Assembly (NCBI GenBank): GCA_022616275.1
Contig: JAKEFB010000042.1
Location: forward strand, 124,001 to 188,000
Origin: Chloroflexota bacterium
Lineage (GTDB): Bacteria; Chloroflexota; Anaerolineae; Promineifilales; Promineifilaceae
DNA: 64,000 nucleotides
Direction of reading: 5' to 3'
Shown one piece after another: positions 1 to 64,000 of the stretch. The translations under genes were made by a program, and so were the position numbers. Under the pieces are notes generated by a model that was not told the origin of the DNA, made no database searches, and saw only the letters and a list, made by a program, of their open reading frames with translations. How positions within the stretch are numbered: position 1 is the stretch's first letter; each line of letters opens with the position of its first letter.

Positions 1-741
1 GCGCCAGGCTACCAGCCCAATCGCCACGGCCACGACGAAAGCCAGCAAACGGTGGGCCATTTGAATGGTGATCAACCCCTCCAGGTGGGGCGGCACGCCG
101 GCCACCCCGCACTGCGGGAAAGCCGGGCAGGCCAGCGACGCCCCGCTGCGGGTCACGAGGGAGCCGCTCACCAGCAGCAGGTAGGTCAGCCCGGCCGCCA
201 ACGCCGCGTATAGGGGCAGCCGGCCGCCGCCAACCAGCGGCGCCACTTGGGCGCTCAGCCGCCGCAGCCCCGGCTGAGTCGCGGCCACCAGCGCCGCCAG
301 CAGCCCGGCCAGGGCCATGGCCACGGCCGTGTGAATGAAACCGGACCAGTATGGCAACTCGGCCAGGACGTGGATGCCGCCCAGGCTGGCCTGGAGAAAG
401 AAGACGCCCACGGCGGCGGCCGCCAGCCCCCACAGCCGGGGCTGCTGGTGGCGGCCACGCCAGGCCAGCCAGGCCAGGACGAAAATTTGCAGGCCGACGA
501 TGCCCCCCAGCAGCCGATGGCTGAACTCAATCCAGGCCCCCAACTGTAGCGGCGGCACGGCCCGGCCGTAACATAGGGGCCAGTCCGGGCAGCCCAGCCC
601 ATTGCCGCTGACCCGCACAAAGCTGCCCACCCCAATCAACAGAATCGTACTCACCAGCCCGGTCAGGGCCAGGGTGGCCCATTTGGATTGAGATTGGCCA
701 GTGACTCGAATGGAGGAGATTTCTTTGTAAGTTGTATTCAT
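1..741 (-). CDS. ctaA: Heme A synthase (CtaA/COX15 family), C-terminus beyond window
   Basis: Converts heme O to heme A in the membrane for the aa3-type cytochrome oxidase. Reading the minus strand from ATG at 741 gives 247 codons without a stop, running off the window edge. The visible protein has repeated membrane segments, an early RVSGNGLGCPDWPLCYG motif, a first conserved-type histidine in EFSHRLLG, another in GFIHTAVAM, and a second-half cysteine pair region (LACPAFPQCG) followed by QMAHRLLAF. This paired His/Cys pattern is typical of COX15/CtaA. The start was chosen because the hydrophobic first segment begins about 25 residues later and no upstream extension is plausible. It is divergent from the metal ATPase at 920. 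Presence of heme A synthesis implies aerobic respiration. Family call is firm; the missing C-terminus cannot be judged. Confidence 0.9.
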   Translation of the reverse strand, partial: MNTTYKEISSIRVTGQSQSKWATLALTGLVSTILLIGVGSFVRVSGNGLGCPDWPLCYGRAVPPLQLGAWIEFSHRLLGGIVGLQIFVLAWLAWRGRHQQPRLWGLAAAAVGVFFLQASLGGIHVLAELPYWSGFIHTAVAMALAGLLAALVAATQPGLRRLSAQVAPLVGGGRLPLYAALAAGLTYLLLVSGSLVTRSGASLACPAFPQCGVAGVPPHLEGLITIQMAHRLLAFVVAVAIGLVAWR

Positions 742-771
742 CGGTTGCTTGCAATTACTTTTGGGTTGTCA

Positions 772-790
772 AACGATTTTCAAAATCGTT
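772..790. promoter_or_regulatory. 19-bp perfect palindrome in the ctaA/P-ATPase divergent gap
   Basis: Two perfect 9-base arms (AACGATTTT and its complement) flank one central C. On the minus strand a TTGACA box (767-772) abuts the palindrome, so a protein bound here could control ctaA, the ATPase, or both. It could also be just a small dispersed palindrome. No regulator is encoded next to it. Confidence 0.35.
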
Positions 791-855
791 CTACTCTACC
801 ACATCGGCCGACGTTGAGCGAAGGGCGCTGTCAGTGTAGAATGTAGGGGCAAAGA

Positions 856-895
856 AGAGATTGGAGATTGGCCTAATCTCCAATCTCCAATCTCT
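856..895. repeat. GGAGATT heptamer palindrome upstream of the metal ATPase
   Basis: GAGATTGGAGATT is followed after five bases by three inverted copies of the same 7-base word. The array can fold into a hairpin and ends about 25 bases before the ATPase start codon. Related GGAGATT arrays lie near 21724 and 27894, so this is a dispersed word, not a gene-specific site. Confidence 0.7.
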
Positions 896-919
896 ATTCT
901 CCTTTACAGGTGATCGCGT

Positions 920-3052
920 ATGGCTAACACCAGAACCGTCGAACTGCTTATCGCCGGCATGGATTGCGCGGAGTGTACGCGGCACGTGCAGCGGGCGTTG
1001 CTGAGTGTGCCGGGCGTAGCCACGGCCGAAGTCTTCCTGGCTTCCGAAAAGGCCGTGCTCCAACTGGAGCGGGAGCAGGTAGACCTGGCCGCGCTGCGGC
1101 AGGCCGTGGCCAACGCCGGCTACAGCGTCCCGGAAACGGCCGGGCCGGCCCAAGACAGCGCTCCCCAGGCCGCCCAGGCCAACCTGTCCCGCCAGGTCGT
1201 CCGGTTGACGGCCGTCGTCCTTGCCGCCGTCCTCTTTGTGGTCGTCGTGGGCGAGTGGCTGGGGCTGTTGGAGCGCATCACCGGCCTGGTCCCCTGGCCC
1301 GTCGGGCTGCTGCTCGTCCTGGCCGGGGGCTACCCCATTTTCCGCAACGTCCTCCGCGCCGCTCTCCGCCGCCAGATCACCTCCCACACCTTGATGACCC
1401 TGGGGGTCGTGGCCGCCCTGGCCGTGGGCGAGTGGGCCACGGCCGTGGTCATCGTTTTCTTCATGCGTGTCGGCGACTATGTTGAACAATTTACTACCGG
1501 CCGGGCCCGCCGGGCCGTCCAGGGGCTGGCTGCCCTGGCCCCACAGACTGCCCGGCTGCTGCGCGACGGCGAAGAGGTGGAAGTACCCATCGCCGAGGTT
1601 CGCGTGGGCGACGTCGTCGTCGTCCGGCCGGGAGAGAAGCTACCGGTGGACGGCGACGTGGTCGCCGGGCAGGCGACGGTGGACCAGGCGACCATCACCG
1701 GCGAATCGCTGCCGGTCGAGGCCGGCCCGGGTTCCCGGGTCTACGCTGCCAGCCTGGCCCAACTGGGCAGCCTGCGGGTCAGGGCCAGCCACGTCGGGCC
1801 GGACACGACCTTCGGCCGGATCATCCGGCTGGTCGAGGAGGCCGAAGCCCACCGGGCCGACGTGCAGCGTTTTGCCGACCGCTTTACCGGCTATTACCTG
1901 CCGATTGTCGCCGGGTTGGCGGCGCTGACGCTGATCATTGGCCGCGATCCCCTGGTGGCTGCGGCCGTCCTGGTCGTGGCCTGCTCCTGCTCCATCGCCC
2001 TGGCTACGCCCATTGCCATGCTGGCTTCCATTGGCGCGGCCGCCCGCAGCGGCCTGCTCATCAAGGGTGGCAAATACCTGGAGACGGTCGCCCAAGCTGA
2101 TGTGTTGCTGATTGACAAGACGGGCACGCTGACGCTGGGCCGGCCGCAGCTCACCGACGTCATCCCCCTCGACGGGCTGGACGAAGCCGGCCTGCTGGCG
2201 CTGGCTGCGGCCGCCGAGCGCTACTCCGAGCACCCCCTGGCCGAGGCGGTGCGGGCCGCGGCCCGTAACCGGAACCTGCCCTTAGTGGAACCGGCCGCCT
2301 TTGAGGCCCTGCCTGGCCTGGGCGTCCACGCCGAGATAAACGGCCGGCGGGTCACGGTCGGCAGCCGCCGGCTCCTGGCTCCCATAGAGTCTCCGACCGT
2401 GGCCGGACTGGAGGCGCAGGGCAAGACACTGCTCTTTGTTGGCCAGGATGGGCAGTTGAGCGGTATCCTGGCCGTGGCCGATACGCTCCGGCCGGAAGTC
2501 CCGGCGGCTCTGGCCCAGGTTCGCCAGTTGGGTATCAGGCAGATTGAACTGCTAACGGGAGACAACGAGCGGGCAGCAGCCGACCTGGCCGGCCGGCTGG
2601 GCGTGGCCTACCGGGCCAACCTGCTGCCCGAAGAGAAGATTGCCATTGTCAGGGAGTACCAGGCCCAGGGAAGAAAGGTGGTCATGGTCGGCGACGGGGT
2701 CAACGACGCCCCGGCCCTGGCCCAGGCCGACGTGGGTGTGGCCATGGGCGCGGCCGGGACGGACGTGGCCCTGGAGGCGGCCCACGTGGCCTTACTGCGG
2801 GACGATTGGACGCTGGTCCCCGAACTGTTCCGGCTGGCCCGCCGGACGATGGGCGTGGTCAAGATGAACCTGGCCTTTACCGCTGTCTACAACCTACTCG
2901 GCCTCAGTCTGGCCGCCGCCGGCCTGTTGCCCCCGATCCTGGCCGCCGCCGCCCAATCGTTGCCGGACCTGGGCATTCTGGCTAATTCGTCGCGGCTGCT
3001 GCGGGGCGGCCGGAACGGCAGACGACGGACGACGGACGATAGACGACAGTAA
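920..3052 (+). CDS. Heavy-metal P1B-type ATPase with CSC instead of CPC
   Basis: Predicted transition-metal exporter of the inner membrane, 710 residues. In order: an N-terminal HMA domain with metal-binding C16-x2-C19 (GMDCAEC), membrane segments from about residue 95, the actuator TGES at 260-263, the intramembrane metal site, D399KTGTLT as phosphorylation site, and GDGVND at 591-596. The intramembrane motif reads A-C355-S-C357-S, with serine where almost all P1B pumps have proline (CPC/CPH/SPC). The family is certain; the ion is not, and the CSC variant weakens transfer from Cu or Zn pumps. It stands alone after ctaA with an AGGTGATC-type ribosome site. The last residues (RRRTTDDRRQ) are encoded by a GACGACG repeat arm, so the tail is probably not functional. 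Confidence 0.93.
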   Translation: MANTRTVELLIAGMDCAECTRHVQRALLSVPGVATAEVFLASEKAVLQLEREQVDLAALRQAVANAGYSVPETAGPAQDSAPQAAQANLSRQVVRLTAVVLAAVLFVVVVGEWLGLLERITGLVPWPVGLLLVLAGGYPIFRNVLRAALRRQITSHTLMTLGVVAALAVGEWATAVVIVFFMRVGDYVEQFTTGRARRAVQGLAALAPQTARLLRDGEEVEVPIAEVRVGDVVVVRPGEKLPVDGDVVAGQATVDQATITGESLPVEAGPGSRVYAASLAQLGSLRVRASHVGPDTTFGRIIRLVEEAEAHRADVQRFADRFTGYYLPIVAGLAALTLIIGRDPLVAAAVLVVACSCSIALATPIAMLASIGAAARSGLLIKGGKYLETVAQADVLLIDKTGTLTLGRPQLTDVIPLDGLDEAGLLALAAAAERYSEHPLAEAVRAAARNRNLPLVEPAAFEALPGLGVHAEINGRRVTVGSRRLLAPIESPTVAGLEAQGKTLLFVGQDGQLSGILAVADTLRPEVPAALAQVRQLGIRQIELLTGDNERAAADLAGRLGVAYRANLLPEEKIAIVREYQAQGRKVVMVGDGVNDAPALAQADVGVAMGAAGTDVALEAAHVALLRDDWTLVPELFRLARRTMGVVKMNLAFTAVYNLLGLSLAAAGLLPPILAAAAQSLPDLGILANSSRLLRGGRNGRRRTTDDRRQ

Positions 3053-3082
3053 TAAGAATTATCGTCCGTCGTCCACCGTCGA
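3020..3082. repeat. GACGACG heptamer palindrome spanning the ATPase stop codon
   Basis: Left arm 3021-3047 repeats GACGACG/GACGAT words inside the end of the ATPase gene; right arm 3061-3082 is its inverted counterpart. The fold could act as a transcription terminator or mRNA-end stabiliser. The same word recurs one-sided at 20390-20445. Confidence 0.7.
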
Positions 3083-3092
3083 GGATTGAGAG

Positions 3093-4184
3093 ATGATTGA
3101 ACCGGAAAAAGTACACACAAGCCAAAATGATAAGAAGACGGCCGAACCGCCGAACCTGGAACAGTTGTGGCAATTTGCCGGCCAGGGTCTGCGCAGCAGT
3201 GACTTTAACGCAGCCATGGTCCACTTTTACCGGGGGGAGATCACCCGTTCGAATATGTGGCGTCAGCGGCTGGATGCCACGACCAATTGGGCGGTGGTCA
3301 CCACCGGCGCCATTATCAGCTATGCCTACAGCAGTCGTACCAACAGCGCCACGGCAATTCTCATTAGCACCCTGCTGGTGATGCTGTTTCTCTTCATCGA
3401 GGCGCGGCGCTACCGCTATTACGAGCTGTGGGCCTACCGGGTGCGGCTCATGGAGACCAACTTCTTTGCCGGCCTGCTCTCGCCGCCTTTTGTGCCCCAG
3501 GCAGATTGGGCCGACAAAATTTCGCAAAGCCTGCTCCACCCGACCTTTCCCATTACGCTGTGGGAGGCGCTCGGCCGGCGTTACCGCCGCAACTATGCGC
3601 CGATTTTCCTGATCCTGGCCCTGAGCTGGATCCTCAAAATCATTCTCCATCCCTCACCGATCCGTGATTGGGCTACCTTTTTGGAACGGGCCGAGATCAG
3701 TATCTTGCCCGGCTGGCTGGTGCTACTAATTGGCTTCATCGTCAACAGCCTATTGGTGGCCCTGGGCCTCTTTACTGTAGGGCTGCGAAAGACGACTAGC
3801 GAAGTGTTGCCGGAGGTGCCGCCGGGCCTGACCGGCCAGCTCAAGCGCCTGGGAACAGCCTTCCGCCGAGCGACGTGGGAGGCGTTGGACGTAGAGTTGC
3901 CCCGGCCGACTTTGCAGCCGCGCAAACGGCTGGCCTACGTTATCTCTGACGAGGTTGAGGCGATTGGCCAGGCCTTGCTCAAGGATCTGCACCGGGGCGT
4001 CACTCTCTTGCAAGGTAAAGGGATGTACACCGGCAAGGAGCATGGCGTTTTGATGTGCGCCCTGGAGTCGCGCCAGGTAGACCTGCTGGACCGTATCGTC
4101 CATGAAAAGGATCCCAAGGCCTTCGTCATCGTCACCCCGATTCAAGAGATCCACGGCCAGTGGGGCCGGCCGATTGAGGCGTAG
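3093..4184 (+). CDS. DUF2270 membrane protein with C-terminal DUF2179 domain
   Basis: Integral membrane protein of 363 residues. The N-terminal half carries the DUF2270 signature: an amphipathic HFYRGEITRSNMWRQRLDATTNW segment (about residues 45-70) followed by two hydrophobic segments, then a second pair near 165-230. The last 80 residues (YVISDEVEAIGQAL to FVIVTPIQEIHGQ) match the DUF2179 type domain known from YitT-like proteins, thought to bind a small ligand. The biochemical role is unknown. The start at 3093 follows GAGGATTGAGAG. It lies 40 bases after the ATPase and may be co-transcribed with it, although the heptamer palindrome sits between them. Confidence 0.75.
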   Translation: MIEPEKVHTSQNDKKTAEPPNLEQLWQFAGQGLRSSDFNAAMVHFYRGEITRSNMWRQRLDATTNWAVVTTGAIISYAYSSRTNSATAILISTLLVMLFLFIEARRYRYYELWAYRVRLMETNFFAGLLSPPFVPQADWADKISQSLLHPTFPITLWEALGRRYRRNYAPIFLILALSWILKIILHPSPIRDWATFLERAEISILPGWLVLLIGFIVNSLLVALGLFTVGLRKTTSEVLPEVPPGLTGQLKRLGTAFRRATWEALDVELPRPTLQPRKRLAYVISDEVEAIGQALLKDLHRGVTLLQGKGMYTGKEHGVLMCALESRQVDLLDRIVHEKDPKAFVIVTPIQEIHGQWGRPIEA

Positions 4185-4193
4185 AGATGGCAT

Positions 4194-4257
4194 AGTGCCT
4201 GGCACGGGGCAAACGGCCTTAGATTATCCAGAGTGGTTCTGCCCCGTGCCAGGCACT
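4194..4257. repeat. 64-bp dispersed palindromic element, copy 1
   Basis: The ends are perfect 16-base inverted repeats (AGTGCCTGGCACGGGG and complement) around a 32-base unique core. A second copy of identical length lies inverted at 16371-16434 with four mismatches by my count. The element ends 13 bases before the hydantoinase start codon and directly abuts its ribosome site. It looks like a tiny non-autonomous mobile or REP-like element. No clear target duplication is visible. Confidence 0.75.
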
Positions 4258-4270
4258 GCCAGGAGATACA

Positions 4271-5683
4271 ATGGGTATACTGATCAAGAACGGAACGATC
4301 GTCACTGCCGGGGACACGTACGCGGCCGACGTCCTGGTCGAGGGGGAGGTGATTAGCCTCATCGGCCGCCGGTTGGCGGAGGCCGGGCAGACGGTGGTGG
4401 ACGCGGCCGGCAAGCTGGTCATGCCCGGGGGGATTGACGTGCATACCCACCTGGAGTTGCCGGTTTCCAACACCGTTTCGTCTGACGATTTCTTTACCGG
4501 CCAGCGGGCGGCGGCTTTTGGGGGCACAACCAGCCACATTGACTTTGCCATCCAGCCCAAGGGTGGCTCGCTAAGCGACGGGCTGGCCCACTGGCACGAG
4601 AAGGCGGCCGGCAAAGCCTGCATTGACTATGGTTTCCACGCCAACGTCACCGACGCCCACGAAGGGATTTACGCCGAGCTGCCGGAGTTGCCGGAGCAGG
4701 GCGTCACCAGCGTCAAGCTGCTGATGGCTTACAAGGGCACCTTCCAGGTAGACGACACGACGCTGTTCCGGGTGATGCAGGCGGCGGCCCGGCATGGCCT
4801 GCTGGTGATGGTCCACGCCGAAAACGGCGACGTGATTGCCGAACTGACGGCCGGGCTGCTGGCCGAGGGCAAGGTTGCTCCCCACTACCACCTGGCGGCT
4901 CACCCGGAGGCGGCCGAGGCGGAGGCGACGTGCCGGGCAGTGTCTATGGCCGGCATCAGCGGCGCGCTGCTGTACGTGGTCCACATGACCTGCGCCGGGG
5001 CGGTGGAACAACTGGCCATCGGCCGGGCCAAGGGCTACCCGGTGATGGGCGAGAGCTGTAGCCAATACCTGATCGTCTTTGAGGACAGGTTGCAGGGTGC
5101 GGACGAAGACCCTTTTGCCGGGGCGAAGTACGTCTGCTCGCCGCCACTGCGGACGGAAATGGACGCCGAGGTGCTGTGGGAAGCGCTGGCCGACCAGACC
5201 CTCCAGGCGGTATCAACCGATCACTGCCCTTTTTACTACGAAGGCGGGCGGGACGGCCGGCCGCCGGGCAAGGAGCTGGGCCGAGAGAACTTTACGCGCA
5301 TCCCCAACGGCCTGCCGGGCATCGAGGACCGCCTGGTCGTTACCTGGCATCTGGGGGTCAATGGCGGCCGGATCAGCCCCAACCGCTTTGTGGCCCTGAC
5401 CAGCGCCAACCCGGCCCGCATTTTCGGCCTGTACCCGCGCAAAGGGACGATCGCCGTTGGTTCCGACGCCGACTTGCTGATCTGGGACCCGGCGGCGCGA
5501 CGGACGATCAGCGCCGGAAGGCAGCACATGGCCTGTGATTACAACATCTACGAGGGGCTGGAAGTGCAGGGCTGGCCGGAAAAACTCTTCCTGCGCGGCC
5601 GGTTGATTGTGGACGGTGACCGGTGGCTGGGCGAGCAAGGCGGCGGCCGCTTTCTCCACCGGCAGCGGAGCGAATGGTTGTGA
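4271..5683 (+). CDS. Dihydropyrimidinase / D-hydantoinase family amidohydrolase
   Basis: Cyclic-amide hydrolase opening dihydropyrimidine or hydantoin rings in the cytoplasm; 470 residues, normal for the family. Visible metal ligands: H58-T-H60 (VHTHLELP), K149 in SVKLLMAYKG as the carboxylated lysine, H182 (VHAENGD), H238 (VHMTCAG) and D317 (STDHCPF). The substrate loop region ENFTRIPNGLPGIEDR is typical of dihydropyrimidinases rather than allantoinases. The ATG at 4271 follows AGGAGATACA. It is not next to other pyrimidine genes, but the amide/purine-type block at 51-64 kb in the same window makes a shared N-catabolic use plausible. Exact substrate is inferred from family only. Confidence 0.9.
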   Translation: MGILIKNGTIVTAGDTYAADVLVEGEVISLIGRRLAEAGQTVVDAAGKLVMPGGIDVHTHLELPVSNTVSSDDFFTGQRAAAFGGTTSHIDFAIQPKGGSLSDGLAHWHEKAAGKACIDYGFHANVTDAHEGIYAELPELPEQGVTSVKLLMAYKGTFQVDDTTLFRVMQAAARHGLLVMVHAENGDVIAELTAGLLAEGKVAPHYHLAAHPEAAEAEATCRAVSMAGISGALLYVVHMTCAGAVEQLAIGRAKGYPVMGESCSQYLIVFEDRLQGADEDPFAGAKYVCSPPLRTEMDAEVLWEALADQTLQAVSTDHCPFYYEGGRDGRPPGKELGRENFTRIPNGLPGIEDRLVVTWHLGVNGGRISPNRFVALTSANPARIFGLYPRKGTIAVGSDADLLIWDPAARRTISAGRQHMACDYNIYEGLEVQGWPEKLFLRGRLIVDGDRWLGEQGGGRFLHRQRSEWL

Positions 5684-5769
5684 GCACAAAACTGGAATGC
5701 CTTGTAACGCGATTTAGCAAATCGCGCCACGTCTGGCAGCGGAGTGAGTGGTTGTGAGTACCGAATTGG
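5661..5769. repeat. Direct repeat, period 74, around a small palindrome
   Basis: About 35 bases at the 3' end of the hydantoinase gene (5661-5695) recur imperfectly at 5735-5769, where they provide the ribosome site and start of the next gene. Between them lies the palindrome CGCGATTT-AGC-AAATCGCG (5708-5726). This looks like a local duplication that brought a translation-start region along. Confidence 0.6.
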
Positions 5770-7223
5770 ACGATAACGAATTTTATCAGTTGCCTGAAGA
5801 AGAGCCTGATAGCCGGCCGCCGGCTGAAGAAATTCAGCGAGCCGAGGAACGAAGGACAAAGCGGCGCGTGCGGCTGATTGCCTGTGGCCTGCTGATCGTG
5901 CTGTTATGCGGCGTGGCCAGCGCGCCGCTGGCGGTCCTGTACTGGTGGACGACTAACCGGGATGGCCAGGAAGCGCCGGCCGCGGCCACGGCCGGACCGG
6001 AATCCGAACTGGCCGTCACCGAAAGCTCGGACGGAGTGAACCGGATTGCCTACATTACCCTGGACCAGCAACTGGCGACCGTTGCCCCAGATGGCAGCGA
6101 GCAGCACCTGTTGACCAACCAGGAAGAGCAGCGCTTCCAATTTCCGGCCTGGTCGCCGGACAGCGCATTGCTGGCCGTGGTCGGGGGCGGCCGGGAGGAG
6201 GCCGGCATTTACGTACTGCCGGACACGGCCGGCCAGGAGGGAGAGAGCAACCTCCCAGAAGCGCTCTATGAGAGCCAGGACCAGCCCCCCTTTTACCTGT
6301 ACTGGTCGCCGGACAGCCGGCAGGTAAGCTTCTTAGCCAACCACCCGGACGGCATTGGCCTGCACCTGGCTCAGGTCGAGGACGGCGAGAGTCACCTGTT
6401 CGCTACCGGTCAGCCTTTTTACTGGGACTGGACGCCTGAAGGCGATCAGATTTTCATCCACACCGGCCTGTCGGGGGAAGACGCGCGGCTGGCGCTGGTG
6501 GACCCGGCCGGGGACGCCAGCGGAGACAACATCGCCGCACCAGGCTTTTTCCAGGCTCCCGGCATTGCCCCCAGCGGCCGCTACTGGGCCTTTGCCGAAG
6601 TGGACGAGAACGACGACCGCTGGCTGGTGGTCCAGAGCAGCGCCGGCGACCAACGGCTGGAAGAGCAACACCTGGGGCTGGTGGCCCTGGGCTGGAGCCC
6701 GGCGGCCGATCTGCTGGCCTACACCGCTCCCCCGGTGGGTGGCCCTTTCTTCTTTGGCCCTTTGCGGCTGCTGGACGCGGCCACGGGTGAAAAGCGGCTC
6801 CTGACGGGCGATATTGTCATTGGCTTTTTCTGGTCGCCGGATGGGCAATCCATTGCCTATTTCGCCCTGGCCGATGAGGATGAGGGGACCCAGGCGGCCC
6901 AACCCGACGACGGGCGCTTTCTTGGCAAGCCGGCCGCCCAGGAAGAGGATGATTTCCAACTGGCGCTGTGGGTGGTGGACGTGGCCGGCGGCGCGCCGCG
7001 CCGGCTTTTGAACTTCCGGCCGACGGAGCTGTTTGTTAACCAGTTCCTGCCGTTTTTTGACCAGTATGCCCTGAGCCATCGGCTCTGGTCGCCGGCTAGC
7101 GACGCCGTGGTGCTGCCGATGGTGGTCGAAGGCGACGTGCCTCGCATTGTGGTCGTGCCGGTAGACGGGTCTCCGGTGCGGCCGGTGGCCGAGGGGCTGG
7201 TGGGGTTTTGGAGCCAGCGGTAG
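5754..7223 (+). CDS. Membrane-anchored TolB/WD40-like beta-propeller protein
   Basis: About 489 residues. An acidic cytoplasmic N-terminus is followed by one membrane helix (about residues 40-62, LIACGLLIVLLCGVASAPLAVLYWW) and an extracytoplasmic domain with repeated [FY]xWSPDS blades (for example FPAWSPDSALLAVVG, LYWSPDSRQVSFLA, FFWSPDGQSIAYF). This repeat is the TolB-type six-bladed propeller, usually a protein- or ligand-binding platform. A GTG at 5754 is preferred because GGAG at 5741-5744 is nine bases upstream; GTG at 5748 is also in frame. No enzymatic motif is visible. The start region is part of the 74-base-period duplication. Function beyond surface binding is unknown. Confidence 0.75.
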   Translation: MSTELDDNEFYQLPEEEPDSRPPAEEIQRAEERRTKRRVRLIACGLLIVLLCGVASAPLAVLYWWTTNRDGQEAPAAATAGPESELAVTESSDGVNRIAYITLDQQLATVAPDGSEQHLLTNQEEQRFQFPAWSPDSALLAVVGGGREEAGIYVLPDTAGQEGESNLPEALYESQDQPPFYLYWSPDSRQVSFLANHPDGIGLHLAQVEDGESHLFATGQPFYWDWTPEGDQIFIHTGLSGEDARLALVDPAGDASGDNIAAPGFFQAPGIAPSGRYWAFAEVDENDDRWLVVQSSAGDQRLEEQHLGLVALGWSPAADLLAYTAPPVGGPFFFGPLRLLDAATGEKRLLTGDIVIGFFWSPDGQSIAYFALADEDEGTQAAQPDDGRFLGKPAAQEEDDFQLALWVVDVAGGAPRRLLNFRPTELFVNQFLPFFDQYALSHRLWSPASDAVVLPMVVEGDVPRIVVVPVDGSPVRPVAEGLVGFWSQR

Positions 7224-7276
7224 AGAGGGGAGAGGGGGAGACAAGGAGCAGGGGTGCAGGGGAGCAGGGGACGAGG
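7223..7276. repeat. Purine-rich 7-8 base word array after the propeller gene
   Basis: GAGAGGGG and GCAGGGGA words are repeated imperfectly, one-sided. The rest of the 217-base gap to 7441 shows no gene and no clear terminator. Similar GCAGGGG words occur inside the YfhO gene near 46700 and 47215. Confidence 0.5.
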
Positions 7277-7440
7277 CATTCCCCATCCTCATTCCATGAT
7301 GACATCTCTGCCTACCTTTTTCAATCCATCGCCTGGAAGACCAGGAATAATATTCAATACGTCAGCGATTTCGGAAAGTTGTGTATGGCTCCTCAGGTAG
7401 TTGTCAGCGACCCTGCCTAGATTCGTGGATTCCTACACAC

Positions 7441-7962
7441 CTATACACCGGTAATCCGCATCACTATATTCCGGTATATACGGTAGGCGCGGTGGCCGAA
7501 GCAGACGAAGACGACGCGTTCGAGGGTCTGGTTCTGGGCCAGGAAACGTTGGGTTTCTTGCAAGGCGATGGCGGTGGCGCGCTCGAAGGGGAAGCCGTAG
7601 GCTCCGGTGCTGATGGCCGGGAAGGCAATGCTTTTGAGGTTGTGTTGTTCGGCCACGGTGAAGCAGCTCCGGTAGCAATTAGCCAGCAGCTCGTCCTCGC
7701 CGTGTTCGCCGCCTCGCCAGATGGGACCGACGGTGTGAATGATCCAGCGGGCCGGTAGGCGGTAGCCTTTGGTGATTTTGGCCTGGCCGGTCGGGCAGCC
7801 GCCCAGGGTGCGGCACTCGGCCAGTAGCTCCGGCCCGGCCGCCTGGTGGATAGACCCATCCACGCCCCCGCCGCCCAACAGGGAGCTGTTGGCGGCGTTA
7901 ACAATGGCTTCTACCTGTTGGTGGGTAATGTTTCCTTCGACGATCTCGATTCGTTCCAACAT
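7441..7962 (-). CDS. Macro-domain O-acetyl-ADP-ribose deacetylase-type protein
   Basis: Single macro domain of 173 residues, the full length expected of stand-alone YmdB/MacroD-like enzymes that hydrolyse O-acetyl-ADP-ribose or remove ADP-ribose. Sequence marks: [23 protein letters not shown], with the catalytic-region NAAN and GGGVDGxIH; TVGPIW; and the distal loop ISTGAYGFP that contacts the distal ribose. Start ATG at 7962. It is followed by the M28/kinase pair upstream on the same strand but separated by a repeat array, so co-transcription is uncertain. No ADP-ribosyltransferase is seen nearby, which argues for a housekeeping deacetylase rather than a toxin-antitoxin partner. Confidence 0.9.
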
Positions 7963-7988
7963 TGATTGGCCTTTTCCTCTGTTGGTGG

Positions 7989-8078
7989 AAACGCGAATGA
8001 CGCAAATAAGCGAATGACGCGAATGGTTCTTAATAAAAGATTTGCGCTATTTGTTTCATTCGTTTTTGTTTGCGATTC
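7989..8078. repeat. GCGAATGAC-type word palindrome at the M28 gene end
   Basis: Words like GCGAATGAC and GCGCAAATA repeat at 7989-8024, and inverted versions lie at 8040-8078. The right arm encodes the last residues (NRIANKNE-like) and stop codon of the peptidase gene, so the array overlaps coding sequence. Confidence 0.55.
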
Positions 8079-9255
8079 TATCTACTTCCTGCATTAAGGC
8101 CCAGGTGTAGCGGGCGGCGCGTTCCAGGGTTTCGGGCTCGATGTTGTCGAGGTTGTCGGATAGCCGGTGCCAGTTGGCCAGGTAGCCGTCGTCGCCAAAG
8201 CCGGCCAGGCAGATGGCCTTGTAGCCGTGGTGGCGCAGGTTAGCCACTTCTTCCAAGATGAGCATTTCTTTGCCGATGACGTTGAGCTGAGGGTGTTTGC
8301 CGGCCGCGCGGGCGGCCAGGGCGACCATTTCCGGATCGGGGGTATAGTGGCTGAAATGGTTGATGCCATGGCGGGTGACGAAGCAGAGGTTGCCGGTGCC
8401 GACCATCTCCAGGTCAATCCAATAACTGTTCTCGCGGGGCGGGGCGTACTTTTGGAGGTATTCTTCAATGCCGACGCAGATGACTTCCTCGCAGCCGGTG
8501 AAGAGGAGGGTGACTTCGGTGTTCTGCAACGGTTGTCGTTGGAGGGCCTCGGCAACGGTCAGCAGGACGGCGACGGCCGAGGCGTTGTCGTTGGCCCCGT
8601 CAACGTGGGGCTGGGCCTCGTCAAAGAAGAGCGCCGGCAAAAAGGAAAGGGGGATCGCGCCCGGCAGCCACTGCCAGGTGGCCCGCCGGCGGTGGTTCAG
8701 CAGGGCGTCAAGCAGCAGGGTCAGACCACCCAGCGCGGCCAGAACCAGGCTGGCGGTGTTGAGAGGCCGGACCAGGCCGGGCCAGGGCAGAGGGGCCAGA
8801 AAGCGTTGCTTGTTGGTGTCGAGGTGGCCGATCAGATAGAGATGGCGCTGCGCTTCTCCGGCCGGCGGGAAGCGGGCGATGACGTTCTGGCTGGGGCCTG
8901 TGGCAATCAACCGCTGGAAAAACGGCGGCCGGCCGAGAGAGAAGCGGTGGAGGCCGAACGCGCCGGCCAGTAATAACAAGCCCCCCAGGAGGCGGCCGGC
9001 CCGGCCGCCGGCCCAGGCCAGGGGGGCAGCCAGCGCGCCGGCGAGGAGGTAGGGAATGGTCGCCCAGCCCAGGGAGTTCTGGCTTTGGAAACGCTGTTCC
9101 CAGATGTTTGCCACGTCCAGGGAGCGGAGCGTACGCTTGACATAATCGGCGGCCTGGCGCTCCTGAGGAGAGGTCGAGGGCCGGGGCCCGATTTCCCGGG
9201 CCAGGCAGCGCACGTGGTCCATCAGGCGCGCCGCGCGCAGCGTTTCTGGAAACAT
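8056..9255 (-). CDS. M28-family zinc peptidase with internal membrane segments
   Basis: Predicted aminopeptidase-like metalloenzyme, 399 residues. The M28 metal and catalytic pattern is present: IGHLDTNKQ near residue 144, GANDNASAVAVLL near 222-235, CEE near 252, a WIDLEMVG strand and NWHRLSDNLDNIE near the C-terminus. Unlike soluble aminopeptidases it has hydrophobic stretches at about 68-112 and 165-185 that break up the fold, suggesting a membrane-anchored form with the active site on one face. Its start lies three bases after the kinase stop codon, so the two are one operon; the kinase could control it. The C-terminal residues come from a repeat arm. Substrate unknown. Confidence 0.82.
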   Translation of the reverse strand: MFPETLRAARLMDHVRCLAREIGPRPSTSPQERQAADYVKRTLRSLDVANIWEQRFQSQNSLGWATIPYLLAGALAAPLAWAGGRAGRLLGGLLLLAGAFGLHRFSLGRPPFFQRLIATGPSQNVIARFPPAGEAQRHLYLIGHLDTNKQRFLAPLPWPGLVRPLNTASLVLAALGGLTLLLDALLNHRRRATWQWLPGAIPLSFLPALFFDEAQPHVDGANDNASAVAVLLTVAEALQRQPLQNTEVTLLFTGCEEVICVGIEEYLQKYAPPRENSYWIDLEMVGTGNLCFVTRHGINHFSHYTPDPEMVALAARAAGKHPQLNVIGKEMLILEEVANLRHHGYKAICLAGFGDDGYLANWHRLSDNLDNIEPETLERAARYTWALMQEVDRIANKNE

Positions 9256-9258
9256 TGC

Positions 9259-10092
9259 CTACAGCTTGCTTAGATACCAGCGGCCGGAAGCCACATCGCG
9301 CACTGCGCGGGCCAGGTCGCCGGCCGTGCCGTAGCGGTCGGCCGGCTCTTTGGCCAGGGCCTTGAGAACAATGTCCACCCAATGGGAGGAGAGGTCGGGG
9401 TTGATGGCCAGGATGTCCGGCACGGGCTCAATGACCTGGGCCAGGGCGGTGGCCATCGGCGAGGGGTTGCTGAAGGGCAGGCGGCCGGCCAGGGAGTAGA
9501 AGAGAACCACTCCGAGGGCGTAAACGTCGCTCCGGCCGTCTAGATCTTCGTTGCGGGCCTGTTCCGGGCTCATATATTCCGGCGTACCCATAAAATAAGC
9601 GCCGGTGGTCCCGCTGGGGTGTTGTAGCCAACGGGCCAGCCCAAAATCAGACAGGAACGCTTTGTCCGAATCTTCAAAAAGAATGTTATTTGGCTTCACG
9701 TCCCGGTGGATAATGCTCTTACCGTGGGCTGCGTCCAACGCCTCGGCCACCCGGCCGATAACCTGCGAAAGGCGGTGCGGCCGCATTTTTTCTTTTTTCA
9801 GCCGCTCCTCCAGGCTGCCGCCGGCCATATAGCGCATGACAATGTACGGCTGGCCCTGGTGCTCGCCAAAATCAAAGACGGGCACGATGCAGGGATGTTC
9901 TAGGCTGGCAATGACTTCCGCTTCACGCTGGAAGTTAATCAGAAAGAGGGGGTCGCTGACGAACTGCTGGGATAAGACCTTGATAGCCACCTGGCGCTTA
10001 ATCAGCGGGTCGCGGGCCAGATACACTTTAGCCATGCCGCCCTGTCCTAATTCGCCTTCAACTTCATACCGGCCGATTGTCAGCGTGGGCAT
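9259..10092 (-). CDS. Eukaryote-type Ser/Thr protein kinase, cytoplasmic
   Basis: 277 residues, kinase domain only; no membrane helix or PASTA repeat. Motifs: glycine loop GELGQGGMAKVYLA (about 14-27), AIK lysine, HRDVKPNN catalytic loop, DFGLAR, and GTPEYMSPEQAR activation segment. The catalytic set is complete, so it should be active. It heads a two-gene unit with the membrane M28 peptidase. On the minus strand TAATAT at 10099-10104 ends six bases before the start codon and no ribosome site is visible, which fits a leaderless mRNA, though a perfect hairpin occupies the expected -35 area. Partner substrates are unknown. Confidence 0.92.
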   Translation of the reverse strand: MPTLTIGRYEVEGELGQGGMAKVYLARDPLIKRQVAIKVLSQQFVSDPLFLINFQREAEVIASLEHPCIVPVFDFGEHQGQPYIVMRYMAGGSLEERLKKEKMRPHRLSQVIGRVAEALDAAHGKSIIHRDVKPNNILFEDSDKAFLSDFGLARWLQHPSGTTGAYFMGTPEYMSPEQARNEDLDGRSDVYALGVVLFYSLAGRLPFSNPSPMATALAQVIEPVPDILAINPDLSSHWVDIVLKALAKEPADRYGTAGDLARAVRDVASGRWYLSKL

Positions 10093-10106
10093 GAGTTAAT
10101 ATTAGC

Positions 10107-10147
10107 GGAATCAGGCCAGAACGCCAACGCCGTTCTGGCCTGATTCC
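10107..10147. terminator. 17-bp perfect hairpin between panC and the kinase gene
   Basis: Arms GGAATCAGGCCAGAACG and its exact complement flank a seven-base loop. There is no T-run on either strand, so it may stabilise or end the panC transcript without being a classic intrinsic terminator. Confidence 0.55.
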
Positions 10148-10149
10148 AC

Positions 10150-10992
10150 TCAAGCAGCCTCGACCACTATGTTGTCTATGAGACGGACGTTGCCGAAGAA
10201 AACGGCCAGGGAGAAAAGGGCGCCGCTTTCGACCCGGTCCAGCTCGGCCAGGGTGTGGAGGTGGGCCACGCTGACGTAATCCAGCCGGGCTAGCGGTTCA
10301 GCGGCCACGGTGTCGCGCATTAAGGCCCGCAAAGTTTCGCTGTCATGCTCACCGGCGCGCAGGGCCGATACGGCCGTATGCAGCGCCCGGTAAAGGACGG
10401 TAGCCACGGCTCGCTGCTCGGGCGAGAGGCGAACATTGCGCGAACTCATAGCCAGACCATCGGCCTCGCGTATAGTCGGGCCGACGATAATCTCTAGGTT
10501 GAAATTCAGGTCGGCCGCCAGGCGGCGGATGACGACGGTTTGCTGCGCGTCTTTCTGGCCGAAGTAGGCCCGCGTGGGCTGGACGATATTAAACAACTTG
10601 GCGACGACGGTGGTTACGCCCTGGAAATGGGCGGGCCGGGAGAGGCCCTCCAGCGGCCGGCTGACCTGTTCGACGGTGACTTTGGTCTGGAAGCCGGGAG
10701 GATACATGGTGGTGTTGTCCGGCGTAAAGACCAGGTCCACGCCCCCGGCCGCCAGTAGAGCCAGGTCTCGTTCCAGGTCGCGGGGATAGGTGCTCAGGTC
10801 CTCGGTAGGGGCAAACTGGGTGGGGTTGACGAAAATAGTGACGGCCACCCTGTCGTTCTCGGCCCGGGCCTGCCGCACCAGGGAAAGGTGGCCGTCGTGC
10901 AAGTAGCCCATCGTCGGCACCAGGCCCCAACTGAGGGATGGATCAGCCCAGCGGATGGCGCGGACCTGAGCAATGTCTCCAGTCGTGATCAC
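10150..10992 (-). CDS. panC: Pantothenate synthetase
   Basis: Joins pantoate and beta-alanine with ATP to give pantothenate, the vitamin precursor of coenzyme A; cytoplasmic. 280 residues, the usual length. The first signature PTMGYLHDGHLSL holds H32 and H35 of the HxGH nucleotide site; NPTQF and EDLSTYPRDLERD form the pantoate and second-site motifs; SSRNVRLSPEQR is the KMSKS-like loop. Start ATG at 10992 lies 15 bases after the stop of the metal regulator, so both are probably on one mRNA, an unusual pairing. No panB or panD is seen in the window. Confidence 0.95.
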   Translation of the reverse strand: MITTGDIAQVRAIRWADPSLSWGLVPTMGYLHDGHLSLVRQARAENDRVAVTIFVNPTQFAPTEDLSTYPRDLERDLALLAAGGVDLVFTPDNTTMYPPGFQTKVTVEQVSRPLEGLSRPAHFQGVTTVVAKLFNIVQPTRAYFGQKDAQQTVVIRRLAADLNFNLEIIVGPTIREADGLAMSSRNVRLSPEQRAVATVLYRALHTAVSALRAGEHDSETLRALMRDTVAAEPLARLDYVSVAHLHTLAELDRVESGALFSLAVFFGNVRLIDNIVVEAA

Positions 10993-11007
10993 GGTATGCC
11001 TTTATGT

Positions 11008-11721
11008 TCATGGCTTGAGTTCCACCAGGACGGTTTCAGCCAGCTTTTGGCCAATAACCCTGGTCTGGCCGTTGACGTTCAGCGTCAACGGGCCGTCAAA
11101 CGGGGCCGCCTCCACCATCTCGACCTCGGCCCCTGGCACCAGGCTCAATTCGCCCAGGTAGCGCAACAAGTTGCTGTTGGCGTCGTTAGGAATGCGCGAG
11201 ATGACGGCCCGGCTGCCGGCCGGCAAGGTAGATAACGGTTGGGTATTGACAGATGGCACTGTGCCGTCTTTGCCGGGGATGGGGTCGCCATGGGGGTCAA
11301 AGGTGGGGTAGTTTAGAACAGCGGCGATCCGCTCCTCCAGCTTTTCGCTGATAACGTGTTCCAGGATATCGGCCTGCTCGTGAACCTCGTCCCAGCTAAA
11401 GCCCAGGGCCTCCATCAAGTATAACTCGATCAGCCGGTGGTGGCGGATAACCTCCAGGGCGATTTCCCGGCCGGCCGGCGTCAGCGCCACCCCGTCGTGC
11501 TTTTCGTAGTCGACCAGGTTCAGACGGTGCAGCCGCTGGATCATACTGGTAGCCGACCCGGGCTTGACACCGCGCGCCTCGGCCAGACGTGATGTGCTCA
11601 CCGGGCTTTCTTCCTGTTCCAGCATGTAGATGGTTTTCAGGTAATCTTCAATCGCCTGGTGGTTCAACCCGTCGCGCTGGGAGGAGGAACCGGTCGAAAG
11701 GGATTTAATTTCTGGAGACAT
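11008..11721 (-). CDS. DtxR/MntR-family metal-dependent repressor
   Basis: 237 residues: winged-helix DNA-binding domain (EDYLKTIYMLEQE to GVALTPAGREIAL, about 25-90), metal-binding dimerisation domain, and a C-terminal FeoA/SH3-like domain (about 160-237). Metal ligand candidates are in RHHRLIELYL and EVHEQADILEHVIS. At the position where iron-type DtxR/IdeR has a cysteine, this protein has Asp, as in manganese-type MntR; that manganese preference is inference. AGGAATAAGCT precedes the ATG. The regulator is divergent from the oxidoreductase at 11863 across an AT-rich gap with possible operator half-sites. No metal transporter lies beside it; targets are unknown. Confidence 0.9.
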   Translation of the reverse strand: MSPEIKSLSTGSSSQRDGLNHQAIEDYLKTIYMLEQEESPVSTSRLAEARGVKPGSATSMIQRLHRLNLVDYEKHDGVALTPAGREIALEVIRHHRLIELYLMEALGFSWDEVHEQADILEHVISEKLEERIAAVLNYPTFDPHGDPIPGKDGTVPSVNTQPLSTLPAGSRAVISRIPNDANSNLLRYLGELSLVPGAEVEMVEAAPFDGPLTLNVNGQTRVIGQKLAETVLVELKP

Positions 11722-11740
11722 AGCTTATTCCTATTACCCT

Positions 11741-11780
11741 GATAAAATTTTAAATTTAGGTTCTTATAAATTAATTTTAC
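11741..11780. promoter_or_regulatory. AT-rich divergent regulatory gap, possible DtxR-type operator
   Basis: An AT-rich stretch between the repressor and the oxidoreductase contains AAATTTA and TAAATT half-sites separated by about ten bases, resembling a weak inverted repeat. Autoregulation by the DtxR-like protein is plausible from position only. Confidence 0.25.
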
Positions 11781-11849
11781 AGGAAAACTGAATTATTAAC
11801 CAGTGGCAGGTAACTTTAAAGAATTGTACCCCCTTTGCCCTGGCAAGGG

Positions 11850-11855
11850 TATACT
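11850..11855 (+). promoter_or_regulatory. -10 box TATACT for the oxidoreductase, leaderless start
   Basis: TATACT ends seven bases before the GTG at 11863 and no ribosome site fits between, so transcription should begin at or next to the start codon. A -35 box is not clear (TTGTAC lies 20 bases upstream). Confidence 0.5.
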
Positions 11856-11862
11856 GCACAGT

Positions 11863-12879
11863 GTGAAACAAGTCTGGATTACCCGGCCGGGCCCCCCGGA
11901 AGTACTCCAACTGGAAGATGCGCCTGAGCCAACCCCGCGCACGGGGGAAGTGCGCTTGCGGGTGGAGGCCAGCGGCGTCTGTTTTGCCGACGTGTTAGGC
12001 CGCATGGGGCTGGACCCGTACGCGCCCAAAACGCCGTACGTGCCCGGCTACGAGGTGGCCGGGGTGGTAGACATGGTCGGCCAGGGAGTGCCGGATTTAA
12101 AGGAGGGGGACAGGACGTTAGCGCTGACCCAGTTCCGGGGGTATAGCGACGTGGTGTGTGTGCCGCATAAGCAGGTGTTCAAGCGGCTGGAGTGGATGAC
12201 GGCCGAGCACGGCGCGGCCATACCGATAAGTTATTTCTCCGCTTACCTGTCTCTGGTCGTTATGGGCTCGCTGCGCAAAGGGGACAAGGTGCTGATTCAC
12301 AACGTCGCCGGCGGGGTAGGGCTGGCGGCGCTGGATATTTGCAAAATTGTCGGGGCGGAAATGTATGGCACAGCTTCCCCCAATAAGCACGATTTTTTAC
12401 TGGAGCGCGGCCTGCATCACCCAATTGATTACCGCAACCACGATTACGAGCGAGCGGTGATGGACCTGACGGGCGGCCGGGGCGTGCAACTGGTCCTAGA
12501 TTCGCTGGGCGGCGTACACTGGCGCAAGAATTATCGCCTGCTCATGCCTACCGGCCGGCTGGTGTGCCTGGGAATCAAGAGCTTGGCCCCCAACCGGCGT
12601 CGCTCGTTCCTGGATCAATTCCGCTTCGTGACCAGCGTTCCCTCGTATACGCCGCCCCAATTGCGCCGGGCCAACAAGGCGATCATTGGGGTGAACCTGG
12701 CCACTTTATGGGAAGAGGCTGACCTGGTACGGAGTTGGGCGCGACAGATTATCACCTGGTATGATGAAGCTCTGTTCCGGCCGCATGTGGACCGGACGTT
12801 TAAACTGGCCCGGGCGGCCGAGGCCCATCACTACCTCCAGGACCACCAAAACGTGGGCAAGGTTCTCTTGATTCCGTGA
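11863..12879 (+). CDS. Quinone-oxidoreductase-like MDR superfamily enzyme
   Basis: About 338 residues of the zinc-independent medium-chain dehydrogenase/reductase group (synaptic vesicle VAT-1/quinone reductase-like). GroES-like N-domain with GVCFADVLGRMGLDP and VPGYEVAGVV; Rossmann domain with HNVAGGVGLAALDICKIVGAE (NAD(P)H site) and LDSLGG. Cysteines that bind catalytic zinc in alcohol dehydrogenases are absent. GTG at 11863 is preferred over an in-frame ATG at 11803 because the protein family aligns from KQVWITRPG and a TATACT -10 box sits between the two. The physiological electron acceptor is unknown. Confidence 0.85.
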   Translation: MKQVWITRPGPPEVLQLEDAPEPTPRTGEVRLRVEASGVCFADVLGRMGLDPYAPKTPYVPGYEVAGVVDMVGQGVPDLKEGDRTLALTQFRGYSDVVCVPHKQVFKRLEWMTAEHGAAIPISYFSAYLSLVVMGSLRKGDKVLIHNVAGGVGLAALDICKIVGAEMYGTASPNKHDFLLERGLHHPIDYRNHDYERAVMDLTGGRGVQLVLDSLGGVHWRKNYRLLMPTGRLVCLGIKSLAPNRRRSFLDQFRFVTSVPSYTPPQLRRANKAIIGVNLATLWEEADLVRSWARQIITWYDEALFRPHVDRTFKLARAAEAHHYLQDHQNVGKVLLIP

Positions 12880-12913
12880 GCGTCGTTATACGCGCCGATA
12901 CTGAATGAAAATT

Positions 12914-12982
12914 GGACGCAGATTTCGCTGACAAACACTGATTTTATTTCTTATCTGCGGCATCGGCGTTCATCAGCGTCCT
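12914..12982. repeat. GACGCAGAT/GATGAACGC word palindrome at the end of the sortase-substrate gene
   Basis: Left arm 12914-12942 and right arm 12954-12982 are imperfect inverted copies of 9-base-type words. The right arm encodes the final NADAADKK residues of the minus-strand gene. Confidence 0.55.
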
Positions 12983-13591
12983 ATTTTGTGAGAGGTGCTG
13001 GCGGCGGCGCCATTCCAGGCCAAGGCCGGTGGCGACAAAGCCAGCCCCAATCAGCGCCGACCACACCAGGCTGGGAGCCACGGCCGCGCCGGCCACCGGC
13101 AAGACCGCGCCCCCTGGCAGGCCACCAGGCCTGGCCGTGCCTTTGGCCACGCAAAAGTCTACACCCAGGACCAATCTTTGTTCTTCGGTGAGGAGGGCCT
13201 CCAGCGGGCTCTTGGAGGTGACCACCATGCCGGCCGGCGGTTCAGCCTTGACAGTCCAGCGGCCCAACCCGGCGGCTACCAGGCCGTAGGTGCCGTTGCT
13301 GCCTGATTGGAGGTAGACCGTCGTCGCCCCGTCGTTGCTAACAAACTGGATAGGGATGCCGGCCAGCACCGGCTCCCCGGTACCAATACATTTGCCGTCG
13401 CCGTTCTGGTCGTCGTAAATAGTCCCGCGTATCGAACCCCGGACTGTCCCATCTTGCGCGGCGGGAGGGCTGCCGTTGGTGGGGATGTTGGTAGGTGTCG
13501 GCCGTGGTGTCGGCTCCTGGGCCTGGGCGACCCCAGTGGCCAGAATAAGCAATAAGACCGAAAGCACGCTCATCCAGATTCTCTTTGACAT
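12944..13591 (-). CDS. Secreted SdrD/Cna-B-like protein, probable sortase substrate
   Basis: 215 residues. A signal peptide (residues 1-24, ending AQAQE) is followed by a Pro/Thr-rich linker, a domain starting GSIRGTIYDDQNGDGKC with the DxNxDGxxD-type calcium-binding look of SdrD B-like repeats, then LPVAG at 164-168, a hydrophobic segment (about 172-193) and a basic tail RRRQ. That order matches a sortase cell-wall sorting signal with LPVAG in place of LPXTG. It sits directly downstream of the sortase gene on the same strand with an ideal AAGGAGG ribosome site. Substrate status is an inference from motif and neighbour. The last residues are encoded by a repeat arm. Confidence 0.75.
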   Translation of the reverse strand: MSKRIWMSVLSVLLLILATGVAQAQEPTPRPTPTNIPTNGSPPAAQDGTVRGSIRGTIYDDQNGDGKCIGTGEPVLAGIPIQFVSNDGATTVYLQSGSNGTYGLVAAGLGRWTVKAEPPAGMVVTSKSPLEALLTEEQRLVLGVDFCVAKGTARPGGLPGGAVLPVAGAAVAPSLVWSALIGAGFVATGLGLEWRRRQHLSQNRTLMNADAADKK

Positions 13592-13610
13592 GATAGACCT
13601 CCTTATGAAG

Positions 13611-13656
13611 TGATGAGTGATGAGTGATGAGCGATGAGTAACTCATTGCTCATTGC
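13611..13656. repeat. GATGAGT heptamer palindrome between sortase and substrate genes
   Basis: Four GATGAGT-type words (13611-13639) are followed directly by inverted words (13640-13656). The inverted arm overlaps the sortase stop codon at 13650. Confidence 0.65.
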
Positions 13657-14426
13657 TGAATTGGCCTGGCGATGACGATCAGGCGATAGGCGTTGGTGGC
13701 GTACGGCCAGCAGGAGACCAGGGTCACGCGTTCATCTGTGGTGGACTCGATCCAGCGCGCGTTTTCCAGGCGCACCGAGAACGGCTCACCATTTTCCGGC
13801 AGGAGTTCTTGCTGCGTGACTTCGTAGGTATGAGACGAGCCGGCTACGTCATATAAAATAACCTTTTCTCCAATGACCAGGTTAATCAGGTCGCGAAAGA
13901 TTTCCCCGTAAATATTGTTGTGGCCGTTGAGCACGGTGTTGCCCGGCTGGCCCAGGGACGCGCTGGTTTCATGCCAGCCGGCCGTATATCCGTTGGGCAC
14001 GTTCCACTGAAAAAATTGCTGCCCATTTTCAATGACCGATAGCAGGCCAATGCGGGTTACCGGGGCGTCTATCCCTAGAGACGGGATGATCAGCCGCAGG
14101 GGCTGGCCGGCAATGGGTACACCATAGCTCTTGGGCGCTTCCTCAACGGTGGCATAGGAAGGCAGCTCACCCGAAGCAGACAATAGCGGTGTTTCCGGCA
14201 GGAGAATGGGGACGCTAGTGACATCGCCGACTGCCGATCGAGGTTGCGTCGCCGTGGGGATGGGCGTCGGCGGTACGCTGGCTCGCTCCAGTAGCGCCGG
14301 CATTTGCGAAGGAGAGATGGCCCAAACAATGGCGGCCGACAGCATAACAATGAGTCCGATGGCCACCAGGACGATACCCAGTGGGATCTTGAGTTCTTGC
14401 GCAGGGCCAGATGAAGGCGAGGGCAC
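13650..14426 (-). CDS. Class D/E-type sortase
   Basis: Membrane transpeptidase that would cleave a C-terminal sorting signal and attach the protein to the envelope; 258 residues. One N-terminal membrane helix (about 10-35), a Thr/Pro-rich linker, then the sortase barrel with H169 in LNGHNNIYG, C239 in TLVSCWPY and R248 in AYRLIV, the complete catalytic triad. Start is GTG at 14426 preceded by AGGAGTATAAGGATC. Its neighbour downstream carries an LPVAG-hydrophobic-RRR tail, forming a dedicated sortase/substrate pair. The exact sortase class is uncertain. Confidence 0.9.
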   Translation of the reverse strand: MPSPSSGPAQELKIPLGIVLVAIGLIVMLSAAIVWAISPSQMPALLERASVPPTPIPTATQPRSAVGDVTSVPILLPETPLLSASGELPSYATVEEAPKSYGVPIAGQPLRLIIPSLGIDAPVTRIGLLSVIENGQQFFQWNVPNGYTAGWHETSASLGQPGNTVLNGHNNIYGEIFRDLINLVIGEKVILYDVAGSSHTYEVTQQELLPENGEPFSVRLENARWIESTTDERVTLVSCWPYATNAYRLIVIARPIQQ

Positions 14427-14454
14427 GATCCTTATACTCCTGTAATCTGCCCAT

Positions 14455-14483
14455 AGTATAAACCAGATTTTTATTTATGGAAA
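14455..14483 (-). promoter_or_regulatory. Promoter for the sortase operon
   Basis: Minus-strand TATACT (14455-14460) with TTTCCA 17 bases upstream (14478-14483). Predicted start near 14448 gives a leader of about 20 bases containing AGGAG. Confidence 0.5.
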
Positions 14484-14525
14484 GTAAATTCAGTAGATCG
14501 CCACCCCATCCTCCCGGAGGTTAGA

Positions 14526-16358
14526 TTAAAATTGCCTGATGCGCCACAGGGCAAAATGTTCGGTTTCAAATCCTTTGAGGGTGGCGGTGAAAGGCTCCAC
14601 CGCCAGTTCCGGGCCAGCCTGCTCGATAAACTCGGCCACTTCCGGATCGTGGCGGGCTACGTCCGAGAGGATCACGTCTCCTCCCTGGGACAGGTTCTCC
14701 AGGCGAGAGGCTACGTTGACGGTGGAGCCGAAGTAGTCCAGCCGATCGTTGAGGGTGACAGCAATCGTTGGGCCATGATGGACGCCGGCCTTGAGGGAAA
14801 ACGGCCGGCGGGCCCGAGTGGGGTCAGCCAGGAGCCGCTGCGCGGCCAGGATAGCCCGCAGGGCAGCGGCCGGCCGGCGGAACGCGGCCATGACCGCGTC
14901 GCCAATGGTCTTGACCACTGCGCCTCCCTCGGCGTCAATCGCTTCCCGGAGGACATCAAAGTGGTCCATCACCAGGCCAAAGGCGGGGGCGTCGCCAATT
15001 TCCCGGTACAGGCGGGTGGAATCGCGCAGGTCAGTAAATAAAATGGTCAGGTTGCCGACCGATATTTGTTCGCCCGGCCGCAGCGCTTCTTCGGCAAAAA
15101 GGTCGCGAAAACGTTGCAACACAGTCACGTCGGCCGCGGTAACGGCCTGGTCCGTCCAGGCCAGGCGCTCCAGAATGAAGAGCTGTTCCTCATCGCTCTG
15201 GTTGACCAGGCGTAGCTGGGCTTGCGGCGCGATAACTGTCTCTTCATCCGGCCAGCCGGCACGGCGAATGGCAATGGTGGTCTCGGACGAAGCCAGGGCC
15301 TCGTCCGAGACCACCTGAAGAAAGTGTGCGCCGGACAGGTTGAGGGCCCGCAGGCGGTAGCGGCCGCTTTCCAGGCTCAGCGTGAGAACGGCCGAGGTCC
15401 CGGAGTCAAGTCGCTGTTGGGCCACGACGTGAGGCATGGCCCGTGGCCCGGATGTGCAAAATTGCAGGTTTTCGTCTACGAGCCGGATAGCCGGGTTGGG
15501 CCGGAAGCTCAACTCGACGGAGCGTTCAAAGTTGGCCGTGTAATCAATGTTGCAGGTGTCGCAATGGACCTGGCGGGTCACACCGGCCAGGGTGGGATTG
15601 CTATCTTTAGCCACGCGACATAGAGGACAGAGGAGATCCCAACGAAAATCCAGCAGACCCAGCCGGGTAGCCAGCAGAAACAGCTCCAGGGTCTCGCGGC
15701 GTGGCTCCTGCCAGTAATCGGCCAGCAGGTAGGGCCGCAGGCGGAAAATAGTCAGGTCATCGGCCTGGGCCACCAGCCACACCAGCCGCTCGACCAGCGC
15801 CGGCCGGGCGCCTTCTTGTTTCAGGCTGCTGGTTAGAGCCTGAAGGCGGGTCTCGCCGGCTGGGGCGAAGTGGGGTTTTTGCCCCGGCAGGTCCAGGGCG
15901 GCGCGCTTTTGCATGACCAGGCGATCATACTGGTGGAAAATGGCCGGGAAGCGGCGGGCGCTGAGCACACCAATCTGGGCCGGGATGGCCAGGTAACCTA
16001 ACAGGTTGCGCGGCCGGGCCCAAACCTGGTACACGAGGCGTGTGCTCGCCTCCTGGGGAATTAACTGGACTAGGACGCGGAGCTGGCCTACCGGTCCCCG
16101 GGAGTAGTTGCGGACGATGGCAAAGTGATGGGGCTCCACCCATTCGACCGGTTCTTCCACCCACTCCAAGGGTACGCCGAAACGAGCCAGGCGCAGCCGC
16201 CGGCGGGCGTTAGCCAGGGGCTGGCCGGGCACGTTCTCCACTGAAGGGAGACCGGTATCGCGGTCAAAACGGTTGGTATCGGCGACCAGCGGCCACAATT
16301 CTTCAGGGCTGGCCTGGAGTTGCCATTGCCAATGGTAGTGAAATTCTCGGTGGGGCAT
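14526..16358 (-). CDS. Class III adenylate cyclase with N-terminal SRPBCC-like domain
   Basis: 610 residues. Residues about 1-165 resemble a START/polyketide-cyclase (SRPBCC) ligand-binding fold. A middle region (about 230-420) has a CPLCRV...CDTC cysteine pair pattern and resembles the DUF5939-type segment found before some cyclases. The C-terminal cyclase domain has TILFTDLRDSTRLY (metal Asp pair), VVKTIGDAVMAAF (adenine-selecting Lys) and STVNVASRLENLS (transition-state Asn and Arg). It should make cAMP from ATP, controlled by a lipid-like ligand and perhaps zinc. An in-frame start at 16433 is rejected because those 25 codons are the dispersed 64-bp element; ATG at 16358 begins the conserved protein. 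Confidence 0.85.
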   Translation of the reverse strand: MPHREFHYHWQWQLQASPEELWPLVADTNRFDRDTGLPSVENVPGQPLANARRRLRLARFGVPLEWVEEPVEWVEPHHFAIVRNYSRGPVGQLRVLVQLIPQEASTRLVYQVWARPRNLLGYLAIPAQIGVLSARRFPAIFHQYDRLVMQKRAALDLPGQKPHFAPAGETRLQALTSSLKQEGARPALVERLVWLVAQADDLTIFRLRPYLLADYWQEPRRETLELFLLATRLGLLDFRWDLLCPLCRVAKDSNPTLAGVTRQVHCDTCNIDYTANFERSVELSFRPNPAIRLVDENLQFCTSGPRAMPHVVAQQRLDSGTSAVLTLSLESGRYRLRALNLSGAHFLQVVSDEALASSETTIAIRRAGWPDEETVIAPQAQLRLVNQSDEEQLFILERLAWTDQAVTAADVTVLQRFRDLFAEEALRPGEQISVGNLTILFTDLRDSTRLYREIGDAPAFGLVMDHFDVLREAIDAEGGAVVKTIGDAVMAAFRRPAAALRAILAAQRLLADPTRARRPFSLKAGVHHGPTIAVTLNDRLDYFGSTVNVASRLENLSQGGDVILSDVARHDPEVAEFIEQAGPELAVEPFTATLKGFETEHFALWRIRQF

Positions 16359-16370
16359 TTTCGTCAAGAT

Positions 16371-16434
16371 AGTGCCTGGCACGGGGTAGAACCATTCTGG
16401 ATAATCCAAGGCCGTTTGCCCCGGGCCAGGCACT
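16371..16434. repeat. 64-bp dispersed palindromic element, copy 2
   Basis: Inverted copy of the element at 4194-4257, same length, about four mismatches. It lies just upstream of the cyclase start and can be read in frame on the minus strand, creating a spurious 25-residue extension. Confidence 0.75.
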
Positions 16435-16466
16435 GCGGGTAAAAAAGAGCCGGCACCTTTGGAGAT

Positions 16467-17492
16467 TTAGGACTGGCTGCGGGCGACGGCGACAACTTGG
16501 TCGTTTCGCAGGCTGATGCAATGGACGCCCTGAACGACCCCCTCTTTGGGCGGGACCTCGCCGGCGGTAAAGCGAATGATCTTGCCCAGTTGGGAGAGGA
16601 TGAACAGGTCATCCGATTCTTCGACGATGACAGCGCCGGCGACATGGTCTACCTTGATGGCCACTTTTCCGCCGGCGCCCGGCGCTTTGTTGGCATTGAA
16701 GCCGGACATCAGGCGAATCGTACCTTTCCCGTCGTCGGCCACCAGGAAAACGCCACTACCGGCGTAGACCGGCAGGCCAGTTATGACGGCGTCATCTGGA
16801 GGGACACGAATGCCCCGGCAGCCGCTGACCGGCACCTGTTGTTCGGCAAAACGAATGGCCTGGCCCTGGCGGGTGAGGAGAAAGAGATCGCCGTCGCCAG
16901 GCGACCAGCAGGCCGCCACCAACGGGCCGCCGTTCTTGGGGTCGTGGAAGGCGGTGCCGGGAAGCATCTTCGGCCCCAGGTAGTTGCTGCGGATGCGGCG
17001 CACCCAGCCCCGCTCGCTGAACAAGAGGACGTAGGCGCCGCCACTGTCGGGCAGCATGGCAGCCAGCTTTTCCCCAGTCTGCAGGCTAAAGGGCAGTCGG
17101 GCGACGAGGGATTGGCCCCGGCCGCGCACGGGCGTTTCGGGCAGCTCGCTAACCGGCAGGCGGAAAGCCCGGCCGTGGTTGGTGAAGACGAGGAGGTTTT
17201 GGCCGGCGTCGGCCAGGAGCAGAAAAGCGGGGGGATCGTCCTCAGGTGTGTCGAGATCGAAAACGCCCATGCCGCCGCGCCGCTGGCGGGAGTAGAAGTG
17301 GCGCGGCGTCCGTTTGGCCAGGCTCCCGGCGCTGATGGTGATAACGTTGATGGTGGTTGGAGGTTCGCTAGGCTCGAACGTTTCGACGGCGTGCCGCTCC
17401 GGCCGGCCGCGCAGTTGTTCCAGTTCCGCCTCCAGGGACTCGATGTAGGCCACGACGGCCGGGTCTACGTTGTCTAAATCAGGACGTTCCAT
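16467..17492 (-). CDS. Free-standing GyrA C-terminal-type beta-pinwheel protein
   Basis: 341 residues with no DNA-cleavage domain. After a short coiled coil (13-30) the sequence shows repeated blades like those of the DNA gyrase A C-terminal domain (for example LLVFTNHGRAFRLPVSELP, YVLLFSERGWVRRI, LFLLTRQGQAIRF, LFILSQLGKIIRF). Residues 70-76 read QRRGGMG, one change from the GyrA box QRRGGKG that lets gyrase wrap DNA. Such orphan CTD-like proteins may bind or bend DNA or help gyrase; here that is inference. Start ATG at 17492 follows a consensus TATAAT by seven bases, so the mRNA looks leaderless. Confidence 0.8.
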   Translation of the reverse strand: MERPDLDNVDPAVVAYIESLEAELEQLRGRPERHAVETFEPSEPPTTINVITISAGSLAKRTPRHFYSRQRRGGMGVFDLDTPEDDPPAFLLLADAGQNLLVFTNHGRAFRLPVSELPETPVRGRGQSLVARLPFSLQTGEKLAAMLPDSGGAYVLLFSERGWVRRIRSNYLGPKMLPGTAFHDPKNGGPLVAACWSPGDGDLFLLTRQGQAIRFAEQQVPVSGCRGIRVPPDDAVITGLPVYAGSGVFLVADDGKGTIRLMSGFNANKAPGAGGKVAIKVDHVAGAVIVEESDDLFILSQLGKIIRFTAGEVPPKEGVVQGVHCISLRNDQVVAVARSQS

Positions 17493-17499
17493 GCTTCTG

Positions 17500-17505
17500 A
17501 TTATA
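17500..17505 (-). promoter_or_regulatory. -10 box TATAAT for the GyrA-CTD-like gene, leaderless
   Basis: Consensus TATAAT on the minus strand ends seven bases before ATG 17492. No ribosome site fits. The -35 region is weak. Confidence 0.55.
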
Positions 17506-17636
17506 CAAGGGCTGCTGTCGCCAGGCACTTGACGCAAGGAATTCAGGGGCTTGCTTTTTGTAGCCGGTTGAGGTATCCCTGGACGCAGGAAAAGCGCGGC
17601 AGACGCTGGCCGGCTAACTTTATGGAGCGCATGACG

Positions 17637-18782
17637 ATGCCACTTTCTAACCCTCTCATCTGGAAAGGTTTACTGTTTTCCTCCACGGCCGTAGCTTTCT
17701 TTTTGTTCCTGGCCTGGTGGCTTTATCTTTCGCCGGTGCGGCCGCCGGTACAGGCGGCCGGCCAGGTCTCGCCCCGGCTGGCCGGCTGGCTGGCTGTTTT
17801 GTTGAGCCTGGCGGCGCTGCAACTGATAACCGGGGCATATTGGGACGCCAGCATGCACCTGAAGACGGGCCGGATTCCCGGTGGGTCTGATTTCCTCTGG
17901 CCGCCACACATTATGATCTACAGCAGCTTCTTGTTTTCTTTTGTCGTTGGCCTGACAGCGATTGGGGTGGTAGCCAGGGTCGGCTGGCCGGCCGGCATGC
18001 GAGACCCGCGCCGCTGGGTGCGGAGCCATCCTTACCTGGGTGCGGTAGCGGTAGCTTCGCTGTACATGATGATGGCCCTGCCGGGAGATGCTATCTGGCA
18101 CGAGGTCGTGGGCATAGACCTGACAGCCTGGAGTCCACCGCACTTGATGATTGCTCTCAGCAACGCGGCGGTCCTGATTAGCGGGGTGGCTTTGCTGGCC
18201 AGGGTCCGGGGCCGAGTGGCCCGGCCGGGGTGGGCTAACGGGGCTATTATCCTGTTGCTGGCTTTGATGTTGAACGTCACTTACCTGGTGGGTATCCTGG
18301 AATGGGAGCTGCCGAATGGTGGGGCGCATCTTTCGCGGCCGATCTGGTTTTATCCACTGGTAGGTGGAGGGCTGGCCTTCTTTGCCTTGTTACTCGGCCG
18401 CCAGCTTGTTGATTACCGGTGGACGGCCACGGCCGTAGCCGGCGGGTACTACCTGGTGCGGCTGGCGGTTATGGCCGGGCTGGCGGCGACGGATAACATC
18501 GTGCCTGCTTTGCCACCCTTGTTTATCCTGGGGGCCGTGTTTATGGATCTGGCGGCCGGCCAGAAGCAGCGGCCGTGGCTGGCGCCTGTGGCTTTCACGG
18601 CCGGCTACGCGTTGTTGGCTGTGCCTTTGCTAATGAACCGGGACAACCTGCCAGGGTTTGACCTGGTGGACGGGGCGCTAGGCGCGTTTTCTCTCCTGTT
18701 GGCAAGTCTGGCCTCGTTGCCGGTGGTTGGCGGACTGGCCGGCCGGTTGTCGGCGGGACAGGAGATAACCTTGACAGGGTGA
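17637..18782 (+). CDS. Polytopic membrane protein with duplicated D-H-PPH motif, unknown role
   Basis: About 381 residues with roughly ten hydrophobic segments; I do not recognise the family. Two similar motifs stand out: YWDASMHLKTG...FLWPPHIMI and GDAIWHEVVGIDLTAWSPPHLMI, each with an acidic residue, a histidine four or so positions later, and a following W-x-PPH. The repetition suggests an internal duplication and a metal- or heme-binding site at the membrane face. ATG 17637 is chosen because GGAG at 17624-17627 is nine bases upstream; in-frame ATGs at 17622 and 17631 are alternatives. It is divergent from the GyrA-CTD-like gene and followed by small hairpins. Confidence 0.6.
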   Translation: MPLSNPLIWKGLLFSSTAVAFFLFLAWWLYLSPVRPPVQAAGQVSPRLAGWLAVLLSLAALQLITGAYWDASMHLKTGRIPGGSDFLWPPHIMIYSSFLFSFVVGLTAIGVVARVGWPAGMRDPRRWVRSHPYLGAVAVASLYMMMALPGDAIWHEVVGIDLTAWSPPHLMIALSNAAVLISGVALLARVRGRVARPGWANGAIILLLALMLNVTYLVGILEWELPNGGAHLSRPIWFYPLVGGGLAFFALLLGRQLVDYRWTATAVAGGYYLVRLAVMAGLAATDNIVPALPPLFILGAVFMDLAAGQKQRPWLAPVAFTAGYALLAVPLLMNRDNLPGFDLVDGALGAFSLLLASLASLPVVGGLAGRLSAGQEITLTG

Positions 18783-18785
18783 CAG

Positions 18786-18828
18786 GCTAACCGAAGCGGT
18801 TAGCTCGGTGACGGCAACCTACGGTTGC
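18786..18828. repeat. Two small hairpins flanked by GGTGACA words
   Basis: GCTAACCG-AAG-CGGTTAGC (18786-18804) and GCAACC-TAC-GGTTGC (18814-18828) lie after the membrane-protein gene among GGTGAC(A) words. They may end or protect its mRNA. Confidence 0.5.
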
Positions 18829-18943
18829 TTGGTGACAAGGTGACAAATTGAGGGAGGAGCTTGGGTTTCTCTGGCGGCCGTTCCTGGGTAGATGTTGTAG
18901 TCTGGCCGGAGGGCGGCCGTAGCCCAGTGGTCATTTGCCGCCG

Positions 18944-18970
18944 CCTGATCTGTTATATGCTATGATCAGG
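18944..18970. promoter_or_regulatory. Inverted repeat CCTGATC...GATCAGG in the 295-base gap
   Basis: Seven-base arms flank 13 AT-rich bases containing TATATG and TATGAT, a layout like an operator over a -10 region. The gap 18783-19077 holds no gene; this and the two hairpins are all I see. Confidence 0.3.
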
Positions 18971-19077
18971 TGGTAAGTCCTTGCCAGTGGCGGCTCCTTG
19001 CCACTGATGGTTGAGCCTGTTGTAGGGAAACAGAGGAAGATCTACCAATGGAGATTATCCAATCAAGGGAGGCGGCC

Positions 19078-20382
19078 ATGTCTCACCACTCCAGAGCAGG
19101 GGATGCGCTTCCGGCTTTCCAGATTGAGTGCGTCAGTTGCGCTAAATATTTCACGGTCAGGCCGGATGCGGTTTATTATCAGCCTCGGAACAGATCGAAT
19201 GGCTCAAACAGCGGTTGGAGCCGGCCGCGCCCGCAAATGGCCCTCGAACGGCCGCTGGTCTGCCCTCGCTGCGGCGCAGACAACCTGGGCTGGTTCCAGG
19301 CGCGGTACGCGCCGCCACCGCCCGTGATCTTGATACCCGGCTTCGATTTGATTAACAATCCGGCCGGCCGGTGGACGCGCTGGCTGCAATGTTTTGGCCT
19401 GGCCGGCCTGGGACTGGGCATTTCCCTGGTATTGATGTTTTGGGCGGCGGCGAGGTATTTTAGCCTGGAGGAATCCTACCGGAGCACAGCCCTGGTTCTC
19501 TTCACCCTCCTGGCCGGGGCGATTCCCACCTTTTCTATTACCAGCCGGTGGAAGGAAGTCCGGGACTACGACCAATTGCGCCGCTGGAAAAAGCCACAGT
19601 CAATCCAGGATTATTTACCGCCCCACTGGTTGAGCGGGCTGATTCATATTACGCTTTTTGCCCTGGTTTTGCCCACCATCCTCTTTGTGGTCCTGCCTTT
19701 TACTGTCCAGATTATTAGCTCGCCTCCGCCGGAAGCAAGCCTGATGGCCAAGGCTGAGCGACTGCGGGCCCAGGCCGTGGCGCTGGAGCTGGACTTGCGG
19801 GTTTACCAGGCGGAACAATTAGCCAACGTTATTCTAAGCGGAGGGCCAGGGACGCCGGACGAAGCACAGTATAAGGCTAACCAGGACGCTGTGCGGGCAG
19901 TAGTGACCGGCCTGGATAATTTGATCGCGCTGTTGGCCCAGACACCGGGCGCCAACCAACGCCCACCGGCTGAGAGCAAGGTGATTGCCCCGGACTTGGG
20001 TTACGTCTGGACCTGGTTTAGCGTTGTGGGGTTGTCCAGTATTGCCGCCGTGCTGTTGTCCATTGCCGCCGTCAACCTCCATAACCGGCGGGCAAGCGCG
20101 ACACTACCACCGCCTATCTATTCCAATGTTTCCAACATGACGCGAGTGGCACTGGACGAGATGAAGACGACGCTGCAACTGGCTGAGGATGTACTGGAGG
20201 GAATTCGCTGGGTAGACGCCAAGCGTAACGAGAGCGGCGGGTTGTCCCTGTTGGGGGTGCGCCAGGAAAAAACGCGGGGTGACGACGGCCAGCCGGTGAC
20301 CTGGACCTGGAGTTACCTGGTGAACACCGATCCGTCGGTCCGTATCCAGGACGTGGAGATTAAGAATAAGCCGGCGCGATAG
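19078..20382 (+). CDS. Membrane protein with N-terminal zinc ribbon and coiled coil, unknown
   Basis: 434 residues, family not recognised. Starts with two CxxC pairs (CVSC and CPRC, about 30 residues apart) that can form a zinc ribbon. Then come hydrophobic segments at roughly 105-130, 140-160 and 185-212, an alpha-helical stretch rich in Ala/Glu/Leu (about 225-260), another membrane segment near 320-345, and a soluble C-terminal part. ATG 19078 follows AAGGGAGG by seven bases and is better than the in-frame ATG at 19048. It could sense or organise something at the membrane, but nothing indicates what. Confidence 0.65.
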   Translation: MSHHSRAGDALPAFQIECVSCAKYFTVRPDAVYYQPRNRSNGSNSGWSRPRPQMALERPLVCPRCGADNLGWFQARYAPPPPVILIPGFDLINNPAGRWTRWLQCFGLAGLGLGISLVLMFWAAARYFSLEESYRSTALVLFTLLAGAIPTFSITSRWKEVRDYDQLRRWKKPQSIQDYLPPHWLSGLIHITLFALVLPTILFVVLPFTVQIISSPPPEASLMAKAERLRAQAVALELDLRVYQAEQLANVILSGGPGTPDEAQYKANQDAVRAVVTGLDNLIALLAQTPGANQRPPAESKVIAPDLGYVWTWFSVVGLSSIAAVLLSIAAVNLHNRRASATLPPPIYSNVSNMTRVALDEMKTTLQLAEDVLEGIRWVDAKRNESGGLSLLGVRQEKTRGDDGQPVTWTWSYLVNTDPSVRIQDVEIKNKPAR

Positions 20383-20389
20383 GGGGAGG

Positions 20390-20445
20390 GACGACGGGGG
20401 ACGACGGCCGATGGACGATGGACGACAGACGACGGGCGATGGATG
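20390..20445. repeat. GACGACG/GACGATG heptamer array, one-sided
   Basis: About eight imperfect 7-base words fill the space between two convergent genes. No inverted arm is present. The same word builds the palindrome at 3020-3082. Confidence 0.65.
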
Positions 20446-20451
20446 GCAGCA

Positions 20452-21711
20452 CTAAAGCTCGAAGGCCCATTCGCCGCGGCGCATGAGGGGTTCGGTTGTG
20501 CCGTCTGCTGTTAAGCCATCTACGTCCATCTCGCCAGAGCCGATCATGAAGTCTACGTGGACGAGACTGTCATTGCCGCCCACGGCGGCAAATTCGTCGT
20601 TGGAGAGCGCTTCGCCGCCCTGGAAAGTGAACTTGTAAGCCCGGCCCAGGGCAACGTGGTTGGCGGCGTTTTCGTCGAGGAGGATGTTGTAGAAGAGCAG
20701 CCCGGTCTGGGAGATGGGGGAGCTGTGGGGCACGAGGGCGACTTCGCCCAGCCGTCCGGCCCCTTCGTCGGTGCCGATCAGGCCACGCAGGAGGGCTTCA
20801 CCGTTGGCAGCGTTAATTTTTACCACCCGGCCGCCGGCAAAAGTCAGGCTGAACCGTTCGATGACGTTGCCGCCGTAACTCAACGGTTTGGTGGTGGTGA
20901 CGACTCCCTCGGTTTGCTCTTTGTGAGGTAGGGTGAAAACTTCTTCGGTGGGGAGGTTGGGGGTGAAGGAGATGCCGGATTGGCTGGTGACGCGGCCGCT
21001 GCGCCAGACGTGGCCGTGGGGCAGGCCGACGGTTAAATCGGTCCCGGGGCCGGTCAGTTTCAGGGCGGTGTATTGTTTGTGGTTCAGGTAGTCACTGCGG
21101 GCGACCAGTTGGCGGACGTGCGTTTGCCAGGCGGCGACGGGATCGGGCCGGTTGACGCGGCAAATGTCGAACAGGACGTCCCATAGCCTGGCTACCTGGG
21201 TCTCCGGGTCAAGACCGGGGAAAAGCTTGGCGGCCCAACCGGGCACGGCGGCCGAGGCGACCAGCCAGTTGACGGCGTTGCGGGTCACGTAGTCGTACAT
21301 GGGGGCGGCGAGTCTGAAAGCAGTTTGCTGGACCTCGTCTACTAACTCCTGGTCCTGGTCTTTGAGTAGATCCGGGTCCTGGGCAGAAATAACCAAGAGG
21401 GCATCGCCACGCCGGGCATATTCCAGGGCGCCTTCGACGGTCCAGCGGGCATGTTCGGCAAATGAGTCGCGGGGGGCGTGCTGGAAGCGGATGCGCTGCA
21501 GTTGTTCGTCGCTCCACATAACGTCTACCAGCCTGGCCCCGGCCTGGTAAGCGTGGATGGCGACGAGGCGGACGAGGGGGGCGGCCGCCAGGGGGGCGAG
21601 GCTGTTGAACACGGGGCCACCGACGAGGAGGCGCTGGCCGGCTTGCAGGTTGAGGCCGATCTTGACGATCAGCTCGGCGTAGCGGTCTAGTTGTTGCTCG
21701 AAGTTTGGCAT
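20452..21711 (-). CDS. M29-family aminopeptidase (thermophilic-type)
   Basis: 419 residues, the usual size of AmpS/PepS/aminopeptidase T enzymes that remove N-terminal residues using two divalent metals. The C-terminal half has the family's metal-binding pattern: the TEEVFTLPHKEQTEG glutamates, GRLGEVALV, NAANHVALG histidine and SLVHVDFMIGS histidine/aspartate. The N-terminal half has the typical VGLNLQAGQRLLV opening of M29 proteins. It is cytoplasmic with no signal peptide. Gene ends seven bases from a heptamer array; a GGAGATT array precedes it. Family call is firm, substrate range not readable. Confidence 0.93.
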   Translation of the reverse strand: MPNFEQQLDRYAELIVKIGLNLQAGQRLLVGGPVFNSLAPLAAAPLVRLVAIHAYQAGARLVDVMWSDEQLQRIRFQHAPRDSFAEHARWTVEGALEYARRGDALLVISAQDPDLLKDQDQELVDEVQQTAFRLAAPMYDYVTRNAVNWLVASAAVPGWAAKLFPGLDPETQVARLWDVLFDICRVNRPDPVAAWQTHVRQLVARSDYLNHKQYTALKLTGPGTDLTVGLPHGHVWRSGRVTSQSGISFTPNLPTEEVFTLPHKEQTEGVVTTTKPLSYGGNVIERFSLTFAGGRVVKINAANGEALLRGLIGTDEGAGRLGEVALVPHSSPISQTGLLFYNILLDENAANHVALGRAYKFTFQGGEALSNDEFAAVGGNDSLVHVDFMIGSGEMDVDGLTADGTTEPLMRRGEWAFEL

Positions 21712-21721
21712 GGGTCACCGG

Positions 21722-21760
21722 GGTGGAGATTGGAGATTGGATGAGTCTGCAATCTTCACC
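21722..21760. repeat. GGAGATT words upstream of the M29 gene
   Basis: Two and a half GGAGATT words are followed by a weak inverted part (AATCTTCACC). It is a short relative of the arrays at 856-895 and 27894-27957. Confidence 0.5.
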
Positions 21761-21804
21761 TGGGTCTATTGTACGCTTTTAGTGGGCTGGATGGTAATTT
21801 CTGC

Positions 21805-21831
21805 CACGAATTTCACGAATTTGACGAATTT
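21805..21831. repeat. Three 9-base CACGAATTT words at a gene end
   Basis: CACGAATTT, CACGAATTT, GACGAATTT in direct tandem, overlapping the C-terminal codons (QKNSSNS) of the minus-strand gene that stops at 21813. Confidence 0.6.
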
Positions 21832-22595
21832 TTCTGCCGAACCGATTCTAGCAGCACTTGCAAGATCGGCCGGAGCCAGCGGAGGCGTTTGAGGGTTTCT
21901 TCGTGGTCGTTGTCTCGTTCGGCTAACAGCTCGGCGGCGTCGCGGCCGTAAATGAAGGGGTCTTCCCAAGATAGCCAGTCAACGTCCCTGGTGATTAGCT
22001 CGCCTTGCAACAGCAGGATCATTTCAGCCAGGAGGCCAAAGTCGGAGCTGTGGAGATGAGGCAGGAGGACCCGGAGCCGGCCGGCGGGGATGACGAGGTG
22101 GGACCAGGCCAGGTCCATGTAGCGGCCGAAGAGGTAGCGGCCGAGGGTGATGGCCAGGTGTTCAATCTGGCGGTAGTGGTGGGGGAAGGTGGCCCAGGCG
22201 GCGGGGCTGCGCTGGAAGAGGACCGGCCGGGATTGCTGGTTGGCCCAGTGGAGGTCGGCCAAGAATGGCTCCCGGTGCGCACTTTGCAGGATGAAGGCGA
22301 TTTTGTCTACGTCGCAGAGGTGGAGGGGTTGACCGGCCGGGGAGTGGATGGCGGCGCTGTGGTAGGCAGCGTGGTAGTGGTCGCCGACCTGGGAGCCGGG
22401 CTGGTTGAAGGTCAGGTGGAAGAAGGGGTCGGCCGGGAGTTGTTGGATGCGGGTCGGCTGTGCCTGTTGGGTGGCGGGAGAGATGCTGAGGAAGGCGCGG
22501 CCGAAGGTGTGTTTCAGTTGCGGGGTGATGGTTGCCAGGTGGGGGAAGTATAGACCGTTGGGGTCGTGAAAGGGGAGGACGATGGCGGGTAGCAT
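21813..22595 (-). CDS. Conserved-looking hypothetical protein, unknown
   Basis: 260 residues, soluble, no signal peptide or membrane helix. I do not recognise the family. It begins LPAIVLPFHDPNG and has several His-rich spots (HYHAAYHS, FPHHYRQIEH, LPHLHSSDF) and a C-terminal acidic/helical part (DAAELLAERDNDHEETLKRL). The opening and the HDP/HLH patterns recall nucleotidyl- or sugar-processing enzymes, but nothing diagnostic is present. TATAAC at 22601-22606 on the minus strand ends five bases before the ATG, so it may be leaderless. The codon usage matches the neighbours. Its last residues are encoded by a 9-base repeat array. Confidence 0.55.
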   Translation of the reverse strand: MLPAIVLPFHDPNGLYFPHLATITPQLKHTFGRAFLSISPATQQAQPTRIQQLPADPFFHLTFNQPGSQVGDHYHAAYHSAAIHSPAGQPLHLCDVDKIAFILQSAHREPFLADLHWANQQSRPVLFQRSPAAWATFPHHYRQIEHLAITLGRYLFGRYMDLAWSHLVIPAGRLRVLLPHLHSSDFGLLAEMILLLQGELITRDVDWLSWEDPFIYGRDAAELLAERDNDHEETLKRLRWLRPILQVLLESVRQKNSSNS

Positions 22596-22673
22596 GTCAA
22601 GTTATACACGCGGGACTTCAGCAGGCCGCGCTTTAGGCATTTCGAGCCAGTATTCCTTATATTCCTGGTTCAG

Positions 22674-22691
22674 GCTTCTCTGCCAGGAGAA
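22674..22691. terminator. Small hairpin downstream of the secreted propeller gene
   Basis: CTTCTC-TGCCAG-GAGAAG lies about 25 bases past the minus-strand stop at 22714. There is no clear T-run. The rest of 22596-22713 shows nothing else. Confidence 0.35.
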
Positions 22692-22713
22692 GAGCCACTG
22701 GTAAGAAGCAACT

Positions 22714-25700
22714 TCAGTTCTTGAGAATCACCGGCAGATAGAGCCGCCGGCCGACGAAGACATGTCCTTCGCCGTCGTTGTTGGCCGTTTCCAGCTCTGG
22801 CCCGGTCGGGGCGATGGTGACGGGGCTGGTGAGGGTGGTCAACGGCGGGGCGGCGGGAGCGACCTGGACCCGGACGAGGATGGTCAACGGGCCGCTGCCG
22901 GCCGGCAGGCTACCGACGTCCCAGACGAGCGGGGCAGTGGAGATGGGGGGCAGGCTGGCGCTGACGAAGTTTAGCCCGGCCGGCAGCGTCTGGGTGATGT
23001 GGACGCCAGAGGCCGGAACGCCGCCCTGGTTGCCGTAGGTCAGGGTCAGGGTAATTTCCTCGCCGGGCAGGCCAAGGCCGTCGCCCAACGTTACCCATAA
23101 ATCAGGGTGGCCTGTGCCCAGGGTGACTTCGTCTACTCTGGCCCAGGCAGTGGGAGCGCCGGCCGCCTGCTGCAAGGTAAAGGTGACGGTTACGGTCTGG
23201 CCAGCCCAGGCTGACAGATCGCTCCAACCGTGCGTCCAACGCTCGCCTGTGGCTTCGTCCAGGGTGGCTATTGCTGTGATCGTAGCGCCGTCGTCTACCC
23301 GGACGACCAGTGGCGAGCCGCCGTTACTGCCATAGGCCCCACTCAATTGGTACATAAAAGAGAGGAGGGGGGTGGTCATGGTGACGGGCACGGTGACTAC
23401 CTGGGAGACGGCGGCCGTGCCTGTATTCTGGCTCATTACGGGGCCACGGTAATAGAAACCGTCAGTGTAACCGCTATAAATCAGGTGGAGTACGTTACCA
23501 CTGTCAAAAGCCAGTTGTGGTGAATGAAACTCGAACTCGTTATTAGCCAACTCCTCGGGTGTCGTCCAGTTTCCGTTTGGCAACTGGCGCGAGTAAAGAA
23601 CCTGGGCATAACCCAAATACTCGTCTAACGCCCAAAGGAGATGCGGCCGGTCACCAGCATCCAGGGCCACTTGTATCCCGCCTACAAGATAAGAGTAGCT
23701 GCCTACTTGTTGATGGGGAGACCAATAACCCTCGGCATCTCGACGCGCGTGGTAAATTCCTGCATTCCCATACCAGACCACACTCATAGCGCCATCACTG
23801 CTAACAGCCACATCTTCAACAGGGCCATTTTGAGAGCTAACTCGCTGGATATCAGACCAGCCCAGGTGTTCGTCCCACTGGCGAAAGTAAATACCATCCG
23901 TACTATTGTTGTTAGAGACATCCCAAACGAGATACATGCTATCGTTCCCATTATGGACCAGGACTGGAGTGGCAGTCATATCTCCAGAACCACTGACGAA
24001 CGCAGGACCTGTCCACAAGCCGTTGCCAGGACTTTGAACGTATAGCAGGGGAGCCGGGTTTCCATAACCCCTATCCCAGGGCCAAACCAAATGGAGTCGT
24101 CCGTTACCATCTACTGCCAGTGAAAAATACCATAAGGAAAGAGAGGAAACTTCTGAAACATAGGCAGGCGCTGTCCAGGTCCCATTCGGTAACCTCCGGC
24201 TGTATATCATGACGTATTCAGCATAATACTCGGAATTCTTATCTGGCCACACAAGGTGTGCCTGGCCCAAGTTGTCTACGGCTAGTTGCGGATTTCCTAC
24301 CGAGATTGAGCCCTGGGCCACGGTCTGCGGTCCTGACCAGGTACCATCCACATTGCGGCGGGCGTAAAGAATCTCCTCATCAAACGTTACCCAAGCGACA
24401 TGGAGAACGCCCTGTTGATCCAAAACTGTTGTTGAACTACCAACGCCAACGGCCGTGCTGCCAACGACCTGCGTCGCAGACCAGGTGCCATTGATCGCCC
24501 GCGAACGATAGTAGAGGCCATTATAGTTGCCCCACAGCAGATGGACCCGGCCATCGGCCGGGGTGATGATGTGCTTAGAATAGTCATTGGCGCTTGCTAC
24601 ACTATATTGTCCCGCCCACTGGGTGGGTATTGTGCCCACTCTCAAGTGATACTGGCCGGTGTGGCCGGCAGCGGTGGTTACGGTGATCGGCAAGCCGCCG
24701 GCCGGCGCCCAGGAGCCCAGGCCGCCGCTCTCAAAACCGCCGTTGGCAATCACATCGTCGGCCGGTGGTAGAATCATTTCGACGTTGGCATCGTAGATAG
24801 CCGGGAAAGAGGCGGCCGGCAATGTACCATAGCCGCTTTTGCCCAGGTTGAGGTTGTAGTTGCTGGCCGAAGCGCTGACAAAAGCGCCAAATAACCCGGC
24901 CAGGTCGCTGGGCAGGACGCCCAGGGCGGCCGGGCTGGTGGAGGGTGTAGCGCCAACAACCGGGGCGTGGCCATTGTCGTAGACTACGCCGCGCGCACCC
25001 CAGGTATAGAGGGTTGTCTGGGTGTCGCCATTGCCGCCCGGCCAGCTTTCCAGGTTTTGGGCGCGATCCCTGGCCCTGGTCTGGAAGTAAATGGTCTGGC
25101 CGCTATTGCCGCCGGTGAAGAGGCCGGTCAGGCTGGTGGTGTTGCTGCGCCAGTTTGTCCAACTGCCATTGCCTAAGCGGCTCTGGACGTCGTAGCTGGC
25201 AATGCCGGAGCCGCCAAAATCAAACCCGCCCCAGTTGACTAAGATGCCGCTGCCTTTGCGGGTGTAGGCAGGGAGCAGAGAAACGGCCGACATTGGCGGA
25301 AGAGCCTCGACGGTGGTGGAGGCGTCTGGGCCGGCCGGCCAGGGCTCGACGTTGTGGGCGTTGTCCCAGGCCCGGCTGCGGAAGTAATAGGTCTGCCCAC
25401 CAACGCCGTTAGCGTAAGCGCCGGAAGTGCCGGTCGTCTGCACCAGCCAATCCGTCCAGGGGCCACTCGACCCCTGCCGCACCTGAACGTCGAACATGCG
25501 CAAACCGGCCGGGCCAGCGTCGCTGCCAGACCAGGAAACGGAAATGGGAGTGGGCGACTGGGCCGGCAAGGGTTGGACGCCCGATTGCGGTGGCTGGATT
25601 TCTGTCGTCTGCCAGTGCGAGTCCCAGTCCCGGTTGTTCGGGCTGAGGAAGACCTGGCTGAGTGGGTTGGTGGCTACGAGCGCCTTGAGGTAAGCGGCCG

Positions 25701-26649
25701 TCCAATACCAGTTGCCCTGGAAGTAAAGGAAAAAGATCTGGGTGAAGGTAATAAACTGGCCGTCTGGCGACCAGCCGCTGACCCAGTAGTCAATGGTCCC
25801 ATCGTTGGGGGCGTAGAGGGCCTGCTCGCCAGAACCGTCGGCGTTCATCACCCAGACCTCCTGCCAGTTGTTGCTGTTGCCGTCGGCGTCGAAGGCAATC
25901 TGCCGGCCGTTGGGTGACCAGGCCGGGTTGTTGCTGTAGGCTTGATCGGAGAGTTGGGTCTGGTTGCTGCCATCGGCATTCATCACATAAACGCGATAGC
26001 CGCCGGTGCGCCGGGAGACGAAGGCCAGCTTTGTCCCGTCGGGGGACCAGGCCGGCGCGCCATCGTAATCCGGGTCAAAGGTCAATTGGGTTAAGCCAGA
26101 GCCGTCGGCGTTGACTACGAAGACGTCTGACTGGCTGTTGACCTCGGACTGGAAAGCAATACGTGTGCCATCGGGCGACCACTCAGGATTCCAATCATCC
26201 CCGGCGTTAAAAGTAAGCTGGGCCACGCCGCTGCCGCCAGCGTTCATGGTGTAGAGATCATAGTCACCCGCACCTTCACGGTCGGAAGCAAAGACTATTC
26301 GCGTTGCCCCACGGTTGAAATTAGGGTCTATGTCCTGGAATATCTGGTTGGTCAGGCGAGTCTGGCTGGTACCTGTGTCGTTGCCGCTGTAAATCTCCCA
26401 GTTGTTGTCGCGATAGGACTGGAAAACGACTGTGCTCCAGGGGATGATGTCGGGGGAGTAGGGGGAAGGTTCAGGCTGTTGGACCCGGCCGCCGTCCAGA
26501 TGTGGTATGTCTTCCGGACCACCGTAGAGCGACCGCCCCGGCCGCCATTCTACTCCGTCCGGCCGCGGCTGCCCGGCGCGGGAGGTTCCGGCCGCCAGCA
26601 GTGTGGCGATGAGACACACGGCAAAGCTGATAACTCTTTGGCTTTTCAT
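22714..26649 (-). CDS. Large secreted multi-propeller surface protein ending LYLPVILKN
   Basis: 1311 residues. Signal peptide (1-26), then six or so TolB/WD40-like blades of the type YxxNADGSGxTQLTxxxxDxxPAWSPDG (about 75-330), two fibronectin-like domains (about 370-540), a lectin-like spacer, a second long propeller with recurring HLVW or HLLW blades (about 690-1080), a jelly-roll/CBM-like domain (about 1090-1190) and a DUF11/CARDB-like domain before the tail. The C-terminus RRLYLPVILKN is a pattern I associate with many Chloroflexota exported proteins and may be a sorting signal. The segment 23440-24560 is visibly poorer in GC than its flanks, suggesting a separately acquired propeller. 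Probable role: extracellular binding; no catalytic motif seen. Confidence 0.78.
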   Translation of the reverse strand: MKSQRVISFAVCLIATLLAAGTSRAGQPRPDGVEWRPGRSLYGGPEDIPHLDGGRVQQPEPSPYSPDIIPWSTVVFQSYRDNNWEIYSGNDTGTSQTRLTNQIFQDIDPNFNRGATRIVFASDREGAGDYDLYTMNAGGSGVAQLTFNAGDDWNPEWSPDGTRIAFQSEVNSQSDVFVVNADGSGLTQLTFDPDYDGAPAWSPDGTKLAFVSRRTGGYRVYVMNADGSNQTQLSDQAYSNNPAWSPNGRQIAFDADGNSNNWQEVWVMNADGSGEQALYAPNDGTIDYWVSGWSPDGQFITFTQIFFLYFQGNWYWTAAYLKALVATNPLSQVFLSPNNRDWDSHWQTTEIQPPQSGVQPLPAQSPTPISVSWSGSDAGPAGLRMFDVQVRQGSSGPWTDWLVQTTGTSGAYANGVGGQTYYFRSRAWDNAHNVEPWPAGPDASTTVEALPPMSAVSLLPAYTRKGSGILVNWGGFDFGGSGIASYDVQSRLGNGSWTNWRSNTTSLTGLFTGGNSGQTIYFQTRARDRAQNLESWPGGNGDTQTTLYTWGARGVVYDNGHAPVVGATPSTSPAALGVLPSDLAGLFGAFVSASASNYNLNLGKSGYGTLPAASFPAIYDANVEMILPPADDVIANGGFESGGLGSWAPAGGLPITVTTAAGHTGQYHLRVGTIPTQWAGQYSVASANDYSKHIITPADGRVHLLWGNYNGLYYRSRAINGTWSATQVVGSTAVGVGSSTTVLDQQGVLHVAWVTFDEEILYARRNVDGTWSGPQTVAQGSISVGNPQLAVDNLGQAHLVWPDKNSEYYAEYVMIYSRRLPNGTWTAPAYVSEVSSLSLWYFSLAVDGNGRLHLVWPWDRGYGNPAPLLYVQSPGNGLWTGPAFVSGSGDMTATPVLVHNGNDSMYLVWDVSNNNSTDGIYFRQWDEHLGWSDIQRVSSQNGPVEDVAVSSDGAMSVVWYGNAGIYHARRDAEGYWSPHQQVGSYSYLVGGIQVALDAGDRPHLLWALDEYLGYAQVLYSRQLPNGNWTTPEELANNEFEFHSPQLAFDSGNVLHLIYSGYTDGFYYRGPVMSQNTGTAAVSQVVTVPVTMTTPLLSFMYQLSGAYGSNGGSPLVVRVDDGATITAIATLDEATGERWTHGWSDLSAWAGQTVTVTFTLQQAAGAPTAWARVDEVTLGTGHPDLWVTLGDGLGLPGEEITLTLTYGNQGGVPASGVHITQTLPAGLNFVSASLPPISTAPLVWDVGSLPAGSGPLTILVRVQVAPAAPPLTTLTSPVTIAPTGPELETANNDGEGHVFVGRRLYLPVILKN

Positions 26650-26803
26650 TGCTTTTTATCCTAACTTGGGAAGCACCCCAGGTGCTTCGCGAGATCTAAT
26701 CATTATTTCGCGCCAGCAGGACGGAGGGGTTTCACTGATTTTGTTTTGTTTAACTCCGAAGAAGCGGCCCCTTTCTGGCGTCGCGACTGTTAGCACTAAT
26801 TGA

Positions 26804-26832
26804 ATTATAGTGCTGTAGATTAGGATTCGCAA
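26804..26832 (-). promoter_or_regulatory. Sigma-70-type promoter for the large secreted protein
   Basis: TTGCGA (26827-26832) and TATAAT (26804-26809) on the minus strand, spaced exactly 17 bases. Start near 26797 gives a leader of about 150 bases that includes a small hairpin (AAGCACC-CCA-GGTGCTT near 26672). Confidence 0.7.
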
Positions 26833-26874
26833 TGGATCTAGACTACGGGGAGTTGTAGTGAAATAGTCTCAAAC

Positions 26875-26907
26875 AAAAGGCCCTTCTCGTTTTGAGAAGG
26901 GCCTTTT
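26875..26907 (-). terminator. Intrinsic terminator after the CsbD-like gene
   Basis: Perfect 14-base arms (AAAAGGCCCTTCTC and complement) with a five-base loop; on the minus strand the fold ends in CCTTTTGTTTG. It separates the CsbD-like gene from the next promoter. The rest of 26908-27077 shows no gene. Confidence 0.7.
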
Positions 26908-27077
26908 GGCGCCTGTGCAGGACTCTAAAGATGTTCAGTTTCGGCAGGAGGTACGTATGTTGTCTGGCGTGTGATTGATTGGTGTGCAAGGGTTTAGTTG
27001 CCAGGTCCTTACACCGGCAATTTTGAAAACTTTCCTATAGGCTCTGCACCCCCATGAAGGAGTTCTCACACCTTCGT

Positions 27078-27590
27078 TTAGCTGCGCACCGGCGGCCGGA
27101 GCAGAAGCCCGACGCCAACGCCAATCAGCATGACGGCAATCAGGACCAGCCAGGGATATTCATGGACGATCTGGGCCGGGTGGCCGGGGACCCGGGCGAC
27201 CGCTTCTTCGATGCGCTGGTTGTACTCGCCGGCCATTTCGGTGGCCTTTTCTTTGCCTTCGGCCAGCTTCGTCTGGGCATCCTGAACGGTCTCCTGAACC
27301 TTCTGGCTGGCTTTTTCTTTGGTTTCGGCCAGCCGGGCCTGGGCTTCGTGCATGGTCTCTTGCAGCTTGCGGGCGGCTTTATCCAGGCCGCCATCCAGCT
27401 CTTCCAGGTAATTGTCTACTTCCTGGCTGGCCCTGGCCCTGGTGTAGCCGTACTTTTCTTGCAGCAAGCCTTCCAGCCGGTCCCGCCGGCCTTGAATCAT
27501 CAGGATTTCGTCGTCGGTAAGCTTGCCCCACTGCTCTTTGAGGTTACCCTTCAGTTTTTCCCACTTGCCTTCTAAAACATCTGTAGTCAT
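27078..27590 (-). CDS. CsbD-like stress protein with membrane tail anchor
   Basis: 170 residues. Residues 1-60 match the CsbD fold (LEGKWEKLKGNLKEQWGKLTDDE). The middle (about 65-125) is a highly charged helical repeat rich in Ala, Lys, Glu and Gln, like LEA or apolipoprotein-type coils (KEKASQKVQETVQDAQTK). The end has one membrane helix (about 145-165) then RPPVRS, as in DUF883/ElaB-type ribosome- or membrane-tethered proteins. Known members are induced by general stress. AAGGAG eight bases before the ATG gives strong translation. It is monocistronic with a terminator. Fusion of the three parts is unusual but not unique. Confidence 0.8.
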   Translation of the reverse strand: MTTDVLEGKWEKLKGNLKEQWGKLTDDEILMIQGRRDRLEGLLQEKYGYTRARASQEVDNYLEELDGGLDKAARKLQETMHEAQARLAETKEKASQKVQETVQDAQTKLAEGKEKATEMAGEYNQRIEEAVARVPGHPAQIVHEYPWLVLIAVMLIGVGVGLLLRPPVRS

Positions 27591-27607
27591 ACCATTTACT
27601 CCTTAAA

Positions 27608-27670
27608 AAGTTGCGAGTTTGCAAGCCTGCCAGTCTGCAAGTCTGGGAGTGACAAGTGACTTGCAAACGT
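27608..27670. repeat. GCAAGTC/GCGAGTT heptamer palindrome
   Basis: Words such as GCGAGTTT, GCAAGCC, GTCTGCAA and inverted GACTTGCAAAC fill the space upstream of the CsbD-like gene. The word is related to the one at 38317-38357. Confidence 0.55.
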
Positions 27671-27837
27671 GGCCGGCTGCCCTCATTTATGTCCTCTCAA
27701 CATATGGTCATGCAGCAAGCAGACATTTCTTTCACGTTAAACCTTAGCAGAAAGGGAAGGGGGGGAACAATGTATCGGGACATAGAGGGGAGATACTGAT
27801 TCGGATATATTTTGGACTGGTGCAGCCGGAAAGGGTT

Positions 27838-27843
27838 TATAAT
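27838..27843 (+). promoter_or_regulatory. -10 box TATAAT upstream of the lipoprotein gene
   Basis: Consensus TATAAT, about 134 bases before the start codon; candidate -35 TTGGAC is 20 bases away, longer than ideal. The gap 27671-27976 otherwise holds only the GGAGATT array. Confidence 0.4.
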
Positions 27844-27893
27844 CTGGCGCGGGGGTGGGGGAACAAAAGTTCCGGTGGGGGCGTCTTTTCTTT

Positions 27894-27957
27894 GGGGAGA
27901 TTGGAGATTAGAGATTGAATGAAGAGCAGGTTTCATCTCCAAACTCTAATCTCTTGG
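27894..27957. repeat. GGAGATT heptamer palindrome before the lipoprotein gene
   Basis: GAGATTGGAGATTAGAGATT (left) and inverted CATCTCCAAACTCTAATCTC (right) flank about ten bases. Same word family as 856-895. Confidence 0.65.
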
Positions 27958-27976
27958 CAAACGGAGGTTTAGCGAT

Positions 27977-29515
27977 ATGAGTTTCACGAGAAAATTCAAC
28001 TATCTGGCGGCCGTTGTAGGGTTGTTATTGATCCTGGCTGCCTGTATGCCTGGGGCGGGCCAGGGGCCGACGGAAACACCGGCACCGGCGCAAGCAACAG
28101 CCACACAGGTCGGAGCGGACGAGCCGGTTAGCTCTGACGACCCGACAGTTACACCGGCAGCGACTGAGACCCCGGCCGGCGAAGGGGAAGTGATCATCGG
28201 CCAGGCCACGGTGGAGAATATTGACATTCTCATCCTGGAATCGTTCCCGGTCCAGGTACACGTGCTGGTCCGGGGCTACGTCGGCGATGGCTGCACGGAA
28301 ATTGACGAGATCCAGACGACTCCTGAGGGTAATGCCTTTATGGTGACCATTACGACCAAGCGCCCGGCCGAGGCCGTTTGCACCCAGATCCTGGTGGGCT
28401 TTGAAGAGACGATTCCCCTGGACGTGGCCGGCCTGCCGGCCGGGACGTATACGGTCAACGTCAACGGCGTGACCGGCACGTTTGAGCTGGCAGTGGATAA
28501 CGTAGCCCAAACGGAGGAGCCGATCATGGTGGATCCTGTGTCTGAGTGCCTGCCGACCGAGGCGGGGCTGTCGCCTTACTTTAACGTGGACGGCGGCTAC
28601 TGCTTCCAGTACCCGAACCGTTTCCGCATCGGCGACGTTTTCCCGGAGCCGCAGAGCGGTGAGGAGAACATTATGGCTGTTTATGGCCCGCCGCAGGACG
28701 CCAGCCTGGAGCCACTCCAGGCTGGCCTGTCCATTGTGAGGCAGGGGCCGGCCGGCGGCCGCAGCCTGGTTGAGGTGGTGGACCAGGCGATCAGTGAATT
28801 TGCCGACCTGCCGCTGACCCGCAGCCAGACGACGCTGGGCGGCCAGCCGGCCGAGGTGATTGACGGCCTGCCCGGCCGGACGGCAAACCGCCAATTGTTC
28901 ACCATTTACAATGATATTGTCTACCATCTGACTGTTTATCCAACCGACCCAACCTTCTCGGTCGTGAAGCCGGACGTGGAGGTGTTGTGGGAGGCGGTTA
29001 CCGGCACCTTTACTTTCCTACCCGCGTCTTTCATGGAGAGCGTGAGCGCGGCGTGCCCGGCCGGCGGTGAGCAACGCTCGCCGTACGCCAACGTTGCCCA
29101 CGGTTACTGCCTAGTTTATCCTTCTTACTTCTCCTTGAACGAGATCTACGAGCAAAACGTGACGACGCTGTCCGGCCCAGCGCTGGACCAGAGCCTGGAA
29201 CCGGTCCAGGCGGCGTTGACGATCCAGGTGGAAGGGGCGGCCGGTGACCGGACGCTGGCCGAGCTCGTGGCCGAAGCCATCAGCGCTTTCCCCGACGTGG
29301 CAGTGACACAGACGGAGACGACGCTAGATGGGGAGCCGGCTATTGTGTTGGAAGGATTGCCCGGACGGACCGGCTCTCGCCAGTTGTACACGATCTTTGC
29401 CGGGGTGATCTTTCACCTGACGCTGACGCCGGTGGACGAGGCCTTCCCTCAGGCGGCCCAGGACGTGGCGGCGGTGTGGGAGATGGTGATGGAGTCGTTT
29501 ACCTTCTGGCGATGA
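27977..29515 (+). CDS. Lipoprotein with tandem duplicated PsbP-like domains
   Basis: 512 residues. Lipobox LLILAAC puts the lipidated Cys at about residue 23, followed by a Thr/Pro/Ala linker. After a small domain (about 70-180) two copies of a roughly 165-residue module follow (about 185-350 and 355-512). Each begins SPYxNVxxGYCxxYPxxF and contains SLEPxQAxLxI, LxGxPAxVxxGLPGRT and a final FTF strand, the look of PsbP/MOG1-like folds used for ligand binding. So it is an exported, membrane-tethered binding protein, function unknown. It is followed by a YhfC-type protease and an ABC exporter; a perfect palindrome between them may end its mRNA. Confidence 0.75.
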   Translation: MSFTRKFNYLAAVVGLLLILAACMPGAGQGPTETPAPAQATATQVGADEPVSSDDPTVTPAATETPAGEGEVIIGQATVENIDILILESFPVQVHVLVRGYVGDGCTEIDEIQTTPEGNAFMVTITTKRPAEAVCTQILVGFEETIPLDVAGLPAGTYTVNVNGVTGTFELAVDNVAQTEEPIMVDPVSECLPTEAGLSPYFNVDGGYCFQYPNRFRIGDVFPEPQSGEENIMAVYGPPQDASLEPLQAGLSIVRQGPAGGRSLVEVVDQAISEFADLPLTRSQTTLGGQPAEVIDGLPGRTANRQLFTIYNDIVYHLTVYPTDPTFSVVKPDVEVLWEAVTGTFTFLPASFMESVSAACPAGGEQRSPYANVAHGYCLVYPSYFSLNEIYEQNVTTLSGPALDQSLEPVQAALTIQVEGAAGDRTLAELVAEAISAFPDVAVTQTETTLDGEPAIVLEGLPGRTGSRQLYTIFAGVIFHLTLTPVDEAFPQAAQDVAAVWEMVMESFTFWR

Positions 29516-29518
29516 AAA

Positions 29519-29549
29519 GGTAGAGACGTGGCATTGCCACGTCTCTACC
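29519..29549. repeat. 31-bp perfect palindrome, possible terminator
   Basis: Fifteen-base perfect arms (GGTAGAGACGTGGCA and complement) around a single T, directly after the lipoprotein stop codon. No T-run follows. Confidence 0.6.
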
Positions 29550-29564
29550 AACCCCAAATTCGTG

Positions 29565-29570
29565 TACAAT
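29565..29570 (+). promoter_or_regulatory. -10 box TACAAT for the protease/ABC operon
   Basis: TACAAT ends eight bases before ATG 29579, predicting an almost leaderless mRNA; no convincing ribosome site other than CAGGT. Confidence 0.4.
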
Positions 29571-29578
29571 AAGCAGGT

Positions 29579-30445
29579 ATGCTCACCCTGCTGTTGACGC
29601 TGAATGGGCTGTTGATGATCGCCATGCCCGTGGCGTTGGGCTGGTTTATTGCCAGGCGGCGGCCGGTGGGCTGGGGGCTGTTCGGCATCGGGGCGGCTAC
29701 TTTCATTATTTCCCAGGTGGGGCACATTCCCTTTAACCTGGCCATCCAGCCGGGAGTGGCCAGCTTGCTGGAAGGCTTGCCGGAGACGACGGGCCTGGCG
29801 ATCATGGCTGGCTTCCTGGGCCTGTCGGCCGGGGTGTTTGAGGAAGTGTCTCGCTATCTAGTCTACCGCTATTGGGCGACTGAGGCGCGGCGCTGGAGCC
29901 AGGGGGTGATGTTGGGCGCCGGACACGGCGGCGCGGAATCTATCCTGCTGGGCCTACTTTTTATGCTCAACTTTCTTTTCCTGGCTGGCTACCGGGCCGG
30001 TTGGGTAGATGGGCTCCTTATCGGATTAGATGATCAGGAATTGGCCGTGCTGCAGCAACAGGCAGGCGCGCTCTTCTCCATTCCCTGGTACGACGCGCTG
30101 TTGGGGGCGGTGGAACGGCTCTTTACTTTGGGCGCTCACCTGTCGTTCTCGCTATTGGTACTGCAGGTTTTCAGCCGCGGGCGGCTGCGCTGGCTGGCGG
30201 CGGCCGTGGGCTGGCACGCCGTGCTGGATGCAGTGGCCGTTTTTGCCAGCCAGACGTGGAATCCGTATATCACCGAGGGGCTGATCGGCCTGGCGGCCCT
30301 GTTGTGCCTGGCCATCGTGTTCTGGTTGAAGGAGCCAGAGCCGGTGGCGCCGGCGCTGGAACCGTTGCCGGCGCCTGGCCTGGCCGCGCCGCTGTCTGTG
30401 CCGGTAACGGCGGAGAATTTGGATGAGAGCCGGTATGTCGGTTGA
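29579..30445 (+). CDS. YhfC-family intramembrane glutamic-type protease
   Basis: 288 residues with seven or so membrane helices. The conserved pair GVFEEVSRYLVYR (EExxR) near residue 84 and GAGHGGAES near 115 matches YhfC/DUF2324 proteins, a branch of the CPBP/Abi intramembrane protease superfamily. Such proteins may cut membrane peptides; substrate unknown. The C-terminal tail is Pro/Ala-rich and cytoplasmic. It directly precedes an ABC-2 exporter (15 bases to its ATG), a combination also seen around bacteriocin or antibiotic export genes, so maturation or immunity is possible but not shown. Confidence 0.8.
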   Translation: MLTLLLTLNGLLMIAMPVALGWFIARRRPVGWGLFGIGAATFIISQVGHIPFNLAIQPGVASLLEGLPETTGLAIMAGFLGLSAGVFEEVSRYLVYRYWATEARRWSQGVMLGAGHGGAESILLGLLFMLNFLFLAGYRAGWVDGLLIGLDDQELAVLQQQAGALFSIPWYDALLGAVERLFTLGAHLSFSLLVLQVFSRGRLRWLAAAVGWHAVLDAVAVFASQTWNPYITEGLIGLAALLCLAIVFWLKEPEPVAPALEPLPAPGLAAPLSVPVTAENLDESRYVG

Positions 30446-30459
30446 ATAATAGGGATAAG

Positions 30460-31377
30460 ATGATCCAAACGGAAAACCTGACGAAGAAATTCGGCGACCA
30501 CGTGGCCGTGGACCGGTTGACGTTGACGGTGGGGGAGGGCGAGGTCTTCGGTTTCCTGGGGCCGAATGGGGCAGGGAAGACGACGACGGTCCGGCTGCTG
30601 ACGAGCTTGATTGCGCCCACGGCCGGCACGGCGGCTGTGCTGGGTTACCGGCTGGGCAAGGACGACCAGCAAATTCGCCGCCGGGTGGGCATTCTCACCG
30701 AAACGCCCGGCCTCTACGACCGGTTGAGCGCCTGGCGCAACCTGATGATTTTTGCCCGGCTGTACGAGGTGGCCGACACCGAGGGCCAGGTGGAGAAGTA
30801 TCTGCGTCTGCTGGGCCTGTGGGAGCGGCGAGAGGAGGCGGCCGGCACGTTCAGCAAGGGGATGCGCCAGAAGCTGGCCATTGCCCGGGCGATGCTCCAC
30901 GAACCGCCGATCCTGTTCCTGGACGAGCCGACGGCCGGGCTGGACCCGGAGGCGGCCAAGCTGGTCCGCGATTTTATTGCCGACCTGCGCAGCGAGGGGC
31001 GGACGATTTTCCTGTGTACTCATAATCTGGACGAAGCTGACCGGCTGTGTGACCGGGTGGCCGTTTTTAAGACCCACCTGCGGGTGGTGGACACCCCGGC
31101 CGGGCTGCGCCGGCAGTTGTACGGCCGGCAGGTGGTCTTTCATCTGGCCCAGCCGGCCGGGGAGTACCTGGGGGTAGTGGAGCAGTTGCCTTACGTGAAG
31201 CGGGCGGAGGCGGTGGACAGTAAGCTGGTATTGGCCCTGGACGAGCCGGAGAGCCGTAACCCGGAATTGATTCGCCTGTTGGTGGCGGCCGGGGCGCCGA
31301 TTCAATTCGTCGGCGAGTTGCGCCACTCGTTGGAGGATATTTATCTTCAGTTGGTTCAGGAGCCGGAGCAGAGGTAA
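30460..31377 (+). CDS. ABC transporter ATP-binding protein (ABC-2 exporter type)
   Basis: 305 residues. Walker A GPNGAGKTTT (about 40-49), signature in FSKGMRQKLAIARA, Walker B ILFLDEPTAGLDPE, and switch histidine in FLCTHNLDE. The last 100 residues are the extra C-terminal domain common in CcmA/DrrA-like exporters. ATG 30460 is preferred to an in-frame TTG at 30442 because AGGGA precedes it. It pairs with the permease at 31452; together they would export a small molecule or lipid. Substrate cannot be read. Confidence 0.93.
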   Translation: MIQTENLTKKFGDHVAVDRLTLTVGEGEVFGFLGPNGAGKTTTVRLLTSLIAPTAGTAAVLGYRLGKDDQQIRRRVGILTETPGLYDRLSAWRNLMIFARLYEVADTEGQVEKYLRLLGLWERREEAAGTFSKGMRQKLAIARAMLHEPPILFLDEPTAGLDPEAAKLVRDFIADLRSEGRTIFLCTHNLDEADRLCDRVAVFKTHLRVVDTPAGLRRQLYGRQVVFHLAQPAGEYLGVVEQLPYVKRAEAVDSKLVLALDEPESRNPELIRLLVAAGAPIQFVGELRHSLEDIYLQLVQEPEQR

Positions 31378-31378
31378 T

Positions 31379-31440
31379 TTTAGATTTTAGATTTTAGATT
31401 TTCTGGTCTGATCCAAAACCTAAAATCCAGTCAAAATTCT
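31379..31440. repeat. TAGATTT heptamer palindrome inside the ABC operon
   Basis: Three exact TAGATTT words followed by an imperfect inverted arm (CCAAAACCTAAAATCC). It lies between the ATPase and permease genes without visibly breaking the operon. Confidence 0.65.
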
Positions 31441-31451
31441 TGAGGGCAGGG

Positions 31452-32252
31452 ATGGAGAAGATTAAGACTATTGTTGGCAAAGAGTGGGCGGAGGTGTTTA
31501 AGAACCGGCTGGTGCTTTTTACGGTGGCTTTTTTGCCGCTGACGTTTGTGACGCTGCCTTTTATTACGTTGATCACGACGGCCAACCTGGAGGAGGAAGA
31601 AATCACCAGCGGGACTTTTGCCGGCGAGATGCCGGGTGAAGCGCTGAAGATATTTTGCGAGGGAATTTCGGACGGCGATTGTATCCAGCTTTACCTCCTG
31701 GGCACTTTTACGATGCTGTTTATGATCTTGCCGGTCATGATTCCGGTGACCATTGCTGCTTACAGCATTGTCGGCGAAAAGACGATGCGCAGCCTGGAAC
31801 CGTTGCTGGCGACGCCGATTACGACTATTGAGCTACTGCTGGGTAAGATGGCGGCGGCCGTGATTCCGGCCGTCTTAGCTACCTGGCTGGGCTATGCCAT
31901 CTATGCGGTGGGGGTCCGGTTTCTATCTAACGACGTGGTCTTCGGCCGGTTTATGGACCCCTGGTGGCTGGCGGGCGTTCTTTTTGTCGGTCCGCTGCTG
32001 TCTCTCCTATCCGTTTGTGTGGCCATTATTGTCTCTTCGCGGGTCAGCGATCCCCGGGTGGCGGAGCAATTGGCCGGAGTAGTGGTGCTGCCGGTGATTG
32101 CGCTCCTGCTGGGCCAGTCCCTGGGCCTGCTCGTTTTTAACCGGCAATTGGTCGTCGTGGTAGCCCTTGTCCTGGTCTTGCTGGACGTAGCGTTGATTTA
32201 CTTAGCCGAGAAGACGTTCCAGCGGGAAACCATTCTCACGCGCTGGAAGTAG
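31452..32252 (+). CDS. ABC-2 type transporter permease
   Basis: 266 residues with six membrane helices. The typical ABC-2/NatB pattern is present: an N-terminal KEWAEVFKNRLVLF segment, a large loop, then GEKTMRSLEPLLATPITTIELLLGK (coupling helix), and the remaining helices. ATG 31452 is used; the in-frame TTG at 31440 is inside the repeat array. Works with the ATPase encoded just upstream as a half-size exporter; a dimer of each is expected. Confidence 0.88.
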   Translation: MEKIKTIVGKEWAEVFKNRLVLFTVAFLPLTFVTLPFITLITTANLEEEEITSGTFAGEMPGEALKIFCEGISDGDCIQLYLLGTFTMLFMILPVMIPVTIAAYSIVGEKTMRSLEPLLATPITTIELLLGKMAAAVIPAVLATWLGYAIYAVGVRFLSNDVVFGRFMDPWWLAGVLFVGPLLSLLSVCVAIIVSSRVSDPRVAEQLAGVVVLPVIALLLGQSLGLLVFNRQLVVVVALVLVLLDVALIYLAEKTFQRETILTRWK

Positions 32253-32269
32253 CCTTGAGCTAGCTATTC

Positions 32270-32333
32270 AGGTGACTGGCATTTTTCCAGGGAACCGTTG
32301 CTCGAAGATAGCCTTCGGAAGTGCCAGTCACCT
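32270..32333. terminator. Inverted repeat ending the ABC operon
   Basis: Twelve-base perfect arms AGGTGACTGGCA and complement lie 40 bases apart right after the permease stop. It probably ends or protects the operon mRNA just before the rpsB promoter. Confidence 0.45.
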
Positions 32334-32345
32334 CCAAAACGGCGT

Positions 32346-32373
32346 TTGCGAAATTTATCACTTTCGTTATAAT
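32346..32373 (+). promoter_or_regulatory. Promoter of the rpsB operon
   Basis: TTGCGA (32346-32351) and TATAAT (32368-32373) with 16-base spacing. Transcription should start near 32380, leaving a leader of about 215 bases. Confidence 0.7.
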
Positions 32374-32380
32374 TCATGCC

Positions 32381-32594
32381 CTGGCGCATGAGGCACGATG
32401 GTTCACGCCTCTACGATTGTGCGCCGGTTGGTTTATATCTTACACACGTCTGGACCAAGCTGGGTGTGCTGGCATTGCCTCCCGGTTATTTGCCCAAATA
32501 GCCAGGGGGTCGCCCGTTAAGGGCCGTGCCAGTTCCGGTCTGGGTTGAAGGGCGTGGAAGTCTGAAACACAAGAAAAAAGGAGAGTTTTTCCCC
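32381..32594 (+). ncRNA. rpsB leader RNA, possible S2 autoregulatory element
   Basis: No open frame of note. A stem formed by GGCGCA/TGCGCC with an inner GAGGC/GCCTC helix lies at about 32382-32425, followed by further GC-rich stretches and AAGGAG before the start. Ribosomal protein S2 represses its own operon through the leader in other bacteria; whether this leader belongs to that class needs a covariance search. Confidence 0.35.
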
Positions 32595-33575
32595 ATGGCT
32601 GTCATTTCAATGAAAGCCCTATTAGAAACGGGTGTCCATTTTGGGCACCGCACGCGCCGTTGGAACCCGAAGATGAAGCCGTTCATCTTTACTGAGCGCA
32701 ACGGCATTCACATCCTGGATTTGCAGCAGACACTGATGACCATCGAAAAGGTCTATACCGTGGTGCGCGACGCCGTGGCCAACGGCGGCTACGTGCTGTT
32801 TGTCGGGACCAAACGCCAGGCCCAGGACACCGTGGCCAGGGAGGGGACGCGCGCCGGCCAGCCTTTCGTCAACGACCGCTGGCTGGGTGGGACGCTGACC
32901 AACTGGCAGACGATTCGCCAGCGGATCGAATACCTGAACAAACTGGAAGAGCGGCGTGATGCCGGCGAGTTTGACCTGTTGAAAAAGAAGGAACGGCTGA
33001 CGCTGGAGCGGGAAATCGAGAATCTGAACCTGCGGCTGGGCGGTATTCGGAAGATGCGCAACTTGCCGGCTATGCTCTACGTGGTGGATGTTAACAACGA
33101 GGAGACGGCCGTGCGTGAAGCCAACATCCTCAATATCCCGGTGATCGCGATGGTAGACACCAACTGTGACCCGGACCCGGTGGACTACGTTATCCCCTCC
33201 AATGACGACGCCATCCGGGCTATTAAGCTGATTACCAGCAAGATAGCCGATGCCGCGATGGAAGGCATGACGCTACGCCAGGAAATGGTGGAGGAGGAAA
33301 TCACCGACTTCGACCGCTATGATTATGATTTTGAAGACCTGGACGACGCCGAAGATGAGCGCCTGTTGGGTGAAGCGACGCTGGCTAAGCTACGTGAAGG
33401 CGCCTACGGGGTCCGAGACAAGATCGTGAGCGAAGAGTTGGAAGTCCTGGCGTTCGCAGAAGAAGAAGTAGTAGAGAAAGAGTCGGAAGAGGGCGCGGAA
33501 GTCGAGAACGAAAACGAATCTGACGAGGAAGTCAGGTCCGACGAGGAAGCCGGGTCCGACGAGGAAGCCGAGTGA
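32595..33575 (+). CDS. rpsB: Ribosomal protein S2 with acidic C-terminal extension
   Basis: Small-subunit ribosomal protein, 326 residues against about 230-260 usual. Core motifs [64 protein letters not shown] and the C-terminal [21 protein letters not shown] are all present. After residue about 235 comes an acidic tail rich in Glu, Asp and Ser with the repeated [12 protein letters not shown]-type ending. ATG 32595 begins the conserved protein; an in-frame GTG at 32526 is inside the leader. First gene of the rpsB-tsf-pyrH-frr cluster. Confidence 0.97.
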
Positions 33576-33636
33576 TAGCATAGGCGCACGATAATGCAGG
33601 GGCATGGTAGTTCGTGTCTCTAGTAGGTGTGGGACA

Positions 33637-35033
<1,397 letters not shown>

Positions 35034-35073
35034 GGGCCTGGCGTCGCCGCCCTTAGCTCATACGGAGGGTCTG

Positions 35074-35631
35074 ATGATTCGTGAACTGTTGCAAGACGCT
35101 GAAAGTCGGATGCGGGGCGCTGTGGGCGCATTGGAAGCTGACCTGCACAGTTTCCGGACCGGCCGGGCCTCACCGCACCTGCTGGATCGGCTAGAGGTGG
35201 AACTGTACGGGGTACAGATGCCCCTCAACCAGGTGGCCTCGATTTCCGTGCCTGAACCGCAACAACTGGCCATCCGACCGTACGATCAAAATGCCCTTTC
35301 GGCCATTGAGAAAGCGATTCTCAAGTCGGACCTGGGCATTATGCCCAACAACGATGGCAAAATTATCCGCCTGAACCTCCCCCGGTTGACGGAAGAGCGG
35401 CGGCGGGATTTAAGCAGACAAGTGGGCAGGCGTGTTGAAGAAGCAAAGGTTGCTGTGCGCAACGTGCGCCGCGATACCTTGAACGACCTGCGCGAGATGA
35501 AAGAGGAAAAGATGATCTCGGAAGACCAGTTTTTCACTGCCCAGGATGATTTGCAAGAGTTGACGAATAAGTATACGGATAAGATTGACGAATTGGGCCG
35601 GCAAAAAGAAGCCGAGATCATGGAAGTGTAG
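35074..35631 (+). CDS. frr: Ribosome recycling factor
   Basis: Splits post-termination ribosomes together with EF-G. 185 residues, normal length. Recognised by FRTGRASPHLLDRLEVELYG, the N-terminal MIRELLQDAESRM helix, and NLPRLTEERRRDLSRQVGRRVEEAKVAVRNVRRD. ATG 35074 follows GGAGGGT. Co-transcribed with pyrH. Confidence 0.97.
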   Translation: MIRELLQDAESRMRGAVGALEADLHSFRTGRASPHLLDRLEVELYGVQMPLNQVASISVPEPQQLAIRPYDQNALSAIEKAILKSDLGIMPNNDGKIIRLNLPRLTEERRRDLSRQVGRRVEEAKVAVRNVRRDTLNDLREMKEEKMISEDQFFTAQDDLQELTNKYTDKIDELGRQKEAEIMEV

Positions 35632-35632
35632 G

Positions 35633-35670
35633 GTAGAGCGAGAGCGAAAGCTAGAGCGAGAGTTAGAGTT
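35633..35670. repeat. GAGAGC/TAGAGC hexamer array before uppS
   Basis: Six-base words GAGAGC, GAAAGC, TAGAGC, GAGAGT, TAGAGT in direct tandem, no inverted arm. The array displaces any normal ribosome site for uppS. A TAGAGT-type palindrome is at 51184. Confidence 0.55.
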
Positions 35671-35673
35671 CTG

Positions 35674-36417
35674 ATGGTTGTTCAGAAAAAGCCGCCGCTG
35701 GATTTATCGAAGCTTAAAGTCCCGACCCACATGGCCGTTATTATGGACGGCAACGGCCGGTGGGCCAGGAAGCGGGGGCTGCCGCGCCAGGCCGGGCACC
35801 GGGCCGGCGTAGAAAATTTGCGGCGGGTCATTGACGCCTGTGTGGAGTTCGGGATCAAGATTTTAACGATCTACGCTTTTTCGACTGAGAATTGGGGCCG
35901 GCCGGAAAGCGAGGTCAGGGGGCTGATGCGCATTTTCTCTCACGTCCTGGATCAGGAACTGGACGAGCTGCACGCGCAAGGGGTGTGTCTGCACCACCTG
36001 GGTGACCTGAGCGGCATTGACCCGCACCTGCAAAGGAAGGTCCTGGGCGCCATCGAGTTGACGAAAAATAATACGCGCCTGATCCTGAACGTGGCCTTCA
36101 ACTACGGCGGCCGGGCCGAAATTCTGCACGCCGTCCAGCAAATTATTGCCGATGGTATTCCCCCAGAGCAGGTTACTGAAGAGCTATTCAGCTCTTACCT
36201 GTTTACACGCGGCCTGCCTGACCCTGACCTGGTGATCCGAACCAGTGGCGAGGTCCGGGTGAGCAACTTCCTGATCTGGCAGGCGGCTTACGCGGAGTTG
36301 TACGCGGCCCCGGAATATTGGCCTGATTTCGGCCGGGAGGCGCTTTACCAGGCTCTCCTGGATTACAGCCAGCGAGAGCGACGTTATGGACGCTTGCCAG
36401 AAGCTAATGAATCCTGA
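35674..36417 (+). CDS. uppS: Isoprenyl (undecaprenyl) diphosphate synthase
   Basis: Adds isopentenyl units in cis to farnesyl diphosphate, making the lipid carrier for cell-wall glycans. 247 residues. Signature motifs: [27 protein letters not shown] (catalytic Asp and diphosphate site), [26 protein letters not shown], and [29 protein letters not shown]. The second-to-last motif has EVRVSNF where most have ExRLSNF. Product length class is not certain. Start ATG 35674. Confidence 0.95.
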
Positions 36418-36436
36418 CTAACGCTCACCCGTTTTT

Positions 36437-37264
36437 ATGCTACTGCAGCGCGCCCTGGTTACTTTTACGTTAGGGCCACTGGTTCTCTTTTTGATCTACC
36501 TGGGTGGCTGGTTTTACTTTCTGCCGCTGGCAGCCCTTTTAATTATTGCCACCATCGAATACAGCCAACTGGCCAAAAAAATGGGCTGGCAAACGCCGCT
36601 GTGGTTGTTGTTACCAGTGGTCGTGGTCCAATGGTTGCTGCCACCCCAGGTCCAGGAAGCATTGCTGGCCAGCCAGCAACTGCCGGAAGCGTGGGTGGCC
36701 ATGGCCCTGGTCGCCGGCTTCATCGCTGTCACGATCTACGCTTTATGGCTGTATGAAATTAAAAAGCGGGACCTGGCAGCGGCAGACTGGCTGGCTACCG
36801 TGACGGGACTCTTTTTCCTGGGCTGGATTAGTAGCCACTTTTTTCGTTTGCGGGGCCTGGAGGAAATGGCGGCGCAGTGGACGGCGACGGCGATGGTGGG
36901 TACCTGGGTCGCCGACTCGGCCGCTTACGTGGTGGGTAAAACGATGGGACGGCACAAACTGTCGCCGCGTCTCAGTCCTAACAAAACGATTGAAGGGTAC
37001 GTCGGTGGGGTGGTGGTGGGCACAGTGGTGACCGTCGGGCTGGCCGTGTACCTGGAGTTATCCCTGGCGGCTGGTATTGTTTTGGGTCTGTTGGTTTCCG
37101 CGATCAGTCCGGCCGGCGATCTGGGTATCTCGTTGCTAAAGCGCACGGCCGGGGTGAAGGATTCGGGCAACTTGTTGCCAGGCCACGGCGGCGCACTGGA
37201 CCGGATAGATAGTCTCGTTTGGTCGGTGACGATGGCCTATTACCTGGCGCTCTTTATGACCTGA
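36437..37264 (+). CDS. cdsA: Phosphatidate cytidylyltransferase
   Basis: Makes CDP-diacylglycerol for phospholipid synthesis in the membrane. 275 residues, about eight helices. C-terminal signature SPAGDLGISLLKRTAGVKDSGNLLPGHGGALDRIDS matches the CdsA family, as does GRHKLSPRLSPNKTIEGYVGG. Follows uppS by 19 bases, the common uppS-cdsA order. Confidence 0.96.
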   Translation: MLLQRALVTFTLGPLVLFLIYLGGWFYFLPLAALLIIATIEYSQLAKKMGWQTPLWLLLPVVVVQWLLPPQVQEALLASQQLPEAWVAMALVAGFIAVTIYALWLYEIKKRDLAAADWLATVTGLFFLGWISSHFFRLRGLEEMAAQWTATAMVGTWVADSAAYVVGKTMGRHKLSPRLSPNKTIEGYVGGVVVGTVVTVGLAVYLELSLAAGIVLGLLVSAISPAGDLGISLLKRTAGVKDSGNLLPGHGGALDRIDSLVWSVTMAYYLALFMT

Positions 37265-37295
37265 GTGATGAGAATGGGACGCAGGAGAGGAGAGA

Positions 37296-38309
37296 ATGCG
37301 TAAGATTGTCACCATTGAACGGTTTATCCTGGATAATCAGCCGGCCCACGCCCGGGGAGATTTTACTAACCTGTTGTACGACATTGCCCTGGCGGCTAAA
37401 GTGATTGCCCACCAAACCACGCGGGCCGGCCTGGTGGATATTCTCGGCCGGGCTGGTTCCGTCAATATCCAGGGTGAGCAGCAGATGAAGCTGGACGTGT
37501 TCGCCGACGACGTTATTTTCCGCCTATGTGACCATACCGGCCGCCTGTGTGTCATGGCTTCGGAGGAGCGGGAAGACATTATTCCTATTCCACAAGAATT
37601 TTCCAAGGGTCGTTACGTGCTTGTTTACGATCCGCTGGACGGTTCGTCTAATATTGACGTGAACGTCAGTATTGGTACGATTTTCTCCATTTACCGCTGC
37701 CGGGAGTGGGAAACGCGCGGCCGGCTGGAAGATTGCCTGCAGAAGGGCCGGGATCTGGTGGCCGCCGGCTATATTTTGTATGGTTCCAGCACAATGCTGG
37801 TTTATAGCACCGGCGCCGGGGTCCACGGCTTTACCCTGGACCCGGACGTTGGCGAATTTCTGCTCTCGCACCCAGATATTATGATCCCTGAGCCGCCCAG
37901 GTATTACAGCGTCAATCACTCTTACTTCGGCCGCTGGACCACGGGGGTGCAAAAGTATGTCCGCTGGCTACAAGGGCTAGACGACTCCGACGTCAGCCCG
38001 CTTTCGGAACGGTACATTGGCTCACTGGTCGCTGATTTTCACCGCAACCTGTTGCGAGGTGGCGTCTTTTTGTACCCGGCTGAAGCCAACAAGCTGACCG
38101 GGAAGCTACGTCTGCTATACGAGGCGGCCCCCTTAGGTTTTCTGGTCGAACAGGCTGGGGGCTACGCGTCTGACGGCCGGGGGCCGATCCTGGACATTGA
38201 ACCAGTGGGCCTGCACCAGCGCGTTCCGATGTTTGTCGGCAATCGCTCCCTGGTTGAAAAGGCTGAAGCTTTTATCCGAGAGTATGATATGGCAAAGGAG
38301 GAAGGGTAA
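37296..38309 (+). CDS. fbp: Fructose-1,6-bisphosphatase class I
   Basis: Gluconeogenic/Calvin-type phosphatase, 337 residues. Motifs: ASEEREDI with metal-binding Glu, [21 protein letters not shown] (metal and phosphate site), [21 protein letters not shown], and [23 protein letters not shown] with the [19 protein letters not shown] substrate motif. Complete catalytic set. Placed last in the rpsB run, with an AGGAGAGGAGAG-type ribosome site. Signals gluconeogenic carbon flow; no RuBisCO in the window. Confidence 0.96.
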
Positions 38310-38316
38310 AAAGTAT

Positions 38317-38357
38317 GTGAGTTGGCGAGTTCGCGACTGCGCGAGTTGGCGAGTTAA
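38317..38357. repeat. GCGAGTT heptamer array after fbp
   Basis: About five GCGAGTT-type words, directly after the fbp stop codon and before the rho promoter. One-sided. Confidence 0.6.
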
Positions 38358-38368
38358 CGAAATATTAA

Positions 38369-38397
38369 TTGACGGTTATTTTTTAGCGTGTTATACT
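38369..38397 (+). promoter_or_regulatory. Promoter of rho
   Basis: TTGACG (38369-38374), 17-base spacer, TATACT (38392-38397). Start near 38404 leaves a leader of about 230 bases with a hairpin at its end, consistent with self-regulated rho expression known in other bacteria. Confidence 0.75.
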
Positions 38398-38591
38398 GAC
38401 AGTTGCCCAGAGTAATTTTCAAGATGAGTATCCCCTAAACGGTAGCAAACTCAGTAGAACGTCTACCTGGCAGCCCACCCCCAAATAGTTTTCCAAAATG
38501 CCAGTCAAAGCAACCAGGACTGCATTGTTGTACCTATAATGGGGTGGAATAAAAGTTCACCAATTGCTGACAACTAAACCTAAAATAAGCG

Positions 38592-38619
38592 CCTGGCTTT
38601 TCATGCAAAGCATGCCAGG
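38592..38619 (+). promoter_or_regulatory. Leader hairpin just upstream of the rho ribosome site
   Basis: CCTGGC/GCCAGG stem with an inner ATGC/GCAT stem, ending two bases before GGAG. Position suggests control of translation or a Rho-sensitive pause. Confidence 0.4.
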
Positions 38620-38633
38620 TTGGAGATTACCAA

Positions 38634-39911
38634 ATGGATTTTTCAAGACTTGAATCCTTAAAATTAAACGAATTAAGGGATATGGCCCGGGAAATGGACG
38701 TTTCCGGCTTCAGCACAATGAAGAAGCAGGAGTTGATCCTTGAACTCATGCGCACCCAGGCCAAGTCACAGGGGCTGGAATTTCGCGGTGGCGTCCTGGA
38801 AATTGTCGAAGATGACAAGCAAACGATGGGCTTCCTGCGCACCAACAGCTATTTGCCAGGTTCCCAGGACATTTACGTGTCCAATTCGCAGATCCGCCGT
38901 CTGGGATTGCGAACGGGCGACATGGTTTTTGGCCAAGTTCGGATTCCTAAGGACAACGAGAAGTACTATAGCCTGCTGCGGGTGGAATCGGTCAATGCCA
39001 TGGACCCGGAGATTGCCAAGCAGCGGCCGACCTTTGAGTCGCTCACCCCGATTTTCCCTCTTGAGAAGATCAAGCTGGAGACTCAGCCCAATATTCTCTC
39101 GACGCGCCTGCTGGACCTGGTTGCTCCCATCGGCCGGGGGCAGCGTGGTCTCATCGTTTCGCCGCCCAAGGCCGGTAAAACCACGGTGCTGAAGGATATT
39201 GCCAACGGCATTACCGTCAATTATTCTGATCTGCACCTGATGGTGGCCCTGGTTGGCGAGCGGCCGGAAGAGGTGACCGACATTCAGCGGTCGGTCGAGG
39301 GCGAGGTGATTAGCTCGACCTTTGACGAGCCGGTGAAGCAGCACTGCCGGGTGGCCGAAATGGCCCTGGAGCGGGCCAAGCGCCTGGTCGAATCCGGCCG
39401 GGATGTGGTCATCCTATTGGACTCCATCACCCGGCTGGCCCGCGCCTACAACCTCACCGTCCAGCCCAGTGGCCGGACTCTGTCCGGTGGTCTGGACCCC
39501 TCGGCCCTCTACCCGCCCAAGCGCTTCTTTGGCGCGGCCCGGAACATCGAGGAAGGTGGCAGTTTGACGATCATTGCTACCTGCCTGGTAGACACCGGCA
39601 GCCGCATGGACGACGTCATTTACGAGGAGTTCAAGGGAACGGGCAACATGGAACTCGTCCTTAGCCGGCGGATGCAGGAGCGGCGTATCTTCCCGGCCTA
39701 CGACATTGAGCGGTCCAGCACCCGCCGCGAAGAGCTGTTGCTCTCCGGTGACGAACTGCAACGGGTCTACACGATGCGCCGTATGCTGGCCCACCTGATG
39801 GATACGCCCGGCTACGATATTACCAGCGCTACAGGGGCCGTTCTGCAGCGGATGCGGGAAACGCGGAATAACTACGAATTCCTGGAAACGCTGACCCGGG
39901 ATATGATGTAA
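38634..39911 (+). CDS. rho: Transcription termination factor Rho
   Basis: Hexameric RNA helicase that ends transcription. 425 residues. N-terminal Rho_N helix bundle ([29 protein letters not shown]), cold-shock-type RNA-binding domain ([19 protein letters not shown]), then the ATPase with [22 protein letters not shown] (Walker A), [16 protein letters not shown] (Walker B and Q-loop region) and the secondary RNA-binding loop [36 protein letters not shown]. Has its own promoter and leader. Confidence 0.98.
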
Positions 39912-39944
39912 TAAGGGCTGCTCCCGACAATAGAAAATTAGCCA

Positions 39945-39985
39945 ACGCTTAGAAGGCGGGCGACGCCTGTTGCCTGCTTTTTGCC
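39945..39985 (+). terminator. Weak terminator-like stem after rho
   Basis: GGCGGGC and GCCTGC segments with imperfect pairing are followed by CTTTTTG. The pairing is partial, so this is tentative. Confidence 0.3.
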
Positions 39986-40036
39986 ATTCCCCGGCTTTAT
40001 GATAGCATCCGCCCCCGTGCTTGGCGGTAGAGTTCC

Positions 40037-41104
40037 ATGAAAGAGCAGGACAGTCTGTGGCAGCGGTATGGGGGCCACCTGGTGCTACTTGTGGTGGCGC
40101 TATTGTTGTTTATCGGCGGCCGGATTATGGCGGCCGGCGGCCTTTTTAACGTGGACCTGGAGAGCGAACCGTTGCCGGCCGAAGGTCTGGCCGCGCCGGC
40201 CACAGCAGCGTTGGCCGTTGCACCCACCGGGCCGGCGCCGGCCGAAGCGGTGATAGATCTGTCGGGCGTGCCTGTCCTGATCAACAACAGCCTGTCCCCG
40301 AATCTGAACCCCTTTACTTACCAGGGCCAACAGCCGGAACATAACCTGATCACCTATACCGTCGAGGCAGGCGACACACCCAACGGCATTGCCGAACAAT
40401 TTAACATCGAACCGGAAACGCTTCTAGGTGGCAACCCATTCTTGAGCGAAGAGTCTAGCGCCCTGCAAACAGGGACGGTGCTGACCATCTTGCCGATAGA
40501 TGGCGTTCTGCATGACGTTCAGGAAGGGGATACGTTAGAGGCCCTGGTGGGCCAGTACGGCATTCCGGCCGAAGATATTATCGCCTATGAGCCGAATAAC
40601 CTGGAGTTCCCCTACCGCCTCTACCCGGGCACGCAAATCCTGGTGCCGGGCGCGGTACGCGAACTGTTTGTCTGGACTGCGCCGTCCCTGCCGCCCACGT
40701 CCGATTCCACCGGCTCCGGTATTGCTCCCCTCATCCAGGGCACAGGCACGTTTATCTGGCCGGTTGGCTACCGCCGGATCACTCAGTATTACTGGTACGG
40801 CCACCAGGCGATTGACATTGGCCTGCCGGAAGGCTCGGCCGTGGTCGCCGCGGACACCGGGACCGTCACCTGGGCGGGCTGGAACGTTTACGGCTACGGC
40901 AACCTGATCGTCGTCAACCACGGCAACGGCTACGAGACTTATTACGGCCACCTATCCAGCGTCTACGTGGTCCCGGGGCAGATTGTCTACCAGGGAAATA
41001 CGATTGGCGCGTCGGGCAATACCGGCCGTTCCTCCGGCCCCCACCTCCACTTTGAGATTCGCTACTTCAATACGCTTTTAGATCCTCTAGGGATTCTGCG
41101 TTGA
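40037..41104 (+). CDS. LysM-M23 peptidoglycan endopeptidase
   Basis: Cell-wall hydrolase or its activator, 355 residues. One N-terminal membrane helix (about 15-35), an Ala/Pro linker, two LysM domains (about 108-155, YTVEAGDTPNGIA; and 160-208, HDVQEGDTLEAL), then the M23 LytM domain with GHQAIDIG (H and D zinc ligands), YYGHLSSV, and GPHLHFE. All zinc ligands are present, so it should be catalytic rather than a degenerate NlpD-type. Acts outside the membrane. Monocistronic as far as I see. Confidence 0.92.
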   Translation: MKEQDSLWQRYGGHLVLLVVALLLFIGGRIMAAGGLFNVDLESEPLPAEGLAAPATAALAVAPTGPAPAEAVIDLSGVPVLINNSLSPNLNPFTYQGQQPEHNLITYTVEAGDTPNGIAEQFNIEPETLLGGNPFLSEESSALQTGTVLTILPIDGVLHDVQEGDTLEALVGQYGIPAEDIIAYEPNNLEFPYRLYPGTQILVPGAVRELFVWTAPSLPPTSDSTGSGIAPLIQGTGTFIWPVGYRRITQYYWYGHQAIDIGLPEGSAVVAADTGTVTWAGWNVYGYGNLIVVNHGNGYETYYGHLSSVYVVPGQIVYQGNTIGASGNTGRSSGPHLHFEIRYFNTLLDPLGILR

Positions 41105-41124
41105 TATTTTTGACGCAAAAGCGC

Positions 41125-41184
41125 AAAGATTTTTGGGTTATTGGTTATTGGACGCTCGACTAATAACTGATGACCCCAAAGCGA
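41125..41184. repeat. GGTTATTG/GACGCAAAG word palindrome
   Basis: GACGCAAAA-type words are followed by GGTTATTGGTTATTGG and inverted TAATAACTGATGACC, between two convergent genes. The unit is 7-8 bases. Confidence 0.55.
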
Positions 41185-41187
41185 TGG

Positions 41188-42255
41188 TTACTCTTGGCTT
41201 CTTGGCGTTAATTCTTGGATGGCGCGGTCGCGCAGTTGGCCGCAGCCGGCCTGGATGTCAATACCGCGCCGCACCCTGATGGTGCTGGTGACGCCATATT
41301 TAGCCAACTCAGCCTGGAAGGCGGCCACTCGCTCGCGCGAGGAGGGCTGCCCACCGTAGCCGGCCGTGGGGTTGAGGGGGATGAGGTTGACGTGGCAGAG
41401 TAGCCCCTGGAGCAGCCGGCCGAGCGCCTGGGCCTGTTCAATGGTGTCGTTTTCTCCTTCAATCAGCGCCCACTCAAAGGTAATGCGCCGGCCGGTCTTG
41501 GCGACGTAATAACGGGCGGCGTCTATCAACTCGGCAATGGGCCAGCGGCGGTTGACGGGGAGTAGCCGGTCCCGCTCCTCGTCGGTGGCGGCGTGGAGGG
41601 AGATGGCCAGCGGTGTCTGGCGCTGCTCGTCGGCGTAGCGGCGAATGGCCGGCACCAGGCCGACGGTGGAAATAGTGATTTTGCGCGCCCCCAGATTGAA
41701 ACCCCGGCTATCGGTGAGAATGTCTACGGCAGCCAGGGTGTTACGGTAATTGTGGAGCGGCTCGCCCATGCCCATGACGACAATGTTGGTTACTCGCTGG
41801 CCTTCGGCCGCCAGCTCGCGGGCCAGGTAAATGACCTGGCCCACAATCTCACCCACGCTCAGGTTGCGCATAAAGCCCATCTGGCCGGTGGCGCAAAAGA
41901 CGCAACCCATGGCGCAGCCGGCCTGGCTGCTGATGCATAGGGTGCGCCGCTTTTCGTAGCGCATCAGCACCGTCTCGATAAAGTTGCCGTCGGGCAGCCG
42001 GAAGAGAACCTTTTTCGTTTGCCCGTCGCTGGAGCGCTGTTCCAGCACCGGTTGCTCCAGGCCAAGCGTGGCGACTTCGGCCAGCTTTTCCCGGAAGTCG
42101 CGGGGCAGGTTGGTCATGCCGGCAAAATCGGCGGCCAGATCCTGGTAAAGCCAGGTCCAAAGCTGCCTGGCCCGGTAGGCCGGCTGGCCCAACTCAGCCA
42201 CCAGTTGGGCCAGTTCGTCAAAAGTCAGGTCGTATAAATTAATCAATTTGTCCAT
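41188..42255 (-). CDS. rlmN: 23S rRNA (adenine2503-C2) methyltransferase
   Basis: Radical-SAM enzyme that methylates A2503 of 23S rRNA (and A37 of some tRNAs). 355 residues. Radical SAM cluster motif GCAMGCVFCATGQMG (CxxxCxxC), and the two mechanistic cysteines, one in the C-terminal IQAGCGQL motif. GMGEPLHNY and GARKITISTVGL are further family marks. RlmN rather than Cfr from overall sequence. Confidence 0.95.
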   Translation of the reverse strand: MDKLINLYDLTFDELAQLVAELGQPAYRARQLWTWLYQDLAADFAGMTNLPRDFREKLAEVATLGLEQPVLEQRSSDGQTKKVLFRLPDGNFIETVLMRYEKRRTLCISSQAGCAMGCVFCATGQMGFMRNLSVGEIVGQVIYLARELAAEGQRVTNIVVMGMGEPLHNYRNTLAAVDILTDSRGFNLGARKITISTVGLVPAIRRYADEQRQTPLAISLHAATDEERDRLLPVNRRWPIAELIDAARYYVAKTGRRITFEWALIEGENDTIEQAQALGRLLQGLLCHVNLIPLNPTAGYGGQPSSRERVAAFQAELAKYGVTSTIRVRRGIDIQAGCGQLRDRAIQELTPRSQE

Positions 42256-42301
42256 TGCAGGGTCGTGCCACTCCGGGGGGCGCCGACGATAAAGAGCGGC
42301 G

Positions 42302-43135
42302 TCATGGGAGACCGGCCTTTAACGCGGCAGTGAAGGCCGCCAGGTGGTCGAAGACCCAGTCAGGCTGGACGCTGGCGGTGGCAATTTCTTCGCGGCGGGA
42401 GACACCGCTGAGCAAAAGAATCGTTCGTAGCCCGGCGGCCAGGCCACCGGCAATGTCGGTGTCCAGCCGGTCGCCGACGGCGGCCGTATCGGTCGGGACG
42501 CCGCCCAGGCGGCGCAGGGCCTCGTCGTATAGCCCCCGACCGGGCTTGCCGATAATGGTCGGCCGGACGCCGGTAGTGGCGGTGATGGCAGCCAGGATGG
42601 CCCCGGCGCCAGGCAGCAGGCCTTGCTCGGTGGGGAGCGACGGATCGGGGTTAGTGCCAAAGAAAGGGGCGCCGCCAGCCACCAGGAGGGCAGCGGCGGC
42701 CAGATCGTCGTAGCAGAAGTGGCGATCCAGGCCGGCGACGACTGCCTGGGGCTGCCCGTTGGCGACGGTTGCGGCCAGGGCCGACAGGCGGTGGACGACG
42801 GTGAAGCCGTGGTTGGCCAGGGCCTGGCGCAGGCCATCTTCGCCAATGGCCAGGATTGGCGTTCCGGGCGGGTAGTGTTGGGCCAGGTGAGCGGCGGTGG
42901 CCTCGGCCGAGTTGAGGATGCGGCCGGCCGAAAGCTGGACGCCAAAACGGGCCAGCTTGTGTACGTATTGGTCTGGGGTCAGGGTGGCGTTGTTGGTGGC
43001 CAGGATAAAGCTGATGCGCAGTTGACGCAGGGTGGCAAAAAAATCGGCCAGCCCCGGCATGGGGGTGTCGCCCCGCCAGAGGACGCCGTCCATGTCAATG
43101 ATGAGATTCTTGATCGGCCGGTGTTGCTCTTTCAT
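42302..43135 (-). CDS. HAD-IIA (NagD/p-nitrophenylphosphatase-like) hydrolase
   Basis: 277 residues. Nucleophile motif LIIDMDGVLWRG with D14 and D16, motif II ATNNATLTP, cap domain, then IGKPGRGLYDEALRRL and VGDRLDTDIAGGLAAG. Likely a sugar- or glycolate-phosphate phosphatase; substrate open. Start ATG 43135 lies one base after the DUF4143 ATPase stop, so it is read with that gene; an in-frame ATG at 43219 inside that gene is rejected. Confidence 0.88.
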   Translation of the reverse strand: MKEQHRPIKNLIIDMDGVLWRGDTPMPGLADFFATLRQLRISFILATNNATLTPDQYVHKLARFGVQLSAGRILNSAEATAAHLAQHYPPGTPILAIGEDGLRQALANHGFTVVHRLSALAATVANGQPQAVVAGLDRHFCYDDLAAAALLVAGGAPFFGTNPDPSLPTEQGLLPGAGAILAAITATTGVRPTIIGKPGRGLYDEALRRLGGVPTDTAAVGDRLDTDIAGGLAAGLRTILLLSGVSRREEIATASVQPDWVFDHLAAFTAALKAGLP

Positions 43136-43136
43136 A

Positions 43137-44429
43137 TTATGAATCTTCCAGTAACCATTCAGCGAGCGAACGAATCGTGATGGTGCCGCCGTTTTCCTCG
43201 ATGGGGTTGGCATTGGCATCCGTCAAGATCAAGCTCTTCTCTATCTTAAGGGAGTGCATTGCATCCGTGAGCGCCCGAAGTTCACGCTCGCGTGTTGCCG
43301 GATTGTCCAGATGCTGCGTGACCTGAATTAATTGTCGCGATTCAGGCAGGTAGAAATCTACCTCATACCCGGTTGGAGTAGTGTAATAGTAAATCTCCTT
43401 CGTGTGCCGCCTGAGCGCCAAAAAGGCCGCGGTTTCGCGAAGCTTGCCTGTATTAGGTGAGAAAGAAAACCCTATGGCACGGGCCAGACCCGTGTCAATC
43501 GGATAGATTTTCTTGGCTGCAATCTGCTGGCGCTTAATAGAGTAGTCATATACGTTTAAGGTAAAAATCAGCCAGCTATTCTCTAAATATTCAATGTAAT
43601 TCTTGATGGTATTGACGCTTCCCAGGTGGAATTGGTCTTTGAGTTTATTGAACGAAACCTGTCCGGTCGGGTTGCTCATCAAGTAGAAAGCTAACTCTTT
43701 TAGCGCCCGGACTTCCTCAATACGATAGCGTGTGGCAATATCCCGATAGAGGACATCATCATAGAGGGTGCGGAGCAAAGGGAGTTCGGGGTACTTCAAG
43801 GGATCAGGGATACCACCCAGATGCAAATACTCGTCTAGAGATTGCTGTAAACGGGCCAAATCAATGGTCGTCGGGCGGTTTAGATCGGGGAAAGGAAGTT
43901 GCCGGAACTCCAAAAATTCTCTAAATGAAAAAGGGAATAATTCAACTGGCACATAGCGGCCGGTTAGCCGGCTGCCTAATTCGCGGCTGAGCAAGGAAGC
44001 GTTCGATCCGGTGATATAAAACTTGAATCCCATATCTAAAAAGCGACGAACGAAATGTTCCCATCCTGGAATATTCTGTACCTCGTCAATCACAAAGACC
44101 TTGCGTTCGCCGAAAAGTTCAAGCAGCGCCTGATACAAATCATTGGCATCCTCAGCTTGAAAACCCAGGAGACGATCGTCCTCGAAGTTCACATAGTAGA
44201 AATGATTCTCACCCAGACGATGAGCCAGTTGGGCCAGCAGCGTGGATTTGCCGACCCGCCGTAGGCCGGAGATCGTCACGGCGTGAGGCGGGGCGGCGGC
44301 GCGCTCGATCTCGGCTAACTGCGTCCGCTCGATTCCTGGATCGAGCTGCCAAAAAGCCTGGAATTGTTCCGACAGCATGACCTTGATTTGTTCTTTAGTC
44401 CACTTCTCTTTCCAAGAGCTTTCAGTCAT
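43137..44429 (-). CDS. AAA ATPase with DUF4143 domain, probable acquired gene
   Basis: 430 residues. AAA_14-type ATPase with Walker A GLRRVGKST (about 55-63), Walker B VFVIDEVQNI, a sensor arginine in GSNASLLSRELGSRLTGR, then the C-terminal DUF4143 helical/nuclease-fold domain (about 200-430). These genes are scattered among bacteria and archaea, often single and phage- or element-associated; function uncertain. The gene is visibly poorer in GC than both neighbours, supporting transfer. ATG 44429 is six bases after TATTAT and fits a leaderless mRNA; an in-frame ATG at 44447 is upstream of the predicted start. It shares a palindromic promoter with the GT39 gene. Confidence 0.85.
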   Translation of the reverse strand: MTESSWKEKWTKEQIKVMLSEQFQAFWQLDPGIERTQLAEIERAAAPPHAVTISGLRRVGKSTLLAQLAHRLGENHFYYVNFEDDRLLGFQAEDANDLYQALLELFGERKVFVIDEVQNIPGWEHFVRRFLDMGFKFYITGSNASLLSRELGSRLTGRYVPVELFPFSFREFLEFRQLPFPDLNRPTTIDLARLQQSLDEYLHLGGIPDPLKYPELPLLRTLYDDVLYRDIATRYRIEEVRALKELAFYLMSNPTGQVSFNKLKDQFHLGSVNTIKNYIEYLENSWLIFTLNVYDYSIKRQQIAAKKIYPIDTGLARAIGFSFSPNTGKLRETAAFLALRRHTKEIYYYTTPTGYEVDFYLPESRQLIQVTQHLDNPATRERELRALTDAMHSLKIEKSLILTDANANPIEENGGTITIRSLAEWLLEDS

Positions 44430-44435
44430 AGTGAA

Positions 44436-44485
44436 ATAATACTGCAATTAGTTTTCGTTGACAACGAAAACTATTAAGTTATACT
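44436..44485. promoter_or_regulatory. Divergent promoter with both -35 boxes inside a 25-bp palindrome
   Basis: Palindrome 44449-44473 has perfect 12-base arms (TAGTTTTCGTTG and complement) around one A. Plus strand: TTGACA (44458-44463), 16 bases, TATACT (44480-44485) for the GT39 gene. Minus strand: TTGTCA (44459-44464), 17 bases, TATTAT (44436-44441) for the ATPase gene. A dimer on this site would block both. Confidence 0.75.
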
Positions 44486-44494
44486 GGCGCTGGT

Positions 44495-46036
44495 ATGTCG
44501 CGTCAGGGCAAATGGTGGCTTGGAGCATTGGTGTGGGCGGGGGCGGCCGTGCGCTGGCACGGTCTGTTTGCCAACAGCTTTCATAGCGACGAGGCGCTCT
44601 TTGCGACCTGGGCCAGACTGATTGCAGTGTGGCGCGATCCGTTGTTGCAGGGCCAAGTTGTGGACAAGCCACCGCTCCTTTTTTATTTGCAGGCGCTGTT
44701 TTACCCGCTGTCAGGACCGGTGGAATGGGCGGCGCGCTGGCCTAATCTGATCGCTTCAGTGGCGTTGATTTCTCTCACCGGCCGGCTGGCCTGGCAGTTG
44801 TACCGAGACGAAGTGACGGCCATCCTGGCGGCAGCTTTGGTCGCTTTTTCACCGCTGGCCATCCAGTTCAGCGCCACGGCTTTTACCGACCCGCTGCTGA
44901 CAGCCTTCCTGGTGGCGGCGCTGCTGGCGACGACCGCCGGCCGCTCGTTCCTGGCCGGTTTATTCTTTGGGCTGGCAGTGGCCACCAAGCACCAGGCCTG
45001 GCTGTTCTGGCCGTTGCTGGCTGGGCTGGCGGTGCTGGCCGGCTGGCAGCGGCGAGCCTGGGGACGCTGGGCGGCCGGGGTGGTGTTGCCTGTGCTGGCC
45101 GTGCTGCTGTGGGAGGCGGCCCGGAGCGGCGGGTTCACGCTGTGGCAGGCGCAGTGGACCGGTTATGGTGGGGTGCGGCCGGCCTGGTCGTGGGAGCTGT
45201 GGCCGCGTCTGGGCGCCTGGGGGCAGGTGTGGGGGACGCTGCTGGGATCGCCGGTGCTGGGCTTTTTTATTCTGCTGGCCCTGCCGCCGTTCCTGGCCTT
45301 GTTGATTAGCGACCAGGACCGGCCGACGGCCGTGGACCAGCTTCTGGTCGTCTACCTGGCCGGTTATTTTCTGCTGCACTGGTTCCTGGCTGTGCCGGTG
45401 TGGGATCGCTACGTGCTGCCGGCTGCGCCGCTGGCCGGGCTGGTCTTGAGCCGCTTCCTGGCCCGACTGCTGGCTTTTGGCTGGCCGGCCGTGCCCCGGC
45501 CGGTGGTGGCCTGGCTGACGCCAGGGCGACTGGTGGGCCTGCTGCTAACGGCTCTGCTGGCGGTGCAGGGGCTGGCTGTGCTGGCGGCGCGGGCCGGCGG
45601 TTTCCCGGTGGGTGGGCAGCCGGCGGCCGACAATGGGGTGGGCCAACTGGCGGCCGTTCTGGCCGACGCTCCCTACGGCACGGTCCTCTACGACCACTGG
45701 TATAGCTGGCAGTGGCGTTATCACTTCTTTGACCGGCACGTCTTTGTGAGCTGGTTTGCCAATCCGGCCGCCCTGGTCGAGGACCTGGCCGTCTTCGGCC
45801 GGGACGGCGCTCCACGCTACCTGGCCCTGCCTGATTTGCCGGCGGCCCGGCCGGTGCAGCGGGCGGTGGTTGCGGCCGGCTTCCGGTTGGAGCCGGTGCA
45901 GAGTGTCTGGCCGACGGATGGCCGGCCGCCGCTGACGCTGTATCGCATTGTGCTTGAAGAGAATTTAATGCAAAGGCGCAGACTTTGGCCTGCCAAAGTT
46001 CGCGCAAAGATTGAATTTTTTGGGAGGGGGCGGTGA
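44495..46036 (+). CDS. GT39/ArnT-like membrane glycosyltransferase
   Basis: 513 residues, about eleven helices. N-terminal loop with FHSDEALFATW (acidic metal/sugar-phosphate site) and VDKPPLLFYLQAL, typical of PMT/ArnT/GT-C enzymes that move a sugar from a polyprenyl-phosphate donor to a protein or lipid outside the membrane. The start follows TATACT by nine bases and has no clear ribosome site. Its stop overlaps the next gene by four bases (GTGA), so they are translationally coupled. The C-terminal 25 residues come from a GACGCAAAG-type palindrome. Acceptor unknown. Confidence 0.82.
   Translation: MSRQGKWWLGALVWAGAAVRWHGLFANSFHSDEALFATWARLIAVWRDPLLQGQVVDKPPLLFYLQALFYPLSGPVEWAARWPNLIASVALISLTGRLAWQLYRDEVTAILAAALVAFSPLAIQFSATAFTDPLLTAFLVAALLATTAGRSFLAGLFFGLAVATKHQAWLFWPLLAGLAVLAGWQRRAWGRWAAGVVLPVLAVLLWEAARSGGFTLWQAQWTGYGGVRPAWSWELWPRLGAWGQVWGTLLGSPVLGFFILLALPPFLALLISDQDRPTAVDQLLVVYLAGYFLLHWFLAVPVWDRYVLPAAPLAGLVLSRFLARLLAFGWPAVPRPVVAWLTPGRLVGLLLTALLAVQGLAVLAARAGGFPVGGQPAADNGVGQLAAVLADAPYGTVLYDHWYSWQWRYHFFDRHVFVSWFANPAALVEDLAVFGRDGAPRYLALPDLPAARPVQRAVVAAGFRLEPVQSVWPTDGRPPLTLYRIVLEENLMQRRRLWPAKVRAKIEFFGRGR
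45961..46020. repeat. AATGCAAAGGCGCA word palindrome inside the GT39 gene end
   Basis: Left words around 45965-45990 and inverted words to 46020 encode the C-terminal LMQRRRLWPAKVRAK residues. Same word family as 47488 and 48955. Confidence 0.55.
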
Positions 46037-48984
46037 GCGGGCGAGGGGTGTGGCGGGCGGTGGCTCCGGGGGTGGCGCTTGTGGCGCTGGTGGGTCTCTT
46101 TTTTCAGAAGATGGCTTTCAGCAACCTGATCCTGGCCCGGGGGGATACATTTCTCTACTTTTATCCTTACTGGCAGGCGGCGGCCGGGGCGCTGCGGGCC
46201 GGCCGAATACCGCTGTGGAACCCGTACCTGTTTATGGGCGCGCCGTTCCTGGCCAACAGCCAGGCCGGCTTTTTTTACCCGCTCAACTGGCCGCTGTGGT
46301 GGCTGTTGCCGGCGCCATACGCGGCCAGTGTGGCCATTTTGCTGCACCTGTTGATTGCCGGGGCGGGAACGTACCTGGCCGGCCGGCGCTGCCTGGGGCT
46401 GGGCCGGCCGGCGGCGTGGCTGGCAGCTGGGCTTTTCGCCCTGGGCGGCTACCTGACGGCCCAGGTGGAGCACGTGAACCAGTTGGAGGGGCTGGCCTGG
46501 CTGCCGTGGTTTTTTGTGGCCCTGGGTTCCTGGCAAGGGCAACAGGAGTGGCGAATGGTGGCTCGAGTAGCGGCGGCCGTGGCGGCTCTGTTTGCGCTGC
46601 AATTGCTGGCCGGGCATACGCAGACGGCGTTTATTAGCGCGGTAGGGGTGGGGGTGTGGGTGGTGTCACGTGTCAGGTATCAGGTGTCAGGTGTCAAATG
46701 GCAGGGGGGCAGGGGAGCAGGGGAGCAGGGGGCAGGGGGCAGGTATCAGGTGTCACGTGTCATGTTTTATTTTTTCCCGTTGTTCTTGGGAGGGGTGCTG
46801 GCGCTGGCGATGGTGGGGGGGCAGTTGTTGCCGGCGCTGGAATTGGCGCGGTATTCGAGCCGGCAGGGAGGGCTGCTGGTTAATGAGGCGCTGTCTTTCT
46901 CTTTGCACCCGCTGTTGCTGACGCGCTCGTTGTTACCGGGTTACGGGCAGTCGCTGTTTAGTGAGTACGTGGCCTTTTTGCCGCTGACGGGTTGGTTGCT
47001 GGTTTTTGTTGGGGCTTGGCGCTGGCGAGCGGAGCCGGTGGTGCGGCCGTTTGTGGTCCTGGCTGTGGTTGGCTTCTTTCTGGCGCTCGGCCGCTTTAAT
47101 CCGCTGTCGTACCTGCTGGTGCAGTTGCCCGGCTTTGACCTCTTTCGCGCTCCGGCGCGCTGGCTGGCGCTGTTTGCCCTGGGCACGGCGCTGCTGGCGG
47201 GGGTGGGGTGGCAGAGAGGGCAGGGGGGCAGGGGGGCAGAGGAGACAAGGGGAGGGTCGCTCTACGAGCGGGGGGGACCGGAGATACGGCGTCTCCCCCT
47301 CTCCCTCTCGCCCCCTCTGCTGGTCGGGACGGTGTTCCTGGTTGGGTTGATGGTGTGGGGGTTTGTGGCTGTGCCGCTGGCGCGGTGGGCGCCGGTGGGG
47401 CCGGAGGCGCCGGCCGAGTGGCCAGCAGCGCTGACAGTGGTTGGCTGGGTGGTGGAGCTGGGGTTGGGTGGTAGTTTGTTATTTTTTGACGCCAAGACGC
47501 CAAGACGCAAAGAAATTTTGAACTTTGCGTCTTGGCGTCTTGGCGTCGGAATTTTGGCTCTGGGGGCGCTGTGGCTGGCTTCGCGGAGTTTGCCTTACAA
47601 CGGCCTGACGACGCCGGAGGCTTACTTTGACCTGCGGCCGGCGGTGGCGCGGTTGATGGCCGAGGCGGCTTGCGGGCAGCCGGTTTTACCCACTGATGGA
47701 AGTTGCCCCCAACCGCCGGGCCGTTTCCTGAGCCTGTCGGAGATTTTCTTTGACCCTGGCGACCAGGCGGAGATTAACAGTATTTATGCCGGCCAACTGC
47801 CGGCCGAGGCGCTGTACGATTACACAGTGGCTATCAAGGAGAAGGAGATTATTGCCCCCAATTTGCCGCTGGCTTACGAGTTGCCGGCGGTGGACGGCTT
47901 TGACGGGGGTATTCTGCCGCTGCGGAGTTACACGGCGCTGACGAGCCTGATTTTGCCGGAGGGGGTGGAGACGACGGACGGCCGGCTGCGGGAGCACCTG
48001 CCGGCCGTGCCGGAGGGACGCTGGCTGGACCTGTTTAACGTCCGCTACCTGGTGACGGACAAGGTGGGGGATACGTGGCGGGAGATTGGCGAGGGGCAGA
48101 GCGCCTATTTTGATTTGCAGCACCCGGCGACGCTGGCGGCCGGGGAACGGTTAACAGTAGGCTACGTACCCGATTTCCCGGCCACGGCGCTGGTTTTGAT
48201 CGCCGAGGGGCAGGTGGGGACGGTGGAAGTGACGGCCGGGAACGGCAAGACGTGGACGATTGCGCCGGTGGCCATTGACAGCGGGCTGCTGCGGGCCGGC
48301 TGGCCGGAGCCGGGGCCGCGCCAGGTTTTGCCGGTGGCGGTGGCTGAGACGGTTACCTTGCAGGCGGCCGGGAGCGGGGAGTGGCGTATTCACGGGCTGA
48401 CGCTGGTCAACGAGCGGGACGGCACGTTCCAGTCGCTGGTGGCCGGCAATTACCGGCTGATCCATTCGGGCGACGTGAAGATTTACGAGAACCTGGACGC
48501 GCTGCCGCGCGCTTTCCTGGTCTACGAGTGGGAATACCGGCCGGACGTGGCGTCGAGCGTGGAAGCGATGCGGGCCAGTGGCTTTGACCCGGCGCGGACG
48601 GCCGTGCTGGTGGGCGACGGGCCGTTACCGGGGGATGGTCCTGTGACGGGCGGCACGGCCCAGGTGCTGAATTACGAGCCGGAGCGGGTGGTGGTCCAGG
48701 TAGAGAGCGAGGCGGCCGGGCTATTGCTCCTGACCGACGCCTGGTATCCCGGCTGGCAGGCCACGGTTGACGGGCAACTGGCCGCTACCTACCAGGCTGA
48801 TGGCCTCTTTCGGGGGGTGATGGTCCCGGCCGGGGAGCACGAGATTATTTTTTCTTTTACGTCTAGTAGTTTTGCCGCCGGCCGGTTGTTGAGTCTAGGA
48901 GGAGTGATCGGCTGGCTCCTTCTGGTGTTTGCCGGAAATATTCCTAAGGTTTTTGACGCAAAGGCGCAAAGACGCCAAGGATAA
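46033..48984 (+). CDS. YfhO-like large membrane protein with embedded repeat arrays
   Basis: 983 residues, a polytopic N-terminal half (GT-C/YfhO type, with RGDTFLYFYPYWQAAAGALRAG and PLWNPYLFMGAPFLANSQ) and a C-terminal extracytoplasmic part with a RYLVTDKVG domain and a final helix pair near PAGEHEIIF. YfhO proteins are thought to glycosylate teichoic-acid-like polymers. GTG 46033 overlaps the GT39 stop. The reading frame is interrupted by three in-frame word arrays (46663-46763, 47211-47320, 47488-47547) that encode low-complexity peptides such as RYQVSGVKWQGGRGAGEQ, and its last residues come from the array at 48955. These insertions would fall in loops. Confidence 0.78.
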   Translation: MSGRGVWRAVAPGVALVALVGLFFQKMAFSNLILARGDTFLYFYPYWQAAAGALRAGRIPLWNPYLFMGAPFLANSQAGFFYPLNWPLWWLLPAPYAASVAILLHLLIAGAGTYLAGRRCLGLGRPAAWLAAGLFALGGYLTAQVEHVNQLEGLAWLPWFFVALGSWQGQQEWRMVARVAAAVAALFALQLLAGHTQTAFISAVGVGVWVVSRVRYQVSGVKWQGGRGAGEQGAGGRYQVSRVMFYFFPLFLGGVLALAMVGGQLLPALELARYSSRQGGLLVNEALSFSLHPLLLTRSLLPGYGQSLFSEYVAFLPLTGWLLVFVGAWRWRAEPVVRPFVVLAVVGFFLALGRFNPLSYLLVQLPGFDLFRAPARWLALFALGTALLAGVGWQRGQGGRGAEETRGGSLYERGGPEIRRLPLSLSPPLLVGTVFLVGLMVWGFVAVPLARWAPVGPEAPAEWPAALTVVGWVVELGLGGSLLFFDAKTPRRKEILNFASWRLGVGILALGALWLASRSLPYNGLTTPEAYFDLRPAVARLMAEAACGQPVLPTDGSCPQPPGRFLSLSEIFFDPGDQAEINSIYAGQLPAEALYDYTVAIKEKEIIAPNLPLAYELPAVDGFDGGILPLRSYTALTSLILPEGVETTDGRLREHLPAVPEGRWLDLFNVRYLVTDKVGDTWREIGEGQSAYFDLQHPATLAAGERLTVGYVPDFPATALVLIAEGQVGTVEVTAGNGKTWTIAPVAIDSGLLRAGWPEPGPRQVLPVAVAETVTLQAAGSGEWRIHGLTLVNERDGTFQSLVAGNYRLIHSGDVKIYENLDALPRAFLVYEWEYRPDVASSVEAMRASGFDPARTAVLVGDGPLPGDGPVTGGTAQVLNYEPERVVVQVESEAAGLLLLTDAWYPGWQATVDGQLAATYQADGLFRGVMVPAGEHEIIFSFTSSSFAAGRLLSLGGVIGWLLLVFAGNIPKVFDAKAQRRQG
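46663..46763. repeat. CAGGTGT heptamer array inside the YfhO gene
   Basis: About thirteen words (CAGGTAT, CAGGTGT, CAAATGG, GCAGGGG, CACGTGT). It stays in frame and is not found in the flanking coding sequence. Confidence 0.7.
47211..47320. repeat. GCAGGGG/CTCCCCC palindromic array inside the YfhO gene
   Basis: Purine words GCAGAGAG and GCAGGGG on the left, pyrimidine words CTCCCCCT and CTCTCGCC on the right, with a GCTCTACGAGC stem between. In frame. Confidence 0.6.
47488..47547. repeat. 25-bp perfect palindrome of GACGCCAA words inside the YfhO gene
   Basis: Arm 47488-47512 is repeated exactly inverted at 47523-47547 with a ten-base AT-rich loop. The unit is GACGCCAA/GACGCAAA. In frame, encoding FFDAKTPRRKE and LNFASWRLGV. 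Confidence 0.8.
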
Positions 48985-49015
48985 TTAATTCTTTGCGCCT
49001 TGGCGTCTTTGCGTC
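48955..49015. repeat. GACGCAAAG word palindrome after the YfhO gene
   Basis: Left 48955-48980, right 48991-49015. The right arm holds the same words in a different order from the left, so the arms are not simple mirror copies. The left arm encodes the C-terminal DAKAQRRQG residues. Confidence 0.65.
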
Positions 49016-49029
49016 AGATGAGACGCGCC

Positions 49030-49776
49030 TTATACGGCGTTGGCGACGAAGTCAATGGTGAGTTCGACTGTTTCTTCGACGTTGGCGACGTTGGGGACGC
49101 TGGGGATGGTCAGGCCGAAGTCGCCACGGTTGACGACGGCGCTGGCCGTGCCGGTTAGTTGAGCGTCAGAGGTAGCGGTGGCGACGACGGTAAAGACGAC
49201 GGGTTGGGTTACGTCGCGAATGGTCAGGTCGCCGGCAATGGTGAAGGTGACTTCCTGGCCAACAGTGGCGCTGGTGGGGAGGCCTTCGACAGCCGTGGGG
49301 GTGAAGGTGATCAATTCGTACTGGTTCGTTTCCAGAATCCAGTTGTTGATGGCCCGATTACGCATGTTGTTGTCGGTGGCCAGGGAGCGGGCGTTGATTT
49401 GAATGACGCCGACCTGGGTGGTGGACAAATCGTCCAGGTTGAGGGCAATTTCGCCGGCGATCTGGGTGCCGGTTCCCACGACTGTCTGGCGCTGGCTGCG
49501 CAGGTCCTCGTCCAGCTCAAAGCGGACCTGGGAGCCGGCCTGGTTGATCTGATAAACCTGCACCGCGCTGGTGTTCTCTACGGCGTCGGCCGGGCCACCG
49601 TCTGTTTCGGTGGCCGTTTCTGGGGCGGTGGCGGTGGTCGCGGCCGGTGTTGCAATTTGTACGGGAATTGCTTCCAGGGGGCCGCTGGCCACTTCCGGCG
49701 CTTGCAGCAGGGCACAGCCGGCGGCCAGGGAGGCCAGTATCAATAAACCAAGTAATGTCCAAATTTGTTTTTTCAT
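49030..49776 (-). CDS. YceI-domain lipoprotein
   Basis: 248 residues. Lipobox SLAAGC puts the lipid Cys near residue 21; a Thr/Ala linker follows; the YceI lipocalin-like domain (about 75-248) has RFELDEDL, VGTGTQIAGEIALNLDDLSTTQ, NNMRNRAINNWILET and the LTIRDVTQPVVF and NRGDFGLTIPSVPNVA motifs. YceI domains bind long isoprenoids or fatty chains, outside the membrane. ATG 49776 gives the signal peptide; a longer in-frame ATG at 49974 is inside a repeat array and is rejected. Confidence 0.88.
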   Translation of the reverse strand: MKKQIWTLLGLLILASLAAGCALLQAPEVASGPLEAIPVQIATPAATTATAPETATETDGGPADAVENTSAVQVYQINQAGSQVRFELDEDLRSQRQTVVGTGTQIAGEIALNLDDLSTTQVGVIQINARSLATDNNMRNRAINNWILETNQYELITFTPTAVEGLPTSATVGQEVTFTIAGDLTIRDVTQPVVFTVVATATSDAQLTGTASAVVNRGDFGLTIPSVPNVANVEETVELTIDFVANAV

Positions 49777-49879
49777 CGTTAAACATCCTCGACTTTTAAG
49801 TGTTATGGTGTGACAGAGGGGTATTGTAAGTAAAAGATGTAGAGAACTTTTGGACAAATTGTTAAGAAATTGTTGCGAG

Positions 49880-49978
49880 GTGGGAACACAGAGGGCACAG
49901 AGGAGACACAGAGAATCACAGAGAACACAAGGTTTTGCTTTTTGCATTTGGAAATCTCTGCGCCTTTGCGTCAAATTC
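49880..49978. repeat. CACAGAGAA word array between YceI and thiolase-like genes
   Basis: 9-base words like CACAGAGGG, AGACACAGAG and AATCACAGAG, then an inverted-type part ending CTTTGCGTCAAATTCC. The 203-base gap holds no gene. Confidence 0.55.
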
Positions 49979-49979
49979 C

Positions 49980-51125
49980 TTATGCGCCAAAAATGTGAGT
50001 GATGACGGTGGTGGCTGCGCCGCCGACGCTTTGCATGAGGGCCAGGCGGGCGTTGGGGACCTGGCAGGGGCCGGCCCGGCCGGTGAGCTGGAGGACGATT
50101 TCGCCGACCTGGTAGAGAGCGGTGGCGCCGATGGGATGGCCGCGCGCTTTGAGGCCGCCCATGGTGGAGAGGGGAATGCGGCCGGGCAAGCCAATCTCGC
50201 CAGCCACGGCCAGCCGCCAGCCCTGGCCGGGCGGGACAAAGCCGGCCGCTTCCAGGGAGAGGCAGGCCATGATGGTGAAGGCGTCGTGGGCCTCGAACAG
50301 GTCTACGTCGGCCGGGGAAAGACCGGCCTGGGCGAAAGCGGCGGCCACGGAGCGGCCGGCGGCGGCCAGGGCCAGAGGGTCCGGCCGGTCGGCCAGGCGG
50401 AAGCGGTCGGTGGCGGCGCTGGATGCCAGAATGTGGACGGGGTGACGGGTGAGGCGGCCGGCCAGTTCAGTCGCTGCCAGGACGACGGCGGCCGCGCCAT
50501 CGCAAATGGGCGAGGAGTCGAGCAGACGGATGGGTGGGGAGACCAGGCGCGAGGCGAGGACGTCCTGAACGGTAACGTGGCGGTCGCGGAAGAGGGCGTA
50601 GGGGTTGCCGGCGGCGTTGGCGTGGGCGTTGACCGAAAAATGGGCCAGGGCTTCGGCCGGCGGCCGGTAGCGGTCGAGGTAAAGCTGCATCAGCCGGGCG
50701 TTCTGGCTAAGTAGGGTAGCGCCACCGGGCACTTCCTGCTCGGCGTCAAGGGCCTTGGCCAGAATGGGGGTAGCTGCCCCGCCGCTCATCTTTTCCACGC
50801 CGACGACGCCCACCACGTCGGCCGTGCCGCCGGCCACGGCCAGAATGCCCATCCGCAGGGCGGCCGCGCCGGCAGCCGTGGCCGCGCCAACCTCCAGCGC
50901 TTCCACACCGGCCAGCCCGGCCTCGTCGGCAATGAGCGCGGCCAGGTGTTTCTGGCCCTGTAATTCGTCGGCCAGCATGTTAGCGCTGTATAGAGCATCT
51001 AATTTCGTGACGCCGGCATCGGCCAAGGCCAGACGCACGGCCGTGGCCCCAAGCTGGCGCAGGCTTTGGCTATGGGCTTTCTGGACCGGAAGCTGGCCGA
51101 TCCCGACGATGCTGACCTGGCGCAT
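49980..51125 (-). CDS. Thiolase-fold protein lacking the catalytic cysteine
   Basis: 381 residues of the SCP-x/archaeal thiolase type, opening RQVSIVGIGQLPVQK. The motif that normally reads EAACASGG has GAATAAGA, so Thr replaces the acyl-carrying Cys. HDAFTIMACLSLEAAGF, GLKARGHPIGAT (with the His) and a C-terminal SVGGAATT, which also lacks its usual Cys, are present. Such proteins usually pair with a DUF35 OB-fold partner; none is next to it. It may bind acyl-CoA as a scaffold or have a changed activity. Divergent from the molybdenum-hydroxylase genes; GAGAGGAC precedes the ATG. Confidence 0.85.
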   Translation of the reverse strand: MRQVSIVGIGQLPVQKAHSQSLRQLGATAVRLALADAGVTKLDALYSANMLADELQGQKHLAALIADEAGLAGVEALEVGAATAAGAAALRMGILAVAGGTADVVGVVGVEKMSGGAATPILAKALDAEQEVPGGATLLSQNARLMQLYLDRYRPPAEALAHFSVNAHANAAGNPYALFRDRHVTVQDVLASRLVSPPIRLLDSSPICDGAAAVVLAATELAGRLTRHPVHILASSAATDRFRLADRPDPLALAAAGRSVAAAFAQAGLSPADVDLFEAHDAFTIMACLSLEAAGFVPPGQGWRLAVAGEIGLPGRIPLSTMGGLKARGHPIGATALYQVGEIVLQLTGRAGPCQVPNARLALMQSVGGAATTVITHIFGA

Positions 51126-51137
51126 AGTCCTCTCAAG

Positions 51138-51166
51138 TTGACAACTTATCTGGATTGCAAGATAAT
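51138..51166 (+). promoter_or_regulatory. Promoter for the 51-64 kb gene run
   Basis: TTGACA (51138-51143), exact 17-base spacer, GATAAT (51161-51166). The -35 box is the centre of a small palindrome AAGTTG-A-CAACTT (51134-51146), a possible operator. The array at 51184-51221 lies in the leader. Confidence 0.65.
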
Positions 51167-51183
51167 TTTTTCACCTTACCGCA

Positions 51184-51221
51184 AGAGTTAGAGTAATCAA
51201 CTCTAACTCTAACTCTAACTT
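51184..51221. repeat. TAGAGT/CTCTAA hexamer palindrome
   Basis: AGAGTTAGAGT, short centre, then three CTCTAA words. It sits in the untranslated leader of the next gene. Confidence 0.65.
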
Positions 51222-51256
51222 TTCACCACTTACCGCCGCAGGGAAGAAACCGGTCC

Positions 51257-52132
51257 ATGAAGCCAGCGCCTTTTGAATATATCGCCCCCAATTCTTTGCG
51301 TGAAGCCCTCCACATTCTGGCCGAAAAAGGCGGTGAGGCCAAGGTGCTGGCCGGCGGCCAGAGCCTGGTGCCGGCTATGAACTTCCGGCTGGTGCAGCCA
51401 GGTCTGCTGGTGGATCTGGATCGCATTCCCGAGCTGGCGACTATTCGCCGGGCGAGCGACGGCGGCCTGCGCCTGGGAGCGATGACCCGGCAGCGCCGGC
51501 TGGAGCGAGACCCAGTGGTGGCCGAGGTCGCGCCGCTGCTGCACGAGACGATGCCGCACGTGGCCCACGTGCAAATTCGCAACCGGGGCACGCTGGGCGG
51601 CAGCCTGGCCCACGCCGACCCGGCGGCCGAGTTGCCGGTGATTATGGTTGCTCTGGATGGCCGTTTCCGGCTGCAAAGCGCGGCCGGTGAACGGTGGGTA
51701 GCGGCCGGGGAATTCTTCCAGGGACTCTTTACCACAGCCCTGGCGCCGGAGGAGGTCCTGGTGGAGGTGGCCGTCCCACCGCGGCCGCCCCGCACCGGCT
51801 GGGCCTTCGTCGAGTTTGCCCGCCGCCGGGGAGATTACGCGCTGTTGGGCGTGGCTGCACTGCTGACGCTGGACGAGAACGGCGTTTGTCGCCAGGCGCG
51901 GCTGGTCTACCTGAACGCCGGCGAAACCCCGGTGAATGCCCGCCAGGCGGCGACGACACTGGTAGGAGAGGAACCATCGCCGGAACGGTTTGCGGCCGCG
52001 GCCGAGGTGGCGGTGGAAAAGGAAATTAACCCTGGCGGCGACATCCACGCCTCGGCCGCTTACCTGCGCCACCTGGCCCGGGTGCTCACCCGGCGGGCGT
52101 TGGAAACGGCCGTGGGGCGGGTGAGATCATAG
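51257..52132 (+). CDS. Molybdenum hydroxylase FAD-binding subunit (CoxM/XdhB-like)
   Basis: 291 residues, medium subunit of xanthine-dehydrogenase/CO-dehydrogenase-type enzymes, carrying FAD that passes electrons to an acceptor. FAD motifs VLAGGQSLVPAMNFR (31-45) and RGTLGGSLAHADPAAE (about 113-128) are intact. Paired with the 2Fe-2S subunit 88 bases downstream. The large molybdopterin subunit, normally in the same operon, is not in the window. Substrate could be a purine, CO-like or aromatic N-heterocycle; not readable here. Confidence 0.9.
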   Translation: MKPAPFEYIAPNSLREALHILAEKGGEAKVLAGGQSLVPAMNFRLVQPGLLVDLDRIPELATIRRASDGGLRLGAMTRQRRLERDPVVAEVAPLLHETMPHVAHVQIRNRGTLGGSLAHADPAAELPVIMVALDGRFRLQSAAGERWVAAGEFFQGLFTTALAPEEVLVEVAVPPRPPRTGWAFVEFARRRGDYALLGVAALLTLDENGVCRQARLVYLNAGETPVNARQAATTLVGEEPSPERFAAAAEVAVEKEINPGGDIHASAAYLRHLARVLTRRALETAVGRVRS

Positions 52133-52177
52133 GAGTCTGCGTTAAAGAGACCCTGCAAGTTGGGGCACGAAGCGTGC

Positions 52178-52194
52178 GGGGCACGAAACGTGCC
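52178..52194. repeat. Small palindrome GGGCACG-AAA-CGTGCCC
   Basis: Seven-base arms around AAA, with a related GGGGCACGAA word just upstream, between the FAD and 2Fe-2S subunit genes. A related word forms the hairpin at 34274. Confidence 0.5.
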
Positions 52195-52220
52195 CTCGGA
52201 AACCTGCGGGGTCGGATAGC

Positions 52221-52757
52221 GTGGATAAGCGAAGGATGACAGAGCGCGTGCATAGCATCACCGTCACCGTCAATGGCAAACCGTACCAACTACAGGTTGA
52301 GCCGCGCCTGTTGCTGTCTGATTTCCTGCGCCACGAACTGGGCCTGACCGGCACTCACGTCGGCTGTGAACACGGCGTCTGTGGGGCCTGCACCATTTTG
52401 TTTGACGGCCAGTCAGCTCGTTCGTGCATTATGCTGGCCGTGCAGGCCAACGGCCACACTATTACCACGGTCGAAGGGCTGGCCAGCGGCCCGGTGCGCG
52501 ACGCGGCCGACGCCGGCCACCTGCATCCCCTCCAGCGCGCTTTTTGGGAGGCTCACGGCTTGCAGTGTGGCTTTTGCACCCCTGGTTTTCTCATGACGCT
52601 CATTCCTTTCCTGGAGGAAAACCCTGCACCCAGCGAAGCAGAAATTCGGGAGGCTATTTCCGGTAATTTGTGTCGCTGTACTGGCTACCAGCACATCGTG
52701 GATGCGGTAACGCTAGCAGCCGCCATGCTACAGGGTGACCGCCCGGGGGCCACATGA
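52221..52757 (+). CDS. Molybdenum hydroxylase 2Fe-2S subunit (CoxS/XdhC-like)
   Basis: 178 residues, small subunit with two 2Fe-2S clusters. Plant-ferredoxin-like cluster Cys at 49, 54, 57 and 69 (VGCEHGVCGAC...C), and the helical second cluster with C116/C119 (QCGFC) and C151/C153 (LCRC). GTG 52221 has a GGGG-type ribosome site nine bases before; ATG at 52236 is an alternative. Its stop overlaps the amidase start (ATGA). See the FAD subunit entry for the missing large subunit. Confidence 0.93.
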   Translation: MDKRRMTERVHSITVTVNGKPYQLQVEPRLLLSDFLRHELGLTGTHVGCEHGVCGACTILFDGQSARSCIMLAVQANGHTITTVEGLASGPVRDAADAGHLHPLQRAFWEAHGLQCGFCTPGFLMTLIPFLEENPAPSEAEIREAISGNLCRCTGYQHIVDAVTLAAAMLQGDRPGAT

Positions 52758-54058
52758 ACGGGTTGCCGGTCACCTTGCCCCTCTTGCCGCTGGTGAACGG
52801 TCTGCGTTCGGGCGAAATTCCCCTGTTCAATTACCTGGACCAACTGGAAGCCCTTTTTCAGCAACGTGAACCGGAGGTACACTCTTTTTTACCGGAGGAG
52901 GGGCGGTTTGACCGGCTGCGCCGCGAGGCGCAACAGTTGCTCGACCATTACCCGCAACCCCTGACCCGGCCGCCGCTCTTTGGCATTCCCGTGGGGGTAA
53001 AGGATATCTTCCACGCAAAAGGTTTTGAAACGCGGGGTGGCAGCAGCCTGCCGCCGGAGGTGCTGCGCGGGCCGGAAGCGCGCAGCGTCACGCTGCTGAA
53101 AGAGGCCGGAGCCTTGATTTTGGGCAAGACGGTCTCGACCGAGTTTGCCTACTTTGGCCCAGGACCAACCCGTAACCCCCATTGTCTGACTCACACGCCC
53201 GGCGGCTCCAGCAGCGGTTCAGCCGCGGCCGTAGCTGCTAATCTTTGTCCGATTGCTTTGGGGACCCAGACTATTGGCTCGATCATCCGGCCGGCCTCGT
53301 TTTGCGGTGTGGTCGGCTATAAACCGAGCTACGACCGGGTGACCCGGGCCGGCGTCATCCCGCTGGCGCCGTCGCTGGACCACGTCGGCGTTTTTACGGC
53401 CGGGGTGGCCGGGGCCGAGCTGGTGGCCAGTATTTTGTGCCCGGACTGGCACCTGGCCATCACCGGGCGACGGCCGGTCCTGGGCGTGCCGGAAGGCCCC
53501 TACCTGGAACGGGCTTCGGCCGAGGGGCTGGCCCATTTTGAGGCCACCTGCCAGCGGCTGGCCGAGGCCGGTTGTGTAATCCGGCGGTCGCCGACCATGC
53601 CTGATTTTGACGAGATCGTCGTCCGCCATAATTTGATCGTCGCGGCCGAGGCTGCCCAGGTTCACGCCGATTGGTTTGCCAACTACAGCGAGCTGTACCA
53701 CCAGCGGACGGCCGATTTGATCCGGCGTGGCCGGCCTGTCGCGGTGGGTGATCTGGCCGAAGCCCTCACCGGCCGGCGGCGCTTGCGGCAGGAGCTGATC
53801 ATGCTGATGGATGAGCAGGGCCTGGATTTGTGGATTACGCCAGCCGCGCCCGGCCCAGCACCAGAAGGGCTGGATAGCACCGGCGACCCGGTGATGAATC
53901 TTCCCTGGACCCACAGCGGGTTGCCGAGCGTTAACCTGCCGGCCGGGGCCAACGAGGCCGGATTGCCACTTGGCTTGCAGGTGGCCGGCCGCTGGTACGA
54001 GGACGAGACGTTGCTGGAGTGGGCGGCCGAACTGGAACCGGTGGTCCGGGCAAATTAG
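52754..54058 (+). CDS. Amidase-signature enzyme
   Basis: 434 residues. Complete Lys-cisSer-Ser triad: K83 (GVKDIFHAKG), S152 (GGSSSGSAAAV) and S176 (GTQTIGSIIRP), with the normal 24-residue step between serines. Hydrolyses an amide, giving ammonia. The shape fits allophanate/urea-amide or aryl-amide hydrolases as much as GatA; the absence of gatB/gatC nearby argues against tRNA amidation. It is translationally coupled to the 2Fe-2S gene, so it probably acts on the product of the hydroxylase. Confidence 0.9.
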   Translation: MNGLPVTLPLLPLVNGLRSGEIPLFNYLDQLEALFQQREPEVHSFLPEEGRFDRLRREAQQLLDHYPQPLTRPPLFGIPVGVKDIFHAKGFETRGGSSLPPEVLRGPEARSVTLLKEAGALILGKTVSTEFAYFGPGPTRNPHCLTHTPGGSSSGSAAAVAANLCPIALGTQTIGSIIRPASFCGVVGYKPSYDRVTRAGVIPLAPSLDHVGVFTAGVAGAELVASILCPDWHLAITGRRPVLGVPEGPYLERASAEGLAHFEATCQRLAEAGCVIRRSPTMPDFDEIVVRHNLIVAAEAAQVHADWFANYSELYHQRTADLIRRGRPVAVGDLAEALTGRRRLRQELIMLMDEQGLDLWITPAAPGPAPEGLDSTGDPVMNLPWTHSGLPSVNLPAGANEAGLPLGLQVAGRWYEDETLLEWAAELEPVVRAN

Positions 54059-54086
54059 CAGGCTTTTAGAGAGATTCTTGGGGTTC

Positions 54087-54129
54087 GTAGTAACCGTTTC
54101 AGCGGTCAAACGACTAAAGCCGTTACTAC
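54087..54129. repeat. Imperfect palindrome GTAGTAACCG...CGTTACTAC
   Basis: Outer arms of about 20 bases with a few mismatches around AAAC. It ends 20 bases before the CBS gene start and may fold as a 3' end for the amidase mRNA. Confidence 0.5.
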
Positions 54130-54149
54130 AAACCAGGGAGAATGATGAT

Positions 54150-54599
54150 ATGATGATCGTCAACCAGATTCTGCAGACGAAGGGACACGACGTATGGGCG
54201 ATTAGCCCCGATACGCCGGTAGTAGAAGCTCTCCAAGTGATGGCCCAAAAGCGGATTGGCGCTTTGCTGGTCATGGAGGAAGGGCAGGTGCAGGGCATTT
54301 TTTCCGAGCGAGATTATGCCCGCAAAGTGGTGCTGGAAGGCCGCTCGGCCACCGATACGCCGGTAGGCGAGATCATGACGGCCAAGGTTTTTTACGTCCG
54401 GCCGGACAACACCGTGGAAGATTGTATGGCTATTATGACCGAGAAACGGATTCGCCATTTGCCCGTTTTTGCCGGCGACCACCTGGTCGGGGTCATCTCT
54501 ATTGGCGACGTGGTCAAGGCGATGATTTCGGACCGGGAGTTTATGATTGAGCAACTGGTCAATTACATTGAAGGCCGGCGGTCGGCGGTGGTGATATAG
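54150..54599 (+). CDS. Tandem CBS-domain protein
   Basis: 149 residues, two CBS domains and nothing else. Domain 1 from VWAISPDTPVVEALQVMAQKRIGALLVMEEG to FSERDYARK, domain 2 from VFYVRPDNTVEDCMAIMTEKRIRHLPVF to GVISIGDVVKAM. CBS pairs sense adenosine nucleotides (AMP, ATP, SAM). Here it may report energy state to its neighbours; that is inference. ATG 54150 has GGGAG ten bases upstream; a second ATG follows at 54153. Confidence 0.9.
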   Translation: MMIVNQILQTKGHDVWAISPDTPVVEALQVMAQKRIGALLVMEEGQVQGIFSERDYARKVVLEGRSATDTPVGEIMTAKVFYVRPDNTVEDCMAIMTEKRIRHLPVFAGDHLVGVISIGDVVKAMISDREFMIEQLVNYIEGRRSAVVI

Positions 54600-54660
54600 G
54601 AGGTAATTAGGTAATTAGGTAATTGGGTAATTACCCAATTACTTAATTACTCAATTACTA
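54600..54660. repeat. GGTAATTA 8-base word palindrome before fdrA
   Basis: Three GGTAATTA/GGTAATTG words, then inverted TTACCCAATTACTTAATTAC words. A strong AT-rich hairpin in the CBS-fdrA gap. Confidence 0.7.
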
Positions 54661-54672
54661 TACCCCTGTTTT

Positions 54673-56343
54673 ATGAACGTTATTCAATACCAGGTGCGAG
54701 TCGGGGCCTATTACGACTCCATCGTCTTGATGCAGTTGCAGCGGGCCCTGGCCGGTTTGCCTGGCGTGTTGGATGCCGGCGTGGTGATGGCTACGCCGGC
54801 TAACCGCGAGCTGCTGGCGGCCAGCGGCTTGCTGCCGGAGGCGGCGGCCAATCCCGACGACCTGCTGATCGTGGTCAAGGCCGGCGACGCGGCCGCGGCC
54901 AAGGCGGCCCTGGCCCAGGTGGACGGGCTGTTGGCCCGCCGTCGCAGTAGCGGCGAACAGGCCTTCCGGCCGCGCAGCCTGGAGGTGGCGGTCAAACTGC
55001 TACCGGAGGCGCGGTGGGTGCTGGTTTCCGTGCCCGGCCGGTACGCCGCCGGGGTAGCTGGCGACGCCCTCCGGCTCGGCCGGCACGTCTTCCTCTATAG
55101 CGACAACGTGGCCCTGGAAGACGAGATCGCGCTGAAGCAGAGCGCCCGTGGCAAAGGGCTGTTGGTGATGGGGCCGGACTGCGGTACGGCGATCATTAAC
55201 GGCGTGGGGCTGGGCTTTGCCAACCGGGTGCGGCGCGGTCCGGTAGGGCTGGTCGGCGCGTCTGGGACCGGCCTGCAGGGGGTAACCAGCGCCATTCACA
55301 ATCAGGGCGGCGGTATCTCCCAGGCTATTGGGACCGGCGGCCGGGACTTGAAGGCCAGGGTCGGGGCCATCACTGCCCACCAGGCGTTGGAGCTGCTGGC
55401 CCGTGACTCCAATACGCGGGTGATTGTCCTGGTTTCCAAGCCGCCAGCGGCGGAGGTGGCGGCCGGCCTGCTGGCCGCTGCCCGGGCCACGGGCAAACCG
55501 GTCGTCGTGGAATTTATCGGCTATCCGCCGCCCGGGCGGCAAGTGGGCAACCTCCACTTTGCTACCAACCTGGCCGAAGCGGCCGGGCTGGCCGTGGAAC
55601 TGGCCCAGGGCGAACATGCCCCGACGACCGGGACGCCGCCACTGGCCGGTTGCCTGCGGGGCCTCTTCTCCGGCGGAACGCTGGCTTACGAAGCAGTCCT
55701 GGCTTTGCAGGCCGTCCTGGCGCCGCTGTTCAGCAACACGCCGTTGCACGAATCTCAGCGCCTGCCCGACCCTCTGTATAGCCAGGGCCATACCATCCTG
55801 GACCTGGGCGAGGACATCTTTACCCAAGGCCGGCTGCACCCGATGATGGACAACGAATTGCGCCTGCGCCGGTTGCGCCAGGAAGCAGCCGACCCGGAGG
55901 TGGCCGTCATTCTTCTGGACGTGGTCCTGGGCGAAGGGGCGCACCCGGACCCGGCGGCCGAGCTGGCCCCGGCCATTGCCGGCGTCAAGGCGGCCCGCCC
56001 CCTGGAGGTAGTCGCCGTCGTCGTTGGCACAGACCAGGACCCACAAGAGCTGGCCGGCCAGGTGGAACGCCTGGAAGCGGCCGGCGCAGTCGTCTTCCGA
56101 GACGTAACCCAGGCCGCGCAGCATGTGGCCCAGCGCCTGGGCCAGAAAATAGAGCAGGCTGCCCCGGCCGTGGACCTGGAACCGTTCCAGGCGCCGTTGG
56201 CAGCCGTAAACGTCGGCCTGGAATCGTTTCACGACAGCCTGGTGGCCCAGGGGGCAAAGGCGGTCCAGGTAGAGTGGCGGCCGCCGGCCGGGGGAAATGA
56301 GAAGTTAATGGCGTTATTGGCGAAGATGAAATCTAATGGGTAA
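54673..56343 (+). CDS. fdrA: FdrA-family acyl-CoA-synthetase-like protein (AllF-like)
   Basis: 556 residues. N-terminal ACT-like part (VRVGAYYDSIVLMQLQRALAGL), CoA-binding Rossmann domain (RHVFLYSDNVALEDEIALKQ, GPDCGTAIINGVGLGFAN) and the succinyl-CoA-synthetase alpha-like GLVGASGTGLQGVTSAIHNQGGG. In E. coli the homologue AllF works with AllG (DUF1116) and AllH (DUF2877) as oxamate carbamoyltransferase, making carbamoyl phosphate from oxalurate after allantoin breakdown. A DUF1116 gene lies downstream here, so a carbamoyl-transfer role is likely; the exact substrate is inferred. Confidence 0.9.
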   Translation: MNVIQYQVRVGAYYDSIVLMQLQRALAGLPGVLDAGVVMATPANRELLAASGLLPEAAANPDDLLIVVKAGDAAAAKAALAQVDGLLARRRSSGEQAFRPRSLEVAVKLLPEARWVLVSVPGRYAAGVAGDALRLGRHVFLYSDNVALEDEIALKQSARGKGLLVMGPDCGTAIINGVGLGFANRVRRGPVGLVGASGTGLQGVTSAIHNQGGGISQAIGTGGRDLKARVGAITAHQALELLARDSNTRVIVLVSKPPAAEVAAGLLAAARATGKPVVVEFIGYPPPGRQVGNLHFATNLAEAAGLAVELAQGEHAPTTGTPPLAGCLRGLFSGGTLAYEAVLALQAVLAPLFSNTPLHESQRLPDPLYSQGHTILDLGEDIFTQGRLHPMMDNELRLRRLRQEAADPEVAVILLDVVLGEGAHPDPAAELAPAIAGVKAARPLEVVAVVVGTDQDPQELAGQVERLEAAGAVVFRDVTQAAQHVAQRLGQKIEQAAPAVDLEPFQAPLAAVNVGLESFHDSLVAQGAKAVQVEWRPPAGGNEKLMALLAKMKSNG

Positions 56344-56350
56344 TTCGCCT

Positions 56351-56400
56351 GTTATCTGGTTATTGGTTATTGGCTATTGAGCTAATGGCTAATAACTTAA
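56351..56400. repeat. GGTTATT heptamer palindrome before the large kinase gene
   Basis: GTTATTG/GCTATTG words and inverted CTAATGGCTAATAACTT words. Same word as part of the array at 41125. Confidence 0.6.
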
Positions 56401-56441
56401 TAGCAGGCTATTTCTGAGCAGTTTATCGAGAGACATTTCGT

Positions 56442-59400
56442 ATGCCTGATACTCCTCCTCCTACCTGGATTGGTCGTACCCTTGGCGGGCGGTACAGAAT
56501 TGAGACCCTGCTCGGCCATGGGGGTATGTCTACCGTTTACAAGGCCAGCGACCCCAATTTGCAGCGGACGGTGGCCATCAAGATGATCCACCCCCACCTG
56601 TCCGACAACCCCCAATTTGTCAGGCGTTTCGAGCAGGAGGCGGCGGCCGTGGCCCGGCTGCGCCACCCCAACATTGTCCAGGTCTACGACTTTAGCCAGC
56701 AACAGGGGGTCCACTACATCGTTATGGAGTTTGTCCCCGGGGAGACGCTGGAGCAGCGACTGGAATCGTTGCGTAAGGCTAATCTACGTTTGCCGCTGGA
56801 AGAGACGTTGCGCACGATGCTGGCCCTATGCGACGCCGTGGCTTACGCCCACGAACAGAACATGATCCACCGCGATCTGAAGCCGTCCAACGTGATCATC
56901 AACCTGGTGGGCCAGGTCATTCTGACAGATTTTGGCGTGGCCAAGCTCGTCGGCGGCCGCTCTCTCACCGAAACGGGAGCGACCATCGGTACGGCCTCTT
57001 ACATGTCGCCGGAACAGGTGACCGGCGAACCGGTAGACCATCGGGCCGACATTTACGCCTTGGGGGTGATGCTCTACGAAATGGCGGCCGGCAAGCCGCC
57101 CTTTGAAGGCTCGTCACCCCTGACGGTGATGATGGCCCACGTCAACGAACCGGTGCCGGACATCCGCTTGACCAACAGCAACATACCCGATTCCCTGGTG
57201 GCCGTCCTGGGCAAGGCCCTGGCTAAGAAACCGGTTCACCGCTTCCAATCGGCCCTGGAAATGGCCACGGCTTTGCAGGTTATTGGCCAGCAAATGATCG
57301 GGACTGCTTCCCGGCACGCGCTGCGCAGCACCGGAGGCTCTGCCAGGGTAACAAGCGACGTGGACACCCTCCCGGTGGGTGGGCAACCTGTCTCTGGGAC
57401 GCAGCTAGTTACCCCGCGGCCGCCAGAGCGGGCTACAGCACCTGCACTGGCCGAATCCGCCGCGCCCAGGGCTAAACGTAGAAGCCGGGCCCCTCTATAC
57501 GCGGCCGTGGCCGCTATAGGAGTTCTTTTGCTGTTGCTCCTGGTGGCCGGCGCTTTTCTCCTGGTACCCCGCTTCTTCCGCACCTTGCCGGCTTCGGCCG
57601 GGATGGTCCGGGTTCCGGCCGGCGCGTATACCGTGGGCCTGGAAGGCGACGGCAGCAACTACGCCGCAGTCCGGCAAGTAGAGCTGGACGAATTTTGGAT
57701 TGACCGGTACGAGGTCAGCAACGGCCAGTACGCCGAGTACGTGGCCGAGACAGACGGGCCGCGGCCATCCACCTGGGACGGCGGCAGCGCGCCGGCCGGC
57801 CAGGCGGACTACCCGGTCCAGGGTGCCAGTTGGGCGATGGCCAGCGCCTACTGCGAGTGGGCCAACAAACGGCTGCCTACAGAGGCGGAGTGGGAGGTGG
57901 CGGCTCGTGGCGCGGCGGGGCTGCTCTTCCCCTGGGGCAACGAGGCCGGCCTGGTCCGGCTTCCCCAGGGCAGCAGCTATCCGGTCGGCACGGTCCCGGC
58001 CAACCGCAGCCAGTTCGGCCTGTTTGACGCGGCCGGCAACGTCTGGGAGTGGGTAGATGAGCCTTATGAGGCGGTCCCCAATGGGCAGTTTGTTCTACGG
58101 GGCGGGGCGCACGACTTTTTGAAGGATATGGCCTACCGGCTGGTGGGCGACCCTACCGTGCCGACGATGTTTGCCACGGCCGGCTTCCGCTGCGCGGCCG
58201 ATGAGGTGGAGGTGGTCCCCGACGAAACGCTGCTGGTCTCCGATAATTTTGCCAACCCGCAGAGCGGCTGGCCGGAGATGAGAGAGGGCAGCACGCTCTT
58301 TGGCTACCACCCACCAAGCTACTACCACGTCCAATCCGGGGAGGCCAACCACGTGACGACCGTCTTTTACGGCGAGACGTTCAAGGATATCAGTGTAGAA
58401 ACTGCCGTGCTGGTGGACAGCACCGACAGCCAGGACGGCAACTTCCGCTATGGCCTGGCCTACGGCCAGCCAGAGGGGGCCTTGTACGTCTTTACCGTCT
58501 CGCCCCGCGCCGGGGCCTGGCAGGTGTTGCGGAGCACGCCAGACGGGCTGGAAGAGCTGCTCCAGGGGCCGGCCGAGGGCTTGCAAGGGTTGTCGGGCAT
58601 TACCGATACATTGCGGGTGGACGCCGCCAACGGCGCTTTGACGTTTGCGATTAACCACCAGGTCGTGGTCCAGGTTACGCCGGATAGTGGCCTACCGGCC
58701 GGCGACGTAGGCTTCTACGTGGAGACGTTTGACGAGACGCGAGCCCACGTCCACTACGATTCTCTGGCCATCCAGCAGTTGGTTTCCGGGGCGGCCGTGA
58801 ACGCGCTGCTGTCGGACGATTTTGCCAACCCGGCCAGCGGCTGGCCGGAGGTCTCCGAGGGCAGCACCCTGTCCGGTTACCACCCGCCGGATTATTATCA
58901 CGTCCAGTCAGAGGAACCGAATCACCGCAGCACGGCTTTTTACGATCAGGAGTTCGGGGACTTTACGATGGAAAGCCTGGTCTTTGTTGATAGCACAGAT
59001 ACCCAGGACGGCGATTTTTACTACGGCCTGGCCGTACGCCGCAACGGCGAGAGCTATTATGCCTTCCTGGTGTCGCCCCGGGCCGGGGCCTGGCAGGTGT
59101 TGAAAAGCAGCGCCACGGGCCAGCAGCTTCTGGCCGAGGGTGCGGCGACGTTGAACGGCCTGGCTGGCCGGGACCTGCTGCGGGTGGATGCCCAGGGGCC
59201 GGAATTGGTTTTCCACATTAACGGCCAGGCAGTGGCCCACGTGAGCGATAGCGAATACACCAGCGGGCAGGTTGGGTTCGTGGTAGAGACGGTGGACGAG
59301 ACCAGGGCACACATTCACTACGAGTCGTTGCTGGTGACCGAGGTGGCGATGGACCTGGAGGCAGCGCCGACGGCCGTCTCGACCGGACCAACGCCAGGCA

Positions 59401-60926
59401 GCGAAACACCGCCCACGCCCGAGCCGACGGCGGAGCCGACTACGGCGTCGGTGGAGACGCCCACACCGGAAACGCCGGCGTCACCGTCCCAGGGGATGGT
59501 CCGGGTGGCGGCCGGGGCGTATACGGTTGGCGCGGCCGGATCGCCAGTCACGTTGAGTGAGTTTTGGATTGACGCCTACGAGGTGAGCAACGTCCAATAC
59601 GCCCGTTTTCTGGCTGAGAATGGCGGCGACGCACCGGCTACGTGGGCCGGGGGCAACATCCCGGCCGGGTTGGAAGATCACCCGGTGGAAGGGCTGACCT
59701 GGAACCAGGCGGCCGCTTATTGCGGCTGGGCCGGAAAACGCCTGCCGACTGAGACAGAGTGGGAAGCGGCAGCGCGTGGGCCGCAGGGCTGGCTCTATCC
59801 CTGGGGCAACGAGCGCAGCGCCGTGCCTTTGCCGACCAGCGGCACTTACACCGTCGGCGCCATTCCGGCCAACCGCAGCTTTTTTGGCGCTTTCGACATG
59901 GCCGGCAACGTCTGGGAGTGGGTGGATCAGCCTTACCTGGTGGTCCCGGAAGGGCAACAGGTGCTACGGGGCGGGGCCAACAATTTCCAGAATGACATGA
60001 CTTTCCGGGCCGTGGGCGACCCGAACAGCAATATTATGTTTACTAATGCCGGGATTCGCTGCGCGGCCAGCCAGGTGGCGGTGGAGCTGGAAGGGGCGGT
60101 GTTGTTAACGGACAATTTTGCCGACCTGAACAGCGGTTGGTGGCAGGCGGCCGCGCCGGTTGGCCCCTATTTTTACGGCTACCATCCGACTGATTTTTAC
60201 CACGTCCAGGTGAGCGCGCCGGGTGATTGCCTTTCGGTTTACCACGATGTGACGCTGGACAATTTTATGGCCGAGGTGGACGTGTTTATCGCAGCGACGA
60301 ATACGGAAAACGGCAATTTCCGCTATGGGCTGATGGTGCGGGAGACGGACAGCGACTTCTACGCCTTTGTCATTGCGCCGCGCAGCCAGAGCTGGCAGGT
60401 GTTGAAGAGCGCGCCAGAGGGGTTGCTGCTGATGGACGAAGGGCAGCAAACGACGATCCGGGGGGCCGGACAGGAAGTGAAGGACCGGCTGTTCGTCATT
60501 GCCAATGGGCCGGAGCTGACCTTCTTCGTCAACGGCGCGCTGGTCAGCCGGGTGTATGACGCTGATTACAGCAGTGGCCACGTTGGCTTTATGGTCGAGA
60601 CGCTGGACGAAACGTACGCCCACGTTCACTATGACACCATTACCGTCTGGAGCCTGCCGCCGGGCGCGGCGGCGCCAGCGGGCGCGCCGCCGGCCAACCC
60701 GCAGTACCCGGTCAATGCGCCTATTTGCCGGGGGACGGTCTCGGCCGATAATTTGCTGTTGAGCTTTATCAGCTACCAGATCAAGCCGGGCGATACGCTG
60801 ATCGAGATAGCTCAAGAGTTTGGGGTGACGGTCGAGGATATCCTGGGCGCGAACGGCCGGACGATCGAGACGCCCAGTTTTATTCGCGCCGGCCAGACGA
60901 TTGTCATTCCCCAACCGGAGGGATAG
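56442..60926 (+). CDS. Ser/Thr kinase fused to FGE-sulfatase, lectin-like and LysM domains
   Basis: 1494 residues. Cytoplasmic kinase (about 10-280) with GHGGMSTVYKA, K47, H143-R-D145, D163FG and GTASYMSPEQ, apparently active. One membrane helix (about 350-377). Outside: FGE-sulfatase-type domain 1 (387-590), two concanavalin-like modules of about 185 residues (600-785, 788-970), a Thr/Pro linker, FGE-type domain 2 (1018-1213), a third concanavalin-like module (1220-1405) and a C-terminal LysM (1448-1494, YQIKPGDTLIEIA). The FGE domains lack the active Cys-containing end and are likely binding domains. Model: a cell-wall or glycan sensor signalling inside, placed between fdrA and the DUF1116 gene. 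I know no such combined arrangement. Confidence 0.9.
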   Translation: MPDTPPPTWIGRTLGGRYRIETLLGHGGMSTVYKASDPNLQRTVAIKMIHPHLSDNPQFVRRFEQEAAAVARLRHPNIVQVYDFSQQQGVHYIVMEFVPGETLEQRLESLRKANLRLPLEETLRTMLALCDAVAYAHEQNMIHRDLKPSNVIINLVGQVILTDFGVAKLVGGRSLTETGATIGTASYMSPEQVTGEPVDHRADIYALGVMLYEMAAGKPPFEGSSPLTVMMAHVNEPVPDIRLTNSNIPDSLVAVLGKALAKKPVHRFQSALEMATALQVIGQQMIGTASRHALRSTGGSARVTSDVDTLPVGGQPVSGTQLVTPRPPERATAPALAESAAPRAKRRSRAPLYAAVAAIGVLLLLLLVAGAFLLVPRFFRTLPASAGMVRVPAGAYTVGLEGDGSNYAAVRQVELDEFWIDRYEVSNGQYAEYVAETDGPRPSTWDGGSAPAGQADYPVQGASWAMASAYCEWANKRLPTEAEWEVAARGAAGLLFPWGNEAGLVRLPQGSSYPVGTVPANRSQFGLFDAAGNVWEWVDEPYEAVPNGQFVLRGGAHDFLKDMAYRLVGDPTVPTMFATAGFRCAADEVEVVPDETLLVSDNFANPQSGWPEMREGSTLFGYHPPSYYHVQSGEANHVTTVFYGETFKDISVETAVLVDSTDSQDGNFRYGLAYGQPEGALYVFTVSPRAGAWQVLRSTPDGLEELLQGPAEGLQGLSGITDTLRVDAANGALTFAINHQVVVQVTPDSGLPAGDVGFYVETFDETRAHVHYDSLAIQQLVSGAAVNALLSDDFANPASGWPEVSEGSTLSGYHPPDYYHVQSEEPNHRSTAFYDQEFGDFTMESLVFVDSTDTQDGDFYYGLAVRRNGESYYAFLVSPRAGAWQVLKSSATGQQLLAEGAATLNGLAGRDLLRVDAQGPELVFHINGQAVAHVSDSEYTSGQVGFVVETVDETRAHIHYESLLVTEVAMDLEAAPTAVSTGPTPGSETPPTPEPTAEPTTASVETPTPETPASPSQGMVRVAAGAYTVGAAGSPVTLSEFWIDAYEVSNVQYARFLAENGGDAPATWAGGNIPAGLEDHPVEGLTWNQAAAYCGWAGKRLPTETEWEAAARGPQGWLYPWGNERSAVPLPTSGTYTVGAIPANRSFFGAFDMAGNVWEWVDQPYLVVPEGQQVLRGGANNFQNDMTFRAVGDPNSNIMFTNAGIRCAASQVAVELEGAVLLTDNFADLNSGWWQAAAPVGPYFYGYHPTDFYHVQVSAPGDCLSVYHDVTLDNFMAEVDVFIAATNTENGNFRYGLMVRETDSDFYAFVIAPRSQSWQVLKSAPEGLLLMDEGQQTTIRGAGQEVKDRLFVIANGPELTFFVNGALVSRVYDADYSSGHVGFMVETLDETYAHVHYDTITVWSLPPGAAAPAGAPPANPQYPVNAPICRGTVSADNLLLSFISYQIKPGDTLIEIAQEFGVTVEDILGANGRTIETPSFIRAGQTIVIPQPEG

Positions 60927-60928
60927 AG

Positions 60929-62170
60929 ATGCTTGACATTGACCAGGCTAACCGGACGGCCGTGGAACGGATGATGTCGGCCCGGCCGATCCTGGCCGGG
61001 GTGGCGACGGCGCGAGAGGTGATTCCCGGCCTGCGCGATAACCTGCTGCTACACGCCGGCCCGCCAATTGAGTGGGAGCGGATGTCTGGACCGCTACGGG
61101 GGGCGATTATTGGCGCGTTGATTTTTGAGGGGCTGGCCAACGATGAAAAGGAAGCCGTAGACATGGTGCAGGCGGGCGAAATTGATTTTGAGCCTTGCCA
61201 TCATTATCAGGCCGTCGGCCCGATGGCCGGGGTGACTTCGGCCTCGATGAAGGTCTACGTGGTTGATAACGCCACGCACGGCAACAAGGCCTACTCCAAC
61301 CTGAACGAGGGTTACGGCAAGGTACTGCGCTATGGGGCGTACGGCGAGGAGGTCATTGATAAATTGCGCTGGATGAACGAAACGATGGGGCCGATCCTGG
61401 CCGAGGCGCTGGGCCAGAGCGAGGGAGTAGACATCCGCGCCCTGCTTGCCGAAGCACTGCACATGGGTGACGAGGGGCACAACCGCAATAAGGCCGGCTC
61501 GATTATTTTTACCACCCGGCTGGCCCCGCTGATTGCCCGGGTAGTGGACGATAAGGAGGTGGAGGCCCGGGTGCTGAAGTTCCTGGGCGACAACGCCTTG
61601 AGCGTGCTGAACCCGGTGATGGCGGCGTGCAAGGCGATGGCCGACGCGGCCCACGGGGTGGAGGGCAGCACGCTGGTGACGACGATGGCCCGCAACGGCA
61701 CGGACTTTGGCATCCGGGTGAGCGGGCTGGGCGAGCGCTGGTTTACGGCCCCGGCCGGTATTCCCGATGGCCTCTATTTCCCTGGCTTTACCAGCCAGCA
61801 CGCCAACGCCGACATTGGGGACAGCACGATTACGGAAACGGCCGGGATTGGGGCGTTTGCGATGGCGGCCGCGCCGGCGATTGTGACGTTTATCAGCGGC
61901 ACGCCGCAGGATGCGCTGAACGCCACGTTGGAGATGTACGAGATTACGACGGCCGAGCATAGTCACTTTACGATTCCTGTGCTGGATTTCCGGGGGACGC
62001 CGGTGGGTATTGATATTCGTAAGGTGGTTGAATTGGGAATTACCCCTCGCGTGAATACCGGGATTGCCCACAAGGAAGCGGGTGTAGGTCAGGTAGGGGC
62101 GGGGTTGGTGCGGCCGCCGCTGGAGATTTTTGAAGAAGCTCTGGTAGCGTTTGCCGAGAGGTATCTATAA
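60929..62170 (+). CDS. DUF1116 protein (YlbE/AllG-like carbamoyltransferase subunit)
   Basis: 413 residues, full length. Matches DUF1116 by GPLRGAIIGALIFEGLAN, FEPCHHYQAVGPMAGVTSASM, VVDNATHGNKAYSNLNEGYGKVLRYGAYG, EALHMGDEGHNRNKAGS, and NGTDFGIRVSGLGERWFTAPAG. In E. coli AllG forms oxamate carbamoyltransferase with AllF (FdrA) and AllH. The start is two bases after the kinase stop, so the kinase is in the same operon and translated with it. No DUF2877 (AllH) gene is in the window; it may lie past the right edge. Confidence 0.9.
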   Translation: MLDIDQANRTAVERMMSARPILAGVATAREVIPGLRDNLLLHAGPPIEWERMSGPLRGAIIGALIFEGLANDEKEAVDMVQAGEIDFEPCHHYQAVGPMAGVTSASMKVYVVDNATHGNKAYSNLNEGYGKVLRYGAYGEEVIDKLRWMNETMGPILAEALGQSEGVDIRALLAEALHMGDEGHNRNKAGSIIFTTRLAPLIARVVDDKEVEARVLKFLGDNALSVLNPVMAACKAMADAAHGVEGSTLVTTMARNGTDFGIRVSGLGERWFTAPAGIPDGLYFPGFTSQHANADIGDSTITETAGIGAFAMAAAPAIVTFISGTPQDALNATLEMYEITTAEHSHFTIPVLDFRGTPVGIDIRKVVELGITPRVNTGIAHKEAGVGQVGAGLVRPPLEIFEEALVAFAERYL

Positions 62171-62179
62171 TTGGGTAAC

Positions 62180-62428
62180 ATGAACACAATAACTGTCAGC
62201 CAGGCAGAGGCTAATTTGCGGAAGGTCATCCAGCAGGTTCTCGATGACGTCGAACCAACCATTGTCACTACTGAGAGTGGTGATAGTGTTGTGATCCTCT
62301 CGCTTGACGAGTATAACGCCTGGCAGGAAACGCTCTATTTGCTCTCTACACCGGCTAATGCCGAGCATCTGCGCCGGTCAATTGCCGAGGACAAAGCTGG
62401 TTATGCCATGCTCGGCCCCACCGAATGA
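62180..62428 (+). CDS. Phd/YefM-family antitoxin without a visible toxin
   Basis: 82 residues. N-terminal NTITVSQAEANLRKVIQQV with the Phd/YefM DNA-binding look, then TIVTTESGDSVVILSLDEYNAWQET. ATG 62180 is used. YefM-type antitoxins normally precede a YoeB-type toxin by a few bases; here the next 320 bases carry two hairpins and no small frame of that type, so it is an orphan or relic. Could still act as a DNA-binding regulator of the operon. Confidence 0.85.
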   Translation: MNTITVSQAEANLRKVIQQVLDDVEPTIVTTESGDSVVILSLDEYNAWQETLYLLSTPANAEHLRRSIAEDKAGYAMLGPTE

Positions 62429-62471
62429 ATTCGGTGGCTATTAATAGAAAAACATGTTCAAACATGTTTTT
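62418..62471 (+). terminator. Double hairpin terminator after the antitoxin gene
   Basis: CCACCGAA with complement overlaps the stop codon (62418-62437); AAAAACATGTT with complement (62448-62471) ends in TTTTT. Good intrinsic terminator, closing the long gene run. From 62472 to 62751 I see a CCGGAAG/CTTCCGG stem near 62611-62641 and no gene. Confidence 0.75.
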
Positions 62472-62751
62472 GAGTTGAATTATCGAATTACCTCAATAAG
62501 TCAGGTTAACAATGGTTGTTACCTCCAGTGGTCCGAACCCCGTCTGACGTGGCCTGGCGGTGGCCAGGCTTCCTATCTGTAGACGGTTGATATTGTTTCG
62601 GTAGATCGCGCCGGAAGGCGGGTGAGGCGCCTGCGCTTCCGGGGTGTGGCGATCGGCCGGGTTTGGATCAAGGGCCGGCGGGCCGTTGGGAAGCAGGCTG
62701 CTTCTTGGTGGCCTGATTTCTGATTGGCGTGCCGGCCGATAGGAGGCAACA

Positions 62752-63696
62752 ATGAGCAACTTAACAGTTAAAGAGATCGAACAGGAATACCACCACCTGG
62801 CGCAGGCAGGGGCGTATGAGCAAGCGTTGGCGCTGGCGACGCGGGAGGCGCATCAGTTCCCGGAACACGCCCAGCGGATTGTGTACTACTGGCGTTTTCG
62901 GATGGCCGCTTTGCTGGGCGAGGCAGAGCTGACTTTGCAGTTGTTGGATGAGGCGCTCCAGGCCGGGCATTGGTACAGTGGGCTGGAGGAGGATTCGGAC
63001 TTTGCGCTGTTGTCCGGCCGGCCTGAGTTTGAACACCTGGGGCAACGATGCCGGGAAAGGCGGGCAGAGGCTATGGCGGCGGCCGTGCCGGTGATGGAAA
63101 CCCTGGAACCGGGGCAGGCGGCCCAGCCTTATCCGCTGCTCATGGCCTTGCACGGCAACAACAGCACGGTGGCCGGCTTTCAGCGACACTGGCAAACGGC
63201 CGTGGCGGCCGGTTGGCTGGTCGGGCTGCCGCAATCTTCCCAGCAATATGGGCCGGACAATTACTCGTGGATGGATTGGGAATGGTCTATCCAGGAAGCG
63301 CAGCAGCAGTGGCGGGCGCTACAGAGCAGTTACCCGGTGGATGCAGAACGGGTTGTGCTGGCCGGTTTCTCGATGGGTGGCGGCCTGGCTACCTACCTGG
63401 CCTTAAGCGGTACGATCCAGGTTCGCGGCCTCGTCCTGGTGGCGCCGTTTTTGCCGGACCCCAAGAATATGATTCCGCACCTCGAAGCAAGGAAGTATGG
63501 CACCGATTTACGGGTGTACCTGGCCGCCAGTGAGCAGGATGAGTATTGCCTGGATGTAGCCCGGCAGTTGGCCGATTTTTTGCCACGCTATGAGGTGGCC
63601 TGCCAACTGGAAGTCTTTAGCGACCTGGGACACAGCTTTCCGGTGCAGCTTGAGCAGAATTTACCTCAGGTACTGGCTTTCGTAACGCAGTCGTAG
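62752..63696 (+). CDS. Alpha/beta hydrolase with N-terminal helical-repeat region
   Basis: 314 residues. Residues 1-110 look like TPR-type helices (YEQALALATREAHQFPEHA, ELTLQLLDEALQAGHWYSG). The rest is an alpha/beta hydrolase with LMALHGNNST oxyanion loop, nucleophile S207 in AGFSMGG, D263 (ASEQDEY) and H294 (DLGHSFP). Serine esterase/carboxylesterase-like (dienelactone hydrolase or feruloyl esterase-like PHB). Substrate unknown. GGAGGCAACA precedes the ATG. After the terminator, so perhaps a separate transcript. Confidence 0.85.
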   Translation: MSNLTVKEIEQEYHHLAQAGAYEQALALATREAHQFPEHAQRIVYYWRFRMAALLGEAELTLQLLDEALQAGHWYSGLEEDSDFALLSGRPEFEHLGQRCRERRAEAMAAAVPVMETLEPGQAAQPYPLLMALHGNNSTVAGFQRHWQTAVAAGWLVGLPQSSQQYGPDNYSWMDWEWSIQEAQQQWRALQSSYPVDAERVVLAGFSMGGGLATYLALSGTIQVRGLVLVAPFLPDPKNMIPHLEARKYGTDLRVYLAASEQDEYCLDVARQLADFLPRYEVACQLEVFSDLGHSFPVQLEQNLPQVLAFVTQS

Positions 63697-63705
63697 CATC
63701 TTTTT

Positions 63706-63741
63706 CAGGCGCCAGGCACTCGCAGAAGTGCCTGGCGCCTG
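63706..63741 (+). terminator. 15-bp perfect hairpin after the hydrolase gene
   Basis: CAGGCGCCAGGCACT and complement with a six-base loop. Contains the AGTGCCTGGC end motif of the 64-bp dispersed element (4194, 16371), but without its core. Confidence 0.6.
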
Positions 63742-63758
63742 AGTAGAAGGAGGCGCCG

Positions 63759-64000
63759 ATGAAATTTATTGACCTGACCATCCCTCTCGGTATTGGTACT
63801 CCTCCCTGGCCAACGTATGAGCCGTTGCAGGTGAAGTATTTTAAGCGACTGGCGCCAAACGGGGCGAATGGGCAATTGGTTACGCATAGTAACCATATTG
63901 GGACGCACCTGGATGGGGAGATTCATTTTTATACGCCGGGGAAGGATATTGCTTCGCTGGACTTTGAGTTCCTGGCGGGCGAGGCGGCCGTGGTGGACTT
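63759..64000 (+). CDS. Cyclase-family metal hydrolase (kynurenine-formamidase-like), partial
   Basis: First 80 residues only; the frame runs off the window. MKFIDLTIPLGIGTPPWP opening and SNHIGTHLDGEIHF, the HxGTHxD metal-binding motif of cyclase-family (PF04199-like) amidohydrolases such as kynurenine formamidase and isatin hydrolase. AAGGAGG seven bases before the ATG gives strong translation. An amide- or lactam-hydrolysing enzyme fits the N-catabolic block before it; substrate open. Confidence 0.88.
   Translation, partial: MKFIDLTIPLGIGTPPWPTYEPLQVKYFKRLAPNGANGQLVTHSNHIGTHLDGEIHFYTPGKDIASLDFEFLAGEAAVVD

Follow-up and report, generated by a model that had tools for sequence, protein, structure and literature searches.

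Short repeated words stand in many gene gaps of this uncultured Chloroflexota group, and the locus raises the question of how they arose. Our analysis suggests that they were built in place by some agent. Tandem heptamers are an old observation in bacteria, but their origin has not been agreed on. The window, meaning the whole stretch of 64,000 nt that was analysed, was divided into genes and gaps with our own ORF caller, not from a curated annotation. A tandem of a six- to nine-base word (minimum score 8) was found in 17 of the 41 called gaps of at least 25 nt, in agreement with an earlier note on this DNA that had reported more than 15 such gaps. The same note had described an inverted second half in most cases. 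Inverted partners do exist, but they were detected in 8 of the 17 array-bearing gaps at our thresholds and, thus, "most" was slightly too strong. All the words it had named were recovered, some rotated or as variants, but one of them, GACGACG, lies in a called gene and not in a gap. The arrays located in the window are as follows, with the strand given for those assigned to one:

856-901: RGAGATT palindrome, in the divergent gap 742-919
3021-3047: GACGACG array, at the end of the called gene 920-3052
7223-7271: GAGAGGG / GCAGGGGA arrays, no inverted partner at threshold
13609-13657: AGTGATG palindrome (GATGAGT in the earlier note), in the co-directional gap 13574-13649
18831-18846: GGTGACAA array, two copies
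20399-20443: GGACGAC-type array, in a convergent gap
21722-21760: GGAGATT array with a weak inverted partner
27896-27953: RGAGATT array with an inverted partner, loop 22
31377-31427: GATTTTA array with an inverted partner
35635-35670: AGAGCG / AGAGTT six-mer array
38319-38355: GCGAGTT-type eight-mer array
41136-41151: GGTTATT array
46662-46765, plus strand: RGTGTCA and GGGGAGCA arrays, within the open frame of the YfhO-like gene 46048-48984
47199-47318, plus strand: GGGGGGCA and CTCCCCCT arrays, within the same open frame
47488-47547, plus strand: GACGCCAA palindrome, stem score 25, loop 10, within the same open frame
48954-49016: GACGCAAA palindrome, spanning the stop of the YfhO-like gene
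49884-49929: CACAGAG-type nine-mer array
51184-51220: AGAGTT palindrome, in the divergent gap 51126-51295
54601-54659: RRGTAATT palindrome, centre GGGTAATTACCC
56351-56393: GGTTATT array

The window held 45 tandems of period 5-10, compared to 2-6 in five dinucleotide shuffles, and 13 of the 45 overlapped a hairpin while none did in the shuffles, although both arms of one palindrome may be counted separately here. The count was extended to a genome sample of the window plus 60 stretches (1,141,646 bases), some of the own-genome stretches having been picked for matches to the palindrome at 54601 or to GAGATT. The excess proved real in this sample as well, with 329 gap arrays (2014 per Mb) against 10 in one shuffle and 103 of them overlapping a hairpin against 0. 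An array was present in 211 of the 580 gaps of at least 40 nt. Period 7 (176/329) and period 8 (104/329) prevailed in gaps. Coding arrays (224, against 62 in one shuffle) were mostly of periods 6 and 9 (143/224 together). Arrays extend into coding sequence too, as in the YfhO-like membrane-protein gene, which carries them at three places within its open frame. Among gap arrays of period 6-9 there were 119 canonical words, led by AATCTCC (31) and AATTACTC (18). The earlier note's picture of one build with many words therefore stands, and its words do recur in the genome and in relatives; a search for the RRGTAATT palindrome, for example, found similar copies elsewhere in the own genome, and 5 of the 30 relatives searched had them as well. 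A single process behind the different words, as it had proposed, is plausible.

Cyanobacterial STRR repeats are intergenic heptamer tandems, and the likeness to known heptamer repeats that had been suggested holds against published bacterial examples. The closest are GGGAATC/(GGGANTN)n of Xanthomonas and GGGGA(C/T)T of Nostoc, which are described as G-rich, degenerate and mostly intergenic heptamers, with 70 and 75 pairs in "convergent orientation" in two Xanthomonas genomes (Rehm et al. 2015, PMC4692102). Their position is mostly kept among relatives while length and sequence vary, they were taken as G-quadruplex formers, and no function is reported in that description. The arrays studied here share the tandem G-rich degenerate seven-mers in gaps and the convergent orientation of arm pairs. 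Convergent heptamer pairs are therefore already published, and these arrays are a variant of that kind. They differ in having many words with periods 7 and 8 instead of one word family per genome, no single dominant GGGANTN word, and common words in which G-tracts of three are mostly absent; in the published account (PMC4692102), but not here, repeats are under-represented between divergent genes. The polarity rule across words, the whole-word swaps and the independence of the arms at the variable base, set out below, go beyond what is described there. TAACTGA repeats of Beggiatoaceae, Cyanobacteria and Bacteroidetes are also intergenic heptamer tandems with a patchy spread across phyla. According to the account of MacGregor (2015, PMC4679880), however, they consist of a single word, lie mostly just upstream of starts in the BOGUAY genome and are nearly all direct (169 direct sets versus one indirect). 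Archaeal Borgs carry tandem repeats that evolve rapidly, formed independently and are presented as having an unsettled formation mechanism (PMC9879509). They too lie between genes as well as in frame within coding sequence, the proteins concerned often being membrane or extracellular, but their units are longer and perfect (18-21 nt in the examples), A-enriched and head-to-tail, and facing arms do not figure in that description.

The arms of the palindromes face each other with a fixed polarity. The 5' arm held more G than C in 82 of the 88 palindromes of our own sample (C over G in 4, ties in 2) and in 137 of 155 from the ACE group (8 and 10, respectively); the ACE-group stretches were picked around loci bearing GAGATT palindromes and overlap the named loci, and so the ACE-group and named sets are not independent of each other. 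By word family, the rule held in 20/23 families in the own sample (p = 5e-4) and 9/13 in the ACE group, and in divergent gaps the 5' arm was G-rich in 10/10 and 11/15 cases. GAGATT arms gave 103 convergent matches in the own genome, overlapping registers counted, and divergent matches numbered 0 in each of 8 genomes. As arm pairs, convergent to divergent stood at 20:0 in the own sample and 81:0 in the ACE group. Where an outer array of another word flanked a palindrome, it faced inward in 7 of 8 cases, with one tie and none outward (L282 and L284 in this set being orthologs), and in three of these layered cases the word switched at a common ATTGG.

Both arms of a palindrome use one word, and they have the same period in 20/20 own, 75/81 ACE-group and 108/112 named pairs, the 80 named loci having been retrieved with a convergent pattern. 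The words are degenerate (RGAGATT, RRGTAATT, SGTRATS). In RGAGATT the variable R was G in 59% and A in 40% and the remaining positions were 96-100% fixed, in profiles restricted to arrays fitting the consensus at 0.88 or above, which lowers variation at the fixed positions. At this variable base the arms of GAGATT palindromes are independent: it equalled its mirror in 91 of 169 cases (0.538, with 0.531 expected; p = 0.88) when the overlapping ACE-group and named sets were pooled and de-duplicated, and in 77/136 named, 33/55 ACE-group and 4/13 own cases by set. Against independence, real stems exceeded unit-permuted stems in 58/68 and 120/132 cases, but this test is biased since the hairpins had been chosen as best. 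Arm lengths were uncorrelated in the ACE group (rho 0.065, p = 0.56) and in the own sample (rho -0.37, p = 0.11).

Orthologous gaps were compared in four relatives that are about 10% diverged, keeping the 95 that measured 25-800 nt and whose two flanks had both been located, and word swaps, which such gap alignments had been proposed to reveal, were seen. Unrelated words stood in 25 of 140 two-array comparisons, representing 16 of the 95 gaps; the same-spot position of swapped arrays was judged by eye from printouts of all but the long gaps.

We tentatively propose, as a reading of the sequences that has a reasonable though minority chance of being right, that the arrays are polar tandem palindromes which arise when repeats are added at a break, to each of its facing 3' ends, and the ends are then joined. 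A break would arise in a gap between genes, and both facing 3' ends would be extended with one degenerate, G-rich, C-poor word, templated by a telomerase-like reverse transcriptase or added by a slipping repair polymerase. Joining of the two extended ends would leave word-word-word, a short junction and the inverted words. Under this model the arms would share word and period, and each arm would set its length and its variable base for itself. Later breaks may delete much of the palindrome, and a new round would refill the site, sometimes with another word, giving a swap. The GTAATT centres, GGGTAATTACCC, are compatible with the annealing of two AATT 3' ends. Counting against this model, the polarity held in only 1 of 3 palindromes inside own genes, arm lengths at the named loci, which are selected loci, were weakly correlated (rho 0.20, p = 0.035), a related word was kept in the majority (91/140) of orthologous array pairs, and two single palindromes have mirrored rare variants, as described below.

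Telomeric words are G-rich and C-poor, as are the words here. In the most specific form of the proposal, a break in the chromosome would receive telomere-like C-poor words at its two 3' ends before being sealed, so that facing repeats would be scars of healed breaks and a word exchange would mark a second break. We consider this form distinctly unlikely, and it was rated slightly lower because the relation between reverse transcriptase number and array density weakened on recount. RVT_1 matches were found in 15 of 17 genomes, G295 and BJ8, the latter rich in arrays, being without one. Across 15 genomes, array density followed the match count with rho 0.70 (p = 0.004), falling to 0.58 (p = 0.025) when split matches were merged and to 0.47 (p = 0.09) when G011 was also removed; each density was measured on 5.9-20 kb from the relative concerned, and the gene caller, having been trained on other genomes, misread some relatives (in G016, 13.7 of 18.2 kb was called gap). 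Tandems stood near three of the four own reverse transcriptase loci, with no clear template by a tandem finder that a template of barely more than one word would escape. One of these enzymes looks diversity-generating-like from a neighbouring FGE-like protein, one looks group II-like with a match below the NCBIfam cut-off, and one looks retron-like. RT_UG37 (PADLOC PDLC03776), a striking candidate, was rejected as the maker, being present in 1 of 49 genomes, the own genome only. Ku-dependent joining was also rejected; Ku occurred in 1 of 35 genomes and, therefore, joining would need another route. A template-copying enzyme, one of the mechanisms raised earlier, may still be at work, but none of the candidates examined could be tied to the arrays. 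A related bacterial system is DRT10, a reverse transcriptase that copies a short RNA template into tandem words, 9 nt long in the system described (Tang et al. 2025, PMC12632851), but it makes protein-primed cDNA in phage defence, and additions to the chromosome are not part of the published account. No DRT10 came to light here with the models used, none of which was specific to it.

Among other origins, mobile palindromic elements are unlikely but the most serious candidate. In that case a transposase would have spread each word as a short hairpin element of REP/REPIN- or MITE-like type, and a swap would be the replacement of one element by another. The words are indeed dispersed and common to several genomes, Y1_Tnp matches were found in 16 of 21 genomes, and in some array-free orthologs other palindromes occupy the same gaps. 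REP, REPIN and BIME sequences are dispersed intergenic palindromes in published accounts (PMC3733652, PMC2817692, PMC3116915), and the arrays resemble them in this respect. They depart from copies of one conserved palindrome in that GAGATT loops mostly differ from copy to copy (the commonest of 91 at the named loci was seen twice) and the arms vary independently, unlike copies of one master. The Y1 count showed no significant relation to array density (rho 0.34, p = 0.21), and no target duplication was noticed by eye. The arms of REP, REPIN and BIME lack tandem words and carry a fixed sequence tag, and these elements are linked to RAYT transposases.

It is quite unlikely that the arrays are selected sites for mirrored-pair DNA-binding proteins of the nucleoid or insulator type, made by ordinary mutation and slippage. 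Such sites would account for a fixed six-base core with a free spacer of one or two bases, for arms that agree in word and period without exact pairing, and for array-bearing gaps being common to orthologs above chance (e.g. 29 versus 17.3). However, words differ as a whole at one site, mostly without a visible intermediate, which is not expected from gradual selection, and orthologs of the YfhO-like gene in other species carry different in-frame words at similar residue numbers.

Local replication slippage could make the tandem and foldback template switching the mirror arm, site by site, but we hold this origin to be improbable. In the Mrazek 2007 survey, as presented in PMC4679880, most genomes had heptamers as their commonest category of long simple repeats, and a rare unit variant stands at mirrored places in two palindromes (set I 5933, from the ACE group, and set J 7806), which suggests copying between arms there. 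Under this origin, words should be random and without polarity, like units should stand in runs and the arms should mirror each other. Instead, words recur, polarity is strong, variable bases are independent between arms and the RGAGATT variable base alternates above chance (172/280 pooled, against 0.467; p = 1e-6). Slippage alone fits poorly, and the alternation, the shared dictionary and the fixed polarity all disfavour this part of the earlier note.

The same note's reading of the arrays as mRNA 3'-end hairpins or terminators is very improbable: the inverted arms could fold and arrays often stand just behind a stop codon (seen in printed gaps, uncounted), but divergent gaps carry arrays as often (35/103) as convergent (25/66) and co-directional ones (151/411) in the genome sample, G.U did not exceed A.C among stem mismatches on the mRNA strand in co-directional gaps (29:31 and 49:48), and T-runs followed the hairpin on 4 of 176 palindrome sides, no excess over the 0.015 background. 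An mRNA-hairpin role is thus not supported. Separately, a stop-codon cassette was rejected, with stop-bearing words numbering 48/88 and 79/155 against 59.3 and 102.6 in letter-shuffled words.

Similar words may occur in other phyla. The RRGTAATT palindrome matched five plasmids over 31-35 bases (four from Vibrio, one from Buttiauxella). The GACGCAAA palindrome had no match in the plasmids or phages searched, the AGTGATG palindrome none in the plasmids searched and the GAGATT palindrome none in one viral scan, and in 50 kb from a Trichormus plasmid we found 9 tandems, with no palindromic array among them at our thresholds.

Polarity, arm independence and word swap can each be measured simply, and they distinguish between 3'-end addition, slippage, transposition and RNA function, so that the question of origin becomes testable. 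If the telomere-like form of the proposal is true, a telomerase-like activity would operate on a bacterial chromosome. If the arrays are break scars, gene gaps would record where and how chromosomes broke.

Tandem arrays of a short word with a period of 6 to 9 were found in 17 of the 41 gaps of at least 25 nt in the window, with gap limits taken from our own ORF caller. The host genome (8.53 Mb, 309 contigs) belongs to a family that is an uncultured Chloroflexota group. In 1,141,646 bases of this genome, 329 gap arrays were detected, whereas one dinucleotide shuffle gave 10; a hairpin overlapped 103 of the arrays, compared to 0 in the shuffle. This bears out the excess over shuffled sequence that the earlier note had expected. 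Arrays were present in 36% of the sampled gaps of at least 40 nt (211/580). Periods 7 and 8 accounted for 280 of the 329 gap arrays, and periods 6 and 9 for 143 of the 224 arrays in coding sequence.

Among 251 genomes drawn across the phylum, the GAGATT palindrome was found in two, one being the host genome, and the GTAATT core in one; with looser criteria, GTAATT arrays were detected in five of 30 relatives. When genomes of bacteria and archaea were scanned for a three-plus-two GAGATT pattern, it occurred in at least 109 stretches; among these, the 80 matches listed were all Chloroflexota by record title and taxonomy. One scan of viral contigs gave no GAGATT palindrome. GTAATT-arm matches of about 35 bases, possibly other repeats, were seen at 8-26 places per record in the Vibrio plasmids NC_005128, NZ_CP012741, NZ_AP025512, and NZ_CP044208.

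The 5' arm of a palindrome is identical on both strands and, therefore, its word is a property of the element. This word was G-rich and C-poor in 82/88 palindromes of our own set (the window plus sampled stretches; bases summed over 5'-arm words, G216, A197, T195, C41) and in 137/155 of the ACE group, stretches of relatives chosen around GAGATT-palindrome loci. Counted per word family, the polarity held in 20/23 and 9/13, respectively, the ACE-group count falling short of significance by itself (p = 0.065). It was kept in divergent gaps (10/10 own, 11/15 ACE group), in convergent gaps (13/15 and 18/18), and within genes of the ACE group (21/22), but in only 1/3 within genes of our own set. Since it is kept across gap orientations and in most palindromes within genes, its source is not the direction of transcription. 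The host genome contained 103 convergent GAGATT-arm matches, overlapping registers included, and divergent matches were absent from each of eight genomes.

The earlier note had also suggested a use as mRNA 3' ends, for which the tests gave no support. Arrays occurred in co-directional (151/411), divergent (35/103), and convergent (25/66) gaps alike, so gap orientation has no effect. Stems kept for RNA folding should show more G.U than A.C mismatches on the mRNA strand, yet the counts in co-directional gaps were 29 and 31 in our own set and 49 and 48 in the ACE group. T-runs followed the palindrome on 4/176 sides, against a background of 0.015. As far as tested, the palindromes are not an RNA device.

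Among arrays fitting each consensus, variation was concentrated at set positions. At the variable base of RGAGATT, the 171 own units gave G59/A40, and the 893 units from relatives gave G67/A33. Variation mainly at set positions was also the pattern for RRGAGATT, RRGTAATT, SGTRATS, RGTGTCA, and AGTRAGC. Adjacent variable bases of RGAGATT alternated in 172/280 cases (pooled, de-duplicated; 0.467 by chance, p = 1e-6; set by set, observed/chance, 0.65/0.49, 0.56/0.42, and 0.63/0.47), the opposite of what neighbour duplication is expected to give.

The two GAGATT arms had equal periods in 75/81 ACE-group pairs and 20/20 own pairs. Their variable base equalled its mirror in 91/169 (0.538, pooled and de-duplicated; 0.531 expected), or 77/136, 33/55, and 4/13 in the named set of selected convergent loci, the ACE group, and our own set. 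Arm lengths showed no correlation in the ACE group or in our own set, and a weak one in the named set, whose loci were selected. Against arm independence, two palindromes had mirrored rare variants, and a stem test over all words, itself biased, favored mirroring (58/68 and 120/132). RRGTAATT arms frequently met at the junction GGGTAATTACCC, which would be the form expected of two annealed AATT 3' ends; GAGATT arms, without an AATT-type end, faced each other across varied loops.

The alignment of gaps between relatives that the earlier note had proposed for detecting gain, loss or swap of words covered 95 orthologous gaps from ACE_CHL11, BJ8, CFX4, and CFX8 (flank identity to ACE 89-91%). Arrays co-occurred above independence (for example, 29 vs 17.3). 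Words were related (at most one edit) in 91 of 140 two-array comparisons and two edits apart in 24; the swap was seen in the other 25, spread over 16 gaps, where words differed by at least three edits, as did 60% of non-orthologous pairs. At set I 5933, an ACE GGTAATC palindrome occupies the position of the GGGAGATT palindrome of BJ8 and CFX8, with flanks the same within a few bases. At set H 10335, ACE, BJ8, and CFX8 have a common outer ttgggtaat and three different inner words. Second-word arrays outside the palindrome faced inward in seven of eight cases, with one tie; the seven include one orthologous pair, and in three of them the word changed at a common ATTGG. Another palindrome occupied the same gap in some array-free orthologs. 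Some ACE, BJ8, CFX4, and CFX8 gaps where relatives hold word arrays carried palindromes without a tandem build; examples are gtgagacgcactttcaaagtgcgtctcac and the longer element gtcattccgagg...ggaatgac.

Arrays also occur inside genes, as in the following feature.

Window 46048-48984: gene for a YfhO-like membrane protein, its open frame holding arrays at three places that differ in word

A fourth palindrome lies across its stop. Orthologs were present in 27/30 relatives and 21/25 named genomes, two genomes being common to both lists. Counting our own locus, and two loci twice, 16/28 had an in-frame tandem of period 6-9 and 12/28 had none; word-like arrays lay at similar residue numbers with other words. 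Two longer tandem repeats were noted in called genes: 66 bases, 2.1 copies, at 27242-27380 (gene 27078-27590), and 18 bases at 33522-33570, at the 3' end of gene 32673-33575.

The build itself is already known, since the examined portion of the Xanthomonas account (PMC4692102) describes GGGAATC repeats as degenerate G-rich heptamers in convergent pairs. Unlike here, that portion has no multi-word polarity rule, arm independence, layering, or whole-word swap. A search of open-licence PMC papers for telomere-like repeats at bacterial breaks yielded none that contained all five search terms.

Array density rose with reverse-transcriptase matches across 15 genomes (rho 0.70, p = 0.004; rho 0.58, p = 0.025 with split matches merged, and not significant, p = 0.09, when one relative, G011, was also left out). 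An RVT_1 match was lacking in 2/17 genomes with GAGATT palindromes, and Ku was nearly absent from the genomes searched. The sole specific candidate for the array-making enzyme, a UG37-class reverse transcriptase, was set aside, being found in 1/49 genomes, the host only; this 758-aa protein (L310 712-2988, contig C150) has a GTGTCA array immediately downstream. Another reverse transcriptase (L307 1249-3515, contig C160) adjoins an FGE-sulfatase-like protein and looks like part of a putative diversity-generating retroelement.

The facing G-rich words, common word and period, independent detail, degenerate words, and inside-out replacement fit addition at 3' ends followed by joining. A telomerase-like reading of this addition appears unlikely. 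We tentatively suggest, as a general model that is possible rather than probable, that repeats would be added at both facing 3' ends, which would then be joined.
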